Part shown: positions 1 to 64,000 of the stretch, piece by piece
Position numbering within the stretch: the first letter of the stretch is position 1
Layout of the letters: every line of letters starts with the position of its first letter
DNA from: Cupriavidus pauculus
GTDB lineage: Bacteria; Pseudomonadota; Gammaproteobacteria; Burkholderiales; Burkholderiaceae
Length of the DNA stretch: 64,000 nucleotides
Assembly (NCBI RefSeq): GCF_003854935.1
Contig: NZ_CP033969.1
Location: 2,790,001 to 2,854,000 of the forward strand
Direction of reading: 5' to 3'
The notes under the pieces: generated by a model
What the model was told of the DNA's origin: nothing
The model's input: the letters and a program-made list of their open reading frames with translations, nothing else
Database searches by the model: none
Position numbers and translations under genes: made by a program

Positions 1-100
1 ACCGGTGCTCCCAGTCGAGCTTGAAGCCCAGAAAGTCCACGTAGAACTCCCTTGCCTTGTCCTCCGAGAAGATGCGGAGGATCGGAATGGCTTGCGACAT
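1..100 (-). CDS. Glyoxalase/VOC superfamily protein, partial (5' end only)
   Basis: Reading leftward from position 100, the frame opens MSQAIPILRIFSEDK and continues EFYVDFLGFKLDWEH to the window edge. The spacing of the first beta strand, the 'K-A-x-E-F-Y-x-D-F-L-G-F' helix/strand and the 'W-E-H' strand is typical of small VOC-fold (glyoxalase/bleomycin-resistance-like) proteins. Only about 33 residues are present, so the metal site and substrate class cannot be judged. An in-frame ATG two codons upstream (106) is an alternative start; neither has a strong ribosome-binding site. It is transcribed divergently from the ATPase at 282. Confidence 0.7.
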   Translation of the reverse strand, partial: MSQAIPILRIFSEDKAREFYVDFLGFKLDWEHR

Positions 101-221
101 CTGCATGGCAATTCGCCTATGGAAAGGCGCCCGAAGCTGGAATCTGGCGATTTTGCCACGGCGGCATGACGCCCACGTGCACTGTCATCCACTTTGACTA
201 GGATTTGTCTCCACGCCGACT

Positions 222-250
222 TTTACTTCGTTTTATGGATTCCCTATAAT
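222..250 (+). promoter_or_regulatory. Candidate sigma-70 promoter for the orphan ATPase
   Basis: A TTTACT hexamer (222-227) lies 17 bases upstream of a consensus TATAAT (245-250), within an AT-rich stretch that stands out from the GC-rich surroundings. The distance to the ATG at 282 leaves a leader of about 25 bases. A perfect -10 box with optimal spacing is rare at this GC content; the -35 matches 4 of 6. Confidence 0.5.
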
Positions 251-281
251 TATTGGAAATTCATAATTTCACCTAAACCCG

Positions 282-1445
282 ATGAGCTACGTCTACAAGC
301 GCCCCGAGCTGGCCAGCCAGATGGCGCGCCAGTTGCTCTACCCCAGCGTGCTGGACGAGGGCCTGCGGTCCGGGCTGTTCCTTTCTGGCCTGCGCCGGAT
401 CGGCAAGACCACGTTCCTGCTGAACGACCTGATCCCGGCGCTGGAAGACCTGGGCGCCATCGTGATCTACGTCGACCTGTGGAGCGACACCCAGCGGAGC
501 CCCGCCACGCTGATCCGCGACGCGGTGCGCAAGAAGCTCGAAGCCCTGGAGTCGCCGCCGGCGGCGGCCCGGCGCAAGCTCAAGCGGGTGGCCGGCATCG
601 ACGTGGGCGCCTTCAGCTTCAAGTTCGGCTTCAAGCTGGAAAACCTGGGCGAGCCCGGCGGCGCCACGCTGGCGCAGGCGCTGTCCGAAGTGGTGGACCA
701 GGGCCGCACCGACGTCGTGCTGATCGTCGACGAAGTCCAGCACGCGATCACATCCGAGGAAGGCAACCAGATGCTGCTGGCGCTGAAGGCAGCGCGCGAC
801 GCGATCAATCCCCGGCCGGACACCCCCGGGCACTTCCTGTTCGTCGGCACCGGGTCCCACCGCGCGCTGGTCGGCGAACTGACGGCCCGGCGCAACCAGG
901 CGTTCACGGGCGCCACGTCGGTGGCCTACCCGGTGCTGGACAAGGATTACGTGGCCTACCTGCTGGAACGGCTGGCCGCCGAGGGCTTTACGTCCCTGCC
1001 CTCGCTCGACGTGGCCATCCAGGCGTTCCACACGCTCGGCAACCGGCCCGAGGAGATGATCAAGGCGCTGCGCCAGCTGCATTTCCACCTGCCCGACGGC
1101 AGCAATCCCGACGAGCACCTGCCGGTCATCGCCAACACGCTGCGCTCGGCCGCCGCCGATATCGAACTGATGAAGCTGGAACAGTTGGGCGGCCTGGCGA
1201 CGGCCATCTTCGACCGCATCGCCACGGCCAAGGGCGACGCCCGGGGCCTGTTCTCGGCCGACGCGGCCGCCGCCTACTCCCAGGCCATCGGGCGCGAGGT
1301 CAAGGTCGAAGAGGCCCAGCCCGTAGTCAACGAACTGATGGCCACCAACCTCATCATGCGTAAGGGCCACGGCCTGTACGGCATCACCGACCCGTTCGTG
1401 CAGGAGATGTGGCGCGAACGGAAATCGCTGGAAGGCAAGCTCTGA
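282..1445 (+). CDS. AAA-family ATP-binding protein, orphan
   Basis: 387-residue soluble protein with a single P-loop NTPase domain. Walker A is GLRRIGKTT (about residues 36-44) and Walker B is the hydrophobic run ending LIVDE (about residue 150), followed by Q-H. The rest looks like the helical C-terminal part of archaeal-type/STAND-like ATPases: 'FLFVGTGSHRALVGEL' resembles a sensor-1 strand and 'AFHTLGNRPEEM' the small helical domain. There is no membrane segment or signal peptide. No substrate or partner is apparent: the left neighbour is a VOC protein on the other strand and the right neighbour a metabolic regulator. The gene has its own AT-rich promoter. Assignment to the ATPase superfamily is firm; cellular role unknown. 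Confidence 0.8.
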   Translation: MSYVYKRPELASQMARQLLYPSVLDEGLRSGLFLSGLRRIGKTTFLLNDLIPALEDLGAIVIYVDLWSDTQRSPATLIRDAVRKKLEALESPPAAARRKLKRVAGIDVGAFSFKFGFKLENLGEPGGATLAQALSEVVDQGRTDVVLIVDEVQHAITSEEGNQMLLALKAARDAINPRPDTPGHFLFVGTGSHRALVGELTARRNQAFTGATSVAYPVLDKDYVAYLLERLAAEGFTSLPSLDVAIQAFHTLGNRPEEMIKALRQLHFHLPDGSNPDEHLPVIANTLRSAAADIELMKLEQLGGLATAIFDRIATAKGDARGLFSADAAAAYSQAIGREVKVEEAQPVVNELMATNLIMRKGHGLYGITDPFVQEMWRERKSLEGKL

Positions 1446-1530
1446 GCGCGCCTTGCGCCTTGGTGCCCCCTTCGATCTAAGCGTTTACCCCTAGTTTTCA
1501 TATAACCAGAAAAGCGTAAGGTGCTGGCCT

Positions 1531-2226
1531 ATGCAGACACGGCCCATCACCCTGACCGAGCGCGTCATCCAGCAGCTGCGTGGCGAGATTGCCGACGGCA
1601 CGTTTCCCGTCGGCGCCCGGCTGCCTACCGGCAAGCAGCTTGCCGAGCGTTACGGCGTCAGCGCGGCCGTGATCCGCGAGGTGACCGAGCATCTGCGGTC
1701 GCAGGGCATGATCGAGAGCCGGCAGGGGCTGGGCAGTACCGTCCGCTCGCGCGTCAGCGACAGCGGGTTCCGGCTGGCCGGCCATGCCGATGCAACGGAC
1801 CTGGCGGCGATCTTCGAGTTGCGGATCGACCTGGAGAGCGCGGCGGCAGCCATGGCGGCCCGCCACCGGACCGACGCCGACCTCCAGCGCATGGGCGCCC
1901 TGCTCGATGCCATTGCCGCGCGGCTGGACGATGCCGAGCTTGGCGTGGAGCCCGACATCCAGTTCCATATCGCCATCGCCACGGCGACCCACAATCCCTA
2001 TTACCAGCAGTTGCTGCAGTACATGAACCTGCAGCTCCACCAGGCCGTGCGGACCGCCCGCGTCAACTCCAGCCGCCAGCCGGGGCTGCCGGGCCGGGTC
2101 CACGGCGAACACGTGGCGATCTTCGACGCCATCCGCGCCCGCGACGCCGATCTGGCCCGCCAGCGCGCCACCGAACACCTGCGCAACGCGGCCGGCCGCC
2201 TGGGCCTGCCGCTGCGCCAGTCCTGA
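1531..2226 (+). CDS. GntR/FadR-type transcriptional regulator (FCD domain)
   Basis: 231 residues. An N-terminal winged helix-turn-helix (about 10-70; 'LPTGKQLAERYGVSAAVIREVTEHLRSQG' region) is followed by an all-helical FCD ligand domain (about 85-225). Candidate metal/ligand residues of FCD domains are present: the Asp and His of 'DIQFHIA' and the His in 'RATEHLRNA'. Regulators of this family sense small carboxylic acids and usually repress a neighbouring catabolic gene. The FAD-linked 2-hydroxyacid dehydrogenase starts 34 bases downstream on the same strand, so it is the likely target and effector source. ATG 1531 is preceded by a weak AAGG. Confidence 0.9.
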   Translation: MQTRPITLTERVIQQLRGEIADGTFPVGARLPTGKQLAERYGVSAAVIREVTEHLRSQGMIESRQGLGSTVRSRVSDSGFRLAGHADATDLAAIFELRIDLESAAAAMAARHRTDADLQRMGALLDAIAARLDDAELGVEPDIQFHIAIATATHNPYYQQLLQYMNLQLHQAVRTARVNSSRQPGLPGRVHGEHVAIFDAIRARDADLARQRATEHLRNAAGRLGLPLRQS

Positions 2227-2260
2227 ATCCCCGTCTCCCTACCGTTTCAGAGGCAATACG

Positions 2261-3673
2261 ATGTCCATCTCGCCCTTCGCCCAGCGCCTGACCGAGGCCC
2301 TCGGTCCCGAAATCGTCGCCACCGCCGCTGACGCCGTGGCGCCCTGGCTGTCCGACTGGCGCGGTCTCTACAAGGGCCAGGCGCAGGCCGTGGTGCGCCC
2401 GCGCAGCACCGAACAGGTGGCCCAGGCGCTGGCGCTGTGCCAGCAGGCCGGCGTCCCCGTGGTGCCGCGCGGCGGCAATACCGGCCTGTGCGGCGGGGCC
2501 GCGCCCGACGCCAGCCAGGCCAACGTCGTGATCAGCCTGGACCGCATGGACAAGATTCGCTCGATCGACACGATTGCCAACACGATGGTGGCCGAAGCCG
2601 GCTGCATCCTGGGCAACCTGCGCCGCGCCGCCGAGGAAAACGACCGGCTGTTCCCGCTGTCGCTGGCGGCCGAGGATTCGTGCCAGATCGGCGGCAATCT
2701 GGCGACCAACGCCGGCGGCGTCAACGTCGTGCGCTACGGCATGACGCGCGAGCTGGTACTGGGCGTGGAAGCGGTGCTGCCGAACGGCGAGATCTTTCAC
2801 GGGCTGCGCACGCTGCGCAAGGACAACACCGGCTACGACCTCAAGCAACTGCTGATCGGATCGGAAGGCACGCTGGGCATCATCACGGCCGCCGCGCTGC
2901 GCCTGTCGCCGCGCGCCGATTCCCGCGCCGTGGTGCTGGCCGCCGTGGAGTCGTCGCGGCAGGCGCTGGAACTCTATTCGCTGCTGTTCGCGCGCTGCGG
3001 GGCGCGGTTGCAGGCCTACGAGTTCTTCACCGGTGCCTGCCTGGACCTCGTGCTGACCCATGCCGAAAATGTCCAGGCGCCGTTTGCAGAGCGCTATCCG
3101 GCCTATGTGCTGCTGGAAATCGCCGATACGGCGTCGGAAGACGTGCTCAACGCGCTGCTGGAATCGGTGATTGGCGAGGCGCTGGAACAGGGGCTGTGCC
3201 TGGACGCGGCGGTGTCGGCGTCGCTGGCCCAGTTGCAGGGCCTGTGGCGGCTGCGCGAAGAGATTTCCGAGGCCCAGCGCGCCGACGGCCTGCACCTGAA
3301 GCATGACGTATCGCTGCCGATCGAGCGGATTCCCGACTTCATGGCGTCGATGGAGGCCCGGCTGCAGGCCCGGCACCCCGGCATCCGCCCGTTCATCTTC
3401 GGCCATTTCGGCGACGGCAACCTGCACTACAACCTGTCGCGCCCGCTGGGAGCCGACCCCAAATGGGCGCTGGGCGAAGGCAAGCCGGTCAGCGACGAGG
3501 TGATGGACGAAGTGGCGCGCTACGACGGCAGCATCAGCGCCGAGCACGGCGTCGGCCAGCTCAAGCGCGACGCCTTCCTGGCGCTCAAGGACCCGCTCGA
3601 ACTGCGGCTGATGCGCGCCATCAAGCAGGTGTTCGACCCCAGCGGCATCATGAATCCCGGCAAGCTCCTCTAG
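2261..3673 (+). CDS. FAD-binding oxidoreductase, D-2-hydroxyacid dehydrogenase family
   Basis: 470-residue cytosolic flavoenzyme of the GlcD/D2HGDH type. An N-terminal PCMH FAD-binding domain (about 40-225) contains 'VPRGGNTGLCGG' and 'QIGGNLATNAGG', which hold the flavin. The C-terminal oxidase domain ends with 'HFGDGNLHYN' and 'EHGVGQLKRD', the segments that in D-2-hydroxyglutarate dehydrogenases supply metal and substrate ligands. Expected reaction: oxidation of a D-2-hydroxy acid to the 2-keto acid with electrons passed to a carrier; the substrate cannot be read from sequence. Start ATG 2261 has an AGAGG about 8 bases upstream. It follows the GntR regulator closely and the two probably form one regulatory unit. 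Confidence 0.9.
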   Translation: MSISPFAQRLTEALGPEIVATAADAVAPWLSDWRGLYKGQAQAVVRPRSTEQVAQALALCQQAGVPVVPRGGNTGLCGGAAPDASQANVVISLDRMDKIRSIDTIANTMVAEAGCILGNLRRAAEENDRLFPLSLAAEDSCQIGGNLATNAGGVNVVRYGMTRELVLGVEAVLPNGEIFHGLRTLRKDNTGYDLKQLLIGSEGTLGIITAAALRLSPRADSRAVVLAAVESSRQALELYSLLFARCGARLQAYEFFTGACLDLVLTHAENVQAPFAERYPAYVLLEIADTASEDVLNALLESVIGEALEQGLCLDAAVSASLAQLQGLWRLREEISEAQRADGLHLKHDVSLPIERIPDFMASMEARLQARHPGIRPFIFGHFGDGNLHYNLSRPLGADPKWALGEGKPVSDEVMDEVARYDGSISAEHGVGQLKRDAFLALKDPLELRLMRAIKQVFDPSGIMNPGKLL

Positions 3674-3677
3674 CCCC

Positions 3678-3706
3678 GCCTGAGCGCCGCGGCCAGTCGC
3701 TATACT
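3678..3706 (+). promoter_or_regulatory. Candidate promoter of the export operon
   Basis: A good -10 hexamer TATACT (3701-3706) lies between the dehydrogenase stop and the export operon. The -35 at 17-base spacing (3678-3683) is a poor match, so an activator or an extended spacer may be involved. Confidence 0.3.
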
Positions 3707-3747
3707 GGGAGCCTTTTCGTGCATACCGCCACCGAACGGTTCCCAAA

Positions 3748-4956
3748 TTGGCCGATCAAGACCTGAGCAAGCTGAAAATCGACCGCAGCGCCATGGCGCC
3801 CGCGCCCCGCCGGCGCCGCCGCTGGGTGCGCTACGCGGTCATCGCGGTGATCCTGCTGGCGGCCATCGGCATCGGCGCCCGGCTGGCCGGCCCGCAGCCG
3901 GTGGAAACCACCACCGTTTCCGCGGCCTATCCGTCCCAGAACTACACGCTGCTGAACGCCACCGGCTACGTGGTGCCGCAGCGCAAGGCGGCCGTGGCAT
4001 CGAAGGCGCAGGGCCGGCTGGAATGGCTGGGCGTGCTGGAAGGCTCGCGCGTCAAAAAGGACGAAATCATCGCCCGCGTGGAAAGCCGCGACGTGGAGGC
4101 ATCGGCCGCCCAGGCGCGCGCCCAGGTGCAGGTGGCCGAGGCCAACCTGCAGCTCCAGCAGGCCGAACTGCGCGATGCCGAGGTCAACCTGAAGCGGTCG
4201 GAGATGCTGCTGGAGCCCAAGGCCATCTCCCGGCAGCAGTACGACGCCGATCTGGCCCGCTTCAACAAGGCGCGGGCGTCGATCAACAACTCGCAGGCGT
4301 CGATCACGTCGGCCAAGGCCAACGCCCGGGCGGCCGAGGTCTCGGTCGAGCAGACTGTGATCCGCGCCCCGTTCGACGGCGTGGTGCTGATCAAGCACGC
4401 CAACGTCGGCGACAACATCACGCCGTTCTCGGCCGCCGCCGACACCAAGGGCGCCATCGTGACGATTGCCGACATGGACACGCTGGAGGTGGAGGCCGAC
4501 GTCGCCGAGTCCAACATCGCAAAGATCACCGTCGAGCAGCCCTGCGAAATCCTGCTGGACGCGCTGCCGAACCTGCGCATGGCCGGGCGCGTGTCGCGCA
4601 TCGTGCCAACCGTGGACCGCTCCAAGGCCACCGTGCTGGTCAAGGTGCGTTTTGTCGACCGCGACGCGCGCGTGCTGCCCGACATGAGCGCCAAGATCGC
4701 GTTCCTGTCCAAGCCCGTGCCGCCCGAGGACAACAAGCCGCTGACCGCCGTGCAGCCGTCGGCCGTGGTCGAGCGCGACGGCAAGCCGGTGGTGTTCGTG
4801 GTGGCCGACGGCAAGGCCCGCCAGGTGCCAGTCACGCGCGGTGCCAAGGTCGGCGAACTGGTGGCCGTGCAGGGCGTCAAGCCCGGCGACACCGTGGTGC
4901 TGGCCCCCGGCGACAAGCTGGCCGACGGCGCCCGCGTCACCGTCGCCAAGAAGTAA
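3748..4956 (+). CDS. Periplasmic adaptor (HlyD/MacA-type membrane fusion protein)
   Basis: About 402 residues from a TTG start. That start is chosen because translation then begins (M)ADQDLSKLKIDR, a cytosolic tail before one membrane anchor (about residues 27-45); ATG 3793 is the alternative. The periplasmic part shows the adaptor plan: a lipoyl-like half ('GRLEWLGVLEGSRVKKDEIIARVE'), a long Ala/Gln/Arg-rich coiled-coil hairpin (about 110-200), the returning lipoyl half ('VIRAPFDGVVLIKHANVGD'), then beta-barrel and membrane-proximal domains. Such adaptors bridge an inner-membrane transporter to an outer-membrane channel. The ATPase starts 3 bases after the stop and two permeases follow, so it belongs to a MacAB/Dev-like exporter. 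No outer-membrane factor gene is adjacent. Confidence 0.88.
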   Translation: MADQDLSKLKIDRSAMAPAPRRRRRWVRYAVIAVILLAAIGIGARLAGPQPVETTTVSAAYPSQNYTLLNATGYVVPQRKAAVASKAQGRLEWLGVLEGSRVKKDEIIARVESRDVEASAAQARAQVQVAEANLQLQQAELRDAEVNLKRSEMLLEPKAISRQQYDADLARFNKARASINNSQASITSAKANARAAEVSVEQTVIRAPFDGVVLIKHANVGDNITPFSAAADTKGAIVTIADMDTLEVEADVAESNIAKITVEQPCEILLDALPNLRMAGRVSRIVPTVDRSKATVLVKVRFVDRDARVLPDMSAKIAFLSKPVPPEDNKPLTAVQPSAVVERDGKPVVFVVADGKARQVPVTRGAKVGELVAVQGVKPGDTVVLAPGDKLADGARVTVAKK

Positions 4957-4959
4957 GCC

Positions 4960-5679
4960 ATGGCCGAAGCCCACGCCGCCGGAGCGGCCCCTACCCCGCT
5001 CGTCTCGATCCGCCACCTGGCCAAGTCGTACCAGCGCGGCGCGCAGACCGTGCCGGTGCTGTCCGATATCTCGCTCGACATCGCCGCCGGCGACTTCATC
5101 GCGCTGATGGGCCCATCGGGCTCCGGCAAGAGCACGCTGCTGAACCTGATTGCCGGCATCGACCGGCCCGACAGCGGCGAGCTGCTGGTGGACGGGGTGG
5201 ATATCTCGACCCTGCCCGAGTCGTCGCTGGCCGACTGGCGTGCGGCCCACGTCGGTTTCATCTTCCAGTTCTACAACCTGATGCCGGTGCTGACGGCCTA
5301 CGAGAACGTGGAACTGCCGCTGATGCTCACGCGCCTGACCCGCGCCGAGCGCCGCGAGCGCGTGGAAATGGTGCTCGGCATGGTCGGCCTGGCCGACCGG
5401 ATGGACCACTATCCCACCGAACTGTCCGGCGGCCAGCAGCAGCGCGTGGCCATTGCCCGCGCGCTGATCACCGACCCCACGCTGATCGTGGCCGACGAAC
5501 CCACCGGCGACCTGGACCGCACGTCGGCCACCGAGATCCTGGCGATGCTGCAACGGCTCAACGCTGACGTCGGCAAGACCATCATCATGGTCACGCACGA
5601 CGCCCACGCGGCCGAGGCCGCCAAGTCGCTGGTCCACCTTGAGAAAGGTGAACTGATCCAGACCGAGCCGCGCCGCTGA
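4960..5679 (+). CDS. ABC transporter ATPase, MacB/LolD type
   Basis: 239 residues with all ABC signatures: Walker [10 protein letters not shown] (51-59), Q-loop '[18 protein letters not shown]', signature LSGGQQQR (about 154) and Walker B '[12 protein letters not shown]' followed by a switch histidine in 'MVTHDAHAA'. The '[12 protein letters not shown]' and '[11 protein letters not shown]' phrases are characteristic of the LolD/MacB/FtsE-like subfamily, which drive type VII (mechanotransmission) permeases. It is placed between adaptor and permeases with gaps of 3 and 10 bases, so it is co-transcribed and energises that complex. Confidence 0.92.
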
Positions 5680-5689
5680 CGTCCCCGCC

Positions 5690-6844
5690 ATGTACCTGCC
5701 CAAGCTGATCGCCCGCAACGCCATGCGCCACAAGCTGCGCACGGCGCTGACCGTGCTGGGCCTGGTGATTGCCGTGCTGGCCTACGGCCTGCTGCAGACC
5801 GTGGTCGATGCCTGGTACGCCGGCGCCTCGGCCGCGTCGAACGCGCGGCTGGTGACCCGCAACGCGATCTCGCTGACCTTTGCGCTGCCGCTGAACTACG
5901 AGTACCGGATCAAGGGCGTCGACGGCGTCACCCAGGTGGCCCGCTCCAACTGGTTCGGCGGCGTCTACCGCGACCCGAAGAACTTCTTTGCCCAGTTCGC
6001 CGTGTCCGACAACTATCTCGACCTGTACCCCGAATTCATCGTCCCGCCCGAGCAGCGCGCCGACTACCAGCGCGACCGCCGCGGCGCGCTGGTGGGCCGC
6101 CAGCTGGCTGACCAGTACGGCTTCAAGGTGGGCGACGTCATCCCGATCAAGGGCACGATCTACGCCGGCACGTGGGACTTCGTGGTGCGCGGCATCATGG
6201 AAGGCCGCGACGAGAGCACCATCACGCGCCAGATGGTGTTCCACTGGGACTACCTGAACGAGACCGTCCGCAAGAAGAACCCCCGCCAGGCCGACCAGGT
6301 GGGCGTGTTCGTGCTGGGCGTGGACAACCCGGACAACGCCGCCGCCATCTCGCGCGCCGTGGACAACGTCTTCAAGAACTCGCTGGCCGAGACGCTGACC
6401 GAGACCGAGCAGGCGTTCCAGCTTGGCTTCGTGGCGATGTCGAACCAGATCATCGCGGCGATCCGCGTGGTGTCGTACGTGGTGATCGTCATCGTGATGG
6501 CCGTGATGGCCAACGCCATGGCGATGAGCGCCCGCGAGCGGATCACCGAGTACGCCACGCTCAAGGCGCTGGGCTTCGGCCCCGGCTTCCTGTCGTTGCT
6601 GGTGTTTGGCGAATCGATGATCATCAGCGCGTTTGGCGGTGCGCTGGGCATGCTGCTGACACCCCCGGCGGCGCGCTTCTTCAAGCAGGCCGTGGGCGGC
6701 GTGTTCCCGGTCTTCACGGTCTCGCACGAGACCATGGCGATGCAGGCCGGCTGCGCGCTGGTGGTGGGCGTGGCCGCCGCCATCGTGCCGGCCGTGCAGG
6801 CGGCGCGCGTGCGCATCGTCGAGGGCCTGCGGGCCATCGGCTGA
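5690..6844 (+). CDS. ABC transporter permease, FtsX/MacB-like (first)
   Basis: 384 residues. A TM helix near the N-terminus (about 18-40, '[21 protein letters not shown]') is followed by a large periplasmic domain (about 45-255) and three C-terminal TM helices (about 258-280, 305-330, 350-375), the FtsX topology. '[29 protein letters not shown]' is the conserved coupling-helix region of these permeases. It probably pairs with the downstream permease as a heterodimer, since each gene encodes one four-helix subunit without a fused ATPase. Transported substrate unknown. Confidence 0.88.
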
Positions 6845-6853
6845 CGGAACGCC

Positions 6854-8020
6854 ATGGTCATTCCGCTCCACTACATCGCCCGCAACGTCTGGGCCCGGCG
6901 CCTGACCACGGCGCTGACGGCCGGCGGGCTGGCGCTGGTCGTGTTCGTCTTTGCGACGATGCTGATGCTCGACGCGGGCCTCAAGCAGACGCTGGTGACC
7001 ACCGGCGAGCGCGATAACGTCGTGGTCATCCGCAAGGGCGCCGAGACCGAGATCCAGAGCGCCATCTCGCGCGACCAGGCGGCCGCGCTGGAAATGTACC
7101 CGTCGATCGCGCTGACGCCCGAAGGCCGCCCGATGGCCTCCCGCGAGGCCGTGGTGCTGATATCGCTGACCAAGACCGGCCAGGCCACGCCGTCGAACGT
7201 GGTGATCCGCGGCGTGTCGCCGCTGGGCGTGCCGCTGCGCCCGCAGGTGCGGCTGACCGAGGGCCGCGTGTTCAAGCCCGGCTCGTCCGAGATCATCGTC
7301 GGCAGCAGCATCGCCAAGGGCTACGGCAACGTGCGCATCGGCGACCGCCTGCGCTTTGCCCAGCGCGACTGGACCGTGGTCGGCCATTTCGACGCGGGCG
7401 GCAGCGGTTTCGACTCCGAGATCTGGGGCGACGTGGACCAGTTGATGCAATCGTTCCGCCGCACCGGCTATTCGTCGATGGTGCTGCGGCTGGCCAACAC
7501 CGACGCCTTCGACCGCTTCCGCGCCGACATCGACGTCGACCCCCGGCTGGCCAACGAAGCCAAGCGCGAGCAGCAGTTCTACAGCGACCAGTCCCGGGCG
7601 CTGTCGGCGTTCATCAACATCCTGGGCCTGACGCTGACGACGATCTTCTCGGTGGCCGCCATGATCGGCGCGATGATCACCATGTACGCGTCCGTGGCCA
7701 ACCGCGTCGGCGAGATCGGCACGCTGCGCGCGCTGGGCTTCCAGCGCGCCAACGTGCTGATGGCCTTCCTGATCGAGGCGGTGCTGCTGGGGCTGGTAGG
7801 CGGCATCGCCGGCTTGCTCTGCGCGTCGCTGATGCAGTTCGCGTCGTTCTCCACCACCAATTTCCAGACCTTCGCCGACCTGTCGTTCCGCTTCGTGCTG
7901 ACGCCGGCCATCATCATCAAGACCCTGCTGTTCTCGATGGCCATGGGCCTGATCGGCGGCTTCCTGCCCGCGCTGCGGGCATCGCGGCTGAATATCGTGG
8001 ATGCGCTGCGGGCGCGGTGA
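6854..8020 (+). CDS. ABC transporter permease, FtsX/MacB-like (second)
   Basis: 388 residues with the same four-helix FtsX layout: TM1 about 18-38, periplasmic domain about 45-265 including 'VVIRGVSPLGVPLRPQVRLTEGR', and TM2-4 in the last 130 residues with 'NRVGEIGTLRALGFQRANVLMAFLIEA'. It begins 9 bases after the first permease. It is similar in plan but clearly diverged in sequence, consistent with a heterodimeric channel. It is the last gene of the operon; a composite palindromic repeat begins 55 bases after its stop and separates it from the convergent LysR gene. Confidence 0.88.
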   Translation: MVIPLHYIARNVWARRLTTALTAGGLALVVFVFATMLMLDAGLKQTLVTTGERDNVVVIRKGAETEIQSAISRDQAAALEMYPSIALTPEGRPMASREAVVLISLTKTGQATPSNVVIRGVSPLGVPLRPQVRLTEGRVFKPGSSEIIVGSSIAKGYGNVRIGDRLRFAQRDWTVVGHFDAGGSGFDSEIWGDVDQLMQSFRRTGYSSMVLRLANTDAFDRFRADIDVDPRLANEAKREQQFYSDQSRALSAFINILGLTLTTIFSVAAMIGAMITMYASVANRVGEIGTLRALGFQRANVLMAFLIEAVLLGLVGGIAGLLCASLMQFASFSTTNFQTFADLSFRFVLTPAIIIKTLLFSMAMGLIGGFLPALRASRLNIVDALRAR

Positions 8021-8074
8021 GGGGGTGGCGTTATATTTGCCACGCTTTGTCGGCCCCGGTTCCGATGGTTTTCT

Positions 8075-8197
8075 CCCCTCTCCCACAACGTGGGAGAGGG
8101 GCCGGGGGAGAGGGCATTGAGGCTCTGCTTGCCGACAGGTCGCAATTTGAACGGCCGGCCCTCTCCCCCAACCCCTCTCCCGCAGGCGGGAGAGGGG
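8075..8197. repeat. Composite palindromic intergenic repeat, copy A
   Basis: A 12-bp inverted repeat (CCCCTCTCCCAC / GTGGGAGAGGGG, loop AAC) is followed by a central segment containing CTGCTTGCCGACAGGTCGCA and ends in a second 12-bp inverted repeat (CCCCTCTCCCGC / GCGGGAGAGGGG). Inner arms GGGGGAGAGGG and CCCTCTCCCCC pair around the centre, so the element could fold as one long structure. The same unit recurs near 22.1-22.8 kb and 29.1-29.4 kb. Here it lies between convergent genes and may also help end transcription. Confidence 0.85.
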
Positions 8198-8221
8198 AGC
8201 TAAAAATCCCCGAAAAAGCCC

Positions 8222-9112
8222 CTACCCCATCACCTCCTCGCAGACATCCAGCCACGCGCGGGCGGCGTGCGACAGGTAGCGGCCGGGTGGCCAGATGTGG
8301 GCCAGTACCCAGTCCATCGTCGGCTCGGCCAGGCGGGCCACGGCGAGCTTGTCGCGCGCTTCCAGCCGTGACAGCAGCGGCTCGGGCAGGAACGTGGTGC
8401 CCAGTCCGGCGGCGGCCATCGATGCCAGGAAGTCCCAGTGCCCGCTCTGCGCCACCACGCGCGGCTCGATGCGGGCGTCCCGGAATGCCTGCCGCAGCTT
8501 GCGCGTCAGCGAGAACTCGTCGGTCAGCAGCACCAGCGGCTCGTCGCGCAGCGCCTCCAGCGTGACCGTGCGCCCGCTGGCCCATGCGGCACGATGCGGG
8601 CCGACTGCCCAGATCGGATACTTGGCGAACTGGCGCGCCTCCAGCGCCAGCCCGCTGTCGCCGGGCAGCACCGTGGCGCCCACTTCCAGCTCGCCGTTCG
8701 CCACGTGCTGCTCCACCACCTGCCCGCCATGCTCCGACAGCGTCAGCTGGATGTTCGGATAGCGCTTGCGGAACGCGCTGACCGCCGGCGAGAAGAACAG
8801 GTTGACCATCGGCGGAATCCCCACGGTCAACTGGCCGCGCCCGAGCGACGACAAATCCTGCACCTCCAGCGTCAGCCGGTGGACCACGCCGAGCGCCTCC
8901 TGTCCCCGGTCGTACACGACCCGGCCCACATCGGTCAGCCGCACCGACTTGCCTTCGCGGATCAGCAGCGGCTGGCCCACCTCGTCCTCCAGCTGCTTGA
9001 CCATCTTGCTGATGGTGGACTGGGTGACGTAGAGCGACGCCGCCGCCTGGGTAAAGCTCTTCAGGCGCGCGGTTTCGACGAAGTAGCGCAGCGCGCGGAT
9101 GTCGATGGGCAT
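8222..9112 (-). CDS. LysR-family transcriptional regulator
   Basis: 296 residues. An N-terminal winged HTH (about 1-60; 'ALRYFVETARLKSFTQAAASLYVTQSTISK') is followed by a periplasmic-binding-protein-like effector domain (about 90-295). It is divergently transcribed from the FUSC exporter gene; the short intergenic region contains ATCATGAT and an AT-rich TTTTAAAT suited to a LysR operator. By analogy with AaeR-type regulators it probably controls that exporter in response to an aromatic or carboxylic effector. Effector not predictable. Confidence 0.92.
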   Translation of the reverse strand: MPIDIRALRYFVETARLKSFTQAAASLYVTQSTISKMVKQLEDEVGQPLLIREGKSVRLTDVGRVVYDRGQEALGVVHRLTLEVQDLSSLGRGQLTVGIPPMVNLFFSPAVSAFRKRYPNIQLTLSEHGGQVVEQHVANGELEVGATVLPGDSGLALEARQFAKYPIWAVGPHRAAWASGRTVTLEALRDEPLVLLTDEFSLTRKLRQAFRDARIEPRVVAQSGHWDFLASMAAAGLGTTFLPEPLLSRLEARDKLAVARLAEPTMDWVLAHIWPPGRYLSHAARAWLDVCEEVMG

Positions 9113-9234
9113 GGCTTTTCCATGAATATTCCGACTGAGACGCGGAATTTTAAATCATGATCGGAATCGACGGCAGGCGACTACACTGCTCGTCCAACGC
9201 CCCCACCCCGCCGGTCCCGCCGGCGCCCAAGAAC

Positions 9235-11091
9235 ATGGCTAGCTGGCCGCATACCCGACAGTGGCTGTTCTCGCTGAAGGCTTTTGCCGCCGCGATGCTG
9301 GCGCTCTATATCGCCCTCTGGTTTGGCCTGCCGCGTCCGTACTGGGCGATGGCGACGGTCTACTTCGTGTCCCACCCGCTCACGGGCGCCACGCGCTCCA
9401 AGGCCGCCTATCGCGTGGCCGGCACGGTGCTGGGCGCGGCGGCGGCGGTGGCCACGGTGCCGCAGCTTGTGAACATGCCCATCGTGCTGACCGGCGCCGT
9501 CGCGCTGTGGATTACGGGGCTGGTCTACCTGTCGCTGCTGCAGCGGTCGCCGCGCAGCTACGTGTTCCTGCTGGCCGCCTATACGCTGCCGATTGTCGCG
9601 CTGCCGGCCGTGATGCAGCCGGCCGACATCTTCGACATTGCCGTGGCCCGCATCGAGGAAATCGTGATCGGCATCGTCTGCGCCAGCCTGGTCGGCGCCA
9701 TCGTGCTGCCGGCCAAGGTGGCCCCGGCGCTGCGCGAGCGGGCTGGCGTCTGGCTGGCCGATGCCGCCACGTGGGCCGCCGATATCGCCGCCGGCCATCC
9801 CCACGCGCTGGCCAGCCGCCACCGGCTGGCCGCCGACATGCTGGCGCTCGACCAGTTGATCGTCCACCTGTCGTTCGATACCGAAAGCCGCCACGCGGTG
9901 GCTCACGCGCGGGCGCTGCGTGCCAGCATGTCGCGGCTGATGCCGGTGCTGTCGGGCCTGGAAGTCGTGCGGCGCGCGCTGCGGTGTGACGCGCCGCCGC
10001 TGCCCCGTGCCGAACTCGAACGCGCGGCCCGGCACCTCGACGCCCGGCGCGACATGCTGATGCGCGCCTGCGCGGCGTGGCAGGACGGCATCGACAACGC
10101 CCGGCTATCAGCGCCGGTCCCGGAACCGGACGAACCGGTTAGCGCGGGCCATGACCACGTGATGCTCGCATTCGGCGCCGCCTCGGCCGGGCTGGCCGTG
10201 TTCTGCGCGGGGCTGCTCTGGATCTTCTCGGGCTGGGAAGACGGCGGCGGGCCGGTGGCGGTGGCCGCCATCGCTTGCTGCTTCTTCGCGACCATCGACG
10301 CGCCCCGGCCGGTCGCCCGATCGTACGTGCGATGGTCGGCGGTCTGCCTGCTGATCTCGTCGGGCTACCTGTTTCTGGTGGTGCCGCACGCGCAGACCTT
10401 CGAGGCGCTGGCCGGCATGCTTGCCGTGCCCTACCTGGGCATCGGCGTGCTGATCACGCGGCCCGGCTTCCACCTGATGGCGATGCTGCTGTCGGTCAAC
10501 ACGGCGTCATTCGCCAACGTGCAGGCGGTCTACGACGCCAATTTCATCGGCCTGTTCAACACCAGCCTGGCCAACGCGGCGGCGATGCTGTTCGCGCCGG
10601 TCTGGGCGATGCTGGCGCGGCCATTCGGCGCCCACGTGGCCGCGCAGCGGCTGATCCGCGCAAGCTGGGACGACCTGGCGCGCGCCGCCACATGGCGCGC
10701 CGCCGACCGCCACGGCCACGTGGGCGCGCGGATGTTCGACCGGCTCGGCCAGTTGATGCCGCGCCTGGGCGCTAGCGGCGGCCGGCTGGCGTCGGACGGC
10801 TTTACCGAACTCCAGGTCGGCTACTGCGCGCTGACCCTGCAGCGCGCGCTGCCAGCGCTGCCGCCGCCCGTTCGCAAACCCGTCCGGCGCGTGCTGAGCG
10901 GGGTGGCGCGCCACTTCCGGGCCAGAAGCCAGGCCGGCCATGCCATAGCCCCGCCCGATGGGTGGCTCCCGTGGATCGGCGCGACGCTCGCCGGGCTTGA
11001 CGACGTGCCCGACCGCGCGCTGGCCGATGAGCTTCAGAGCGCGCTGGTCGTGCTCGGCCTGACCCTTTCTCCCCATGAAAAAAACGAATGA
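9235..11091 (+). CDS. FUSC-family inner-membrane exporter (AaeB-like)
   Basis: About 618 residues from ATG 9235 (MASWPHTRQWLFSLKAFAAA). An in-frame ATG at 9157 would add 26 residues rich in Pro and lacking hydrophobicity, and would leave almost no room for a promoter, so 9235 is preferred. Two blocks of about six membrane helices (about 15-175 and 330-475) each precede a cytoplasmic helical region, the duplicated FUSC layout. The 'R-x-Y-W-A-M-A-T-V-Y-F-V-S-H-P' opening is typical of p-hydroxybenzoic-acid efflux AaeB relatives. It is divergent from a LysR regulator, the usual arrangement. No AaeA-like adaptor gene lies next to it. Confidence 0.85.
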   Translation: MASWPHTRQWLFSLKAFAAAMLALYIALWFGLPRPYWAMATVYFVSHPLTGATRSKAAYRVAGTVLGAAAAVATVPQLVNMPIVLTGAVALWITGLVYLSLLQRSPRSYVFLLAAYTLPIVALPAVMQPADIFDIAVARIEEIVIGIVCASLVGAIVLPAKVAPALRERAGVWLADAATWAADIAAGHPHALASRHRLAADMLALDQLIVHLSFDTESRHAVAHARALRASMSRLMPVLSGLEVVRRALRCDAPPLPRAELERAARHLDARRDMLMRACAAWQDGIDNARLSAPVPEPDEPVSAGHDHVMLAFGAASAGLAVFCAGLLWIFSGWEDGGGPVAVAAIACCFFATIDAPRPVARSYVRWSAVCLLISSGYLFLVVPHAQTFEALAGMLAVPYLGIGVLITRPGFHLMAMLLSVNTASFANVQAVYDANFIGLFNTSLANAAAMLFAPVWAMLARPFGAHVAAQRLIRASWDDLARAATWRAADRHGHVGARMFDRLGQLMPRLGASGGRLASDGFTELQVGYCALTLQRALPALPPPVRKPVRRVLSGVARHFRARSQAGHAIAPPDGWLPWIGATLAGLDDVPDRALADELQSALVVLGLTLSPHEKNE

Positions 11092-11158
11092 CGGGCGCCC
11101 CTGCCATGCCCGGCTGACCGCGTGGCCGGTCCCATTGCTTCGCGGTGAGACGAGACGT

Positions 11159-11186
11159 GCCGCATCCCTCGGGGTGTGGCTTTTTT
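11159..11186 (+). terminator. Rho-independent terminator after the FUSC gene
   Basis: GCCGCATCCC and GGGGTGTGGC pair as a stem of about 9-10 bp (two G-U pairs) around a short loop, followed directly by six T residues (11181-11186). It lies 68 bases after the FUSC stop. Confidence 0.75.
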
Positions 11187-11251
11187 GCCATCTGGCGCCC
11201 CAAAAACGTGCGGCAGACGCAACACCCGGCTCCCAAATCGCCGATCAAGTG

Positions 11252-11282
11252 TTGCAAACGCTCCATACAATACTGTTACAAT
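11252..11282 (+). promoter_or_regulatory. Candidate extended -10 promoter for the Sel1 lipoprotein
   Basis: TGTTACAAT (11274-11282) is an extended -10 (TG-n-TACAAT). TTGCAA at 11252-11257 could be a -35 with a long 19-base spacer, which extended -10 promoters tolerate. The leader to ATG 11373 is about 85 bases and AT-rich. Confidence 0.4.
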
Positions 11283-11372
11283 CTGCAAGCTTTACTTACA
11301 AAAGCCCAGATTTAGCAGAAGCAGCAAAAGCTGCAGAACGACAAGAAAAAACGACTTTCGACGGGGTGGGGA

Positions 11373-11975
11373 ATGAATCGTCTGGTTCCTTTGGCATTCG
11401 CGGCCATGGCCGCGCTGACCGGCTGCGCATCGCAGTCGGCTGCCGATCAGCTTGCGCCGCGCTCGCAGACCGTGCGCCTGTGCCAGGGCAATACCTGTGC
11501 CGAGCAGGACCGGCGCGTGGCGACGTTCCAGACATCGCCCGTGGACGCCGAGGCCGAGCGCCGCATGCAGGCGCTGGCCGACGTGGCCGCGCGCAATCCC
11601 AATGCCGCCTATGACCTGGGCCTGCGCCTGCTGCGCGGCGACGGCGTGGAACGCAACAGCTACCAGGCGCTGGAATGGCTGCGCAAGGCCGGCGACAACG
11701 GCCACGCCGAAGCCCAGTTGGCGCTGGGCCGCCTGTACCTGATGGGTTTCGAGGAAATGGGTCCGGACCCGGCCGAGGCCGAGGCGTGGCTGACCCGTGC
11801 CGCCGCCAAGGGCAGCAAGGAAGCGCGCGACCTGATTCCGCAGGCACAGGCCGCCAAGCGCGACGAACAGGCCGCCTACCAGGTGCGCGACGCCTATCGC
11901 AAGCAATGGTTCGCCTGGTACACCACCTACCCGTACTACTGGGTATGGGGCCCGTCCGGCTGGTACCAGCGCTAG
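11373..11975 (+). CDS. Sel1-repeat lipoprotein
   Basis: 200 residues with a lipoprotein signal peptide: MNRLVPLAFAAMAAL then lipobox L-T-G-C with Cys18. Residues about 60-135 contain two Sel1-like (TPR-related) helical repeats, 'AAYDLGLRLLRGDGVERNSYQALEWLRKAGDNGHAEAQLALGRLYLMG' and a degenerate follower. The C-terminal 35 residues are unusually aromatic (W-F-A-W-Y-T-T-Y-P-Y-Y-W-V-W), a membrane- or protein-contact tail. Sel1 lipoproteins act as scaffolds in envelope processes; the partner is unknown. The CsgG-like lipoprotein follows 106 bases downstream on the same strand and may be co-expressed. Confidence 0.85.
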   Translation: MNRLVPLAFAAMAALTGCASQSAADQLAPRSQTVRLCQGNTCAEQDRRVATFQTSPVDAEAERRMQALADVAARNPNAAYDLGLRLLRGDGVERNSYQALEWLRKAGDNGHAEAQLALGRLYLMGFEEMGPDPAEAEAWLTRAAAKGSKEARDLIPQAQAAKRDEQAAYQVRDAYRKQWFAWYTTYPYYWVWGPSGWYQR

Positions 11976-12081
11976 ACCCGGCCCGTTGACGGGCGGCTCA
12001 TGGGCGGCTCCCGGCCGCTCGCTGGCTGCCCTGCCCGACCGATTCCCTTCCCATCCCTTTCCGTCAACAGGACGCGACTTC

Positions 12082-12909
12082 ATGCCCAAGATGACTGCTT
12101 TGAGCGTGGCTGTACTGGCCACGTCTTTCGTTCTGGCCGGCTGTGCCAACCCGGCCGGTGGCCACATCAGCACCGGCACGGCGCCCACCGCCGCCACCGG
12201 CGCGGCCGGCGGTGCCGCCAGCGTGAACGCCAACCCGTCGCTGGAGCGCTGCGACAAGCCGCTGGGCACGCTGGCCGTCGATGACGGCCGGGGCAAGGAG
12301 TGGTACGCCAGCTTTGGCGCCGCCACCAAGATCACGACGATCGAGCCGCTGATCCGCCTGGCCGTGCAGCAGTCCAACTGCTTCGTGATCACGTCGGTCG
12401 GCAACAACCGCACCGAGAGCAAGCTGTCGAACATCACCGACAAGCAGCGCAACTCGGGCGAATTCCGCGCCGGCTCGCGCCAGCAGAAGGGCCAGCGCGT
12501 GGCCGCCGACTACTACATGGAGCCGGCCATCATCATCGACAACGATTCCACGGGCCAACTGGCCGCCGGCGTGGGCAGCCTGTTCGGCAGCGTCGGTGCG
12601 CTGGTGGGCGGTGCGATGCAGAGCAAGGCGTCGGTCGTGACGCTGACGATGTTCGACATCCGCTCGGGCGTGCAACTGTCGATCTCGGAAGGCAACGCCA
12701 CGGCGACCAACTTCGGCGCCGCCGTGGGCGCGTTCGGCGGCGGTGCGGCGGGCGGCCTGGGCGGCTTCTCGCGGACCCCGGAAGGCAAGGCCACCGTGGC
12801 CGCGTTCATGGACGCCTACAACAACATGGTCGTCTCGCTGCGCAACTACAAGGCGCAGGAAGTCAAGGGCGGCCTGGGCCGCGGCGGCCAGCTCAAGGTC
12901 GGTTCCTGA
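12082..12909 (+). CDS. CsgG/HfaB-like outer-membrane lipoprotein
   Basis: 275 residues from ATG 12082, chosen because it gives a textbook lipoprotein signal (MPKMTALSVAVLATSFVLAGC, Cys21). The body has the CsgG-type order: 'TTIEPLIRLAVQQSNCFVITS' (helix binding the fold's strand), 'AADYYMEPAIIIDN', then 'SKASVVTLTMFDIRSGVQLSISEGNATA' and a C-terminal 'AAFMDAYNNMVVSLRNYK' helix. CsgG relatives form outer-membrane secretion pores or assembly scaffolds for curli or holdfast. Two Gly-rich segments (about 160-180 and 215-230) interrupt the fold. No curli genes are nearby, so the substrate is unknown. Family call is moderate. Confidence 0.65.
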   Translation: MPKMTALSVAVLATSFVLAGCANPAGGHISTGTAPTAATGAAGGAASVNANPSLERCDKPLGTLAVDDGRGKEWYASFGAATKITTIEPLIRLAVQQSNCFVITSVGNNRTESKLSNITDKQRNSGEFRAGSRQQKGQRVAADYYMEPAIIIDNDSTGQLAAGVGSLFGSVGALVGGAMQSKASVVTLTMFDIRSGVQLSISEGNATATNFGAAVGAFGGGAAGGLGGFSRTPEGKATVAAFMDAYNNMVVSLRNYKAQEVKGGLGRGGQLKVGS

Positions 12910-12918
12910 TGCCGCGAT

Positions 12919-12941
12919 GGCCGTCGCGCCCGGCGACGGCC
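12919..12941. terminator. Hairpin between convergent genes
   Basis: GGCCGTCGC and GCGACGGCC form a perfect 9-bp stem around a 5-base loop in the 39-bp gap between two convergent stops. There is no T tract on either side, so it is only a candidate bidirectional terminator. Confidence 0.35.
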
Positions 12942-12948
12942 CCCGCCA

Positions 12949-14454
12949 TCAGTTCGCGCTGACCTTCTGCACCGGCGGCGGCGACCACGTGTTCTGCAGG
13001 ATTTCAGCCTTCGGCCAGTAGGCGCGGATGAACAGTTCGAAGTCGCCGGTCGGGGCGGGCAGCCAGTTGGCCACCTTGTCCGCGGCCGGCTTCTTGTTCT
13101 GGACGTAGAGCGTCAGCGAGCCGTCCGGGTTGTAGACGAGGTCCTTGTTCTTGGTGCCCAGCGAGAAGCGGTTGATCTCGTTGGGCGCGAAGAAGTGCGC
13201 GGCGTCGTAGAGCGTCAGCGACCAGAAGCCGTTCACGGGCGGCAGCCCGCCCTTCGGGAATGTGATCGTATAGGCATTGGCGCCGTTCAGCCGGCCTTTG
13301 GCGGCATCGAATTCCTGGCCGAAGTACGCCGATTCGCGTCGCGGATTGACGAAGATATTAGCCTTGGCCGCTGCCGCGCGGCTGTAGTAGTCGGTGCCGA
13401 ACTCCGCGCCATTCATCGGCGCCACCCAGCCATTGCCCACCGTCACCCCCGCGTTCGCGTAGCGGTGCATCTCCGGCATCATTTCCTTGTCGGCCTCGAC
13501 TGCGGCCTGCGTCAGCGCGTCGGCAACGGCCGGGTCCTTGGCGGCCGCGTCCAGCAGCGACTGGAACCACGCGTACAACGCTTCCTCGCCGCGCTGGGGC
13601 GGCACTTCCTTCAGGATGATCGGCAGTTCCTTGAAAAACGCCTCGGGCTTGACCCACTGCGTCTCGCCGCCGCTGCCCTGCTTGCCGCCGGCCGGGTCGG
13701 AAAGATTCGGCAGCTTGGTCCAGTCCTTGGTCTTCACCTTGCCGTCGTACTCGGACAACGGATACGCCACGATCTGGCTGACCAGCGGACGGATGGCGGC
13801 GCGGTCCTGCGCGGTGTCGTCCAGGAACGCGCGCGGGATGATGTAGGCGATATTGGTCGGCGACCGGTACACGCCCCGGATGCCCTTCGGCACCTTGCCC
13901 TTCCAGTCCGGCCCCACCACCATATAGAAGCCCGGCTTGGTGCCATACATCCGCCCCACGCCGCCCAGCGTGTCCGTGCGCTGGTCGCCTAGCTGGTAGA
14001 CCCAGAACCGGTTGCCGAAGTCCGGCACCTGGAACACCGCCGGCTCCTTGGCCAGCGACAGGATGCCGAAGCCGTACGCCACGTCCTGGTTCGGCGTGGC
14101 CACCGCGCGTTCTTCCGGCTTGATGTAGTCGGTCAGCATGGTCAGCCGGTTCAGCGGCGCCACGGGCAGCACCCCGTCGCCCAGGCCGTTTTCCGGCACC
14201 TTGGAGAACACCAGGTGCCGGTTGTGGATGTTCACCATCGGCCAGCCCCAGATATAGGCCACCTTGGCCACGTTCTTCACATAGCTGAGCGGCATGTTGG
14301 CCCCGGCCACCGGGCCCGGCGGCAGCTTGGCCTGCGGCGCGGACGCCGGCTGGCTGGCGGCCAGCGCGGGCGGCATGGCGGCCAGCGTGGTTAGGGTGGT
14401 CAGGGCGGCGGTGGCAATCAGCGTGCGGAACCAGGTCGGACGAAGGCGGGCCAT
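12949..14454 (-). CDS. DUF1254/DUF1214 exported protein
   Basis: 501 residues with a cleavable signal peptide (about 1-32, ending A-L-A). The N-terminal half (about 60-190) has the DUF1254 features ('AYIWGWPMVNIHNR', 'TPNQDVAYGFGILSLAKEPAVFQVPDFGNRFWVYQLGDQRTD'). The C-terminal part (about 370-495) has the DUF1214 beta-sandwich ('YTITFPKGGLPPVNGFWSLTLYDAAHFF', 'SLTLYVQNKKP'). These two domains occur together in a widespread exported family of unestablished biochemical function. It stands alone on the minus strand, with its promoter in the divergent gap before the phosphonate operon. Confidence 0.88.
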   Translation of the reverse strand: MARLRPTWFRTLIATAALTTLTTLAAMPPALAASQPASAPQAKLPPGPVAGANMPLSYVKNVAKVAYIWGWPMVNIHNRHLVFSKVPENGLGDGVLPVAPLNRLTMLTDYIKPEERAVATPNQDVAYGFGILSLAKEPAVFQVPDFGNRFWVYQLGDQRTDTLGGVGRMYGTKPGFYMVVGPDWKGKVPKGIRGVYRSPTNIAYIIPRAFLDDTAQDRAAIRPLVSQIVAYPLSEYDGKVKTKDWTKLPNLSDPAGGKQGSGGETQWVKPEAFFKELPIILKEVPPQRGEEALYAWFQSLLDAAAKDPAVADALTQAAVEADKEMMPEMHRYANAGVTVGNGWVAPMNGAEFGTDYYSRAAAAKANIFVNPRRESAYFGQEFDAAKGRLNGANAYTITFPKGGLPPVNGFWSLTLYDAAHFFAPNEINRFSLGTKNKDLVYNPDGSLTLYVQNKKPAADKVANWLPAPTGDFELFIRAYWPKAEILQNTWSPPPVQKVSAN

Positions 14455-14750
14455 GGCGGCATCTCCGGCAAGTCGAAAAGCCCTATGCTCGCGCGCCGGC
14501 GTGGCGCCGGATATTCAATCTTTTCGGTAGCCGATCTAAACCGATCTGACGAATGCGGCACAATCGGACCGATCCGAAGCTGCGCGCCCCGGGGCCCGCC
14601 ACGTGACCGCGCCGGGGCCTGGCCTGCTGCAGCGGTGCGGGAAAGGGCGTATTCTGGCGAACTTGTCATTCGGGCGTCGTAGGCGTAGTGTTGCGCATCG
14701 CCTGGCGCGCCCAAGTGCTCACGCCGCCCCTCCCTGCCCTGTTTTGACGG
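14455..14750. other. Divergent intergenic region before the phosphonate operon
   Basis: 296 bases with no convincing gene. It must hold the start signals of both the DUF1254 gene (left) and the phosphonate operon (right). Repeated CCGATCT/CGGACCGATCC motifs at about 14528-14580 form overlapping direct and inverted repeats that could be an operator. No clear -35/-10 pair was found. Confidence 0.4.
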
Positions 14751-15422
14751 ATGAACCCGAAATCCCCCAAATACCCGGATGAACCGCCCCTGCCGTCCAC
14801 CTGGGATGCCCGCCTGGCCCGCCATCTGGTACGGCCGCTCAAGAATACCCGTGTCACCCCGAACCACCTGACCACGCTGCGCCTGCTGATCGGCGTGGCC
14901 GGCATCGCCTGCATTGCCCAGGGCGGCTACGCGTGGTCGAACTGGGGCGCGCTGCTGGTGGTGCTGTCCAACTTCGTCGACCATACCGACGGCGAATTGG
15001 CGCGGATCAGCGGCAAATCGAGCAAGATCGGCCACTTTTACGACCTGGCCAGCGACGCGCTGATCACCGTCCTGCTGTTCATCGGCTTTGGCATGGCCGT
15101 GGCCGCCACCGGCCCGGCGCCCGAGGCATTCGGCCCCGTGCTGCGCGGCACGATTGCCGGGCTGGCCGTGGCGCTGATCTTCTTCCTGCGCATGCGTATA
15201 GAATCGCGGGTTGGAAAAAGTGGCACGAAGCAGGCTTCGGCCGGCGGCTTCGAGACCGAGGACGTGCTGTACCTGCTGCCGCTGGTGACGCTGACGGACG
15301 GCATCGGCCCGTTCCTGACGGCGGCCTCCATCGGCGCCCCGCTGTTTGCCGTCCTGGTCATCATCGATTACTGGCGCGTCATGCGGCGCCCGCAGCCCGT
15401 CGCAACTACCCCTGATCACTGA
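14751..15422 (+). CDS. CDP-alcohol phosphatidyltransferase family enzyme
   Basis: 223-residue membrane protein with the complete catalytic signature D-x2-D-G-x2-A-R-x8-G-x3-D-x3-D at residues 77-102 (D77, D80, G81, A84, R85, G94, D98, D102), flanked by hydrophobic helices. These enzymes displace CMP from a CDP-activated molecule with an alcohol to make a phosphodiester, usually in lipid synthesis. As the first gene of an operon that makes and probably cytidylylates 2-aminoethylphosphonate, it is the natural candidate to transfer the phosphonate from CMP-AEP onto a lipid or polyol hydroxyl. The transfer partner is inferred; family and active site are directly visible. The oxygenase gene starts 9 bases downstream. 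Confidence 0.88.
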   Translation: MNPKSPKYPDEPPLPSTWDARLARHLVRPLKNTRVTPNHLTTLRLLIGVAGIACIAQGGYAWSNWGALLVVLSNFVDHTDGELARISGKSSKIGHFYDLASDALITVLLFIGFGMAVAATGPAPEAFGPVLRGTIAGLAVALIFFLRMRIESRVGKSGTKQASAGGFETEDVLYLLPLVTLTDGIGPFLTAASIGAPLFAVLVIIDYWRVMRRPQPVATTPDH

Positions 15423-15431
15423 GGCAGCCAC

Positions 15432-16259
15432 ATGCCAGAGCAAGTTACCGGCGACATCGCCATCGCGCCCGCCGCACCGCGCGACGCCGAGCCCGCCGCC
15501 ACCCGTCCGGCCGCGCGACGCCCGGACGCCGCCGTGGCCGGCGTGGTGGCGCGGCTCGATACCCCGGCGCTGCGCCAGGATTTCGAGCGCCAGGGCGCCT
15601 TCCTCTACCTGGACAGCTTCCTGGGCCCCGACGAGACCGCGCAACTGGTGGCGCTGGCCCGCGCGCTGCAGTCGGGCCTGAACCGCAACTACCTGCCCGG
15701 CCACAAGCAGGGCGGCAGCGTCAGCCGGCACACGATCGACGAGAAGGCGCCTTTCATCGCCGACCTGTACCGCTCGAAGTCGCTGATCGGCTGGCTGGAA
15801 CAGGTGACCGGCGACAAGCTCCAGGTCTGCCCCGAGTCCGACCCCCACGCCTACGCGCTCTATTACTACACGCGGCCGGGCGACCATATCGGCTGGCACT
15901 ACGACACGTCCTATTACGATGGCCGGCGCTACACGCTGTTGATCGGCGTGCTGGACGAATCGTCCTGCCGGCTGGACTACGAACTCCACACGCGCAACCC
16001 CGCCGTGCCCGACGAGCCGGGCTCGGTCCAGATCCCGCCGGGCGGCATCGTGCTGTTCGACGGCGACAAGCTGCGCCACCGCATCACGCCGGCCGGCCCC
16101 AACGAGATCCGCGTCTCGCTGACGTTCGAGTACGTGACCGATCCGGGCATGCGGCCATGGCTGCGCCTGATCTCCAACATGAAGGACGCCGTGGCGTACT
16201 TCGGCTTCCGGCAGGTGTTCCGGCGCCTGCTGGGCAGGAAGTCAGCAGGCCCCGCGTGA
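15432..16259 (+). CDS. 2-oxoglutarate/Fe(II)-dependent oxygenase (prolyl-4-hydroxylase-like)
   Basis: 275-residue soluble protein. The double-stranded beta-helix iron site is complete: H156-Y-D158 ('IGWHYDTSYYDG') and distal H216 ('DKLRHRI'), with R227 ('EIRVSL') to bind 2-oxoglutarate. The first 50 residues are Ala/Arg/Pro-rich and probably disordered. Its place between the phosphotransferase and the flippase-like gene, overlapping the latter by 4 bases, argues for hydroxylation of the phosphonate headgroup or of the lipid carrying it (compare 1-hydroxy-2-aminoethylphosphonate, a known natural headgroup), but the substrate is inference. It is not a PhyH-type PhnY. Confidence 0.85.
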   Translation: MPEQVTGDIAIAPAAPRDAEPAATRPAARRPDAAVAGVVARLDTPALRQDFERQGAFLYLDSFLGPDETAQLVALARALQSGLNRNYLPGHKQGGSVSRHTIDEKAPFIADLYRSKSLIGWLEQVTGDKLQVCPESDPHAYALYYYTRPGDHIGWHYDTSYYDGRRYTLLIGVLDESSCRLDYELHTRNPAVPDEPGSVQIPPGGIVLFDGDKLRHRITPAGPNEIRVSLTFEYVTDPGMRPWLRLISNMKDAVAYFGFRQVFRRLLGRKSAGPA

Positions 16260-17293
16260 ATCGTGCAGCTTTCATCCTTCTGTCGGTAGGCGCGGCGCTG
16301 TTTGTCGGCCTGCTCGCGTGGCAGGGCTTTGGCGCGGTGACCACCACGCTGATGTCCGCCGGCTGGGGCCTGGCCGTGGTGGCCGCGTTCCACCTGCTGC
16401 CGCTGGCGCTGGACGCCGGGGCCATTGCCGTGCTGCTGGACCGCAAGACCCGCCACGGGTCGTTCTGCAGCGCGCTCAAGGCGCGCTGGACCGGCGAGGC
16501 CGTCAACAGCCTGCTGCCGGCCGGCCAGATCGGCGGCCCGGTGCTGATGGTGCGCTACCTGGCCCACCGGGGCGCGCGCATGCGCGACGCGGCGGCGGCC
16601 ATCACGGTCAGCACCACCACCCAGGCGCTGTCCCAGATGCTGTTCGCGCTGCTCGGCATTGCCGTGTTCGGCGCCCACGACGACCTGTCCGAATACCGTA
16701 CCCCCGTCATCGCCATCACCGCCGTGCTGGGCGCCTGCGTGCTGGGCTTCTGCGTGCTGCAGCGGCGCGGCATGTTCGGCCGCGTCATGCGTATTGGCCA
16801 GAAGCTGTTCGGCAAGCGCCAGGCCGATGCCGACGCCCCGGGCGCCAAACCGGGCCGCTGGGCCGGGCTGGCGCTGCGGGCCGATGCCGTCGACAGTGCG
16901 ATTCGGGAACTCTACCGCGACCGCAAGAAGGTCGCGGCCAGCTTCGCGCTTAACCTGCTGGGCTGGATTGCCGGCACGGGCGAGGTCTGGCTGATCCTCC
17001 ATTTCCTGGGGCATCCGGTGAACTGGCACGAGGCGCTGCTGCTGGAAAGCGTGGGCCAGGCCATCCGGGGCGCCGCGTTTGCGATTCCGGGCTCGCTCGG
17101 CGCGCAGGAAGGCGGCTACCTGCTGCTGGGCCCGCTGGTGGGCCTGCCGCCGGACGCCGCGCTGGCGCTGTCGCTGGCCAAGCGCGTGCGCGAGCTGGTG
17201 CTTGGCATCCCCGGACTGGTGTACCTGCATTTCAGCGAACGGAAGTTCCAGCGCCGTCGCGCCGCAACGGCCCTGTCGGCGGACAGGGGCTAG
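16256..17293 (+). CDS. Lysylphosphatidylglycerol-synthase-type membrane protein (UPF0104/HpnL-like)
   Basis: 345 residues from a GTG start that overlaps the preceding stop (GTGA), indicating translational coupling. Seven to eight hydrophobic helices with the family phrases 'RWTGEAVNSLLPAGQIGGPVLMVRYL' and 'GQAIRGAAFAIPGSLGAQEGGYLLLGPLVGLP'. This is the membrane half of MprF-like proteins without the aminoacyl-transferase domain; relatives (HpnL, AglD-associated) are thought to act in lipid translocation or transport. In this operon it is a plausible flippase for the finished phosphonolipid. Family is clear; role is inferred from neighbours. Confidence 0.82.
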   Translation: MNRAAFILLSVGAALFVGLLAWQGFGAVTTTLMSAGWGLAVVAAFHLLPLALDAGAIAVLLDRKTRHGSFCSALKARWTGEAVNSLLPAGQIGGPVLMVRYLAHRGARMRDAAAAITVSTTTQALSQMLFALLGIAVFGAHDDLSEYRTPVIAITAVLGACVLGFCVLQRRGMFGRVMRIGQKLFGKRQADADAPGAKPGRWAGLALRADAVDSAIRELYRDRKKVAASFALNLLGWIAGTGEVWLILHFLGHPVNWHEALLLESVGQAIRGAAFAIPGSLGAQEGGYLLLGPLVGLPPDAALALSLAKRVRELVLGIPGLVYLHFSERKFQRRRAATALSADRG

Positions 17294-17324
17294 CGGCTCT
17301 TCCACAAATCACGAGAACAACCTG

Positions 17325-18080
17325 ATGCGAGCAATCATTCTTGCCGCGGGCCTGGGCCTGCGACTCCAGCAACAGCCGGGCAAGCAGTTTCCCAAGTGCC
17401 TGTTGCGCTTTGACGGCCTGACGCTGCTGGAACGTCACCTGCGCCTGCTGGACGCCGCCGGCGTGACCGAGGTGGTGCTGGCGCTGGGCTTCGAGCCGGA
17501 CCAGGTCAAGGAAGAACTGGCCCGCCTGGGCCGCGATCTGGAAATCGTCATCAACCCGCGCTACGACCTGGGCAGCGTGCTGACCGTGCACACCGTGGCC
17601 GACGCCATGACGCGCGGCGGCGACGTGCTGCTGATGGACGCCGACGTGCTCTACGACGAGCGCATCATGACCAAGCTGGTGGCCGGCGAGACCGCCAACC
17701 GGCTGCTGATCGACCGCGACTTCGAGGCCGGCGACGAGCCCGTCAAGCTCTGCCTGCGCGACGGCGTGCCCGTGGAGCTGCGCAAGCAGCTCATGGCCGA
17801 CCTGGAATACGACACCATCGGCGAATCGGTGGGCTTCTTCCGCTTCCGCGAAGACTGCGCCCGCCGCCTGGCCGCCATCGTCCAGGGCTACGTGGACTCG
17901 GGCCGCGCCAACATGCCGCACGAGGAAGCCGTCCGTGACCTGCTGCTGGAGCGGTCGCACGTGTTCGACACCGCCGACGTGACCGGCGCGCCCTGGATCG
18001 AAATCGATTTTCCCGGCGACGTGGCTCGCGCCGCCGAAGAAGTCCTGCCCCAACTTCTGCCTGTAGGAATCGCACAATGA
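17325..18080 (+). CDS. Stand-alone nucleotidyltransferase (sugar-nucleotidyltransferase fold)
   Basis: 251 residues with the NTP-binding loop AAGLGLRL (7-14) and Lys24, metal-binding D105-A-D107 ('LLMDADVLY') and a second metal Asp in '[10 protein letters not shown]'. This is the fold of LicC, inositol-phosphate cytidylyltransferase and PntC enzymes. It overlaps the next gene by ATGA. Because that next gene carries its own C-terminal nucleotidyltransferase domain, the operon encodes two activating enzymes. One may make CMP-AEP and the other may activate the acceptor or a modified phosphonate. The nucleotide is expected to be CTP, but this is not readable from sequence. Confidence 0.85.
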
Positions 18081-19780
18081 ACGCCATCGACCCGAACCTG
18101 CTCGGCTCCGCCACCTCCGCCCCGCTGTCGCGCGCCGCGCGCCTGCGCCGGATGCTGCTGTCCGACGAACTCGAATTCATCATGGAAGCCCACAACGGCC
18201 TGTCCGCGCGGATCGTGCGCGAGGCCGGCTTCAAGGGCATCTGGGCCTCGGGCCTGGCCATCTCTGCCCAGTTCGGCGTGCGCGACAACAACGAGGCAAG
18301 CTGGACCCAGGTGGTGGACAACCTTGAGTTCATGGCCGACGCCAGCGACCTGCCGATCCTGCTGGACGGCGACACCGGCTACGGCAACTTCAACAACGTG
18401 CGCCGCCTGGTGCGCAAGCTGGAGCAGCGCGGCATTGCCGGCGTCTGCATCGAAGACAAGATCTTCCCGAAGACCAACAGCTTCATCGGCGGCGAGCAGC
18501 AGCCGCTGGCCGACATCGACGAGTTCTGCGGCAAGATCAAGGCCGGCAAGGATTCGCAGGCGGACGACGATTTCTCGATCGTCGCCCGCGTGGAAGCGCT
18601 GATCGCCGGCTGGGGCATGGAAGAGGCACTGCGCCGCGCCGAGGCGTACCACCAGGCTGGCGCCGACGCGATCCTGATCCACAGCAAGCTGTCGAAGGCC
18701 GACGAGATCGTCACGTTCGCGCGCGAATGGGGCAACCGCTGCCCGCTGGTGATCGTGCCGACCAAGTACTACAGCACGCCGACCGACGTGTTCCGCCGTG
18801 CCGGCATCAGCCTGATCATCTGGGCCAACCACCTGATCCGCGTGGCGGCGTCCGGCATGCAGGCCGTGGCGAAGGACATCTACGAGAACCAGACGCTGGT
18901 CAACGTGGAAGACCGCATCGCCACGGTCAACGAGATCTTCCGCCTGCAGGATGCCGACGAGTATTCGGCGGCCGAGAAGATCTACCTGACCGGCGGCCAG
19001 GCGCCGGGGTCGGCCGTGGTGCTGGCCGCGGGCCGTGGCAAGGGCCTGGAGGCGCTGACCGAGGACAAGCCCAAGGTCATGCTGCCGGTGGCCGGCAAGC
19101 CGCTGCTGCGCTGGCTGGTGGACGGCTTCAAGAACCAGGGCATCAACGACATCACCGTGGTGGGCGGCTACAAGGCCGAGGCCATCGACGCGGCCGGCAT
19201 CCACCTGGTGCGCAACGAGCGCCATGCCGAGACCGGCGAGCTGGCGTCGCTGGCCGCCGCCGCCGACGCGCTGCAGCACGACACGGTCATCGCCTACGGC
19301 GACCTGCTGTTCCGCAGCTACATCCTGCGCGACCTGCTGGAAACCGACGCGCCGTTCAGCGTGGTGGTGGATTCGTCCGAGTCCACGCCGTCGAACCAGA
19401 GCGTGCGCGACTTTGCGTGGTGCTCGGCCGCCGACGACCGCGACCTGTTCGGCCAGAAGATCGTGCTCAAGAAGATTTCTGACGACGTGCCGGCAGGCGA
19501 CGCGCCGCACGGCCGCTGGATCGGCCTGATGAACGTGCGCGGCGAAGGCCGCGCGCGCCTGCAGAAGCTGCTGGCCGAACTGCGCGAGCGGCCGGACTTC
19601 GACAAGCTCGACATCCCCGACCTGCTCAACGCGCTGGTCGCGGCCGGCGAGCAGGTGGAGGTCAAGTACGTGCACGGCCACTGGCGCGGTGTGAACGACC
19701 TGGACGACTTCCGCCGGGCCGGCGACTTCGCGCACGGCCAGACGCCGTTCGCGGTGGGCGGCGGCGAGGCCGCGCAATGA
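18077..19780 (+). CDS. pepM: Phosphoenolpyruvate mutase fused to a nucleotidyltransferase
   Basis: 567 residues, two enzymes in one chain. Residues about 20-300 form an isocitrate-lyase-superfamily barrel with the diagnostic PEP mutase motif [10 protein letters not shown] (126-135) and Mg-binding 'LLDGDTGYG' (95-103); it converts PEP to phosphonopyruvate, the C-P bond-forming step of nearly all phosphonate natural products. Residues about 312-560 form a nucleotidyltransferase ('[25 protein letters not shown]', '[11 protein letters not shown]', '[13 protein letters not shown]'), matching PntC-type phosphonate cytidylyltransferase domains known to be fused to PepM. It overlaps both neighbours by ATGA, so stoichiometric translation with decarboxylase is likely. 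Confidence 0.95.
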
Positions 19781-20964
19781 TCGAGGCGGTCCAGTTCGTG
19801 GAAGCCGCGCGCGAGCGCGGTTTCCAGTGGTACGCGGGCGTGCCCTGCTCGTACCTGACGCCGTTCATCAACTACGTGGTACAGGACCCGTCGCTGCACT
19901 ACGTGTCGGCCGCCAACGAGGGCGACGCCGTGGCGTTCATCGCCGGCGTGACGCAGGGCGCGCGCAACGGCGTGCGCGGCATCACGATGATGCAGAACTC
20001 GGGGCTCGGCAACGCCGTGAGCCCGCTGACGTCGCTGACCTACACGTTCCGGCTGCCGCAACTGCTGATCGTGACGTGGCGCGGCCAGCCCGGCGGCGCC
20101 GCCGACGAGCCCCAGCACGCGCTGATGGGGCCGGTCACCCCGCAGATGCTGGACACGATGCAGATCCCGTGGGAACTGTTTCCGACCGACGCCGAGGCCG
20201 TGGGCCCGGCGCTCGACCGGGCCATCGCCCACATGGACGCCACCGGCCGGCCGTACGCGCTGGTCATGCAGAAAGGCAGCGTGGCGCCCTACCCGCTGAC
20301 GTCGCAGACGCCGCCGGTGGCCCGCCCGAAGGCGGTGCCGCGCGACGCCGGCACCGGCGCGGCGACGCTGCCGAGCCGCCAGCAGGCGCTGCAGCGGGTC
20401 ATCGCCCATACGCCGGTCGATTCGACCGTGGTGCTGGCGTCCACGGGCTTCTGCGGCCGTGAGCTGTACGCGCTCGATGACCGGCCGAACCAGCTCTACA
20501 TGGTGGGTTCGATGGGCTGCCTGACGCCGTTCGCGCTTGGCCTGGCGCTGGCGCGGCCGGACCTGCGCGTGGTGGCCGTGGACGGCGACGGCGCGGCGCT
20601 GATGCGCATGGGCGTGTTCGCCACGCTGGGCGCCTACGGGCCGGCCAACCTCACGCACGTGCTGCTGGACAACAATGCGCACGATTCCACGGGCGGCCAG
20701 GCGACGGTGTCGCACAACGTGTCGTTCGCCGGCGTGGCGGCGGCCTGCGGCTATGCGTCGGCCGTCGAGGGCGACAGCCTGGACCTGCTGGACACGGTGC
20801 TGGCCCAGGCGGCCACGGCCACGTCGGGGCCCGCCTTCGTCTGCCTGCGCACGCGCCCCGGATCGCCGGACGACCTGCCCCGCCCGTCGGTGACGCCGGT
20901 GCAGGTCAAGACGCGCCTGGCGCGCCAGATCGGCGCCGACCAGGGCAACGCCAACCACGCCTGA
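19777..20964 (+). CDS. ppd: Phosphonopyruvate decarboxylase
   Basis: 395-residue thiamine-diphosphate enzyme. The conserved catalytic Glu is E48 ('[10 protein letters not shown]') and the cofactor motif runs from GDG (270-272) to N299-N300 ('[13 protein letters not shown]'). It decarboxylates phosphonopyruvate to phosphonoacetaldehyde, the irreversible pull that makes the unfavourable PEP mutase reaction productive. ATG overlaps the mutase stop by 4 bases; the transaminase follows 21 bases later. Full length for the family with no sign of damage. Confidence 0.95.
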
Positions 20965-20985
20965 ATCACGCTTGAGACCAATCGC

Positions 20986-22053
20986 ATGCTGCTTCTGAAT
21001 CCCGGCCCGGTGACGCTGTCCGAGCGCGTCCGCCAGAGCCTGCTGCAAACCGACCTGTGCCACCGCGAAAGCGAGTTCTTCGACCTGCAGGACGAAGCGC
21101 GCGCGCGGCTGATCGACATCTACGGGCTGGACCCGTCCGTCTGGACGGCGGTGCTGATGACCGGCTCCGGCACGGCCGCGCTGGAAAGCATGATCGCCGG
21201 CCTGGTGCCGGCGCAGGGCAAGCTGCTGATCGTGCAGAACGGCGTCTATGGCGAGCGCATCGCCCAGATCGCCACGCAGTACCAGATCCCGCACACGGTG
21301 GTGAAGCACGAGTGGATGGAGGCGCCCGACCTGGCCCGCATCGACGCGGCGCTGGCGGCCGACCCGGCCATCACGCACCTGGCGGTGATCCACCACGAGA
21401 CCACCACGGGCCGCCTGAACGACCTGCCCGCCATCGACCGGCTGTGCCAGGCGCGCGGCGTGCGGCTGCTGGCCGATACGGTGAGCAGCTTCGGCGCCGA
21501 GGCCATCGACTTCGGCGGCCACATCGACGCGGTGGCCGCCACGGCCAACAAATGCCTGCACGGCGTGCCGGGCGCGGCGTTCGTCATCGTGCGCCGCGCG
21601 GCGCTGGCCAACGCGGTCAGCCGCACGTACTACCTGGATATCGCCCGCTACGCCCGCCAGCAGGACCAGCGCAACACGCCGTTCACGCCGTCGGTGCATG
21701 CGTTCTACGCGCTGGTGGAGGCGCTGCGCGAGCACCAGGACGAAGGCGGCTGGCAGGCGCGCCACCAGCGCTACGCCGCGCTGGCCGAGGAAGTCCGCAC
21801 CGGCCTGGCCGCGCTGGGCATCGAGGCACTGTGGCCTGCCGCCCAGTCATCGGTGGTGCTGCGCGCGTACAAGCTGCCCGCCGGCGTGACCTACGAACAA
21901 CTGCACGACGGCCTGAAGGCGCGCGGCTTCATCATCTACGCCGGCCAGGGCGGGCTGTCGTCGCAACTGTTCCGCATCTCGACAATGGGCGCACTGACCG
22001 CCGCCGACATGCACCGCCTGATCGCCGGATTCCGGGAACTGCTGCATCGGTGA
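20986..22053 (+). CDS. phnW: 2-aminoethylphosphonate transaminase
   Basis: 355-residue class-V PLP enzyme starting 'MLLLNPGPVTLSERVRQSL', the family's typical opening. The Schiff-base lysine is K189 in 'ATANKCLHGVPG'; cofactor Asp lies in 'LLADTVSSFGAE'. In catabolic clusters PhnW removes the amino group of AEP. Here, downstream of PEP mutase and phosphonopyruvate decarboxylase and with no phosphonatase (phnX) or AEP uptake gene, it should run in the biosynthetic direction, making AEP from phosphonoacetaldehyde. Last gene of the operon; a tandem cluster of palindromic repeats begins within 60 bases. Confidence 0.93.
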   Translation: MLLLNPGPVTLSERVRQSLLQTDLCHRESEFFDLQDEARARLIDIYGLDPSVWTAVLMTGSGTAALESMIAGLVPAQGKLLIVQNGVYGERIAQIATQYQIPHTVVKHEWMEAPDLARIDAALAADPAITHLAVIHHETTTGRLNDLPAIDRLCQARGVRLLADTVSSFGAEAIDFGGHIDAVAATANKCLHGVPGAAFVIVRRAALANAVSRTYYLDIARYARQQDQRNTPFTPSVHAFYALVEALREHQDEGGWQARHQRYAALAEEVRTGLAALGIEALWPAAQSSVVLRAYKLPAGVTYEQLHDGLKARGFIIYAGQGGLSSQLFRISTMGALTAADMHRLIAGFRELLHR

Positions 22054-22111
22054 GGGGTGGCTTGTTGGGGAGAGAGAAGGCCGGTGGCGTGTGTCATGCC
22101 GCCGGTTTTCT

Positions 22112-22234
22112 CCCCTCTCCCACAACGTGGGAGAGGGGCCGGGGGTGAGGGCATTGAGGCGCTGCTTGCCGACAGGTCGCAATTTGAACCGCCGGCCCTC
22201 ACCCCCAACCCCTCTCCCGCATGCGGGAGAGGGG
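22112..22234. repeat. Composite palindromic repeat, copy B
   Basis: Same architecture as copy A: 12-bp GTGGGAGAGGGG hairpin, central CTTGCCGACAGGTCGCAATT block, and a terminal GCGGGAGAGGGG hairpin. First of four tandem direct copies downstream of phnW. Confidence 0.88.
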
Positions 22235-22277
22235 AGCAAAAAAACGCCGCCGGCAAATGTCATGCCGCCGGTTTTCT

Positions 22278-22400
22278 CCCCTCTCCCACAACGTGGGAGA
22301 GGGGCCGGGGGAGAGGGCATTGAGGCTCTGCTTGCCGACAGGTCGCAATTTGAACCGCCTGCCCTCTCCCCCAACCCCTCTCCCGCATGCGGGAGAGGGG
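22278..22400. repeat. Composite palindromic repeat, copy C
   Basis: Near-identical to copy B, 166 bases further on. The linker between copies (GCCGCCGG...TGTCATGCCGCCGG) is itself repeated, so the amplified unit is larger than the palindrome. Confidence 0.88.
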
Positions 22401-22443
22401 AGTAAAAAAACGCCGCCGGCGAATGTCATGCCACTGGTTTTCT

Positions 22444-22565
22444 CCCCTCTCCCACAACGTGGGAGAGGGGCCGGGGGAGAGGGCATTGAGGCTCTGCTTG
22501 CCGACAGGTCGCAATTTGACCGCCGGCCCTCTCCCCCAACCCCTCTCCCGCTCGCGGGAGAGGGG
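22444..22565. repeat. Composite palindromic repeat, copy D
   Basis: Third tandem copy. It is one base shorter in the central block (TTTGACCGCC instead of TTTGAACCGCC) and has a GCTCGC loop in the right hairpin. Confidence 0.88.
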
Positions 22566-22637
22566 AGCAAGACCTCAGCTTCGGCTCGACCTCGACCGCT
22601 TGGTGGCACTGCAGCCTGACGCCAGCGATGGTTTTCT

Positions 22638-22760
22638 CCCCTCTCCCACAACGTGGGAGAGGGGCCGGGGGAGAGGGCATTGAGGCTCTGCTTGCCGACA
22701 GGCCGCAATTTGAACCGCCTGCCCTCACCCCCAACCCCTCTCCCGCTCGCGGGAGAGGGG
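22638..22760. repeat. Composite palindromic repeat, copy E
   Basis: Fourth tandem copy, separated from D by 72 bases of unrelated sequence containing TGACGCCAGCGATGG, a tag that also precedes copies near 29.1 kb. It ends 20 bases before the stop of the convergent phospholipase-D gene. Confidence 0.88.
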
Positions 22761-22780
22761 AGCAAAACATCAGCGTCCCG

Positions 22781-24364
22781 TCAAAGCTCCTCCTCCACCG
22801 GCAATATCCTTAGCACGCCCTGCTTAAACTTGTCCCAGGCGTTCATGTCGGGTTCGCGGTCGTAGGTGCGCAGCACCCCGCCTTCGCGTGTCACCCATTG
22901 CAGTGACTCGCCGTCGTCGGCCAGCACCACCTGGTAGGCCGCGTCGAGCAGCGCGTCGTCCACGCCCTGCCCCAGCATGTCGCACAGTTCGCGGCTGTCC
23001 ACGACGATGCCCATCTCGGTGTTGAGCCGGGCGGAGCGCGGGTCCAGGTTCAGGGAGCCGATGAACAACTGGTGCCGGTCGACCATATAGGTCTTGGCGT
23101 GCAGGCTGGCGCGGCTGCTGCCGCCCGGGCCGTGGCGCTTTTTTTCCTTGGCCAGTTCCGCGTAGGCGGTTGGCTTCAGCTCGTAGAGGATGACGCCCGC
23201 CTTGAGCAGCGCGCGGCGCTTGGGCGCGTAGCCGGCGTGGACCGCGGTGACGTCGGTGGCGCCGTAGGAATTGGTCAGGATCCGCACCTGCACGCCGCGC
23301 TGCTGCATGCCGATCAGCCACGTCATGGCCGACTTGGGCGGCACGAAGTACGGCGAAATCAGCGTCAGGTCGTGCTGGGCGCCCTCCAGGAACCTGACCA
23401 GTTGGGGAATCGCGTGGGTCGAGTCGTCCTCGGGCGGGTGCAGTACCTTGGCCGCGCGGTCGGCGATTACCGTGGCCTGGCCGCGGTATGCGGTCAGGCG
23501 GTTCTCGCGGATCAACTGGACGATGCCGGTTTCCAGCACCGACTTGCCGTAGGGCGTGGCGCGCATCGCCACGGCGTGCTCGTCCAGGTAGGTGCGCAGC
23601 TTCTGCTGCTGCGTGGCCGCCTCGGCGCCGGACAGCGGCGTGGCCAGGGCCGACAGCGGGTACACGGCCTCGCTGTTCCAGAAATCGTCGAACACGCCCG
23701 ATACCTGCGGCACCACCGGCCCGCCCGCCAGCAGGTCCAGGTCGGTGAAATCGGTATCGGCCGCGCCGTAGTACTGGTCGCCGATATTGCGTCCGCCGAC
23801 GATGGTGAGCTGATTGTCGGCCGTCATCGACTTGTTGTGCATGCGCCGGTCGATGCGCCGGAAATCGGTCACGTACTCGAACAGCCGCAGCCCCCGGCTG
23901 GCAAACGGGTTGAACAGCCGCACCTCGACGTTTGGATGGGCGTCCACGGCCGACAGCGCCTTGTCCTGCCCGCCGGTGTGGATGTCGTCGAGCAGCACCC
24001 GCACGCGCACGCCCCGGTCTGCCGCGGCCATGATCTCGGCCAGCAGCGTGAGGCCCGTGTTGTCGGCGTCGAAGATGTAGTACTGGATGTCCAGGCTGCG
24101 CTGGGCCGTGCGCGCCAGCGCGATGCGCATGGCCAGCGCGTCGGTGCCGGCCAGCAGCGGGTAGAACACTGACTGGCCCGGATGCTCGGCCAGCGTCGGG
24201 GCCAGCCCGCGTGCCAGCACTGTGTCGCCGGTGTCCTGCAGCGCCGTCTCCGGTGCCAGCGTGGGCCGCTGCGGCAGCCCCGTGCACGCGGCCATCAGCA
24301 TCGCAAACAACATCGCCAGCGGCCGGCCTAGCCAGCCGGGCGCCGCCTGCGTGACATGCGTCAT
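22781..24364 (-). CDS. Phospholipase-D family lipoprotein, cardiolipin-synthase-like (ClsC type)
   Basis: 527 residues. A lipoprotein signal ends at M-A-A-C with Cys27. Two catalytic HKD motifs are intact: H176-x-K178-x4-D183 ('HNKSMTADNQLTIVGGRN') and a second at about residue 420 ('HAKTYMVDRHQLFIGSLN'). Twin HKD motifs with GG/GS-x-N tails mark the cardiolipin synthase/PLD superfamily, and two HKDs with an N-terminal anchor resemble YmdC/ClsC. The expected activity is phosphatidyl transfer at the membrane. The neighbouring phosphonolipid-type operon ends 727 bases away on the opposite strand, so the region may be a lipid-remodelling locus, but co-regulation is not evident. Confidence 0.88.
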   Translation of the reverse strand: MTHVTQAAPGWLGRPLAMLFAMLMAACTGLPQRPTLAPETALQDTGDTVLARGLAPTLAEHPGQSVFYPLLAGTDALAMRIALARTAQRSLDIQYYIFDADNTGLTLLAEIMAAADRGVRVRVLLDDIHTGGQDKALSAVDAHPNVEVRLFNPFASRGLRLFEYVTDFRRIDRRMHNKSMTADNQLTIVGGRNIGDQYYGAADTDFTDLDLLAGGPVVPQVSGVFDDFWNSEAVYPLSALATPLSGAEAATQQQKLRTYLDEHAVAMRATPYGKSVLETGIVQLIRENRLTAYRGQATVIADRAAKVLHPPEDDSTHAIPQLVRFLEGAQHDLTLISPYFVPPKSAMTWLIGMQQRGVQVRILTNSYGATDVTAVHAGYAPKRRALLKAGVILYELKPTAYAELAKEKKRHGPGGSSRASLHAKTYMVDRHQLFIGSLNLDPRSARLNTEMGIVVDSRELCDMLGQGVDDALLDAAYQVVLADDGESLQWVTREGGVLRTYDREPDMNAWDKFKQGVLRILPVEEEL

Positions 24365-24493
24365 GCGCTCTCCCGTGATTGTTCCAGTGCCAACAACTGA
24401 CTTGTACCAAAACCACCATTGCCATGGTAGCGCCCGCTGCTATGCTTTCGATACTTGCATTTTGATAGCTTTATAGCCCAACCGAATAAGCTT

Positions 24494-25564
24494 ATGACCA
24501 CCCTGTTCGATCCGCTTCAGATTGGCGACCTGCATCTGCCCAACCGTATCGTGATGGCGCCGCTGACGCGCCTGCGCGCCGCCGCGCCCGTGCACGTACC
24601 CAACGCGCTGATGGCCGAGTATTACGCCCAGCGCGCCAGCGCCGGGCTGCTGATTTCCGAAGGGGTGCCGGTGTCGCCCGACGGCGTCGGCTACGAGAAC
24701 GTGCCGGGTCTGTGGACCGACGAACAGGTGGCCGGCTGGAAGGTCGTCACCGACGCCGTGCATCGCGCGGGCGGCCGGATCGTGGCCCAGTTGTGGCACG
24801 TGGGTCGCATTTCCGACCCGAGCCTGCTCGACGGCCGCACGCCGGTGGCGCCCAGCCCCATCGCGGCCGGCGGCAACGTCAGCCTGCTGCGCCCGCAGCG
24901 CCCGTTCGTGGTGCCGCGCGCGCTGACCGTGGAAGAAATCGCCCAGGTGGTGGCCGATTTTGGCCGGGCGGCGGCCAATGCCAAGGCGGCCGGCTTTGAT
25001 GGCGTGACGATCCACGCGGCCAACGGCTACCTGCTCGACCAGTTCCTGCAGGACGGCAGCAACGTCCGCACCGACGCCTATGGCGGCTCGACCGAGAACC
25101 GCGCCCGGATTCTGCTGGAAGTGGCCGATGCGGTCACGGCCGTGTGGAGCCCGAACCGCGTGGGCGTGCATCTGGCGCCGCGCTCGCCGAGCCATTCGAT
25201 GGCCGACAGCCAGCCGGCCGAGACCTTCGGCTACGTGGCCCGGGCGCTGGGCCAGCGCGGGCTGGGGTTCCTGTTCGTGCGGGAGACGCGGGGAGACGGC
25301 GCGCTGCTGCCGCAGCTCAAGCGCGCGTTTGGCGGGGCGATCATCGCCAACGACGGGTTCGACCAGGACGCCGCGCAGGCCGTGCTGGCCTCGGGCGATG
25401 CCGATGCGGTGGCCTTTGGCCGTGCCTACATCGCCAATCCTGACCTCGTGGAGCGGCTGCGCCAGGGCGCGGCGCTGAACGACGTCAATCCGGCCACGAT
25501 GTACGGCGGCAGCGCCCAGGGCTACACCGACTACCCCACGCTGGCCCAGACGGCCGAAGCCTGA
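24494..25564 (+). CDS. Old Yellow Enzyme family alkene reductase (NemA-like)
   Basis: 356 residues from ATG 24494 (MTTLFDPLQIGDLHLPNRIVMAPLTR), the usual opening of the family; an upstream in-frame ATG at 24455 would add 13 atypical residues. FMN-binding TIM barrel with 'PLTRLRA' (residues 20-30), 'IVAQLWHVGRIS', substrate-binding His/Asn in 'TIHAANGYLLDQFLQDGSNVRTDAYGGS' and the C-terminal phosphate site 'DAVAFGRAYIANPDLVERL'. It reduces activated C=C bonds or nitro groups with NAD(P)H. Monocistronic; convergent with the Rieske gene. Confidence 0.92.
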   Translation: MTTLFDPLQIGDLHLPNRIVMAPLTRLRAAAPVHVPNALMAEYYAQRASAGLLISEGVPVSPDGVGYENVPGLWTDEQVAGWKVVTDAVHRAGGRIVAQLWHVGRISDPSLLDGRTPVAPSPIAAGGNVSLLRPQRPFVVPRALTVEEIAQVVADFGRAAANAKAAGFDGVTIHAANGYLLDQFLQDGSNVRTDAYGGSTENRARILLEVADAVTAVWSPNRVGVHLAPRSPSHSMADSQPAETFGYVARALGQRGLGFLFVRETRGDGALLPQLKRAFGGAIIANDGFDQDAAQAVLASGDADAVAFGRAYIANPDLVERLRQGAALNDVNPATMYGGSAQGYTDYPTLAQTAEA

Positions 25565-25594
25565 CGCCCACGGCGGCGCGGGCGCCCCGGGGTG

Positions 25595-26743
25595 TCAGGG
25601 CTGCCCGGCCGCCACCGGCTGGATCGGGATCACGGTGCGGGCGCCCCGCTCGCGCAGCAGGTCGCGCAGGTCCTTGATGACCGGGAAGACCTCGTGGTTG
25701 CGGTCCTCGCCCTGGCTGTCGTGGGCGGCCTGCTCCATTTCCACGATCTCGCGGTCTTCCTTGAAGATCCGCTCGGTGAACCAGACCAGCAGCGGCCACG
25801 CCAGGTCCAGCGCGAACGGCACGCCGGGGCGGCGGATCGACAGCAGGCCAAACGTGCGATTGGTGCGCTGCGCCGCGTCCAGCGGCACGTAGGTGATCCA
25901 CAGGTCCATCACCAGCGTGCCCGACCCCGAGCGGATCTGCAGCGTCTGGTACGGGTAGCTCGTGCGCACGGTCATCACGTCCTTGTTGTTCTGGCCGCCG
26001 TCCTTGCCGAACACCAGCGCCTCGCCCACCGGCTGCTTGCCGCGCTCGCGCTCGAACACATAGTCGACCTCGACGAAATCCTCGCCGCGCCGCCGGCCCA
26101 GCGACCGCGCGCGCATCATCCCCATCTGCTTGCGATGCAGAAACTGATGGTTCATGTCCATCAGGTTCTCGTGCATGAATGAATAGTGACACTTGACCTC
26201 GCGGCCCAGGCGGCGGGTCTTGTACTGCTTGTCCGCGACCGATGCGAACGCGGGCAGCGCCTGGGGATCGGCCAGCGCCGGGTTGCCGGGGAACACGAAG
26301 ATCAGGCCGGCGCGTTCCTCGCACGGATAGGCGCGCACGCCGTTGGGCAGGCGTTCCTTGCCCAGGTACGGCACGTCGATGCAGCGGCCCGAGCAGTCGT
26401 ACGTCCAGCCGTGGTAGCAGCATCGGATCGACTCGCCGTCCACCACGCCCGCATGCAGCGGCACCTGGCGGTGCGCGCAGCGGTCTTCCAGCGCGAACAC
26501 CTTGCCCGTGGCGGTGCGTACCAGCACGATTGGGTCGCCGGCAAACCGCACGCCCAGCGCGCGGCCGGCCTTCAGTTCGCGGGACCAGGCCAGCGGGTAC
26601 CAGTGATCGGGATGGATGGGCACGCGGCGCAGGTCGCGCGGGGCCGGCGCGGCGGCCGCCGGGGGCGCGGGAATGGCGCCAGCCGGGGCGGCCTCGCCGG
26701 AGACGTCGATCGGATGGCGGTCAAGCGCGGACTCGGCATACAT
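25595..26743 (-). CDS. Rieske non-heme iron oxygenase, catalytic (alpha) subunit
   Basis: 382 residues. The Rieske [2Fe-2S] ligands are C89-x-H91 and C108-x2-H111 ('CAHRQVPLHAG', 'CCYHGWTYD'). The mononuclear iron site lies at H199 and H203 in 'HENLMDMNHQFLHRK', with bridging D196. The first 40 residues are Ala/Pro-rich and probably disordered. Relatives hydroxylate or demethylate aromatic or alkyl substrates, and need a reductase, which is not encoded next to it. Substrate unknown. It is divergent from the hybrid histidine kinase. Confidence 0.88.
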   Translation of the reverse strand: MYAESALDRHPIDVSGEAAPAGAIPAPPAAAAPAPRDLRRVPIHPDHWYPLAWSRELKAGRALGVRFAGDPIVLVRTATGKVFALEDRCAHRQVPLHAGVVDGESIRCCYHGWTYDCSGRCIDVPYLGKERLPNGVRAYPCEERAGLIFVFPGNPALADPQALPAFASVADKQYKTRRLGREVKCHYSFMHENLMDMNHQFLHRKQMGMMRARSLGRRRGEDFVEVDYVFERERGKQPVGEALVFGKDGGQNNKDVMTVRTSYPYQTLQIRSGSGTLVMDLWITYVPLDAAQRTNRTFGLLSIRRPGVPFALDLAWPLLVWFTERIFKEDREIVEMEQAAHDSQGEDRNHEVFPVIKDLRDLLRERGARTVIPIQPVAAGQP

Positions 26744-26996
26744 GCAGGGCGTCTCCTGGGGGCGCGGCTCCCGGCCGCTCGTCGCCGGACGGGCGAACCG
26801 CGGCTGCCGGGAAGTGAATCGTGGGAGTCTAACCCAACGGCCGCCGCCGGTCTGTCAGCTTTTATCCGACTGGCGGCCCGCACCGTCCAGTTGTCGCCCG
26901 CCCCCCTGGCCGGACCGCCGATTCGCCACACATTTGTCATCCGCAGCGTTCGTACGACGCCAATCGGGTTATCCTTGCGGCAACTCACACAGAGAC

Positions 26997-28922
26997 ATGC
27001 CAGCACACCCGATCATGTCCCGCTCTGCCCGCTCTCCCATGCCGCAGCGCGGCATTGGCGACGATGCCGCCTCCTACCGCACGCTGGTCGAAACGATCAG
27101 CGACTACGCCATCTTCTCGCTCGACGCCACCGGCCACGTGGCAAGCTGGAACGCCGGTGCCGCCCGCATCAAGGGCTACCAGCGCGACGAGATCATCGGC
27201 CAGCATTTCTCGCGTTTCTATACCGACGAGGCCAACGCCCGCAACTGGCCGGCCGTGGAGCTCGAAGCCGCCGCGCGGCTGGGCCGCTTCGAGGACGAAG
27301 GCTGGCGCGTGCGCAAGGACGGCACCCAGTTCTGGGCCAACGTCATCATCACCGCGCTGCGCGACGAGCACGGCAACCTGATCGGCTTCGGCAAGATCAC
27401 GCGCGACATGACCGAGCGGCGCCGCGCGGCCGAGGCGCTGCGCCAGAGCGAGGAAACCCTGCGCCTGCTTGTGGACAGCGTCAAGGACTACGCCATCTTC
27501 ATGCTCGACCCCGCCGGCCACATCATGAGCTGGAACGCGGGCGCGTCGTATATCAACGGCTACCGGCGCGACGAGATCGTCGGGCAGCATTTCTCGGTGT
27601 TCTACCCGCCCGACGACGTGGCCGCCGACAAGCCCGGGCGCGAGCTGGTCATCGCCCGCGAGCGGGGCCGCATCGAGGACGAAGGCTGGCGCATGCGCAA
27701 GGACGGCTCGCTGTACTGGGCCAACGTGACGATCACGGCCGTCTATGACGAATCCCGGCAGCTCCGCGGCTACGCCAAGGTCACGCGCGACATGAGCGAA
27801 CGCAAGCGGCTGGAGGAACTGGAACAATCGGAACGGCGCATGAACGAATTCCTGGCAACGCTTTCGCACGAACTGCGCAATCCGCTGGCGCCGATCCGCA
27901 ACGCGCTGACCGTGATGCAGATGCGCGCCGACGACCCCGAGGCCATGCAGAAAAGCGTGGGGCTGGTGGAGCGGCAGATGTCGCACCTGACCCGGCTCGT
28001 CGACGACCTGCTGGACGTGGGCCGCATCGCCGCCGGCAAGATCGACCTGCGGCTGGAGTCGGTGGACGCGCGCGAGATCATCGCGCTGGGCATCGAGGCG
28101 TCCGAGCCGGCGCTGGCCACCAAGGCCCAGACCGTCAGCGTGACCACCGACGCCTCGCCCATGCCGCTCTACGCCGACCGCACGCGGCTGAGCCAGGTGA
28201 TGCAGAACCTGCTGCTCAATGCGTCGAAGTTCTCGCAGCCGGGCTCGCAGATCGCCGTGTCGGCGTCGATCCGGATGCGCACGCTGGTGATCCAGGTGAT
28301 CGACCGCGGCCGCGGCATCTCGCCCACGGCGCTGGAATCGATCTTCAACCTGTTCGTGCAGGAAGACCGCCCCGGCAGCACCGCGCAGGGCGGGCTGGGC
28401 ATCGGGCTGTCGCTGTGCCGGTCGCTCGTGGAAATGCACGGCGGCTCCATCGCCGCCACCAGCGAGGGCCCCGGCCTGGGCGCCGCGTTCACGGTGCGGC
28501 TGCCGCTGGCGGCCACGTCGGAAACACCGGCCACGGGCGACGGCGACGGCGTCCACACCGGCCGCAAGCGCCGCGTGCTGCTGGTGGACGACAACCGCGA
28601 CGCCGCCGACAGCATGTCGATCCTGCTGGAAATGTCCGGCCACGAAGTGACCATCGCCTACGACGGCATGGAAGCCATCCACGCCGCCGCCCGCGTCCGC
28701 CCCGACGTGGCACTGATCGACCTGGCCATGCCCGGCATGGACGGCTTCGCGGTCATCCACGCGCTGCGCGGCATGCCCGCCTTGGCCAACACCCGCTACG
28801 TCGCCCTGACCGGCTTCGGCCAGGCCTCCGACCGCGAACAAACCAAGGCCGCCGGCTTCGACGTGCACCTGGTGAAACCGGTGGAGCTGGACTTGCTGCT
28901 GAAGGTGATGATGGGGGATTGA
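26997..28922 (+). CDS. PAS-PAS hybrid sensor histidine kinase with receiver domain
   Basis: About 641 residues from ATG 26997 (MPAHPIMSRSARS; ATG 27015 is possible). Order: PAS1 (about 25-140), PAS2 (about 150-265) closely similar to PAS1 ('DYAIF-LD-GHI-SWNAGA' occurs in both, suggesting internal duplication), HisKA with phospho-His in 'FLATLSHELRNP' (about 290), HATPase (about 395-505; 'NLLLNASKF', 'GLGIGLSLC'), and a C-terminal receiver with acceptor D575 and Lys in 'HLVKPVEL'. No membrane segments, so it is a cytosolic sensor. No cognate regulator gene lies alongside; the divergent Rieske gene is a possible target. Confidence 0.92.
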   Translation: MPAHPIMSRSARSPMPQRGIGDDAASYRTLVETISDYAIFSLDATGHVASWNAGAARIKGYQRDEIIGQHFSRFYTDEANARNWPAVELEAAARLGRFEDEGWRVRKDGTQFWANVIITALRDEHGNLIGFGKITRDMTERRRAAEALRQSEETLRLLVDSVKDYAIFMLDPAGHIMSWNAGASYINGYRRDEIVGQHFSVFYPPDDVAADKPGRELVIARERGRIEDEGWRMRKDGSLYWANVTITAVYDESRQLRGYAKVTRDMSERKRLEELEQSERRMNEFLATLSHELRNPLAPIRNALTVMQMRADDPEAMQKSVGLVERQMSHLTRLVDDLLDVGRIAAGKIDLRLESVDAREIIALGIEASEPALATKAQTVSVTTDASPMPLYADRTRLSQVMQNLLLNASKFSQPGSQIAVSASIRMRTLVIQVIDRGRGISPTALESIFNLFVQEDRPGSTAQGGLGIGLSLCRSLVEMHGGSIAATSEGPGLGAAFTVRLPLAATSETPATGDGDGVHTGRKRRVLLVDDNRDAADSMSILLEMSGHEVTIAYDGMEAIHAAARVRPDVALIDLAMPGMDGFAVIHALRGMPALANTRYVALTGFGQASDREQTKAAGFDVHLVKPVELDLLLKVMMGD

Positions 28923-28943
28923 GATGGGGCGGATGACGGGCTG

Positions 28944-29002
28944 GGCAATTTGCACCGCCCGGCCCTCTCCCCCGACCCCTCTCCCGCAACGCGGGAGAGG
29001 GG
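28944..29002. repeat. Composite palindromic repeat, right-half remnant (copy F)
   Basis: Contains only the end of the central block (GGGCAATTTGCACCGCCC), the CCCTCTCCCCC arm and the right hairpin (CCCCTCTCCCGC / GCGGGAGAGGGG). The left half is missing, so it is a truncated element. Confidence 0.8.
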
Positions 29003-29104
29003 AGCAAGACAGCGGGATATCGAGCGCTAAGCCTGATGCCGGCGATTGATGTCTCAAGACAGCGGGACATCGAGCTCGATGCCTGACGCCAGCGATTGTT
29101 GTCT

Positions 29105-29228
29105 CCCCTCTCCCGCCTGCGGGAGAGGGGCTGGGGGAGAGGGCGTTGAAGCTCTGCTTGCCGACAAGTCGCAATTTGAACCGCCCGGCCCTCTCCCCCG
29201 ACCCCTCTCCCGCAACGCGGGAGAGGGG
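29105..29228. repeat. Composite palindromic repeat, copy G
   Basis: Full copy of a second subtype: the left hairpin is CCCCTCTCCCGC-CT-GCGGGAGAGGGG instead of the ...CAC-AAC-GTG... form, and the centre reads GCTTGCCGACAAGTCGCAAT. Subtype differences show independent amplification here and at 22 kb. Confidence 0.87.
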
Positions 29229-29280
29229 AGAAAGACAGCGGGATATCGAGCGTTAAGGCGAATTCCCGCGACGGTGGTCT

Positions 29281-29404
29281 CCCCTCTCCCGCCTGCGGGA
29301 GAGGGGCTGGGGGAGAGGGCATCGAAGCTCTGCTTGCCGACAAGTCGCAATTTGAACCGCCCAGCCCTCTCCCCCGACCCCTCTCCCGCAACGCTGGAGA
29401 GGGC
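29281..29404. repeat. Composite palindromic repeat, copy H
   Basis: Second full copy of the G subtype. The last arm is mutated (GCTGGAGAGGGC), breaking the terminal palindrome. Tags AAGACAGCGGGATATCGAGC and CGATTGTTGTC-like sequences separate the copies. The rest of 28923-29440 holds no gene. Confidence 0.85.
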
Positions 29405-29440
29405 AGCAAGACAGCAGCAAATCCAGCCGCAGCCCCACCA

Positions 29441-30118
29441 TCACCCCCCCGGCAACCCCCACACCCGGCCATCGCCCACTACGTAGATCCGTTCCCCCTG
29501 CCCCGCGCGCACTGTCGCGTGGCCGGTGAACGCGCCGAACGCTGGCAGGATCATCCGCGTAGCGCCGACCACGAAGCATGGCAGCCGCAGCACGTCGCTG
29601 CCGCGGCCGCGCAGTACGCACGCCGGGTGCAAGTGGCCGGCCAGCACGTACCCGTCGGCCCGGGCGTCCGGTTCGTGGCACAGCGCGAACGGTGGGGCCA
29701 TCAGCGGTTCGCTGACCACCTCGAAGCCGAGTCCTTCGGGCGGATCGCCAGCATGGGTGTCGTGGTTGCCGCGCACCAGCGTGCAGCGGACCCGCGTCGG
29801 CAGCGCGCGGCGCCAGTCGTGCAGGGCCAGCACCACGGCGGCCGTGCGGGCGGCGCGGGCGTGCAGGAAATCGCCCAGGAAGACCAGGTCGCGGACCGGG
29901 TACTGGCGCGTCAGGTCCAGCAGCCGGCGCAGGTTGTCGGCCGTGGTGCCGTGCGGCACGGGCTGGCCGAGCGCGCGGAATGATGCGGCCTTGCCGATGT
30001 GGACGTCGGCCAGCATCAGCATCGCGGCGTCCGGCCACCAGACCGCGTGCTCGGGCAGCAGCCACAGCGTCTCGCCGGCCAGCCGCACGGCCTGGGCGCC
30101 TGCGTCTTCCGGGGTCAT
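29441..30118 (-). CDS. pdeM: Ligase-associated DNA damage response endonuclease PdeM
   Basis: 225-residue calcineurin-like metallophosphoesterase with the ordered metal motifs DVHIGK, GDFLHAR, GNHD and GHLHP. This compact form, encoded directly after a Lhr-type helicase and ATP-dependent ligase, is the PdeM family of the bacterial ligase-associated repair cluster. Its ATG overlaps the helicase stop (ATGA). Expected role: end processing of damaged DNA before sealing. It is the last gene of a five-gene minus-strand operon. Confidence 0.92.
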
Positions 30119-32805
30119 AGCAGCGGCAGCGGTTTCGACGGCTTGCGCGGGCGACGCGGCCGGCGCGGCCCGGCCGGGCCGGCGTGGTCGGCCATGCCGA
30201 ATTTCGCGGTGTCGGCCACGGTTGCGGCGTCCACGTCATGCATCGGGCCGCGATACTTGCCCGCCTCGGGCTCGGCGGCGGCCTGCTCCAGGTCGGCCAG
30301 CATCCGGGCGATACGGTCGGCCAGCTTCTCGGTGCTCAGTTTCTCGCGCAGGAACTCGACGATCAGTGGGAACGACAGCGGCGACGGCCGCCGCAGCGGG
30401 CGCAGGTCCAGTTCCAGCGCCGCCAGCCGCGCCAGCGTATCGGCCAGCCGGTGGGCGTCCAGTTCCTGCATCAGCACCTCGCGCTCGGCCTGGCCCAGCA
30501 GCAGGTTGTCCGGATCGTGCTTGCGGAACACCTCGTAGAACAGGCTCGACGATGCCTGCAACTGCCGCGCGCTGTGGTGCGCGCCCGGATAGCCCTGGAA
30601 GATCAGCCCCGCCACGCGGGCGATTTCCCGGAAACGCCGCAGCGACAGCTCGCCCGCGTTGAGGCTGCCCAGCACGTCGGCCGCCAGGTCGCGCTGCTGT
30701 TCCTCGGCCAGCACCTCGGGCAGCCAGCGGCCCCAGTCCAGCGGCGCCGACGCCAGCAGTTCCAGCCCATAGTCATTGACCGCCACCGAGAACGTCGCCG
30801 GCACCTTCTGCCCCAGCCGCCACGCCAGCAGGCTGCCCAGCCCCAGGTGGACCGACCGCCCCGCGAACGGGTACAGGAACAGGTGCCATCCCTCGCGCGA
30901 GTGCAGCGTCTCGGCCAGCAGCGTGCGGGGCGATGGCAGCGCCGACCAGCGCCCCTGCAGTTCGACGATGGGCGCGATCAGCGGCAGCTCCGGCGTGCTC
31001 GCGGGGTCCAGCCGGCCCGCCTGCACGTCGTCGAGCGTGGCGACGACGGCCTCGGCCAGCTCGGTCGACAGCGGCATCTTACCGCCGTTCCAGCGCGGCA
31101 CCGACGCCCGCTTGCCCGTGGCGCGGCGCACGAACGCCGTCATCTCCTGCACGCGCACCAGTTCCAGCAGCCGGCCGCCGAACAGGAAGCAGTCGCCCGG
31201 GGCCAGCCGCGCGATGAAGCCTTCCTCCACCGTGCCCAGCGACGCCCCGCCGCTGCCCGCCCGCGTCCAGAACCGCACCTGCATCGACGCATCGCTGACG
31301 ATGGTCCCCACGCTCATGCGATGGCGCCGCGCCAGCCGCGCGTCAGGCACGCGCCAGATGCCGTCGTCGTCGGGCATGGCGCGGCGGTAGTCGGGATAGG
31401 CCGACAGCGTCGGTCCGCCCTGCCGCACGAAATCCAGGCACCAGCGCCATTCGTCGTCGGTCAGCGCGCGGTAGGCCCAGGTCTGGCGCACCTCGTCCAG
31501 CAGCGCGTCGGCCGCAAAGCCGCCGCCCAGCGCCACGGTCACCAGGTGCTGCACCAGCACGTCGAGCGGCTTGTCGGGCGATTCGCGCGCCTCGATCCGC
31601 CCGGCCTCGATGGCGCGGCGGGCCGCCACCGCTTCGACCAGTTCCAGGCTGTGGGTCGGCACCACGGTCACGCGCGACGCCCGGCCCGGCGCGTGGCCCG
31701 ACCGCCCGGCCCGCTGCAGCAGCCGCGCCACGCCCTTGGGCGAGCCGATCTGCAGCACGCGCTCCACCGGCAGGAAGTCGACGCCCAGGTCCAGGCTGGA
31801 CGTGCAGACCACGGCCCGCAGCGCGCCGTTCTTGAGATTGACTTCGACCCACTCGCGCACGGCCCGGTCCAGCGAGCCATGGTGCAGCGCGATCTGGCCG
31901 GCCCATTCCGGCCGCGCGTCCAGCAGCGCCTGGTACCAGAGTTCGGCCTGCGAGCGCGTGTTCAGGAATACCAGCGTGGTGCTGCTCTCGTCCAGCTCGC
32001 GCACCACGTGCGGCAGCATCGACAGGCCAAGATGCCCGGCCCACGGAAAGCGCCCGGCGCGGTCCGGCAGCAGCGTATCGACGATCAGCGTCTTGGGCGT
32101 GTGGCCGTGCACCAGCGTCCGCCTGGCCTCGGGCACGCCGGCCAGCAGCACGTCGCGCGCATGGTCCAGGTTGCCAAGCGTGGCCGACAGCCCCCAGACG
32201 CGCAGGTCGGGCTGCCAGCGGTGCAGCCGCGCCAGCGCCAACTGCACCTGCACGCCGCGCTTGCTGCCGATCAGTTCGTGCCATTCGTCGACGACCACCA
32301 GCCGCACGCGGCCCAGCGTCTCGCGGGCATCGGCGCGGGTCAGCAGCAGCGACAGGCTCTCGGGCGTGGTGACCAGCGCGGTCGGCAGCCGGCGCGCCTG
32401 CGCGGCGCGCTCGCTGCTGCCCGTGTCGCCGGTGCGAAGCTGCACGGTCCAGTCGAGTCCCAGTTCGGCCAGCGGTGCCTGCAGCGCGCGCGTGGTATCG
32501 GCGGCCAGCGCACGCATCGGCGTCAGCCACAGCACGGTCAGCCCGGGCGGCGCGGCGCCGGCGCGGGCCGGCGGCTCGGCAAAGGCCAGCAAGGCGCCCA
32601 GCCAGGCGGCGTAGGTCTTGCCGGTGCCGGTGGTGGCGTGCAGCAGCCCGCTCTGGCCACGGACGATGGCGTCCCAGACTTCGCGCTGGAACGCGAACGG
32701 TTCCCAGTTGCGGGCCGCGAACAACGCCGGCAGCGATTCCGCGACGGGCGGCGCCGGCGTGAAAGACGGGTCCGCCGCCGGGCGGGCAGGCTTGCGGGGG
32801 GTCAT
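30115..32805 (-). CDS. Ligase-associated DEXH-box helicase (Lhr-like)
   Basis: 896 residues from the ATG overlapping the ligase stop. SF2 motifs are in order: Walker A '[11 protein letters not shown]' (about 60), '[18 protein letters not shown]' (Ia), motif II D-E-W-H, 'WGLSATLGN' (III), '[19 protein letters not shown]' (IV), '[38 protein letters not shown]' (V/VI), followed by the long Lhr-core winged-helix/accessory C-terminus. It unwinds or translocates on DNA in a repair pathway with the adjacent ligase and nucleases. Motif II reads DEWH rather than DEVH/DEIH, a conservative change seen in this family. Confidence 0.93.
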
Positions 32806-34469
32806 GCGGCGTCCTTGGCTGGGGCCGGCGGCAGCATCGCTTCCAGCGTGGCCAGCGTGTCGGCCTCTTCCACGGGCTTGTCGGTGCGCCAGCGCAGCAT
32901 CCGCGGAAAACGCACCGCGATGCCGCTCTTGTGCCGGCCGCTGCGCCCGATGCCTTCGAAGCCCAGCTCGAAGACCTGCGTCGGCGTGACGCTGCGCACC
33001 GGGCCGAACGATTCCACGGTGGTGCGCCGCACGATGGCGTCCACCTCGCGCATCTCGGCATCGGTCAGCCCCGAGTACGCCTTGGCGAACGGCACCAGCG
33101 CGCGGTCCGGCGTGCCGGGCGGCGCGTTCCAGACCGCGAACGTGAAATCGGTGTACAGGCTGGCGCGCCGGCCGTGGCCGCGCTGGGCGTAGATCAGCAC
33201 GGCGTCGACGGTATAGGGGTCGATCTTCCACTTCCACCAGATGCCGACGTCGCGCGTGCGGCCGGCCCCGTAGGCGGCGTCGGCGGCCTTGAGCATGAAG
33301 CCTTCCACGCCCAGCTCGCGCGAGGTCTCGCGCAGCCGGGCGAAGTGCGGCCAGTCGTCGGCCTCTACCAGCGGGCTCAGTTCCAGCGCGGGGTGGATGT
33401 GCGCGGCCACCACGCGCTCCAGTTGCGCGCGGCGCTCGGCCTGCGGGCGGGCGCGCCAGTCCTCGCCCTGCCATTCCAGCAGGTCGTAGGCCATCAGGAT
33501 GGCCGGCGCGTCACGCAGCAGCCGGGCGCCCACGGTCTTGCGGCCAATCCGTTGCTGCAGCAGGCCAAACGGCTGCACGCGGCCGTCAATCCAGACGATG
33601 ATCTCGCCGTCGATCACGGTGCCCTCGGGCAGCGTGCCGGCGGCTTCGGCCAGTTCCGGAAAGCGGTCGGTAATCAGTTCCTCGCCGCGCGACCAGAGCC
33701 ACGACTGGCCCTGGCGCCGCACCATCTGCGCGCGGATGCCGTCCCACTTCCATTCCACCAGCCAGCGGCCCGGCGCGCCCAGCAGCGTGTCGAATTCATC
33801 GACCGGGGCCTGCAGCGGATGGGCCAGGAAGAACGGGTACGGCTGGCCGCCGCGCGGCAGCGTGGCGCCCTCGCCGGTGTCCGGCGCCACCAGCGCCTGG
33901 AACCGCTCGGGCGTGGGCCGCAGGGCAATGTCGGTGTAGCCGACCAGCCGCTCGGCCACGCGCTTGGGATCGATGCCGGCCACTTCGCCCAGCGCGCGCG
34001 TGACCAGCAGCTTCGACACCCCCACGCGGAAGCTGCCCGTGATCAGCTTGAACAGCACCAGCCGGCCGCGCGCGTCCAGCGGCCGCCACAGCGCGTCCAG
34101 CGCCGCCGCCTGCACGTCGGGCGGCTGGCCGCGCAGCGGCAGCAGGCGCTGCTCGACCCATTCGGCCAGCCCGGCCGTATCGACATGCTCGGCATCGGGC
34201 AGCAGCAGCGCGATGGTCTCGGCCAGGTCGCCCACGGCCTGGTAGCTTTCCTCGAACAGCCATTCGGGCAGCGCCGCGGCGCGCTGGGCCAGCTCGCGCA
34301 GCGCGGCCACGGGCACGATCTGGCGCGGCTTGCCACCGGCCAGGAAGTAGACGGCCCAGGCCGCATCGGCTGGCGGCGCCCGGTGGAAATAGGCGGCCAG
34401 CGCGGCCAGCTTGGCCTTGCTGGACGTGGTGCCGTCCAGTTCGCTGTACAGGTCGGCAAACGCCTTCAT
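32802..34469 (-). CDS. ATP-dependent DNA ligase (ligase-associated cluster)
   Basis: 555 residues: an N-terminal helical DNA-binding domain (about 1-190), adenylation domain with nucleotidyl-lysine motif '[12 protein letters not shown]' (K-W-D-G), motif IV '[11 protein letters not shown]', motif V 'GVEGFMLKA...WWKWKID', and a C-terminal OB domain (about 430-540). These ATP ligases of bacteria are distinct from replicative NAD ligase and act in accessory repair. Gene ends overlap both neighbours (ATGA), so exonuclease, ligase, helicase and PdeM are translationally coupled. Confidence 0.93.
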
Positions 34470-35572
34470 GCCGCGCCCTCCCCGGCCTCCGGCTGGCTCG
34501 ACTGGCTTGGCTCGCGCTGCTCCATCGGCTCGGCGGCGGCGCCGGTGGCGTCGTCGTCATCGCCGAATTCGGTGCGAAAGCCCTGGGCGTCCAGCCCCTG
34601 CTCGCACAGGTAGCGGACCATCACGGGCACGTTGCCGTGCGTCACGATCACGCGCTGGGCGCCGGTGGCGCCGATGGCCGACAGCAGGCCCGGCCAGTCG
34701 GCATGGTCGGACAGCGCGAAGCCGCGATCCACGCCCCGGCGGCGCCGGGTGCCGCGCAACTGCATCCAGCCGCTGGCAAAGGCGTCGGACGCATCGCCAA
34801 AGCGGCGCAGCCAGGTGGAGCGCTGGGCCGACGGCGGCGCCACGACCAGCGCGCGCCGCAGGGCCGGGCTGCGCGCGGGCAGATCGGCCGTGGTCATGGT
34901 GGGCGGCAGCGCCACGCCGGCGTCGGCATAAGCGCGTGTCAGGCTGGTCATCGCCCCGTGCAGCACGATGGAGCCCGGCATGGCCAGGTCCGCCCCGGCG
35001 TGGCGCAGCAGCCCGTGCAGCAGCCGCTGCGCCTTGCCGAACGCATAGCAATAGAGCACGCTGGCACGCCCGGCTGCCGCGTTGGCCTGCCACCAGTCGA
35101 AGACCTCGGCCATCAGCGTGGCCTGGCGCTGCCAGCGGTAGATCGGCAGGCCGAACGTGCTTTCGGTGATGAAGGTGTCGCAGCGCACGGGCTCGAACGC
35201 GTCGCAGGTGCCGTCGAACTCGACCTTGTAGTCGCCGGACGCCACCCAGACCCGCCCGCCGTGTTCGAGCCGCACCTGCGCCGATCCCAGCACATGGCCG
35301 GCCGGATGCAGGCTCAGCGTGACGCCGTGGTGGGTAATGCGCTGGCCGTACGGCAGCGTGTCCAGCGTGATGCCGGGCAGCCGGGCCAGCAGCACGCCCC
35401 GGCCGGGCGCGGCGCACAGGTAGCTGCCGTGGCCAAACCGGGCGTGGTCCGAATGGGCGTGGGTGATGACGGCGCGCGCCACCGGCCGCCAGGGATCGAT
35501 ATAGAAGTCGCCGGGCGGGCAGTACAGCCCCTCCGGCCTTGCCACGATCAGGTCTGAAGCCATCTCCGCCAT
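34466..35572 (-). CDS. Ligase-associated DNA damage response exonuclease (metallo-beta-lactamase fold)
   Basis: 368 residues with the MBL motif T-H-A-H-S-D-H (about 37-43) and beta-CASP-like region, followed by 'GFALSDHADWPGLL' and 'VIVTHGN', as in SNM1/Pso2-like nucleases. The last 35 residues are acidic and Gln/Ser/Glu-rich, probably disordered. ATG 35572 or 35563 may be used. First enzyme of the repair operon, it would trim or hydrolyse damaged DNA ends for the ligase. Confidence 0.92.
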   Translation of the reverse strand: MAEMASDLIVARPEGLYCPPGDFYIDPWRPVARAVITHAHSDHARFGHGSYLCAAPGRGVLLARLPGITLDTLPYGQRITHHGVTLSLHPAGHVLGSAQVRLEHGGRVWVASGDYKVEFDGTCDAFEPVRCDTFITESTFGLPIYRWQRQATLMAEVFDWWQANAAAGRASVLYCYAFGKAQRLLHGLLRHAGADLAMPGSIVLHGAMTSLTRAYADAGVALPPTMTTADLPARSPALRRALVVAPPSAQRSTWLRRFGDASDAFASGWMQLRGTRRRRGVDRGFALSDHADWPGLLSAIGATGAQRVIVTHGNVPVMVRYLCEQGLDAQGFRTEFGDDDDATGAAAEPMEQREPSQSSQPEAGEGAA

Positions 35573-35588
35573 GTTCCCGACCAGCCGG

Positions 35589-35891
35589 CTAGCCCGGCGC
35601 GCCCTCCCGGTCCGCCTTGCCGCCCTGCCGGGCGCGCTCGGCCTTGTCCGCCTTGGCCTGGCCGCGGATGTTCAGCACCGCCAGCGCAAACTGCAGCACC
35701 ACCAGCGCCCAGGCGCCGGTGTGCCAGCCCCAGCCCACCCACATCGCGTTGCTGACCAGGAAGCACCAGAACCCGGCCTTGCGGCGGCCCGCCGACTCGC
35801 TGCCGACCAGCCATGTCGCCAGCACCGTGATGGCCATCGCCGGCCATTGCAGTACGTCCAACCAGTCCAAGCTCGCCCCTCCCCCGAACAC
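35589..35891 (-). CDS. Small membrane protein upstream of the repair operon
   Basis: 100 residues with three hydrophobic helices (about 12-30, 40-57, 58-76; 'VLATWLVGSES', 'GFWCFLVSNAMWVGWGWHTGAWALVVLQFALAVLNIRG') and a charged Lys/Arg/Asp tail. The Trp/Gly-rich 'S-N-x-x-W-x-x-W-G-W' helix pair recalls small SWEET/PnuC-like bundles. Codon use fits a real gene. It sits 16 bases upstream of the exonuclease on the same strand and probably shares its transcript; a functional link to repair is not evident. Confidence 0.7.
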   Translation of the reverse strand: MFGGGASLDWLDVLQWPAMAITVLATWLVGSESAGRRKAGFWCFLVSNAMWVGWGWHTGAWALVVLQFALAVLNIRGQAKADKAERARQGGKADREGAPG

Positions 35892-36069
35892 CGTGTCCTG
35901 CCCGATGCTCCCAGCCTAGGGCGCGCCGGCCGGACGCGGCAGCCGGGCCAATCCCGTTCCGGTGTCGGCGGTTTCTCACAGCCGGGCCGGCGCCGGTTAC
36001 TATCGACATCGCAATATGCTTAATTTTGATCCGCCGTCAATCAGCCGCCCGCCGATAGTGTGAGCTATC

Positions 36070-36093
36070 AATCTCTCCTAGAATGGGGAGATT
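36070..36093. promoter_or_regulatory. Inverted repeat upstream of the stressosome operon
   Basis: AATCTCTCC and GGGGAGATT form a near-perfect 9-bp inverted repeat around TAGAAT, which resembles a -10 hexamer (36079-36084). It is a candidate operator overlapping a promoter, 75 bases before the rsbR ATG. No convincing -35 was found. Confidence 0.35.
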
Positions 36094-36166
36094 CATCTCC
36101 GGCCGGCGCGGTCCTTGCGTCGGCCATATTCCATCCATCCGAGCCAACCCATCTGAGCAACTGCCC

Positions 36167-37018
36167 ATGCGCACCGAAAACCAGCGTCTTGCCGACCTCC
36201 TGCGTCAGGAACAAGACACCATCATGCGTGGCTGGACCGAGGAGTACCACATCTATGCCGAAGGCCGCGGCCTGACGCAGAACGTGGCGATCGAACAGCA
36301 GGGCATCCTCCGCGCCCTGGACGCCGGGCTGCGGGCGAACGGCGAACCGGGCAACTTCAGCGCCGGCGCCTGGACCGAACTGCGCGAGGCGCTGGCCGCG
36401 CTGTCGCGCAACCGCGCGGCACAGGGCGAGACGGCCGACGTGACGAGCGGCTTCGTGCTGGCGCTCAAGCGGCCCATCTTCGACGCGCTGCAGCGCCAGT
36501 CGAGCGGCGTGGAAGGCCAGATCGACGTGATCTGGCTGATGTCGTCGCTGGCCGACCGCATGGCGCAGTGGACCGTTTCCACCTACCAGAAGACGCGCGA
36601 GGACATCATCGTGCGCCAGCAGCACGAGCTGATGGAGCTGTCCACGCCCGTGATCAAGCTCTGGGACGGCGTGCTGGCGGTGCCCGTGATCGGCACGCTG
36701 GACAGCAGCCGCGCCCAGATCGTGATGGAAACGCTGCTCGAACGGCTGGTGGAAACCGGCTCGGCGCTGGCCATCATCGACATCACCGGCGTGCCCACCG
36801 TGGACACGCTGGTGGCCCAGCACCTGATGAAGACCGTCACGGCCATCCGCCTGATGGGCGCGGAGAGCATCATCAGCGGCATCCGGCCGCAGATTGCGCA
36901 GACCATCGTGCACCTGGGCATCGACCTGCAGGGAATCATCACCAAATCGACGCTGGCCGACGCGCTGGGCACCGCCATGCGCATGTCCGGTCACATCGTG
37001 TCCCGCAACGCCAACTGA
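36167..37018 (+). CDS. rsbR: Stressosome sensor protein RsbR-like (STAS domain)
   Basis: About 283 residues from ATG 36167 (MRTENQRLADLLRQEQDTIM). The N-terminal helical sensor domain (about 1-150) is not a recognisable globin. The C-terminal STAS domain (about 165-280) keeps the two regulatory threonine contexts, 'TGVPTVDT' and 'GIRPQIAQTIVHLGIDL', corresponding to the RsbT phosphorylation sites of RsbR. RsbR and RsbS assemble the stressosome shell that sequesters RsbT until stress. RsbS follows 17 bases later. An upstream in-frame ATG at 36083 would add 28 residues that overlap the promoter region. Confidence 0.9.
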   Translation: MRTENQRLADLLRQEQDTIMRGWTEEYHIYAEGRGLTQNVAIEQQGILRALDAGLRANGEPGNFSAGAWTELREALAALSRNRAAQGETADVTSGFVLALKRPIFDALQRQSSGVEGQIDVIWLMSSLADRMAQWTVSTYQKTREDIIVRQQHELMELSTPVIKLWDGVLAVPVIGTLDSSRAQIVMETLLERLVETGSALAIIDITGVPTVDTLVAQHLMKTVTAIRLMGAESIISGIRPQIAQTIVHLGIDLQGIITKSTLADALGTAMRMSGHIVSRNAN

Positions 37019-37035
37019 TCGCCGCCACCCCTGCC

Positions 37036-37398
37036 ATGGAACGCATTCCAATCTTGCGGATGGGCAAGAACCTGCTCGTGACCATCCAGATCGACATGCA
37101 GGACCAGACGGCCCTGCAGCTTCAGGAAGACCTGGCGACGATGGTCGAGAAATCCGGCGCGCACGGCGTGCTGATCGACGTCTCGGCGCTGGAAATGGTC
37201 GACTCGTTCATCGGCCGCATGCTGGTGAGCATCTCGGACATCAGCCGTATTCTCGGCGCCACCACGGTCGTGGTCGGCATCCGCCCCGCCGTGGCCATCA
37301 CGCTGGTAGAGCTGGGCCTGTCGCTCGGCGGCGTGAAGACCGCGCTCAACGTGGAGCGCGGGATGGCGATGCTGGATGCCGCCGCGCAGGTGGCCTGA
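37036..37398 (+). CDS. rsbS: Stressosome scaffold protein RsbS (single STAS domain)
   Basis: 120 residues, only a STAS domain. The phosphorylatable serine is retained in 'IDVSALEMVDSFIGRML', the equivalent of Ser59 in the Bacillus protein, followed by the 'GIRPAVAITLVELGL' helix. Phosphorylation of this Ser by RsbT releases the kinase from the complex. The rsbT start follows one base after the stop. Confidence 0.93.
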   Translation: MERIPILRMGKNLLVTIQIDMQDQTALQLQEDLATMVEKSGAHGVLIDVSALEMVDSFIGRMLVSISDISRILGATTVVVGIRPAVAITLVELGLSLGGVKTALNVERGMAMLDAAAQVA

Positions 37399-37399
37399 C

Positions 37400-37810
37400 G
37401 TGACGACCGACCTTGCCCAGACCGGTAGCGCCCCCATCCGCGACGAACGCGACATCGTCCAGGCCCGCGCCGTGGTGCGCACCCTGACGTCGCAGCTGAA
37501 GTTCTCGCTGGTGGAGCAGACTAAGATGATTACGGCGGCCAGCGAGCTGGCCCGCAACACGATGGTGTACGGCGGCGGCGGCGAAATGCGCTGGGAGCTG
37601 CTGACCGAGGGCATGCGGCGCGGGCTGCGCCTGCATTTCGAGGACCGGGGCCCGGGCATTCCCGACGTCGAGCAGGCGCTCGTCGACGGGTGGACCTCGG
37701 GCGGCGGGCTGGGCATGGGCCTGTCCGGCGCGCGCCGGCTGGTCAACGACTTCCAGATCCGGACTCAAGTTGGCGAGGGAACCTGTGTCAGCATCACTCG
37801 GTGGAAGTAG
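37400..37810 (+). CDS. rsbT: Serine/threonine kinase RsbT
   Basis: 136 residues from GTG 37400, a GHKL-fold kinase: N-box 'ASELARNTMVYGGGG', G1 'FEDRGPGIPD' and G2 'GGGLGMGLSGARRL'. It phosphorylates RsbR and RsbS and, once free, activates a downstream partner. In Bacillus that partner is the RsbU phosphatase; in this operon there is no RsbU or sigma-B, and the two histidine kinases downstream are the likely targets. It overlaps the next gene by about 26 bases. Confidence 0.93.
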   Translation: MTTDLAQTGSAPIRDERDIVQARAVVRTLTSQLKFSLVEQTKMITAASELARNTMVYGGGGEMRWELLTEGMRRGLRLHFEDRGPGIPDVEQALVDGWTSGGGLGMGLSGARRLVNDFQIRTQVGEGTCVSITRWK

Positions 37811-38831
37811 GAACCACGGGCCGCACCTGGCCGTGCCGATGGGCGACCCCAGCCGCGTGGGCGAGGCCCGGCGGCATGCCGCCGAGATGGCCACCCGCCT
37901 GGGTTTCGACGCCACGCAGGCCGGCAAGCTGGCGCTGGCCGTCAACGAGTTGGGCAACAACCTGCTGCGCCACGCCACGGGCGGGCGCCTGCTGCTGGCC
38001 GCGCGCGAGCTGGCCGGCACGCTGGCCATCGAGCTGCTGTCGATCGACGACGGCCCCGGCATGGCCGACCTGCAAGCGTGCATGCGCGACGGGTTTTCCA
38101 CGGCTGGCAGCGCCGGCCAGGGCCTGGGCGCGGTGCGCCGCATGGCCGACGACTTCGACGTCCATACGCGCGCCGGCGACGGCAGCCTGATCCTGGCCCG
38201 CTTCTACCGCGACCGCGAGCCCGGCGACCGCCCGCGCCGTCCCAACGGCGGCTTTGCCGTGGGCGCGGTCTGCCTGGCCGCGCCGGGCGAGCGCGTCAGC
38301 GGCGACGGCTGGAGCGTGGCCGTGCAGGATGACCGCGCCGACGTGGTGGTCGTGGACGGGCTGGGCCACGGCCCCGACGCCGCCGACGCCGCCATGGCCG
38401 CGCTGACCCTGTTCGACGTCCGGCACGGCGCCGCGCCGGGCGCCTACGTGGAACGCGCCCACGCCGCGCTGCGCGGCACGCGCGGGGCCGCCGTGGGCGC
38501 CTACCGGCTCGACCGCAACAGCCACCGCGTGCGCTTTGCCGGCGCGGGCAACATCCTCGGCCGCGTGATCTCCGGCATCGGCGACCGCACGCTGATCAGC
38601 CAGAACGGCACGGCCGGCCTGCACGTGCGCGCCGTGCAGGAGCAGGAAATGGAATGGCCGCAGCACGCGCTGGTGGTGCTGCACTCCGACGGCATCCAGT
38701 CGCGCTGGCAGTTCGACGACCCCACCCTGCTGCAGCGCGACCCGGCCATCGTGGCCGCCTTCGTCCTGTGGAAGTTCAGCCGCGGCCGCGACGACGCCAC
38801 CGTGGTGGTGGTGCGCCGGGCGGAGCGCTGA
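37785..38831 (+). CDS. RsbX-like phosphatase with an N-terminal ATP-binding (RsbT/W-like) domain
   Basis: About 348 residues from GTG 37785, chosen for the GAGGGA just upstream; TTG 37770 is possible. The N-terminal half is a GHKL domain ('ALAVNELGNNLLRHATGG', 'SIDDGPGMAD', 'GLGAVRRMADDF'). The C-terminal half is a short PP2C/SpoIIE-type phosphatase ('VVVDGLGHGPDAADAA', 'VLHSDGIQSRW', 'DDATVVVV') whose metal aspartates (in DGLGHG, SDG and DDAT) are present. RsbX resets the stressosome by dephosphorylating RsbR/S. The fusion with a kinase-like domain is characteristic of proteobacterial versions. Confidence 0.88.
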   Translation: MSASLGGSRNHGPHLAVPMGDPSRVGEARRHAAEMATRLGFDATQAGKLALAVNELGNNLLRHATGGRLLLAARELAGTLAIELLSIDDGPGMADLQACMRDGFSTAGSAGQGLGAVRRMADDFDVHTRAGDGSLILARFYRDREPGDRPRRPNGGFAVGAVCLAAPGERVSGDGWSVAVQDDRADVVVVDGLGHGPDAADAAMAALTLFDVRHGAAPGAYVERAHAALRGTRGAAVGAYRLDRNSHRVRFAGAGNILGRVISGIGDRTLISQNGTAGLHVRAVQEQEMEWPQHALVVLHSDGIQSRWQFDDPTLLQRDPAIVAAFVLWKFSRGRDDATVVVVRRAER

Positions 38832-38833
38832 CC

Positions 38834-39814
38834 ATGACCGTTTCAGATACGCTGCCAGACAACCTCCCCGCCATGCCAGACATGCCCGCCTCCGACCCCG
38901 CCCAGCGCGCCACCCCGGACGACATCGCCGCGCTGCGCGCCGCGCTGGACGCGCGCGACCAGGAAGTGCTGGCGCTGCGCGCCGAGATCGAGGAAACCAA
39001 CCGGGGCGTGGTGGCGCTCTATTCCGAACTCGACATGCAGGCCGAGCAGCTACGCCAGGCCACCGAGCTGAAGAGCCGCTTCCTGGCCTACATGAGCCAC
39101 GAGTTCCGCACCCCGATCGTGTCCATCCAGAGCATCACGCGGCTGCTGATGGACCGCGTGGACGGCCCGCTCACGGCCGAGCAGGAAAAACAGGTCAAGT
39201 TCGTGCGCGACACGGCGGCCGAGTTTGCCGAGATGGTCAACGACCTGCTGGACCTGGCCCGGCTGGAAGCGGGCCGCGTGGACGTGTCGCCCGCCTGGTT
39301 CGACATGGTCGCGCTGTTCGACGCGCTGCGCGGCATGTTCAAGCCCGTGCTGACCAACCCCGACGTGTCGCTGATCTTCGAGGAGCCGCACGGCGTGCCG
39401 AAGCTGTTCAGCGACGACCGCAAGGTGTCGCAGATCCTGCGCAACTACATCTCCAACGCGCTGAAGTTCACGCCCAGCGGCGAGGTGCGCATCGCGGCCA
39501 CCTGCGAGGCGCCGGGCACGATCACGTTCTCGGTGCGCGATACCGGCATCGGCATCCCGCCAGAATCTCACTGCGAGGTGTTCCAGGATTTCGTGCAGAT
39601 CGATTCGCCGCTGCAGCGGCGCTACCGGGGATCGGGCCTGGGCCTGGCGCTGTCCAAGCGGCTGGCCGAACTGCTGGGCGGCCACGTGGGCTTCGAGAGC
39701 CAGGTGGGCGTGGGATCGCGCTTCTTCGTGACGCTGCCCACCACGTTCCCGGCCGCCGACCTGGAACTGCCGGCGCGGCCGGCGGCAGCCGCCGGAGACC
39801 ACCATGCCGGATGA
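38834..39814 (+). CDS. Sensor histidine kinase of the stressosome operon
   Basis: 326 residues from ATG 38834, 2 bases after the phosphatase stop. A short, variable N-terminus and coiled coil (about 40-80, 'RDQEVLALRAEIEETNRGVVALYSELDMQAEQL') precede HisKA ('FLAYMSHEFRTPIVSIQSI') and HATPase ('NYISNALKFTP', 'DTGIGIPPES', 'GSGLGLALSKRL'). It has no sensory or membrane domain, which fits control by a protein partner such as RsbT through the coiled coil. Its 3' end overlaps the next gene by 11 bases. Confidence 0.92.
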   Translation: MTVSDTLPDNLPAMPDMPASDPAQRATPDDIAALRAALDARDQEVLALRAEIEETNRGVVALYSELDMQAEQLRQATELKSRFLAYMSHEFRTPIVSIQSITRLLMDRVDGPLTAEQEKQVKFVRDTAAEFAEMVNDLLDLARLEAGRVDVSPAWFDMVALFDALRGMFKPVLTNPDVSLIFEEPHGVPKLFSDDRKVSQILRNYISNALKFTPSGEVRIAATCEAPGTITFSVRDTGIGIPPESHCEVFQDFVQIDSPLQRRYRGSGLGLALSKRLAELLGGHVGFESQVGVGSRFFVTLPTTFPAADLELPARPAAAAGDHHAG

Positions 39815-41771
39815 CCATCGCGACACCCGCCCCGCCCCCCAGGCCAGCCCGCTGGTGCTGGTGGTGGACGACAACCCGGTCACGCGCTACGCCACGGTGC
39901 GCGTGCTGACGGCGGCCGGCTATCGCACCATCGAGGCCGAGAGCGGCCAGGAGGCGCTGCAGCGGGCCGACCTGAGCGTGTCGGCTGTGGTCTTGGACGT
40001 GAACCTGCCCGACATCGACGGCTTCCAGGTCTGCCGCTCGCTGCGCAGCCGGCCCGAGACGGCCACCGTGCCCGTGGTGCACCTGTCCGCCACCTACGTG
40101 GCCGACTACGACAAGGTGCGCGGGCTGGACGCCGGCGCCAGCGCCTACCTGATCCATCCGGCCGAGCCGGGCGTGCTGGTGGCTACCATCGCGTCGCTGC
40201 TGCGCGCCAGCGCGGCCGAGCGGTCCATGCGCGAGAGCGAGGCCCGCTTCCGCGCGATCTACCACCAGGCCATCGGCGGTATCTGCACGCTGGACCTGGC
40301 CGGGCGGTTCGTCGACGTCAACCCGGCCATGCTGACCATGCTGGGGCGGCCCGAGGCCGAGCTGGTGGGCCAGCCCGTGGCCGCGTTCGCCCCGCCCGAG
40401 TTCCGCGAGAAGGTGGCCGAGGCCACCGGCCACACGGGCCAGACCGGCTGGCAGGGCACGTTCCCGCTGCGCGACGCGCGCGGCGAGACCATGCACCTGG
40501 AATGGAGCATCTCCGCCGTGCTGGAAACCGGCGTGAAGGTGGCCGTGGTGTCGAACATCACCGACCACGTCAACCTGGAACGCCAGCGCGAGCAGTTGAT
40601 CGAGCGCGAACAGGCCGCGCGGGCCGCCGTGGAGCGGCTGAACCGGATGAAGGACGACTTCATCGCCATCCTGTCGCACGAACTGCGCAACCCGCTCAAC
40701 GTGATTTCCGTCTGGACCCACGTGCTGGCGCGCCATATCGACTCCGAGGAAGGCCGCCGCGGGCTGGCCGCCGTGGAGCGCAACATCGCCATCCAGCGGC
40801 GGCTGGTGGCCGACCTGGTCGACGTGTCGATGCTGAACGTCGGCAAGATGAAGCTGGAACGCGAGCGCGTGAACCTGCCCGAGCTGGTGCGCAGCGCCGT
40901 GGACACGATGCAGACCCAGGCCGCCGAGCGCCACGTGACGCTGGACCTGCGGCTGGCGCCGACCGTGGCGATGTCCGCCTGGCTGGACGCCGCGCGCTTT
41001 CAGCAGATCCTGTGGAACCTGGTGTCCAACGCAATCAAGTTCTCGCCCGAGGACGGCACGGTGCAGATCGAGCTGTCGTCGGACGCCGACAACCTGCATC
41101 TGCGCGTGATCGACAACGGCCGCGGCATTCCGCAGGAATTCCTGCCGCTGCTGTTCGACCGCTTTACCCAGAGCGAGGACGCCAACCGGCGCAAGCACGG
41201 CGGGCTGGGCCTGGGGCTGGCCATCGTCAAGCACCTGGCCGAGATGCATGGCGGCACCGTGCAGGCGTCCAGCGCCGGCGTGGGCCTGGGCGCCACCTTC
41301 GAGGTAGTGATCCCGCTGATGCCGACCGCGCCGGCCGAAATGCTGCCGGCCCAGGAAAAGCCGGCGCTCAAGCAGTCGGTGCCGCTGACGGCGCTGGACG
41401 TGCTGATCGTGGAAGACGACGCCGACGCTGCCGCCGCGCTGTCGGCCATCCTGGTTGACTACGGCGCCCGGGTGCGCACGGCGCGCGACTGCGACGAGGC
41501 GCTGGACGCCGTGCAGCAGGCGGTGCCCGACCTCGTCATCAGCGACATCGGCCTGCCCGGCCGCGACGGCAACGACCTGATCCGCGAGATCCGCGTGCGC
41601 GAGGCCGTGGAGGTGCTGCCGCGCGTGCCGGCCGTGGCGCTGACCGCGTTCACCCGGCAGCAGGACCGCCGCGCCGCCATGGAATCGGGCTTCGACGCGG
41701 TCTGCGGCAAGCCGCTGCGGCTGCAGGAGCTGATGGATGCCATCGAGGTGGCGCTGACGCCGACGCGGTAG
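39804..41771 (+). CDS. Hybrid histidine kinase REC-PAS-HisKA-HATPase-REC
   Basis: 655 residues. REC1 (about 17-135) has acceptor D65 and signalling S95 but H118 in place of the near-invariant Lys of the 'K-P' motif, so its phosphorylation chemistry may be altered. Then PAS (about 145-260), HisKA with 'FIAILSHELRNPLNVI' (about 290), HATPase ('NLVSNAIKFSP', 'GLGLGLAIVKHL') and REC2 (about 530-650) with acceptor Asp in 'LVISDIGLPG' and normal 'GKPL' Lys. Last gene of the stressosome operon. With REC1 it could accept phosphate from the preceding kinase, giving a relay; the final output regulator is not encoded here. Confidence 0.92.
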   Translation: MPDDHRDTRPAPQASPLVLVVDDNPVTRYATVRVLTAAGYRTIEAESGQEALQRADLSVSAVVLDVNLPDIDGFQVCRSLRSRPETATVPVVHLSATYVADYDKVRGLDAGASAYLIHPAEPGVLVATIASLLRASAAERSMRESEARFRAIYHQAIGGICTLDLAGRFVDVNPAMLTMLGRPEAELVGQPVAAFAPPEFREKVAEATGHTGQTGWQGTFPLRDARGETMHLEWSISAVLETGVKVAVVSNITDHVNLERQREQLIEREQAARAAVERLNRMKDDFIAILSHELRNPLNVISVWTHVLARHIDSEEGRRGLAAVERNIAIQRRLVADLVDVSMLNVGKMKLERERVNLPELVRSAVDTMQTQAAERHVTLDLRLAPTVAMSAWLDAARFQQILWNLVSNAIKFSPEDGTVQIELSSDADNLHLRVIDNGRGIPQEFLPLLFDRFTQSEDANRRKHGGLGLGLAIVKHLAEMHGGTVQASSAGVGLGATFEVVIPLMPTAPAEMLPAQEKPALKQSVPLTALDVLIVEDDADAAAALSAILVDYGARVRTARDCDEALDAVQQAVPDLVISDIGLPGRDGNDLIREIRVREAVEVLPRVPAVALTAFTRQQDRRAAMESGFDAVCGKPLRLQELMDAIEVALTPTR

Positions 41772-41978
41772 TCGTTGGCTTTGCATCTGTGCGTGGATGT
41801 GGCTTTAACGCCATATCGACGCATTCAAGCATTGTTGATCGTCGCCGCAACAATGTGTCGAAATCGTATCGACACGGCCATCTGTTGGAAATAACACACC
41901 AAAACGGCCTGGAAACGGCGCCCGACCCGCGCGGCGCTTGACGCCTCAATGGCCGGGGCCGCATTATTCCGCCCTGCC

Positions 41979-42007
41979 ACACAAATGCGAATCGTTCGCA
42001 TTTGTGT
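41979..42007. promoter_or_regulatory. Perfect 13-bp inverted repeat, probable Fur box
   Basis: ACACAAATGCGAA - TCG - TTCGCATTTGTGT is a perfect 13+3+13 palindrome ending 29 bases before the receptor ATG. Its core AATGCGAATCGTTCGCATT closely fits Fur operators of GC-rich betaproteobacteria (compare GATAATGATAATCATTATC). Its location upstream of a siderophore receptor supports iron repression. Confidence 0.75.
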
Positions 42008-42036
42008 CTACATTTCCAATAAGAGCCATTCCTGTC

Positions 42037-44217
42037 ATGACGTCCTGCCCGTCGCCGGCCCGCCGCCGGCCTTCCGCGCCTTCGCGCGTTCGTCCCATCG
42101 CCGCTTTTGCCCGTGCCGCCGTGCTGGCCGGTTTTCCGCTGTGCGGCACCGTGCTGGCCCAGACGGCGCCCGCCGACCAGGCGCTGCCGTCGGTGACCGT
42201 GAGCGCGCGGCAGGATGTCGACGTCGGCCCCCAACTGCAGAAGAAGGCGTCGGGCGGCGCGCTGGGCAGCCGCACGCAGCTCGACACGCCGTTCTCGACG
42301 ACCGTGGTGGGCAGCGAGGACATGGCCGACCGCCAGGTGGCCAAGATCGGCGACGTGTTCTTCAACGACGCCTCGGTCTCGGACAACAGCAACGGCAACA
42401 ACGCCTGGGCGGCCTACACCACCGTGCGCGGCCTGCAACTGGACTGGCGCAACGCGTACAAGATCAACGGCATGCCGTTCATCAGCTATGGCCTGACCCT
42501 GCCCTACGAGCAGCTTGAGCAGGTGGAGCTGCTGAAGGGCCCGAACGGCTTCATGTACGGCTTTGGCAACCCCGGCGGCACCATCAACTACGTCACCAAG
42601 CGTCCGACCGACCAGTTCACGGCCAGCGTGGAAGTGGGCTACCGTTCGTCGCACGTCTGGAGCGAGCACGTGGACGTGGGCGGCCGCGCCGGCCCCGACA
42701 ACATGTTCGGCTACCGCCTGAACCTGACGCACGAGGAAGGCAAGCCGTCCAACGCCGTCGGGCTGAACCGCAACTCGGTGTCGCTGGGCCTGGACGCCCG
42801 TATCACGCGCGACCTGACCTGGACGTTCGACGGCATCTACCAGGACCGCAACACGTGGGGCGCCACGCCGTCGTTCTATACCGGCGGCATCACCAACGGC
42901 CAGCTTCCCGGCGTCATCAGCGGCCGCGGCGGCCTGCTGGGCGGCCCGGACACGCACTTCTACTCGAATCTGCAGTTCTACCAGACCGGCCTGCGCTACA
43001 ACCTGAACCCGGACTGGACGGTCAGCACCAGCTACAGCTTCAGCAAGCAGTCCCGCAGCCGCAACGAGACCACGCTGTTCCTGACCGATGCATCGGGCGA
43101 CTACACCAGCTCGCGCTACGACGGCGCCGAAAGCCAGCAGTTCAGCAACTGGACGACGATGGTCGAGGGCAAGTTCCGCACCGGCATCTTCCGCCACGAA
43201 CTGGTGGCCGGCCTGAGCTGGCAGAAGCAGATCGACCGCTTCAGCAGCAACGCTTACAACAACTTCTCGCTGGCCGACGGCAACATCTACGGCCCGTACA
43301 CGGGCGTCTACTGGAGCCAGACCGCATTCCAGAAGTACCGCGCCGGCGATACCACGCAGAAGGCCGCGTTCGTCAGCGACACCATGCACCTGAACGACCA
43401 GTGGTCGGTGCTGGCCGGCCTGCGCGTGACCAACTTCGAGCAGAACAGCTACAACGCCAACGGCGTGGGCAACACCAGCTACACCAAGAACGGCCTGGTC
43501 TCGCCGACGGCCGCGCTGATGTACAAGCCGTGGGCGTCTACCACGTTCTACGGCAGCTACGTGGAATCGTTCGACGGCGGCGGCGTGGTGGGCAGCACCT
43601 ACCTCAATGCCGGCCAGGGCCTGACCCCGGCCAAGAGCCGCCAGTACGAAGTGGGCGTGAAGACCGACCAGGGCAAGTGGAACGCCACGGCCGCGCTGTT
43701 CCGCATCGAGCGCCGCAGCGAATTCACGCGCGACAACGGCGCCGGCGTGCTGCCGTCGTTCGTGCAGGACGGCCAGTCGGTCTACCAGGGCCTGGAACTG
43801 GCCGCGTCGTCGCGCATCGGATCGCAGTGGGAAATTGGCGGAAGTACGATGCTGCTGCATAGCGAGTACACCGAGGGCGACACCAACATCGGCAACCGCG
43901 TGGCGGGCGCGCCCAACTTCCTGCTGACCGGCCGCGTGGCATACCGCGTACCGTTCGTGCCGGGCCTGAAAGTAGGCGTGGATGGCAAGTACACCGGCCC
44001 GACCAAGCTCAACGCCTCCAACACGGCCACGCTGGGCGGCTACACGGTGTTCAACCTCGGCGCCACGTACAACACGCGCGTGGCCGGCAAGGACCTGACG
44101 CTGCGCGCCGCGCTGACCAACCTGACCAACAAGCGCTATTGGGGCTTCCAGTACGAGAACTACATCCAGCCGGCCGATCCGCGCGCCATCAGCCTGAGCG
44201 CCAAGATCGCCTACTGA
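42037..44217 (+). CDS. TonB-dependent siderophore receptor
   Basis: 726 residues from ATG 42037. Signal peptide about 1-41 ending V-L-A-Q. Plug domain (about 55-195) contains 'SVTVSARQD', 'LDTPFSTTVVGSEDMADRQ' and 'VELLKGPNGFMYGFGNPGGTINYVTKRPTD', typical of ferric-siderophore receptors; the rest is a 22-strand barrel ending in aromatic Tyr ('AISLSAKIAY'). It imports a ferric siderophore across the outer membrane using TonB energy. The probable Fur box lies just upstream. No siderophore synthesis or FecIR-like signalling genes are adjacent, and there is no N-terminal signalling extension. Confidence 0.93.
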   Translation: MTSCPSPARRRPSAPSRVRPIAAFARAAVLAGFPLCGTVLAQTAPADQALPSVTVSARQDVDVGPQLQKKASGGALGSRTQLDTPFSTTVVGSEDMADRQVAKIGDVFFNDASVSDNSNGNNAWAAYTTVRGLQLDWRNAYKINGMPFISYGLTLPYEQLEQVELLKGPNGFMYGFGNPGGTINYVTKRPTDQFTASVEVGYRSSHVWSEHVDVGGRAGPDNMFGYRLNLTHEEGKPSNAVGLNRNSVSLGLDARITRDLTWTFDGIYQDRNTWGATPSFYTGGITNGQLPGVISGRGGLLGGPDTHFYSNLQFYQTGLRYNLNPDWTVSTSYSFSKQSRSRNETTLFLTDASGDYTSSRYDGAESQQFSNWTTMVEGKFRTGIFRHELVAGLSWQKQIDRFSSNAYNNFSLADGNIYGPYTGVYWSQTAFQKYRAGDTTQKAAFVSDTMHLNDQWSVLAGLRVTNFEQNSYNANGVGNTSYTKNGLVSPTAALMYKPWASTTFYGSYVESFDGGGVVGSTYLNAGQGLTPAKSRQYEVGVKTDQGKWNATAALFRIERRSEFTRDNGAGVLPSFVQDGQSVYQGLELAASSRIGSQWEIGGSTMLLHSEYTEGDTNIGNRVAGAPNFLLTGRVAYRVPFVPGLKVGVDGKYTGPTKLNASNTATLGGYTVFNLGATYNTRVAGKDLTLRAALTNLTNKRYWGFQYENYIQPADPRAISLSAKIAY

Positions 44218-44723
44218 ACGTTCCATCGCTTGATCGTCTGATCGCTTGATCGTCTGATTACCAGATCGCCCGTCGGTCCGGTTCCGCGCCCGGTTCTGCC
44301 GGGCGCTCTGCATTCCCCGCCTTGCGCACGCGCGTCGGCCGTTTCCTGAGACGGTCGGCGTCGCCCTTCTTCGCCTCCCCTTCCCATTTCCATCGTAGTT
44401 CTACGAGTTCGTACATCTGAGAGTCGTTCGGAAGCTTGTCCGTGGACTACGGCGAGGTCTTTTCTCGCAACTTGGAGGCACCTTTCGTATTTCTACGATT
44501 CCCCGCCCCTACCCAGATTCCTAGCATTGCCATCAAGGAAATCGCGGGGACCAGGTACGTCCACAACCCGCGCGGCATGTTCAGCAAGCGCGCCCCCCGG
44601 ATTCCCGAGCCAGAGCGAGTCATCTCGCGCTTTATGAATTGACGCATGACCCCACTTCGGCCGCGCCTTCCTGCGGCATAACCGGGCCGCGTCACGTTGC
44701 AACTTCTGTTGGGTTTCTCAACC
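44218..44723. other. Intergenic region and leader of the first exoprotein gene
   Basis: 506 bases without a credible gene. It contains two tandem copies of CGCTTGATCGTCTGAT (about 44228-44260), a GC hairpin (44286-44306, GCGCCCGG/CCGGGCGC) that may terminate the receptor transcript, the conserved regulatory block (44393-44527) described separately, and a leader of about 195 bases before the ATG at 44724 that is partly conserved in the sister genes. Confidence 0.6.
44393..44527 (+). promoter_or_regulatory. Conserved control region, exoprotein gene 1 (two palindromic sites + TAGCAT)
   Basis: Site 1 is the perfect palindrome TCGTAGTTCTACGA (44393-44406). Site 2 is TCGTATTTCTACGA (44485-44498), 92 bases downstream. 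Exactly 23 bases after site 2 lies TAGCAT (44522-44527), a candidate -10. The same site-2/23-base/TAGCAT arrangement occurs upstream of all four exoprotein genes, so a dedicated activator or repressor is likely; no -35 hexamer is present at normal spacing. Confidence 0.5.
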
Positions 44724-47700
44724 ATGAACAAGAATCGGTATCGCCGCGTATTCAGCAAGCATCTCGGCATGCTTGTGGCCGTTGCGGAGAATGTGAAGAG
44801 CCGCGGCAAGGCGCCGGGTGAAGGCAGCGCCGCGGAGGCATCGCCCCAACTGGGCGTGGTATCGGCGATGACGGCCATCGCCCTCGCCCTGTTTGCCTGG
44901 GACATGGATGAGGTCCGTGCCCAAGGACTGCCGACCCAGGGCAACGTCGTGGCTGGCCAGGCCACCATCTCGCAGCCGAACGGCTCGACGATGACGATCA
45001 ATCAGGGCAGCCAGCGCGCTGTCATCGACTGGAACAGCTTCAGCATCGGCCAGGGCAACACGGTCCAGTTCAACCAGCCCAACGCACAGGCCCAGGCGCT
45101 GAACCGCGTCACGGGTGGGCTCCCCTCCAATATCCACGGCTCGCTGCTCGCCAACGGGCAGGTGCTGATCCAGAACGCCAACGGCGTGCTGTTCGGACGC
45201 GGCGCAGTGGTCAATGTCGGCTCGCTGCTGGCCACCACCAAGTCCATCGACTCCAACGCCTTCATGGCCGGCAGCCCGCTGGCACTGAGTGCCACCGGCA
45301 CGCAGGCCGGCATCATCAACGAAGGTTCGATCAACGCCCAAGGCTATGTGACCTTCATGGGCGACCAGGTCCGCAACGCGGGCGACATCAAGACCGGCCC
45401 GGGCGGACAAGTCCTGCTGGCCGCTGGCGATAGCGCCACGGTCGCGCTGCACAACGGCCAGGGCATCTCGCTGGTGCTCAACGACGCCACCGCCAACGCG
45501 CTGGCGGAAAACAGCGGCAACATCCATGCACAAGACGGCACGGTCCTCATTACCGCGCGCGGCAAGGACACGCTGCTGAACACGGTGGTGAACCTGTCCG
45601 GTGTGGTCCGCGCCGGCACGGTCGTGGCCGACGCCGGCAAGACCGGCGACGTGGTCATGACCGGCAGCATCGACGCCTCGAACCGCAACGGCGGCCAGGG
45701 CGGCACGGTGGTACTGGCCGGCGACCGCGTCGGCCTGTTCGACAGCGCCTCGATCGACGCTTCGGGCGACTCGGCTGGCGGCAAGGTGATCCTTGGTGGC
45801 GATTCGCTCGGCAAGCTGGAAGGCACCGAAGCGCGCAAGCTGCTGCAGGACGGTGCTGGCTTCGCCAACTTTACGCAGGTGGGCGTTAACGCGCGGGTCG
45901 ATGCCGGTGCACGGCATGGCGATGGCGGGTTCGTGGAAACCTCGGCTCACAACCTCAACGTCCAAGGCACGGTGACCGCCTCAACGCCGAACGGCAAGTC
46001 TGGCGAATGGTTGATCGATCCGACCGATATCACTATCGGCACAGGTAACGATGCTGGCTACAGCGGTAGCGTCTCGGGCGGCTTCACGCCCACGGGCAGC
46101 ACTGCCACGGTTCGCAACACGTCCATCAACGACGCCCTGAACGCAGGCACCGACGTCACGATCACCACGGCCAGCTCAGGTACGGCGGCCGGGAATATCG
46201 TGCAGAGCGCCGGTGCCGACATTACAAAGACCGGCGGCGGCGCGGCGAATCTCACGCTGGTGGCAAACAGATCGATTACCCTCAACGGCAATATCACGTC
46301 CACCTCCGATGCGCTGAATCTGAATCTGACCTCGGGGATGGGCGGCGGATATGGCACCGTTTTCCAAGCAAGCGGCAGAACCATCGACTTGAATGGCGGA
46401 CGGTTAACGGCGTACGGGGACACGACAAGCGCCTCAAGCGGCCATGCCATCAACATAAGCGGCACCCTGGCAAATATCGGCGGCGGCACCATTACGGGCT
46501 TTAGCGCCGGCAGCATTGGCGTGTATATGAACACCGCCCTGACGCAGGTGGGTGGCAGCCTCTCCATCTATGGCAGTTCCCGCTCGCAGACCGGCATCTA
46601 TATTGACAACGGATCCAACCTTACGATCTCCGGAGGCTCGCAACTGGTCATCAATGGGGACGGTGGCGGCTACGACGGCATCATGCACCGCGGCGTTCTT
46701 ACCCTCAATGATGATGCCGCCGTCAGCTTGATTGGCAACACGACGGGCAATTTGTACTCGGGCATTCGTCTCAACACGCTCAAGATTACAGTCAACAACA
46801 ACGCCTCGCTGGATATCGAAGGCCGCTCCACGGGCTCAGGAATCGACTCGCAAGCCGTGACGATCCTGGGTGGCAATTACGCGACCAGCAGCATCTCGGT
46901 CTCGGGCAACGGGGTCGTCAACATTACCGGCGTAGGCAACTACGCGGAAGGTATTCGAGCCTGCGGTCCGACGTCTATCAATATCTCGGACAACGGCGCG
47001 GTGAACCTCACCGGTACATCGAACAACGAGTCAGGCATATGGTTCGACACACTTCGGTATGACCTTCAGAACAACGCCACGCTGAATCTCAGCGGCAGCG
47101 GTAACGGAACGAATCCCGAATGGGCCGGCGTGGCTATCCTTGGCCAAGGATCCATGTCCGGAGACAGCAAGCTGACAGTCAACGGCGACGGACCCAAGGC
47201 CGCCGGTGTACGTTGGCAAGGTACGTTGAATATGTCGGGAAACGCGACCGTCGACATGACCGGCCAGTCGGATACCCAGGACGGCGTACTGATCCAAACC
47301 GTCATCAACGCCACTGACGATGCTCGAATCAACGTTTCGGGCACGTCGCGCGCCAACACCGCCACCTCAGCCGGCGTGCGCTTCGCATCCAACTCCAGCC
47401 TGAATCTCTCTGGAAACGTGAAGACCGACATCACTGGCGATTCGCGGTACCGCGAAGGGGTCCATTTCCAGGGTGGCGTCAACATCACCGACAACGCCTA
47501 CATGAACGCTACCGGCACCTCCAGCGGTGGCGGTGACGCGGGCATCGGCGTGCGCGTGGGCACCACCAGCAACATTACCGTGAACGGCAACGGTACTGCC
47601 GTCCTGACGGGCGCCGCCCCCGACGGCCGCGACCACGCGCTAGAAGGCCGCATGCGGGTAAACGGAAACGGTGCCATCCACATCCTGACCGGCGATCGCG

Positions 47701-48713
47701 TCGCGCCTACCGATGGCAACGGCAACGGCCCGGACGGTAACGGCGCGGACGGTGGCAACGGCTCCGACGGTGGTAACGGCACCGACGGCGGCAATGGCTC
47801 CGACGGTGGCAATGGCACGGACGGTGGCAACGGCTCCGACGGTGGCAACGGCTCCGACGGTGGCAACGGCTCCGACGGTGGCAACGGCTCCGACGGTGGC
47901 AACGGCTCCGACGGTGGCAACGGCTCCGACGGTGGCAACGGCTCCGACGGTGGCAACGGCTCCGACGGTGGCAATGGCACGGACGGTGGCAACGGCTCCG
48001 ACGGTGGCAACGGCTCCGACGGTGGCAATGGCGCGGACGGTGGCAACGGCTCCGATGGTGGCAATGGCTCCGACGGCGGCAACGGCACCGACGGTGGCAA
48101 TGGCTCCGACGGCGGCAATGGCACTGACGGTGGCAACGGCACCGATGGTGGCAACGGCTCCGACGGTGGTAACGGCTCGAACGGTGGCAACGGCTCCGAC
48201 GGCGGCGACAAGACGCCTGACGGTGGTTCGGACGGCTCAGGCGGTTCGGGCTCGGGTGGCTCCAACTCGGGCGCCACGGCCGGTGCGATCCTGGGCGCGG
48301 TTGGCGCAGGCGGTATCCTTGCCTACGTGATCGACGACCTGGCCGACGCAAGCTGGTACCTCGATGCCCCGGTGCCCCTGACCGTCGAGTCCGACGAGGA
48401 CAAGGCGTGGGGAGGTGCGCTGATGTCGGGTGCCACCGTGGAGGTGAAGGGCACGACTGCCATTGTCCAGGTGAAGACACGCACCGGCACGGTCGAGCGG
48501 GTCCTGACCCTGCAGGACGGCGCCAACGGCACCAAGCACTTCGTCTACGAGGACCCCGTCACCAAGACCAAGGCCGATCTGGCGGTGAACATGGAGACAC
48601 GCGAGTTCTTCTACACCGAAGCCGGTGCCCCGAACGGCAAGCGATACGTCGTGAAGAGCCACGGCTGGCTGAAGAACGGCACGCCCTCAAAAGCTGCCGC
48701 TCCGGCAAGCTGA
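44724..48713 (+). CDS. TpsA-type filamentous-haemagglutinin-like exoprotein 1 (NGSDGG stalk)
   Basis: 1329 residues from ATG 44724. Order: extended signal peptide region of type V secretion (MNKNRYRRVFSKHLGMLVAVAE, then a hydrophobic core and cleavage near A-Q-G, about residue 75); TPS/haemagglutination-activity domain (about 76-330; 'VVAGQATISQPNGSTMTINQ', 'NIHGSLLANGQVLIQNANGVLFG'); a beta-helix-like region rich in 'NGxxNITGxGN' turns (about 330-996); 25 acidic hexapeptides (about 1009-1158); and a conserved C-terminal domain (1159-1329) with a Gly/Ala-rich hydrophobic segment 'GATAGAILGAVGAGGILAYVIDDL'. Such proteins are exported by a TpsB pore, absent from this window. Probable surface adhesin or filament; function inferred from family. 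Confidence 0.88.
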   Translation: MNKNRYRRVFSKHLGMLVAVAENVKSRGKAPGEGSAAEASPQLGVVSAMTAIALALFAWDMDEVRAQGLPTQGNVVAGQATISQPNGSTMTINQGSQRAVIDWNSFSIGQGNTVQFNQPNAQAQALNRVTGGLPSNIHGSLLANGQVLIQNANGVLFGRGAVVNVGSLLATTKSIDSNAFMAGSPLALSATGTQAGIINEGSINAQGYVTFMGDQVRNAGDIKTGPGGQVLLAAGDSATVALHNGQGISLVLNDATANALAENSGNIHAQDGTVLITARGKDTLLNTVVNLSGVVRAGTVVADAGKTGDVVMTGSIDASNRNGGQGGTVVLAGDRVGLFDSASIDASGDSAGGKVILGGDSLGKLEGTEARKLLQDGAGFANFTQVGVNARVDAGARHGDGGFVETSAHNLNVQGTVTASTPNGKSGEWLIDPTDITIGTGNDAGYSGSVSGGFTPTGSTATVRNTSINDALNAGTDVTITTASSGTAAGNIVQSAGADITKTGGGAANLTLVANRSITLNGNITSTSDALNLNLTSGMGGGYGTVFQASGRTIDLNGGRLTAYGDTTSASSGHAINISGTLANIGGGTITGFSAGSIGVYMNTALTQVGGSLSIYGSSRSQTGIYIDNGSNLTISGGSQLVINGDGGGYDGIMHRGVLTLNDDAAVSLIGNTTGNLYSGIRLNTLKITVNNNASLDIEGRSTGSGIDSQAVTILGGNYATSSISVSGNGVVNITGVGNYAEGIRACGPTSINISDNGAVNLTGTSNNESGIWFDTLRYDLQNNATLNLSGSGNGTNPEWAGVAILGQGSMSGDSKLTVNGDGPKAAGVRWQGTLNMSGNATVDMTGQSDTQDGVLIQTVINATDDARINVSGTSRANTATSAGVRFASNSSLNLSGNVKTDITGDSRYREGVHFQGGVNITDNAYMNATGTSSGGGDAGIGVRVGTTSNITVNGNGTAVLTGAAPDGRDHALEGRMRVNGNGAIHILTGDRVAPTDGNGNGPDGNGADGGNGSDGGNGTDGGNGSDGGNGTDGGNGSDGGNGSDGGNGSDGGNGSDGGNGSDGGNGSDGGNGSDGGNGSDGGNGTDGGNGSDGGNGSDGGNGADGGNGSDGGNGSDGGNGTDGGNGSDGGNGTDGGNGTDGGNGSDGGNGSNGGNGSDGGDKTPDGGSDGSGGSGSGGSNSGATAGAILGAVGAGGILAYVIDDLADASWYLDAPVPLTVESDEDKAWGGALMSGATVEVKGTTAIVQVKTRTGTVERVLTLQDGANGTKHFVYEDPVTKTKADLAVNMETREFFYTEAGAPNGKRYVVKSHGWLKNGTPSKAAAPAS
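47748..48197 (+). repeat. 18-bp coding tandem repeat, 25 units (NGSDGG type)
   Basis: Exactly 450 bases, in frame, as 25 units reading DGGNG(S/T/A), one with Asn for Asp near the end. It is preceded by one DGNGNGP heptapeptide unit (47712) of the kind that forms the whole stalk of the next gene, so the two repeat types are related. Glycine falls at every third position throughout. Confidence 0.92.
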
Positions 48714-48762
48714 TTGCGGGCTCTCAACTAGAAGCTACTAGCTAGCATCTGCCTGTAGGAAA

Positions 48763-48804
48763 ACGATGTGCCGGTGTCGAAAGACGTCGGCACATCGTCC
48801 TTTT
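48763..48804 (+). terminator. Long GNRA-capped hairpin after exoprotein gene 1
   Basis: ACGATGTGCCG pairs with CGGCACATCGT and the stem continues through G-U pairs to a GAAA tetraloop, about 16 bp in all, followed by CCTTTT. Shape and position indicate a rho-independent terminator. The same hairpin follows genes 2 and 3. Confidence 0.75.
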
Positions 48805-48853
48805 CCGAGGGGCAATCAGAATCTGTTGGCCCCCGACTCCACTTCCCGAGTCA

Positions 48854-48987
48854 TCGTAGTTCTACGAAATATTTCACCGGGCTCTGCGCAGACCCCCGTC
48901 GCTTCGCGACGCTGCGACATTCTCATGCAACCCCGCTGCGTGTTTCGTGTTTCTACGATTCCCCGCCCTTCCCCAGGTTTCTAGCAT
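48854..48987 (+). promoter_or_regulatory. Conserved control region, exoprotein gene 2
   Basis: TCGTAGTTCTACGA (48854-48867) and TCGTGTTTCTACGA (48945-48958) lie 91 bases apart, with TAGCAT (48982-48987) 23 bases beyond the second site, matching gene 1 in order and spacing although the DNA between the sites differs. Confidence 0.5.
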
Positions 48988-49178
48988 TGCCATCAAGGAG
49001 ATCGCGGGACCCGGTACGACCACAGACCGCGCGGCAACTCAAGTAAGCGCGCCCCCCGATCCCGAGCTAGAGCGGGTCAACTCGCGTTCCATGAATTGAC
49101 GCACGACGCCTGCATCGGCCGCCTTACTGAAGGCAGAGCCGAGCCGCGTCACGTCGCAACTTCTGTTGGGTTTCAACC

Positions 49179-52100
49179 ATGAACAAGAATCGGTATCGCC
49201 GCGTATTCAGCAAGCATCTCGGCATGCTTGTGGCCGTAGCGGAAAATGTGAAGAGCCGCGGCAAGGCGCCTGGGGAAGGCGCCGCTGCGGAGGCATCGCC
49301 CCAACTGGGCGTGGTATCGGCGATGACGGCCATCGCCCTCGCCCTGTTTGCCTGGGACATGGATGAAGTCCGTGCCCAAGGACTGCCGACCCAGGGCAAC
49401 GTCGTGGCCGGTCAGGCCACCATCTCGCAGCCCAACGGCTCGACGATGACCATCAATCAGGGCAGCCAGCGCGCTGTCATCGACTGGAACAGCTTCAGCA
49501 TCGGCCAGGGCAACACGGTCCAGTTCAACCAGCCCAACGCACAGGCCCAGGCGCTGAACCGCGTCACCGGCGGCCTCCCCTCCAATATCCACGGCTCGCT
49601 GCTCGCCAACGGCCAGGTGCTGATCCAGAACGCCAACGGCGTGCTGTTCGGCCGGGGCGCAGTGGTCAACGTCGGCTCGCTGCTCGCAACGACGAAATCC
49701 ATCGACTCCAACGCCTTCATGGCCGGCAGCCCGCTGGCACTGAGCGCCACCGGCACGCAGGCCGGCATCATCAACGAAGGCTCCATCAACGCCCAGGGTT
49801 ACGTGACCTTCATGGGCGATCAGGTCCGCAACGCGGGCGACATCAAGACCGGCCCGGGCGGCCAAGTCCTGCTGGCCGCTGGCGATAGCGCCACGGTGGC
49901 CCTGCACAACGGCCAGGGCATTTCCCTCGTCCTCAACGACGCCACCGCCAACGCGCTGGCTGAAAACAGCGGCAACATCCATGCACAAGACGGCACGGTC
50001 CTCATTACCGCGCGCGGCAAGGACACGCTGCTCAATACGGTGGTGAACCTGTCCGGCGTGGTCCGCGCCGGCACGGTCGTGGCCGATGCTGGCAAGACCG
50101 GCGACGTGGTCATGACCGGCCGCATCGACGCCTCGAACCGCAATGGCGGCCAGGGCGGCACGGTGGTACTGGCTGGCGACCGCGTCGGCCTGTTCGACAG
50201 CGCCTCGATCGACGCCTCGGGCGACTCGGCCGGCGGCAAGGTGATCCTTGGTGGTGACTCGCTGGGCAAGCTCGAAGGTACGGAAGCTCGCAAGCTGCTG
50301 CAGGACGGTGCTGGCTTCGCCAACTTCACGCAGGTGGGTGTCAACGCCCGGGTCGATGCCGGTGCACGGCATGGCGACGGTGGGTTCGTGGAGACGTCAG
50401 CCCACGACCTCAACGTCCAGGGCACGATCACTGCCTCAGCGCCGAACGGCAAGTCTGGCGAATGGTTGATCGATCCGACCAACATCACCATCGGCACAGG
50501 TAACGATGCTGGCTACAGCGGTAGCGTCTCGGGAGGCTTCACGCCCACGGGCAGCACCGCCACGGTTCGCAACACGTCCATCAACGACGCCCTGAACGCA
50601 GGCACCGACGTCACGATCACCACGGGCAGCTCAGGTACGGCGACCGGGAACATCGTGCAGAACACCGGTGCCGACATTACAAAGACCGGCGGCGGCGCGG
50701 CGAGTCTCACGCTGGTGGCAAATGGATCGATTACCCTCAACGGCAATATCACATCCACCTCCGATGCGCTGAACCTGAACCTTACCGCTGGGATGGGCGG
50801 CGGATATGGCAATGTCACCCAGGCAAGCAACAGAACCATCGATCTGAATGGTGGACGATTGATTACTTACGGGGATGCGTCAAGCGCCTCTATTGGCAAC
50901 GGAGTGGTCTTCTACGGCAACCTGGCCAATATCGGCGGCGGTTTCATCACCGGCTTCAGCCGCGGTAGCACTGGTGTGTACCTGAACGGTACCGTGACGC
51001 AAGTAGGCGGCACGCTCGTTATCTACGGCACTTCCGGTACGGCGTCTGGTATTTATATCGACAGAGGAGCCGACCTTCAGATATCCGGAAACTCGTTCTT
51101 GGACCTTACCGGGGATAGCACAAGCCTCGACGGCATTATGCATCGCGGCAAACTGAGTGTTACCGACAATGCCTCGGTCAGCATAGCTGGCAATACGACG
51201 AGTTACTCGTATTCCGGAGTCCACCTGGATAACCTCAGTTTGTCGGCCTCCGGCAATGGCGTCATCAACGTTGCGGGCAACGCGAACAGATCGTTTGGCG
51301 TCCGGGGCACAGGAGCTTCACTCAACATTTCGGACAATGCCGCGATCAACCTTAACGGCACATCCAACAGCGAGGCAGGTGTCTGGCTCTACAGAAGCCG
51401 GTACGACCTGAGCGATAACGCGACACTTGATATCAGCGGGCGCGGCAATAGCACGATTGGAAATTGGGCCGAGACTGTGGTCGACGGAAGCGGGAACATG
51501 TCTGGAAACAGCAAGGTGACTGCCGACGGTCGGGGGGAAGGAACTGGCGGGGTGATTTGGCGAGGCAACCTGAATATGTCGGGCAACGCTACCCTCGACT
51601 TGACCGGCGACTCGGGAAGCCAGGACGGTGTGCGAGTCCAGACCGTTATCAACGCCACTGACGATGCTCGGATCAACGTTACGGGCACGTCCCGCGCCGA
51701 CACCGTCAACGGGTCCGGCGTGCGCATCGCGTTCAATGGCGGGCTGAATTTGTCAGGCAACGCGACGACCGAGATTATCGGCAATTCCCGTTACCGCGAA
51801 GGGGTCTACTTCGAGGGCAACGTCAGCATCACCGATAACGCCAACATGAACGCTGCGGGTACCTCCAATGGTAGCGGCACGTATGGCGCCGGGGTGCGCG
51901 TCGGAACGGGCAGCACGATCACAGCAAGCGGAAACGGTACCGGCAACTTGATCGGCTACGCGCCGGAAGGCCGCAATCACCTGATCGAAGGCCGGCTGGT
52001 GGAACTGGAGAACGGTGATATCAACCTCTTGGACGGGCCATACGTGCCGAACGGCGGTGGCAACGGCACCGATGGGAATGGTAACGGCCCGGACGGCAAT

Positions 52101-55100
52101 GGCAACGGCCCAGACGGCAACGGCAATGGCCCAGACGGTAACGGCAACGGTCCTGACGGTAACGGCAACGGCCCGGATGGGAACGGTAACGGCCCCGATG
52201 GGAACGGCAACGGTCCCGACGGCAATGGCAACGGCCCCGATGGGAACGGTAACGGCCCCGACGGCAATGGCAACGGCCCGGACGGTAACGGCAACGGCCC
52301 GGATGGGAACGGTAACGGCCCCGATGGGAACGGCAACGGTCCCGACGGCAATGGCAACGGCCCCGACGGCAACGGCAACGGCCCCGACGGCAACGGTAAC
52401 GGTCCCGACGGGAACGGCAACGGCCCGGACGGCAATGGCAACGGTCCCGATGGCAACGGCAACGGTCCCGACGGTAACGGCAACGGCCCGGACGGTAACG
52501 GCAATGGCCCCGACGGTAACGGCAATGGCCCGGACGGTAACGGCAACGGTCCCGACGGTAACGGCAACGGTCCCGATGGGAACGGCAACGGCCCGGACGG
52601 TAACGGCAACGGTCCCGACGGTAACGGCAACGGCCCGGATGGGAACGGCAACGGTCCCGACGGCAACGGCAATGGCCCGGACGGCAACGGTAACGGCCCC
52701 GACGGGAACGGCAACGGCCCCGACGGCAACGGCAATGGCCCGGACGGTAACGGCAACGGCCCCGACGGCAACGGCAATGGCCCGGACGGTAACGGCAACG
52801 GCCCGGACGGTAACGGCAATGGCCCCGACGGTAACGGCAATGGCCCGGACGGCAATGGCAATGGCCCGGACGGAAACGGTAACGGCCCGGACGGCAATGG
52901 CAATGGCCCCGATGGGAACGGCAACGGCCCGGACGGTAACGGCAACGGTCCCGACGGGAACGGCAACGGCCCGGACGGCAATGGCAACGGCCCCGACGGC
53001 AACGGCAATGGCCCGGACGGAAACGGTAACGGCCCGGACGGCAATGGCAACGGCCCCGACGGCAACGGCAATGGCCCGGACGGGAACGGTAATGGCCCGG
53101 ACGGCAATGGCAATGGCCCCGATGGGAACGGCAACGGCCCGGACGGTAACGGCAATGGCCCCGATGGGAACGGCAACGGTCCCGACGGCAATGGCAACGG
53201 TCCCGACGGGAACGGCAACGGTCCCGATGGGAACGGCAACGGCCCGGACGGCAACGGCAACGGTCCCGACGGTAACGGCAACGGTCCCGACGGTAACGGC
53301 AACGGCCCGGACGGTAACGGCAATGGCCCCGACGGTAACGGCAATGGCCCGGACGGCAATGGCAATGGCCCGGACGGAAACGGTAACGGCCCGGACGGTA
53401 ACGGCAACGGTCCCGACGGTAACGGCAACGGTCCCGATGGGAACGGCAACGGCCCGGACGGTAACGGCAACGGTCCCGACGGTAACGGCAACGGCCCGGA
53501 TGGGAACGGCAACGGTCCCGACGGAAACGGCAACGGTCCGGACGGAAACGGCAACGGCCCCGATGGGAACGGTAACGGTCCCGACGGGAACGGCAACGGC
53601 CCGGACGGCAATGGCAACGGCCCCGATGGGAACGGTAACGGCCCGGACGGCAACGGCAACGGTCCCGACGGTAACGGCAACGGTCCCGACGGTAACGGCA
53701 ACGGTCCCGACGGTAACGGCAACGGCCCGGACGGTAACGGCAATGGCCCCGACGGTAACGGCAATGGCCCGGACGGCAATGGCAATGGCCCGGACGGAAA
53801 CGGCAACGGCCCGGACGGCAACGGCAACGGTCCCGACGGTAACGGCAATGGCCCGGACGGCAATGGCAATGGCCCGGACGGAAACGGTAACGGCCCGGAC
53901 GGTAACGGCAACGGTCCCGATGGGAACGGTAACGGTCCCGATGGGAACGGCAACGGCCCGGACGGGAACGGCAACGGCCCGGACGGTAACGGCAACGGTC
54001 CCGACGGTAACGGCAACGGCCCGGATGGGAACGGCAACGGTCCCGACGGAAACGGCAACGGTCCCGACGGAAACGGCAACGGCCCGGACGGAAACGGCAA
54101 CGGCCCCGATGGGAACGGTAACGGTCCCGACGGGAACGGCAACGGCCCGGACGGCAATGGCAACGGCCCCGATGGGAACGGTAACGGCCCGGACGGCAAC
54201 GGCAACGGTCCCGACGGTAACGGCAACGGCCCCGATGGGAACGGCAATGGCCCCGACGGCAACGGCAATGGCCCTGACGGAAACGGCAACGGCCCCGATG
54301 GGAACGGCAATGGCCCCGATGGCAATGGCAACGGCCCTGACGGAAACGGCAACGGCCCCGATGGGAACGGAAACGGTCCCGACGGCAATGGCAACGGCCC
54401 TGACGGAAACGGCAACGGCCCCGATGGGAACGGAAACGGTCCCGACGGCAATGGCAACGGCCCGGACGGTAACGGCAATGGCCCCGACGGTAACGGCAAT
54501 GGCCCGGACGGCAATGGCAATGGCCCGGACGGAAACGGTAACGGCCCGGACGGCAATGGCAACGGCCCCGATGGGAACGGAAACGGCCCCGATGGGAACG
54601 GAAACGGTCCCGACGGTAACGGCAACGGACCTGACGGCAACGGCAACGGCCCCGACGGCAACGGCAATGGCTCCGACGGCGGTAACGGCTCGAACGGTGG
54701 CAACGGCTCCGACGGCGGCGACAAGACGCCGGACGGTGGTTCGGACGGCTCAGGCGGTTCGGGCTCGGGTGGCTCCAACTCGGGTGCCACGGCCGGTGCG
54801 ATCCTGGGCGCGGTTGGCGCGGGCGGTATCCTCGCCTACGTGATCGACGACCTGGCCGGCGCAAGCTGGTACCTCGATGCCCCGGTGCCCCTGACCGTCG
54901 AGTCCGATGAGGACAAGGCGTGGGAAGGTGCGCTGATGTCGGGTGCCACCGTGGAGGTGAAGGGCACGACTGCCATCGTCCAGGTGAAGACACGCACCGG
55001 GACGGTCGAGCGGGTCCTGACCCTGCAGGACGGCGCCAACGGCACCAAGCACTTCGTCTACGAGGACCCCGTCACCAAGACCAAGGCCGATCTGGCGGTG

Positions 55101-55235
55101 AACATGGAGACGCGCGAGTTCTTCTACACCGAAGCCGGTGCCCCGAACGGCAAGCGCTACGTTGTGAAGAGCCATGGCTGGCTGAAAAACGGCACGGCAC
55201 CCGAAGCCGCGGCCACTGCCAGCCCCGCGAGCTGA
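49179..55235 (+). CDS. TpsA-type exoprotein 2 (NGNGPDG stalk, giant)
   Basis: 2018 residues from ATG 49179. The ESPR signal and TPS domain are almost identical to protein 1 (about residues 1-420). The beta-helix-like middle (about 420-955) is homologous but diverged, with turns such as 'NLSGNATTEIIGNSRYREGVYFEG'. Residues 965-1832 are an uninterrupted array of heptapeptides DGNGNGP, 43% of the protein. It then returns to 'GSDGGNGSNGGNGSDGG' and the shared C-terminal domain (about 1850-2018). The stalk has no hydrophobic or aromatic residue and one Asp per seven, so it should be extended, soluble and strongly acidic. Family role (secreted adhesin/filament) is inferred. Confidence 0.88.
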   Translation: MNKNRYRRVFSKHLGMLVAVAENVKSRGKAPGEGAAAEASPQLGVVSAMTAIALALFAWDMDEVRAQGLPTQGNVVAGQATISQPNGSTMTINQGSQRAVIDWNSFSIGQGNTVQFNQPNAQAQALNRVTGGLPSNIHGSLLANGQVLIQNANGVLFGRGAVVNVGSLLATTKSIDSNAFMAGSPLALSATGTQAGIINEGSINAQGYVTFMGDQVRNAGDIKTGPGGQVLLAAGDSATVALHNGQGISLVLNDATANALAENSGNIHAQDGTVLITARGKDTLLNTVVNLSGVVRAGTVVADAGKTGDVVMTGRIDASNRNGGQGGTVVLAGDRVGLFDSASIDASGDSAGGKVILGGDSLGKLEGTEARKLLQDGAGFANFTQVGVNARVDAGARHGDGGFVETSAHDLNVQGTITASAPNGKSGEWLIDPTNITIGTGNDAGYSGSVSGGFTPTGSTATVRNTSINDALNAGTDVTITTGSSGTATGNIVQNTGADITKTGGGAASLTLVANGSITLNGNITSTSDALNLNLTAGMGGGYGNVTQASNRTIDLNGGRLITYGDASSASIGNGVVFYGNLANIGGGFITGFSRGSTGVYLNGTVTQVGGTLVIYGTSGTASGIYIDRGADLQISGNSFLDLTGDSTSLDGIMHRGKLSVTDNASVSIAGNTTSYSYSGVHLDNLSLSASGNGVINVAGNANRSFGVRGTGASLNISDNAAINLNGTSNSEAGVWLYRSRYDLSDNATLDISGRGNSTIGNWAETVVDGSGNMSGNSKVTADGRGEGTGGVIWRGNLNMSGNATLDLTGDSGSQDGVRVQTVINATDDARINVTGTSRADTVNGSGVRIAFNGGLNLSGNATTEIIGNSRYREGVYFEGNVSITDNANMNAAGTSNGSGTYGAGVRVGTGSTITASGNGTGNLIGYAPEGRNHLIEGRLVELENGDINLLDGPYVPNGGGNGTDGNGNGPDGNGNGPDGNGNGPDGNGNGPDGNGNGPDGNGNGPDGNGNGPDGNGNGPDGNGNGPDGNGNGPDGNGNGPDGNGNGPDGNGNGPDGNGNGPDGNGNGPDGNGNGPDGNGNGPDGNGNGPDGNGNGPDGNGNGPDGNGNGPDGNGNGPDGNGNGPDGNGNGPDGNGNGPDGNGNGPDGNGNGPDGNGNGPDGNGNGPDGNGNGPDGNGNGPDGNGNGPDGNGNGPDGNGNGPDGNGNGPDGNGNGPDGNGNGPDGNGNGPDGNGNGPDGNGNGPDGNGNGPDGNGNGPDGNGNGPDGNGNGPDGNGNGPDGNGNGPDGNGNGPDGNGNGPDGNGNGPDGNGNGPDGNGNGPDGNGNGPDGNGNGPDGNGNGPDGNGNGPDGNGNGPDGNGNGPDGNGNGPDGNGNGPDGNGNGPDGNGNGPDGNGNGPDGNGNGPDGNGNGPDGNGNGPDGNGNGPDGNGNGPDGNGNGPDGNGNGPDGNGNGPDGNGNGPDGNGNGPDGNGNGPDGNGNGPDGNGNGPDGNGNGPDGNGNGPDGNGNGPDGNGNGPDGNGNGPDGNGNGPDGNGNGPDGNGNGPDGNGNGPDGNGNGPDGNGNGPDGNGNGPDGNGNGPDGNGNGPDGNGNGPDGNGNGPDGNGNGPDGNGNGPDGNGNGPDGNGNGPDGNGNGPDGNGNGPDGNGNGPDGNGNGPDGNGNGPDGNGNGPDGNGNGPDGNGNGPDGNGNGPDGNGNGPDGNGNGPDGNGNGPDGNGNGPDGNGNGPDGNGNGPDGNGNGPDGNGNGPDGNGNGPDGNGNGPDGNGNGPDGNGNGPDGNGNGPDGNGNGPDGNGNGPDGNGNGPDGNGNGPDGNGNGPDGNGNGPDGNGNGSDGGNGSNGGNGSDGGDKTPDGGSDGSGGSGSGGSNSGATAGAILGAVGAGGILAYVIDDLAGASWYLDAPVPLTVESDEDKAWEGALMSGATVEVKGTTAIVQVKTRTGTVERVLTLQDGANGTKHFVYEDPVTKTKADLAVNMETREFFYTEAGAPNGKRYVVKSHGWLKNGTAPEAAATASPAS
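52071..54674 (+). repeat. 21-bp coding tandem repeat, 124 units (DGNGNGP)
   Basis: 2604 bases = 124 in-phase units; the first 123 read D-G-N-G-N-G-P and the last has Ser for Pro. Every sense codon varies synonymously (GAC/GAT, GGC/GGT/GGG/GGA, AAC/AAT, CCG/CCC/CCT/CCA), yet no amino-acid change is seen in 123 units. Longer periods are superimposed: for example 53281-53340 is identical to 53701-53760, an offset of 420 bases (20 units). Confidence 0.93.
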
Positions 55236-55281
55236 GCCGCGGTACGCTGATACCACCGGCTAGATAACAGCGGTGGTAACC

Positions 55282-55315
55282 CGATGTGCCGGTGTCGCAA
55301 GACGTCGGCACATCG
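55282..55315 (+). terminator. Long GNRA-capped hairpin after exoprotein gene 2
   Basis: Same stem as after gene 1 (CGATGTGCCG ... CGGCACATCG) but with a GCAA instead of GAAA tetraloop and only a short T run. Retention of the stem and of a GNRA loop where flanking DNA has diverged suggests selection on the RNA fold. Confidence 0.65.
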
Positions 55316-55446
55316 CCGTTTACGGTCATCCGGTACGAAGACCAGCCGCGCCGCCCTGCCCGGCCATCGCAGCTCTCCCAGGCAGGCGTGTCGATCCTCC
55401 GGCACCCCGTCCCCCTCCCTTGCCCTTCAGCAAGTAAACCGTGATT

Positions 55447-55489
55447 TCGCGTTTCTGCGATTTCCCCTGGCAGGCCGCCTTTTTAGCAT
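55447..55489 (+). promoter_or_regulatory. Conserved control site, exoprotein gene 3
   Basis: TCGCGTTTCTGCGA (55447-55460) is the counterpart of site 2, with TAGCAT (55484-55489) again exactly 23 bases further. The upstream perfect palindrome (site 1) seen before the other genes is absent, so regulation may differ. Confidence 0.45.
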
Positions 55490-55751
55490 TGGCCGCCAAG
55501 GAATCGCAGAAGCCTCTTCCCGGTCATCCCCGACCGCCACACAGCGAAGCAGCCCCTTCCCGCCGCCAGCCACGACAGTCGCGTGGCGCTGCGGCCCGGC
55601 TAGCGAACGTGGCCCCGATTCCGAGCTAGGGCGGCTCGTCCGCCATCCATGCATCGACGTTCGACGCTCAGCCTCGGAATCCGTTGGCGCCGCCACAGGG
55701 CGGCGTGCCCACGCGGCGCGCGACGTCACACCTTTGTCGGGTGACATATAT

Positions 55752-58700
55752 ATGAACAAGAATCGGTATCGCCGTATCTTCAGCAAGCGACTTGGCATGC
55801 TTGTCGCCGTCGCGGAAAACGTCAGGGGCGAAGGCAAGGCACCGGGTGCGGGCGGCGACAGCCCCTCCGGCGCGCCGCCGGGCGTGGTTTCGGCCATGAC
55901 GGCCGTGGCCTTGGCACTGCTGACGTGGGACATCGGCGAGGCGCGCGCCCAGGCGCTGCCAACGCACGGCAACGTCGTGGCCGGCCAGGCCACGATCTCG
56001 CAGCCGAATGGCCATACGATGACCATCGATCAAGGCAGCCAGCGTGCTGTCATCGACTGGAACACTTTCAACGTCGGCCAGGGCAACACGGTCCAGTTCA
56101 ACCAGCCCAACGCGCAGGCCCAGGCGCTGAACCGCGTGATCGGCGGCCTGCCCTCCAATATCCATGGTTCCCTGCTGGCCAACGGCCAGGTGCTGATCCA
56201 GAACGCCAACGGCGTGCTGTTCGGCAAGGGCGCCGTGGTCAACGTTGGCGCGCTGCTGGCCACCACCAAGTCGATCGACGCCAATGCCTTCATGGCCGGC
56301 AATTCGCTGGTGCTGGGCGCCACCGGCACCCACGCCGGCATCATCAATGAAGGCGCGATCCGCGCGCAGGGTTTTGTGACCCTGGTCGGCGATCAGGTCC
56401 GGAATACCGGAGACATCCGCACCGCCGACGGCGGTCAGATCGTCCTGGCGGCCGGCGATAGCGCCACGGTGGCGCTGCACAACGGCCAGGGCATTTCCCT
56501 CGTCCTCAACGACGCCACCGCAAACGCGCTGGTGGAAAACAGCGGCAACATCCACGCGCAGGACGGCACGGTGCTGATTACCGCGCGCGGCAAGGACACG
56601 CTGCTCAATACCGTGGTGAACCTGTCCGGCGTGATCCGTGCCGGCACGGTCGTGGCGGACGCCGGCAAGACCGGCGACGTGGTCATGACCGGCCGCATCG
56701 ACGCCTCGCACACCGCGCCGGGCGGCCGGGGCGGCACCGTGGTGCTGGCCGGCCATCGCGTGGGCCTGCTGGGCCAGGCCACCATCGACGCGTCGGGCGA
56801 CGCCGCCGGCGGTCAGGTCATCCTTGGGGGCGACAGCCTCGGCAAGCTGTCCGGCACACCCACGGCCAACCTGCTCCAGGACGGCGTCACGATCGCCAGC
56901 CTGACACAGGTCGCCGACGGCGCCAGCGTCATGGCAGACGCGCTCAACGGCGACGGCGGCTTTGTCGAAACGTCCGGCCTCGGACTGGACGTGCGCGGAT
57001 CGATCAGCGCCACCGCTCCCAACGGCAAGGCCGGCGCGTGGCTGATCGACCCGACGGACATCACGATCAGCACGGGCGAGGATGCCGGCCATACCGGCAA
57101 CCTGGACGAGTTTCGGACAACCAACAGCACGGCAAACATCCGCAACACGTCGATCAGCAACGCCCTGAACCGCGGCACCGATGTGACGATCACCACCGCC
57201 GGCACCGGCGCGGTCAAGGGCAACATCACGCAGGAACGCGGCGCCGACATCGTCAAGACCGGCGGCCGCACGGCCAACCTGACGCTGCTGGCCGATGGCG
57301 ACATCCTGCTGGCCGGCAACATCACGGCCAGCGGCCACCATATGAATCTCGACATCCGGGCCGGCATCGGCAACCGGGACGGCGGCGTCCACATCGACGG
57401 CGGCAGCATCGACCTCGCCGGCGGCCACCTGAGCGCGGCGGGCGACGTGACCCGATCATCCAGCAACTTTACCCCCGGTGTCTACATCGGCGGCACGATC
57501 CGCCACGTGGGCGGCCTGACGCTGGAGGGCAGCGCGAAGTTCGGCCCGGGCGTGGCCATCATGACCAACGTCGCCATCGACAGCAACGGCGAAATGGGCG
57601 ATGGCATCCTGGACATCACCGGCCGCTCCACCGGGGGCGCCGGGGTCTACGTGGCGCCTGGGGCCCAGCTCTTCATCGATGGCAACGGCACGGGCAGTAT
57701 TCACGGTACATCGATACAAGGATCGGGCGTGCACATCGCCGGGAACGGCCTCACAGTCTCCGGCAATCGCATCGTCAATGTCACGGGTACATCCAGCAGC
57801 GGATACGGGGTGCAGTTCGGCACGCGGCAGTCGAGCGCCATCCTGACCGCCAGCCAGCACGGGACGATCAACGTCGAGGGCCGCTCGGACACCGGCACCA
57901 GCGTCGGCGGATACCGCCCCATCGTCAACGAACGCGGCGCCGGCACGGTGAACCTGCCAAACTTGGACGACACCAACGCCTGGGCCGACGATCCGGATGA
58001 CGGGACCGAGGGTGGGAATGGCTCCGAGGGTGGGAATGGCTCCGAGGGTGGCAATGGCTCCGAGGGTGGGAATGGCTCCGGGGGTGGCAATGGCTCCGAG
58101 AGTGGCAACGGCTCCGACGGTGGCAATGGCTCCGAGGGTGGCAACGGCTCCGAAGGCGGTAACGGCTCCGAGGGCGGTAACGGCTCCGAAGGTGGTAACG
58201 GCTCCGAAGGTGGTAACGGCTCCGAGGGCGGTAATGGCTCCGAAGGCGGCAACGGCTCCGAAGGTGGTAATGGCTCCGAGGGCGGTAATGGCACCGAAGG
58301 CGGCAATGGCGCCGAGGGCGGTAATGGCTCCGAAGGCGGCAATGGCACCGAAGGCGGCAATGGCTCCGAGGGCGGCAACGGCTCCGAGGGCGGTAATGGC
58401 ACCGAGGGCGGCAACGGCTCCGAGGGCGGTAATGGCACCGAGGGTGGCAACGGCTCAGAGGGCGGCAATGGCACCGAAGGTGGCAACGGCTCCGAGGGCG
58501 GTAATAGCACCGAAGGCAACGGCTCCGAAGGTGGCAATGGCACCGAGGGTGGCAATAGCTCCGAAGGGGGTAACGGCACCGAAGGCGGCAATGGCTCCGA
58601 AGGCGGTAATGGCACCGAAGGCGGTAATGGCGCCGAAGGTGGCAACGGCACCGAAGGTGGCAATGGCTCCGAGGGCGGCAATGGCTCCGAGGGCGGCAAT

Positions 58701-61226
58701 GGCTCCGAGGGCGGCAATGGCGCCGAGGGCGGTAACGGCTCCGAAGGTGGTAACGGCTCCGAAGGTGGCAACGGCTCCGAGGGCGGCAACGGCTCCGAGG
58801 GTGGCAACGGCTCCGAAGGCGGCAATGGCTCCGAAGGCGGCAATGGCTCCGAGGGCGGCAATGGCTCCGAGGGTGGCAACGGCTCCGAAGGTGGCAATGG
58901 CTCCGAAGGCGGCAATGGCGCCGAGGGTGGCAACGGCACCGAGGGCGGTAACGGCTCCGAAGGTGGCAACGGCTCCGAGGGCGGCAACGGCTCCGAGGGC
59001 GGTAACGGCACCGAAGGTGGCAACGGCTCCGAAGGTGGCAACGGCTCCGAAGGTGGCAACGGCTCCGAAGGTGGCAACGGCTCCGAAGGTGGCAACGGCT
59101 CCGAAGGCGGCAACGGGACCGAAGGCGGCAACGGGACCGAAGGTGGCAATGGCTCCGAGGGCGGCAATGGCGCCGAGGGTGGCAACGGCTCTGAAGGCGG
59201 CAACGGCTCCGAAGGTGGCAACGGCTCCGAAGGCGGCAATGGCTCCGAAGGTGGCAACGGCTCCGAAGGCGGCAACGGCTCCGAGGGCGGTAATGGCTCC
59301 GAAGGTGGCAATGGCTCCGAGGGCGGTAATGGCGCCGAGGGCGGCAATGGCGCCGAGGGTGGCAACGGCTCTGAAGGCGGCAACGGCTCCGAAGGTGGCA
59401 ACGGCACCGAGGGCGGCAACGGCACCGAGGGCGGCAATGGCACCGAGGGCGGTAATGGCTCCGAAGGCGGCAATGGCACCGAGGGCGGCAATGGCTCCGA
59501 AGGTGGCAATGGCTCCGAGGGCGGCAACGGCTCCGAAGGCGGCAACGGCTCCGAAGGTGGGAACGGCTCCGAAGGCGGCAACGGCTCCGAAGGCGGTAAC
59601 GGCTCCGAAGGTGGCAATGGCTCCGAAGGCGGCAATGGCACCGAAGGTGGCAACGGCTCCGAGGGCGGCAACGGCTCCGAAGGCGGCAATGGCTCCGAAG
59701 GCGGTAACGGCTCCGAGGGCGGTAATGGCGCCGAAGGTGGCAATGGCTCCGACGGTGGCAATGGCTCCGAAGGCGGCAACGGCTCCGAAGGTGGTAACGG
59801 CACAGAAGGCGGCAACAGCTCCGAGGGTGGCAACGGCACCGAAGGCGGCAACGGCACAGAGGGTGGCAACGGCGCCGAAGGTGGTAACGGCACCGAAGGT
59901 GGCAATGGCTCCGAAGGCGGCAATGGCACCGAAGGTGGCAACGGCTCCGAAGGTGGCAATGGCACCGAAGGTGGCAACGGCTCCGAAGGTGGTAACGGCT
60001 CCGAAGGTAACGGCACCGAAGGTGGCAACGGCTCCGAAGGTGGGAACGGCTCCGAAGGCGGCAACGGCGCCGAAGGTGGCAACGGCTCCGAAGGTGGTAA
60101 CGGCTCCGAAGGTAACGGCACCGAAGGTGGCAACGGCTCCGAAGGTGGGAACGGCTCCGAAGGCGGCAACGGCGCCGAGGGCGGCAACGGCGCCGAAGGC
60201 GGCAATGGCACCGAAGGCGGTAACGGCTCCGAAGGCGGCAATGGCTCTGAAGGCGGCAACGGCACGGAAGGCGGCAACGGCACCGAAGGCGGCAATGGCG
60301 CCGAGGGCGGTAACGGCTCCGAAGGTGGTAACGGCTCCGAAGGCGGCAATGGCTCCGAAGGCGGCAATGGCTCCGAAGGCGGTAATGGCACCGAAGGTGG
60401 CAATGGGACCGAAGGTGGCAATGGGACCGAAGGCGGCAATGGCTCCGAGGGCGGCAATGGCTCCGAGGGCGGCAACGGCACCGAAGGCGGCAACGGCACC
60501 GAAGGCGGTAACGGCTCCGAAGGTGGCAATGGCTCCGAAGGTGGCAATGGCTCCGAAGGCGGCAATGGCACCGAAGGTGGCAACGGCTCCGAGGGCGGCA
60601 ACGGCTCCGAGGGCGGTAACGGCACCGAAGGTGGCAATGGCGCCGAAGGCGGCAACGGCTCCGAAGGTGGCAACGGCGCCGAAGGTGGCAACGGCACCGA
60701 CACCGGCAGCAAGACCCCCGACGGCAACATCACCGACGGTAACGGGTCAGCCCCGGAACAGTCTGGCGGATCGAGCAGCTCCGGCGCCACCGCTGGCGCG
60801 ATCATGGGCGCGGTCGGCGTGGGCGGCATCCTGGCTTACGTGATCGATGACATGGCCGAGGGCCGTTGGTATCTCGATACGTCCGTACCGCTGACAGTGG
60901 AAGTTGATGAAGCCAAGTCCTGGCAAGGCGCCGCGATGTCGGGTGCGGCCGTGAAGCTGGAAGGCAACGTGGCCGTCGTCCAGATAAAAACATCGACAGG
61001 AACGGTCGAGCGCACGCTGACGTTGCAGGATGGCGCCAACGGCACCAAGCACTTCGTCTACGAGGACCCGGTCACCAAGACCAAGGCCGATCTGGCGGTG
61101 AACATGGAGACACGCGAGTTCTTCTACACCGAAGCCGGTGCCCCGAACGGCAAGCGATACGTCGTGAAGAGCCACGGCTGGCTGAAGAACGGCACGCCCT
61201 CAAAAGCTGCCGCTCCGGCAAGCTAA
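55752..61226 (+). CDS. TpsA-type exoprotein 3 (NGSEGG stalk)
   Basis: 1824 residues from ATG 55752 (MNKNRYRRIFSKRLGMLVAVAENVRGEG). ESPR, signal core and TPS domain (about 1-330) are homologous to proteins 1, 2 and 4 but clearly more diverged (e.g. 'ALPTHGN', 'NTFNVGQG'). The beta-helix-like part is shorter (about 420-750). Residues 753-1649 are about 150 glutamate-based repeats EGGNG(S/T/A). The C-terminal domain (1650-1824) starts diverged ('SSGATAGAIMGAVGVGGILAYVIDDMAEGRWYL') but its last ~65 residues are identical to protein 1, a sign of gene conversion. One or two 'D' units (NGSDGG) occur inside the E array. Role as above. Confidence 0.88.
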   Translation: MNKNRYRRIFSKRLGMLVAVAENVRGEGKAPGAGGDSPSGAPPGVVSAMTAVALALLTWDIGEARAQALPTHGNVVAGQATISQPNGHTMTIDQGSQRAVIDWNTFNVGQGNTVQFNQPNAQAQALNRVIGGLPSNIHGSLLANGQVLIQNANGVLFGKGAVVNVGALLATTKSIDANAFMAGNSLVLGATGTHAGIINEGAIRAQGFVTLVGDQVRNTGDIRTADGGQIVLAAGDSATVALHNGQGISLVLNDATANALVENSGNIHAQDGTVLITARGKDTLLNTVVNLSGVIRAGTVVADAGKTGDVVMTGRIDASHTAPGGRGGTVVLAGHRVGLLGQATIDASGDAAGGQVILGGDSLGKLSGTPTANLLQDGVTIASLTQVADGASVMADALNGDGGFVETSGLGLDVRGSISATAPNGKAGAWLIDPTDITISTGEDAGHTGNLDEFRTTNSTANIRNTSISNALNRGTDVTITTAGTGAVKGNITQERGADIVKTGGRTANLTLLADGDILLAGNITASGHHMNLDIRAGIGNRDGGVHIDGGSIDLAGGHLSAAGDVTRSSSNFTPGVYIGGTIRHVGGLTLEGSAKFGPGVAIMTNVAIDSNGEMGDGILDITGRSTGGAGVYVAPGAQLFIDGNGTGSIHGTSIQGSGVHIAGNGLTVSGNRIVNVTGTSSSGYGVQFGTRQSSAILTASQHGTINVEGRSDTGTSVGGYRPIVNERGAGTVNLPNLDDTNAWADDPDDGTEGGNGSEGGNGSEGGNGSEGGNGSGGGNGSESGNGSDGGNGSEGGNGSEGGNGSEGGNGSEGGNGSEGGNGSEGGNGSEGGNGSEGGNGSEGGNGTEGGNGAEGGNGSEGGNGTEGGNGSEGGNGSEGGNGTEGGNGSEGGNGTEGGNGSEGGNGTEGGNGSEGGNSTEGNGSEGGNGTEGGNSSEGGNGTEGGNGSEGGNGTEGGNGAEGGNGTEGGNGSEGGNGSEGGNGSEGGNGAEGGNGSEGGNGSEGGNGSEGGNGSEGGNGSEGGNGSEGGNGSEGGNGSEGGNGSEGGNGSEGGNGAEGGNGTEGGNGSEGGNGSEGGNGSEGGNGTEGGNGSEGGNGSEGGNGSEGGNGSEGGNGSEGGNGTEGGNGTEGGNGSEGGNGAEGGNGSEGGNGSEGGNGSEGGNGSEGGNGSEGGNGSEGGNGSEGGNGSEGGNGAEGGNGAEGGNGSEGGNGSEGGNGTEGGNGTEGGNGTEGGNGSEGGNGTEGGNGSEGGNGSEGGNGSEGGNGSEGGNGSEGGNGSEGGNGSEGGNGSEGGNGTEGGNGSEGGNGSEGGNGSEGGNGSEGGNGAEGGNGSDGGNGSEGGNGSEGGNGTEGGNSSEGGNGTEGGNGTEGGNGAEGGNGTEGGNGSEGGNGTEGGNGSEGGNGTEGGNGSEGGNGSEGNGTEGGNGSEGGNGSEGGNGAEGGNGSEGGNGSEGNGTEGGNGSEGGNGSEGGNGAEGGNGAEGGNGTEGGNGSEGGNGSEGGNGTEGGNGTEGGNGAEGGNGSEGGNGSEGGNGSEGGNGSEGGNGTEGGNGTEGGNGTEGGNGSEGGNGSEGGNGTEGGNGTEGGNGSEGGNGSEGGNGSEGGNGTEGGNGSEGGNGSEGGNGTEGGNGAEGGNGSEGGNGAEGGNGTDTGSKTPDGNITDGNGSAPEQSGGSSSSGATAGAIMGAVGVGGILAYVIDDMAEGRWYLDTSVPLTVEVDEAKSWQGAAMSGAAVKLEGNVAVVQIKTSTGTVERTLTLQDGANGTKHFVYEDPVTKTKADLAVNMETREFFYTEAGAPNGKRYVVKSHGWLKNGTPSKAAAPAS
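58008..60698 (+). repeat. 18-bp coding tandem repeat, about 150 units (EGGNGS/T/A)
   Basis: 2691 bases in frame: about 147 hexapeptide units plus three shortened 5-residue units (EGNGS/T) near 58514, 60004 and 60109. The last two are 105 bases apart and start identical ~70-base segments, so part of the array grew by block duplication. Ser, Thr and Ala alternate at one position; Glu is replaced by Asp only rarely. Confidence 0.92.
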
Positions 61227-61276
61227 TTGCGGGCTCTCAACTAGAAGCTACTAGCTAGCATCTGCCTGTAGGGAAA

Positions 61277-61318
61277 ACGATGTGCCGGTGTCGAAAGACG
61301 TCGGCACATCGTCCTTTT
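61277..61318 (+). terminator. Long GNRA-capped hairpin after exoprotein gene 3
   Basis: Identical stem, GAAA loop and CCTTTT tail to the hairpin after gene 1. Confidence 0.75.
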
Positions 61319-61367
61319 CCGAGGGGCAATCAGAATCTGTTGGCCCCCGGCTCCACTTCCCAAGTCA

Positions 61368-61501
61368 TCGTAGTTCTACGAAATATTTCACCGGGCTCTG
61401 CGCAGACCCCCGTCGCTTCGCGACGCTGCGACATTCTCATGCAACCCCGCTGCGTGTTTCGTGTTTCTACGATTCCCCGCCCTTCCCCAGGTTTCTAGCA
61501 T
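61368..61501 (+). promoter_or_regulatory. Conserved control region, exoprotein gene 4
   Basis: TCGTAGTTCTACGA (61368-61381) and TCGTGTTTCTACGA (61459-61472) are 91 bases apart, with TAGCAT 23 bases after the second (61496-61501), as before gene 2. Confidence 0.5.
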
Positions 61502-61692
61502 TGCCATCAAGGAGATCGCGGGACCCGGTACGACCACAGACCGCGCGGCAGCTCAAGTAAGCGCGCCCCCCGATCCCGAGCTAGAGCGGGTCAACTCGCG
61601 TTCCATGAATTGACGCACGACGCCTGCATCGGCCGCCTTCCTGAAGGCAGAGCCGAGCCGCGTCACGTCGCAACTTCTGTTGGGTTTCAACC

Positions 61693-64000
61693 ATGAACAA
61701 GAATCGGTATCGCCGCGTATTCAGCAAGCATCTCGGCATGCTTGTGGCCGTTGCGGAAAATGTGAAGAGCCGCGGCAAGGCGCCTGGTGAAGGCGCCGCT
61801 GCGGAGGCATCGCCCCAACTGGGCGTGGTATCGGCGATGACGGCCATCGCCCTCGCCCTGTTTGCCTGGGACATGGACGAAGCCCGTGCCCAAGGACTCC
61901 CGACCCAGGGCAACGTCGTGGCCGGCCAGGCCACCATCTCGCAGCCCAATGGCTCGACGATGACCATCAATCAGGGCAGCCAGCGCGCTGTCATCGACTG
62001 GAACAGCTTCAGCATCGGCCAGGGCAACACGGTCCAGTTCAACCAGCCCAACGCACAGGCCCAGGCGCTGAACCGCGTCACGGGTGGCCTCCCCTCCAAT
62101 ATCCACGGCTCGCTGCTGGCCAACGGGCAGGTGCTGATCCAGAACGCCAACGGCGTGCTGTTCGGACGCGGCGCAGTGGTCAATGTCGGCTCGCTGCTGG
62201 CCACCACCAAGTCCATCGACTCCAACGCCTTCATGGCCGGCAGCCCGCTGGCACTGAGCGCCACCGGCACGCAGGCCGGCATCATCAACGAAGGCTCCAT
62301 CAACGCCCAAGGCTATGTGACCTTCATGGGCGATCAGGTCCGCAACGGGGGCAACATCAAGACCGGCCCGGGCGGCCAAGTCCTGCTGGCCGCTGGCGAT
62401 AGCGCCACGGTGGCCCTGCACAACGGCCAGGGCATCTCGCTGGTCCTCAACGACGCCACCGCCAACGCGCTGGCGGAAAACAGCGGCAACATCCATGCAC
62501 AAGACGGCACGGTGCTGATTACGGCACGCGGCAAGGACACGCTGCTCAATACGGTGGTGAACCTGTCCGGCGTGGTCCGCGCCGGCACGGTCGTGGCCGA
62601 TGCTGGCAAGACCGGCGACGTGGTCATGACCGGCCGCATCGACGCCTCCAACCGCAACGGCGGCCAGGGCGGCACGGTGGTGCTGGCCGGCGACCGCGTC
62701 GGCCTGTTCGACAGCGCCTCGATCGACGCCTCGGGCGACTCGGCTGGCGGCAAGGTGATTCTTGGCGGCGATTCGCTGGGCAAGCTCGAAGGCACCGAAG
62801 CGCGCAAGCTGCTGCAGGACGGTGCTGGCTTCGCCAACTTTACGCAGGTGGGTGTCAACGCCCGGGTCGATGCCGGTGCACGGCATGGCGACGGCGGGTT
62901 CGTGGAGACGTCAGCCCACGACCTTAACGTCTTCGGCACCGTGACCGCCGCAGCCCCGAACGGCAAGTCGGGTGACTGGCTGATCGATCCGACCGACATC
63001 ATCATCACCACGTGGGATTCCGGCTACACCGGCAGCGTCAGCGACGGATTTACGGCGGGCACCACCGGAGCCAAGGTCAGCAACACGTCGATCAACAACG
63101 CGCTGAACAACGGCACGGACGTCATGATCAGCACCGCCAGCTCGGGTCCCGCGGCCGGCAATATCACGCAGCAAGCGAATATCACAAAGACCTCTGGTGC
63201 CGCGGCCAACCTCACGATGATTGCGCAGGGGAATGTCTCCCTGACCCGCATCACCACAACTGGCGAGGCCATCAATCTCACCATTCGGGCGGGCGAAGGC
63301 ACCGGCAAGGGCAGAGTGACATCGACTACAGATACCGTCCTCGACCTGGGCGGCGGCTACCTCGATATCGCGGCGACGTCGGAACTTCGCGGCACTCATG
63401 GCGCCGTGGAGCTTTACGGCCGCACATCGAATATCGGTGGCGCGACGATCGTCGGCCATGGGAATCTGGGGATGGGCGTTATCCTGAGTAACTTCACCGT
63501 CCTTGGCGACGGCCATCTGGAAGTCATCGGCACGTCGAAGGGCTATTACCATGGGGTAATGTTCAGCGGGACGGTGAACATCGGTGGCAATGGCACTGCT
63601 AACATTTCTGGCACGTCGACCGATAATTCTGGGGTATACCTTGGCGGGCAACTCAACGTGTCCGGCAACCGCACGGTTAACTTCAACGGTAAATCCCGCG
63701 ACAGCTACGGTGTGTACATGCAGAGCCCCGGCCTCACCGCCAGCGAGAACGGGACCATCAACATCAACGGCCGATCGGAGAATGGGACCGGCATCTACAT
63801 CTCAGGCAGCCAAGTCGAGCGGGATAACGGCGAGATCAACTTCAACAGCCAAGACCGTGCAGGTCCAGAACCCGTTGTGCCCCCGGACGACGGTAACGGC
63901 TCGAACGGCGGCAATGGCACCGACGGCAATGGTTCCAACGGTGGCAACGGCCCCGACGGGAACGGTGACGGCCCCGACGGGAACGGCAATGGGCCCGACG
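61693..64000 (+). CDS. TpsA-type exoprotein 4, partial (runs off the right edge)
   Basis: About 769 codons from ATG 61693, open to the window end. The first ~415 residues (ESPR, signal, TPS domain) are almost identical to protein 2. The next segment diverges ('GTVTAAAPNGKSGDWLIDPTDIIITTWDSGYTGS') and forms its own shorter beta-helix-like region with 'NISGTSTDNSGVYLGGQLNVSGN' turns. From 63889 it enters a stalk mixing hexapeptide (NGSNGG, NGTDG) and heptapeptide (NGPDGNGDGPDGNGNGPD) units, so its repeat type appears to be that of protein 2 or a mixture. Confidence 0.85.
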   Translation, partial: MNKNRYRRVFSKHLGMLVAVAENVKSRGKAPGEGAAAEASPQLGVVSAMTAIALALFAWDMDEARAQGLPTQGNVVAGQATISQPNGSTMTINQGSQRAVIDWNSFSIGQGNTVQFNQPNAQAQALNRVTGGLPSNIHGSLLANGQVLIQNANGVLFGRGAVVNVGSLLATTKSIDSNAFMAGSPLALSATGTQAGIINEGSINAQGYVTFMGDQVRNGGNIKTGPGGQVLLAAGDSATVALHNGQGISLVLNDATANALAENSGNIHAQDGTVLITARGKDTLLNTVVNLSGVVRAGTVVADAGKTGDVVMTGRIDASNRNGGQGGTVVLAGDRVGLFDSASIDASGDSAGGKVILGGDSLGKLEGTEARKLLQDGAGFANFTQVGVNARVDAGARHGDGGFVETSAHDLNVFGTVTAAAPNGKSGDWLIDPTDIIITTWDSGYTGSVSDGFTAGTTGAKVSNTSINNALNNGTDVMISTASSGPAAGNITQQANITKTSGAAANLTMIAQGNVSLTRITTTGEAINLTIRAGEGTGKGRVTSTTDTVLDLGGGYLDIAATSELRGTHGAVELYGRTSNIGGATIVGHGNLGMGVILSNFTVLGDGHLEVIGTSKGYYHGVMFSGTVNIGGNGTANISGTSTDNSGVYLGGQLNVSGNRTVNFNGKSRDSYGVYMQSPGLTASENGTININGRSENGTGIYISGSQVERDNGEINFNSQDRAGPEPVVPPDDGNGSNGGNGTDGNGSNGGNGPDGNGDGPDGNGNGPD
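63889..64000 (+). repeat. Start of the stalk repeat of exoprotein 4 (partial)
   Basis: The first 112 bases of an in-frame repeat. It opens with mixed units and ends in three DGNG(N/D)GP heptapeptides at the window edge; total length unknown. Confidence 0.75.

Follow-up and report, generated by a model that had tools for sequence, protein, structure and literature searches.

Tandem TpsA exoproteins with exchangeable repeat stalks in Cupriavidus pauculus, probably belonging to an HMW1/EtpA-like N-glycosylated two-partner secretion system

Four adjacent genes, here called A1 to A4, lie in the last third of the window, a stretch of 64,000 nucleotides taken from contig C2 (2790001-2854000) of a 6.18-Mb genome in four contigs. 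Judging from their sequences, they probably encode the TpsA components of a two-partner secretion (TPS) system of the N-glycosylated HMW1/EtpA-like type, whose products would be expressed, glycosylated, secreted in trans, extended as a brush, anchored at the envelope, and used in adhesion. A fifth copy, A5, is located on contig C3 next to a putative pore gene and two putative N-glycosyltransferase genes. The stalks of A1 and A3 are arrays of N-x-S/T sequons, whereas those of A2, A4, and A5 are almost free of them.

All four genes are on the plus strand of C2, and each has an uninterrupted reading frame from start to stop. A1 (44724..48713, 1329 amino acids [aa]) begins with an extended signal peptide (ESPR; PF13018, residues 1-48; 44724..44867), followed by a TPS secretion domain (PF05860, residues 67-308, E 5.9e-32; 44922..45647) and a body (45744..47717), and adhes_NPXG was also matched. 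Its stalk (47718..48206, 163 aa) leads into a C-terminal region (48207..48710) consisting of a hydrophobic Gly/Ala-rich segment and then a predicted beta-barrel domain. A2 (49179..55235, 2018 aa) carries its stalk at 52062..54719 (886 aa) and its C-terminal region at 54720..55232. The corresponding parts of A3 (55752..61226, 1824 aa counted from the ESPR ATG) are at 58017..60689 (891 aa) and 60690..61223. A4 starts at 61693 and runs past the window end at 64000 to C2:2856354, which would be position 66354 if the window numbering were continued, for a total of 1553 aa; its stalk of 651 aa begins at 63895 (63895..64000 within the window) and is mostly beyond it. ESPR exceeded its cut-off and TIGR01901 was found in all four genes. 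PF05860 was found in A1 and A4 in the protein search and above cut-off at all four sites in a profile search of the genome contigs. Upstream of A1, the frame 41938-44217 was taken by eye for a TonB-dependent receptor, and a 414-aa plus-strand frame downstream of A4 (4580-5824 in the fetched stretch) is presumably purT, again judged by eye.

The stalks are built from short units: 25 copies of NG[S/T/A]DGG in A1, 123 perfect copies of NGNGPDG in A2, 149 units, by Asn count, mostly NG[S/T/A]EGG, in A3, and 86 copies of NGNGPDG in A4. With TRF scores of 727 (A1), 3256 (A2), and 3241 (A3), the arrays are not due to chance. The preliminary description of this DNA had reported four neighboring genes with common signal, TPS, and C-terminal domains, acidic stalks of about 150 to 900 residues, and 25, 124, and about 150 units in the first three. 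These points were confirmed by the profile matches and by the counts, and the stalks contained 26 to 148 Asp/Glu and zero Lys/Arg. It had also called the fourth stalk mixed, which was wrong and arose because the window end cuts the stalk.

No ShlB (tpsB) match was found inside the 64-kb window, as had been noted before. A profile search of the contigs gave genome totals of five ShlB matches, nine TPS domains, and five C-terminal domains, the fifth of which belongs to A5 (tpsA5) on C3. A5 lies on the minus strand in two frames, broken in the assembly, at 14763-13474 (TPS part) and 13780-8459 (remainder) of the C3 stretch. It is directly followed on the same strand by tpsB (8362-6419) and then by NGT1 (6364-4511), a methyltransferase gene with weak GT9 similarity below the cut-off (4510-2705), and NGT2 (2319-415). 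The C3 TpsB had no match among PDB sequences at E 0.001. With A5 broken, the home locus on C3 may have lost its own exoprotein, a point against the glycosylated-system reading. Since the A5 stalk showed zero non-synonymous deviations, the frame break would be either recent or an assembly error.

NGT1 and NGT2 both matched HMW1C_N and HMw1_D2, and a profile search of the genome found no other HMW1C (PF18254) gene. An HMW1C-type enzyme was therefore present in the TPS locus at the C3 copy, and not beside A1 to A4. Both proteins aligned to 3q3e (HMW1C-like glycosyltransferase) and 8p0o over about 590-600 residues with an E value of 3.2e-152 or lower. Against NCBIfam NF049992 (NGTferase equivalog), they scored 651 and 661.7 bits in matches spanning almost their whole length, which, judged by profile, places them in the same family but under the equivalog cut-off of 1000 bits. 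The entry 8p0o, labeled 'Adhesin' in the PDB, was taken for AaNGT because all 14 residue letters given in PMC10507012 fit its numbering. In AaNGT, the peptide acceptor is contacted by Arg177, His214, and Asp215, with Arg177 and Asp215 reading the +2 Thr/Ser; several residues contacting UDP are listed as well (PMC10507012). NGT1 keeps 12 of these 14 substrate residues (His494 to Asp and Ser495 to Gln) and NGT2 keeps 13 (Ser495 to Gln). The three acceptor contacts are kept in both enzymes; His494 is uracil-binding.

Comparison of the five paralogues supported, at the level of sequence, a constant chassis of signal, TPS, and C-terminal domains on which the stalks appear to be exchanged. TPS regions shared 95-98% nucleotide identity among A1, A2, A4, and A5 and 84-85% with A3. 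C-terminal regions shared 78-95% nucleotide identity, and the C-terminal domains of the other paralogues were 84-96% identical to that of A1. The bodies were at 66-79% nucleotide identity, except for A1 and A5 (97.1% over 1974 nt), and between the TPS domain and the stalk A1 to A4 shared only 49-71% aa identity. Thus, the earlier proposal of constant ends with a swapped spacer holds for the TPS and C-terminal ends and for the exchangeable stalks, but not for the body, which is variable. The pair A1/A5 is the best case, with near-equal bodies and opposite stalks (25 NGSDGG-type versus 127 NGNGPDG units). A2 and A4 are preceded by 470 bp that are 98.9% identical, and no unit order common to the A2, A4, and A5 arrays was detected beyond that in shuffles. 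As A2 and A4 share their flanks and no unit order, the stalks evolve apart from the flanks.

The codons of the stalks were then compared with the commonest codon at each place. NGNGPDG units were picked by peptide motif, and the spacing of successive perfect units was always exactly 7 residues, so no deviant unit had been skipped. Across the 336 units of A2, A4, and A5, 734 codon deviations were synonymous and 0 were non-synonymous. All variant types were synonymous in A2, A4, and A5 (13/13, 12/12, and 12/12, compared with 15/63 of one-step neighbors; p 1e-11, 1.7e-10, and 1.7e-10, respectively). In the A3 stalk, 230 deviations were synonymous and 62 non-synonymous; of the latter, 52 changed Ser to Thr/Ala at the third place (p 1.7e-4 by variant type). 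The A1 stalk had 16 versus 9 (p 0.0095). For Asn in A3, motif-selected units are uninformative, as the motif demands Asn; register-walked blocks and the Asn count were used instead. Given the 734 synonymous versus 0 non-synonymous deviations in the NGNGPDG arrays, the codon record indicates that the stalk peptide, rather than the DNA, is under selection.

These data also bear on whether the array is decaying or silent, that is, whether the amplified copies go unsecreted for want of a nearby pore and the repeats are slippage debris. The lack of a local tpsB for the four window genes and the out-of-frame copy on C3 would fit such a scenario. However, all four C2 frames are intact, the 477 departures from the commonest codon in the arrays of A2 and A4 are without exception synonymous, unlike slippage debris, and the Asn codon showed zero non-synonymous change in the 149 register-walked A3 blocks. 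We therefore give this explanation hardly any credence.

Codon scrambling, in which neighboring units are kept different, was considered as a general rule and rejected. It was weak in A4 and A5, whose level was reached by 0.9% and 0.6% of shuffles, respectively; A2 and A1 showed none of it, and A3 showed the opposite.

NGS and NGT fit the N-x-S/T acceptor pattern, of which NGNGPDG holds no instance. That the hexads are sequons and the heptads are not was absent from the preliminary description. The stalks contained 24 (A1), 4 (A2), 134 (A3), 6 (A4), and 5 (A5) sequons, and the parts ahead of the stalk had 30 in A2 and 17 in A4. At the +2 position of the 149 Asn in the A3 stalk, Ser occurred 97 times, Thr 37 times, Ala 15 times, and no other residue was found. 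The whole of A3 had 148 sequons, compared with 33.4 ± 4.9 after shuffling and 13 in reverse order; for A1, the values were 56, 21.7 ± 4.0, and 25. The counts for full-length A2 and A4 and for the A5 piece were at shuffle level. Frames longer than 800 aa around the remaining TPS loci in this genome had 0 to 1.2 sequons per 100 residues, although these controls comprise every such frame and most are probably not genes. The control frames that hold the other TPS domains (2495, 889, 4070, and 3080 aa) had 1.2, 0.3, 0.5, and 0.6. With every sequon used, the A3 stalk would carry about one glycan per 6.6 residues (891/134).

The stalks could instead be plain spacers, that is, flexible, acidic, hydrophilic linkers selected for length and solubility only, in which NGS and NGT occur since Gly, Asn, Ser, and Thr suit linkers and sugars are absent or irrelevant. 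The NGNGPDG stalks fill the same position almost without sequons. The Ala at +2 in 15 of 149 A3 units means that the sequon is not demanded in every unit. Body sequons of A1 to A4 were no better conserved, position by position, than other Asn or Ser/Thr residues (p 0.17 and 0.15, not significant). Three stalks are also of near-equal length (886, 891, and 920 aa in A2, A3, and A5), a similarity that may be chance at n = 3. In contrast, the hexad Ser codon changes to Thr and Ala only, never to Pro, Phe, Tyr, or Cys. The relatives of these proteins described below, in which HMW1C genes are tied to the exoprotein family across genera and sequons are frequent, also argue against a plain spacer. On balance, we regard this explanation as unlikely, though it deserves more weight than any other rival to a glycosylated system.

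A search with a profile of the five C-terminal domains of this genome returned no relative, and a six-row alignment gave 28 loci in the contig searches. Of the 399 family genomes, 25, including our own, had the domain by profile search. A class-wide draw of 369 genomes, our own among them, gave a single weak match outside the family, covering 43 model positions at E 4.1e-4, in the 368 genomes other than ours. Gene neighborhoods were read from stretches of up to 20 kb around the domain. An HMW1C-like gene was near it in 20 of the 24 other genomes, with only a contig-end fragment in G080; the same stretches held tpsB in 19/24 and an MT/GT9-like gene, whole or in pieces, in 16/24. At the genome level, HMW1C was found in 21 of 25 genomes with the domain versus 46 of 374 without it (Fisher p 2e-14, with the genomes being related and not independent). 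The genomes with the domain and without HMW1C were G080, G191, G209, and G258.

The 60 frames of the relatives overlap, since loci L060-L087 and L088-L115 share contigs in part, and were reduced to 39 distinct ones. Ahead of the C-terminal domain, 26 of these had 4 to 16 sequons per 100 residues, and 13 had under 4. A Paraburkholderia relative had a frame of 17,110 codons with 2,207 sequons. At the position of the stalk, the relatives had short NG-rich linkers such as NGSNGSNGS, and Cupriavidus sp. D384 had four NGSDGG units. The longest NG run among the listed frames was 55 residues. In this sample, the giant stalks thus appear peculiar to our genome, with the proviso that many of the relatives' genes are cut by contig ends and that arrays may have collapsed in assembly.

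A folded stalk was also considered, in which GGNGSD hexads bind Ca2+ as in RTX proteins or Gly at every third residue gives polyglycine II helices. GGxGxD is the RTX rule, and Gly at every third residue is the polyglycine II rule. GGxGxD is in register in the A1 stalk and the hexads do have Gly at each third position. But the period is 6 and not 9, a hydrophobic residue is absent, Glu replaces Asp in A3, and no RTX (HemolysinCabind) match was found in A1 to A4 with Pfam at E 0.1; the 7-residue NGNGPDG unit also disrupts the three-residue Gly spacing. A structured stalk is therefore highly improbable.

The C-terminal domain could be aligned over 26 rows, and a structure model predicted a barrel-like domain in the C-terminal regions. 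The 26 members gave nothing better than E 0.013 in Pfam, the A1 copy gave nothing in NCBIfam at E 0.01, and the best E value against PDB sequences was 0.37. The C-terminal regions of the paralogues contain no Cys, so an HMW1-type anchor with two Cys was not found. Barrel proteins exported by Slam (type XI), such as NHBA, fHbp, and TbpB, whose C-terminal barrel has eight strands, were also compared; no Slam (PF04575) match was detected in our genome, and no positive-control genome matched either. Toxin delivery proteins of the CDI/BcpA kind were a poor fit by their C-terminal region, which here is not variable, being alignable throughout these rows and close to the A1 copy in every paralogue.

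For the preferred reading of a glycosylated secretion system, a course of events can be proposed. The home copy would be the operon-like set on C3 (tpsA5, tpsB, NGT1, the methyltransferase/GT9-like gene, and NGT2), from which tpsA, but neither tpsB nor NGT, would have been amplified to form the tandem array on C2. Each TpsA would be made with an extended signal peptide, and the cytoplasmic HMW1C-type enzymes encoded on C3 would put hexoses on N-x-S/T sites. Sec would take the protein across the inner membrane, and the matching TpsB, acting in trans, would take it across the outer one. Some TpsB proteins serve more than one TpsA (PMC5422565). We infer that the C3 TpsB pairs with A1 to A4 because the TPS domains of A5 and the window genes are near-identical; four other TpsB genes are present in the genome. 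A long spacer would then present the variable body, presumably a beta-helix, with the conserved C-terminal region staying at the envelope or close to it. The spacer of A1 and A3 would become a dense, stretched sugar brush through its sequon array, and the proline-containing, almost sequon-free spacer of A2, A4, and A5 would be largely bare, the stalks being swapped and resized on the shared chassis. The NGNGPDG stalks may also be glycosylated and not bare, since EtpC, the E. coli homologue, modifies non-sequon Asn too (PMC11463764).

The kind of system, a glycosylated TPS with HMW1C, is already known. The preliminary description had stated that no such exoprotein family was described; this was too strong, as HMW1ABC and EtpBAC are of the nearest kind and tpsB and two HMW1C-like genes adjoin A5 on C3. 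Like the C3 locus, HMW1A/HMW1B/HMW1C of nontypeable Haemophilus influenzae combine a TpsA with extended signal and TPS domain, a TpsB, and a cytoplasmic HMW1C-type N-glycosyltransferase in one locus. Here, unlike in HMW1ABC, four TpsA genes are apart from pore and enzyme, there are two NGT genes and an MT/GT9-like gene, the stalks are giant and made of short units, and the C-terminal region lacks Cys and has a predicted barrel-like domain. The HMW1 acceptor is Asn in NX(S/T) (PMC3983070 and PMC2877744). EtpBAC of enterotoxigenic E. coli likewise has a repeat-bearing TpsA and an HMW1C homologue, through which EtpA receives a dense hexose coat of about 1 glycan per 24 residues (PMC11463764). EtpA carries four C-terminal repeat modules (PMC11463764), whereas the repeats here are 6-7 residues long, with up to 134 sequons per 891 residues. 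As reviewed in 2014, HMW1C-type enzymes occur beside tpsA/tpsB in predicted loci, Burkholderia spp. included (PMC3983070). The Burkholderia loci have the same predicted tpsA/tpsB/hmw1C-like set, and stalks, tandem arrays, and a C-terminal domain of this type are not mentioned in the passages of that review dealing with them (PMC3983070). The new elements are a tpsA array amplified apart from pore and enzyme, stalks of short sequon-bearing units next to sequon-poor ones, a second NGT gene together with the MT/GT9-like gene, and the C-terminal domain.

In open-licence literature, judged by titles, no paper was found on TPS stalks with NGSDGG, NGNGPDG, NGSEGG, NGTDGG, or GNGSDG. A functional likeness exists to the serine-rich repeat glycoprotein adhesins of Gram-positive cocci, in which a head is placed on a very long low-complexity stalk that is glycosylated in the cytoplasm before export. 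These adhesins differ in their export path, O-linked sugars, and cell-wall anchor, and no homology is claimed.

Tentatively, the array might be a library of glyco-coded spacers, with one chassis and one trans pore on another replicon, in which each stalk either spells a sequon every six residues or avoids it by a proline heptad. The cell could then choose between sugar-brush and bare fibers of similar residue number (A3 and A2), and reach, stickiness, and protease resistance could be set by the stalk sequence alone, while the arrays would turn over faster than their flanks with the peptide fixed. We consider this possible rather than likely.

For HMW1C systems, target choice and the tethering mechanism are listed as unknown (PMC3983070), and the reason these enzymes coat secreted adhesins at all is an open question. 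The present genome offers a natural contrast, with stalks of up to 134 acceptor sites versus almost none, and with nearly the same body on opposite stalks in A1 and A5. If our reading is true, the hexad stalk would offer cytoplasmic N-glycosylation an acceptor of unusual regularity, and the effect of N-glycosylation on fiber length, stability, and adhesion could be read from natural paralogues.

The C-terminal domain of A1, one of the four tandem tpsA paralogues of the window, was modeled (positions 48255-48710; model m96a628782916). The previously undescribed TpsA C-terminal domain is predicted to be a beta-barrel, nearest to the barrels of NHBA, fHbp, and TbpB. A two-partner exoprotein terminating in such a predicted barrel was unexpected.

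The domain common to A1-A5 also terminates giant TpsA frames in the relative G316, which was taken as Paraburkholderia adhaesiva ZD32-2 (L122-L124, G316:C4:171500-228000; L125-L128). Counted from stop to stop, these frames reached 17,110, 9,599, and 9,367 codons, with 2,207, 1,268, and 1,154 N-x-S/T sequons, respectively, and their strongest repeat period was 81-82 residues. Three HMW1C matches were obtained in this genome.

In Cupriavidus pauculus, the fifth paralogue, A5 (L022:8459-14763, on contig C3), adjoins tpsB. Its reading frame is broken in the present assembly, which may reflect recent loss, switching, or an assembly error; intact copies of other tpsA paralogues are present in the genome. 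Despite the frame break, the 127-unit A5 stalk contained no non-synonymous deviations. Downstream of A4, a tandem array of 2.7 copies of a 265-bp unit (L020:5843-6572) shares CTCTCCC/GGGAGAGGG-type segments with the window's 166-bp array (2.9 copies, 22092-22570), and both are REP-like in appearance.

The A5 locus also encodes two HMW1C-type N-glycosyltransferases, NGT1 (L022:4511-6364) and NGT2 (L022:415-2319), with about 61% identity to each other. For matches of at least 500 residues, the relatives' enzymes were nearer to NGT2 (66-77% identity) than to NGT1 (57-64%), and NGT1 deviates at a uracil-binding position. Between the two genes lies that of a methyltransferase with weak GT9 similarity (L022:2705-4510), homologues of which were found close to NGT genes in 16 of the 24 relatives examined. 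This protein may act on the Asn-linked sugar, either modifying or extending it.
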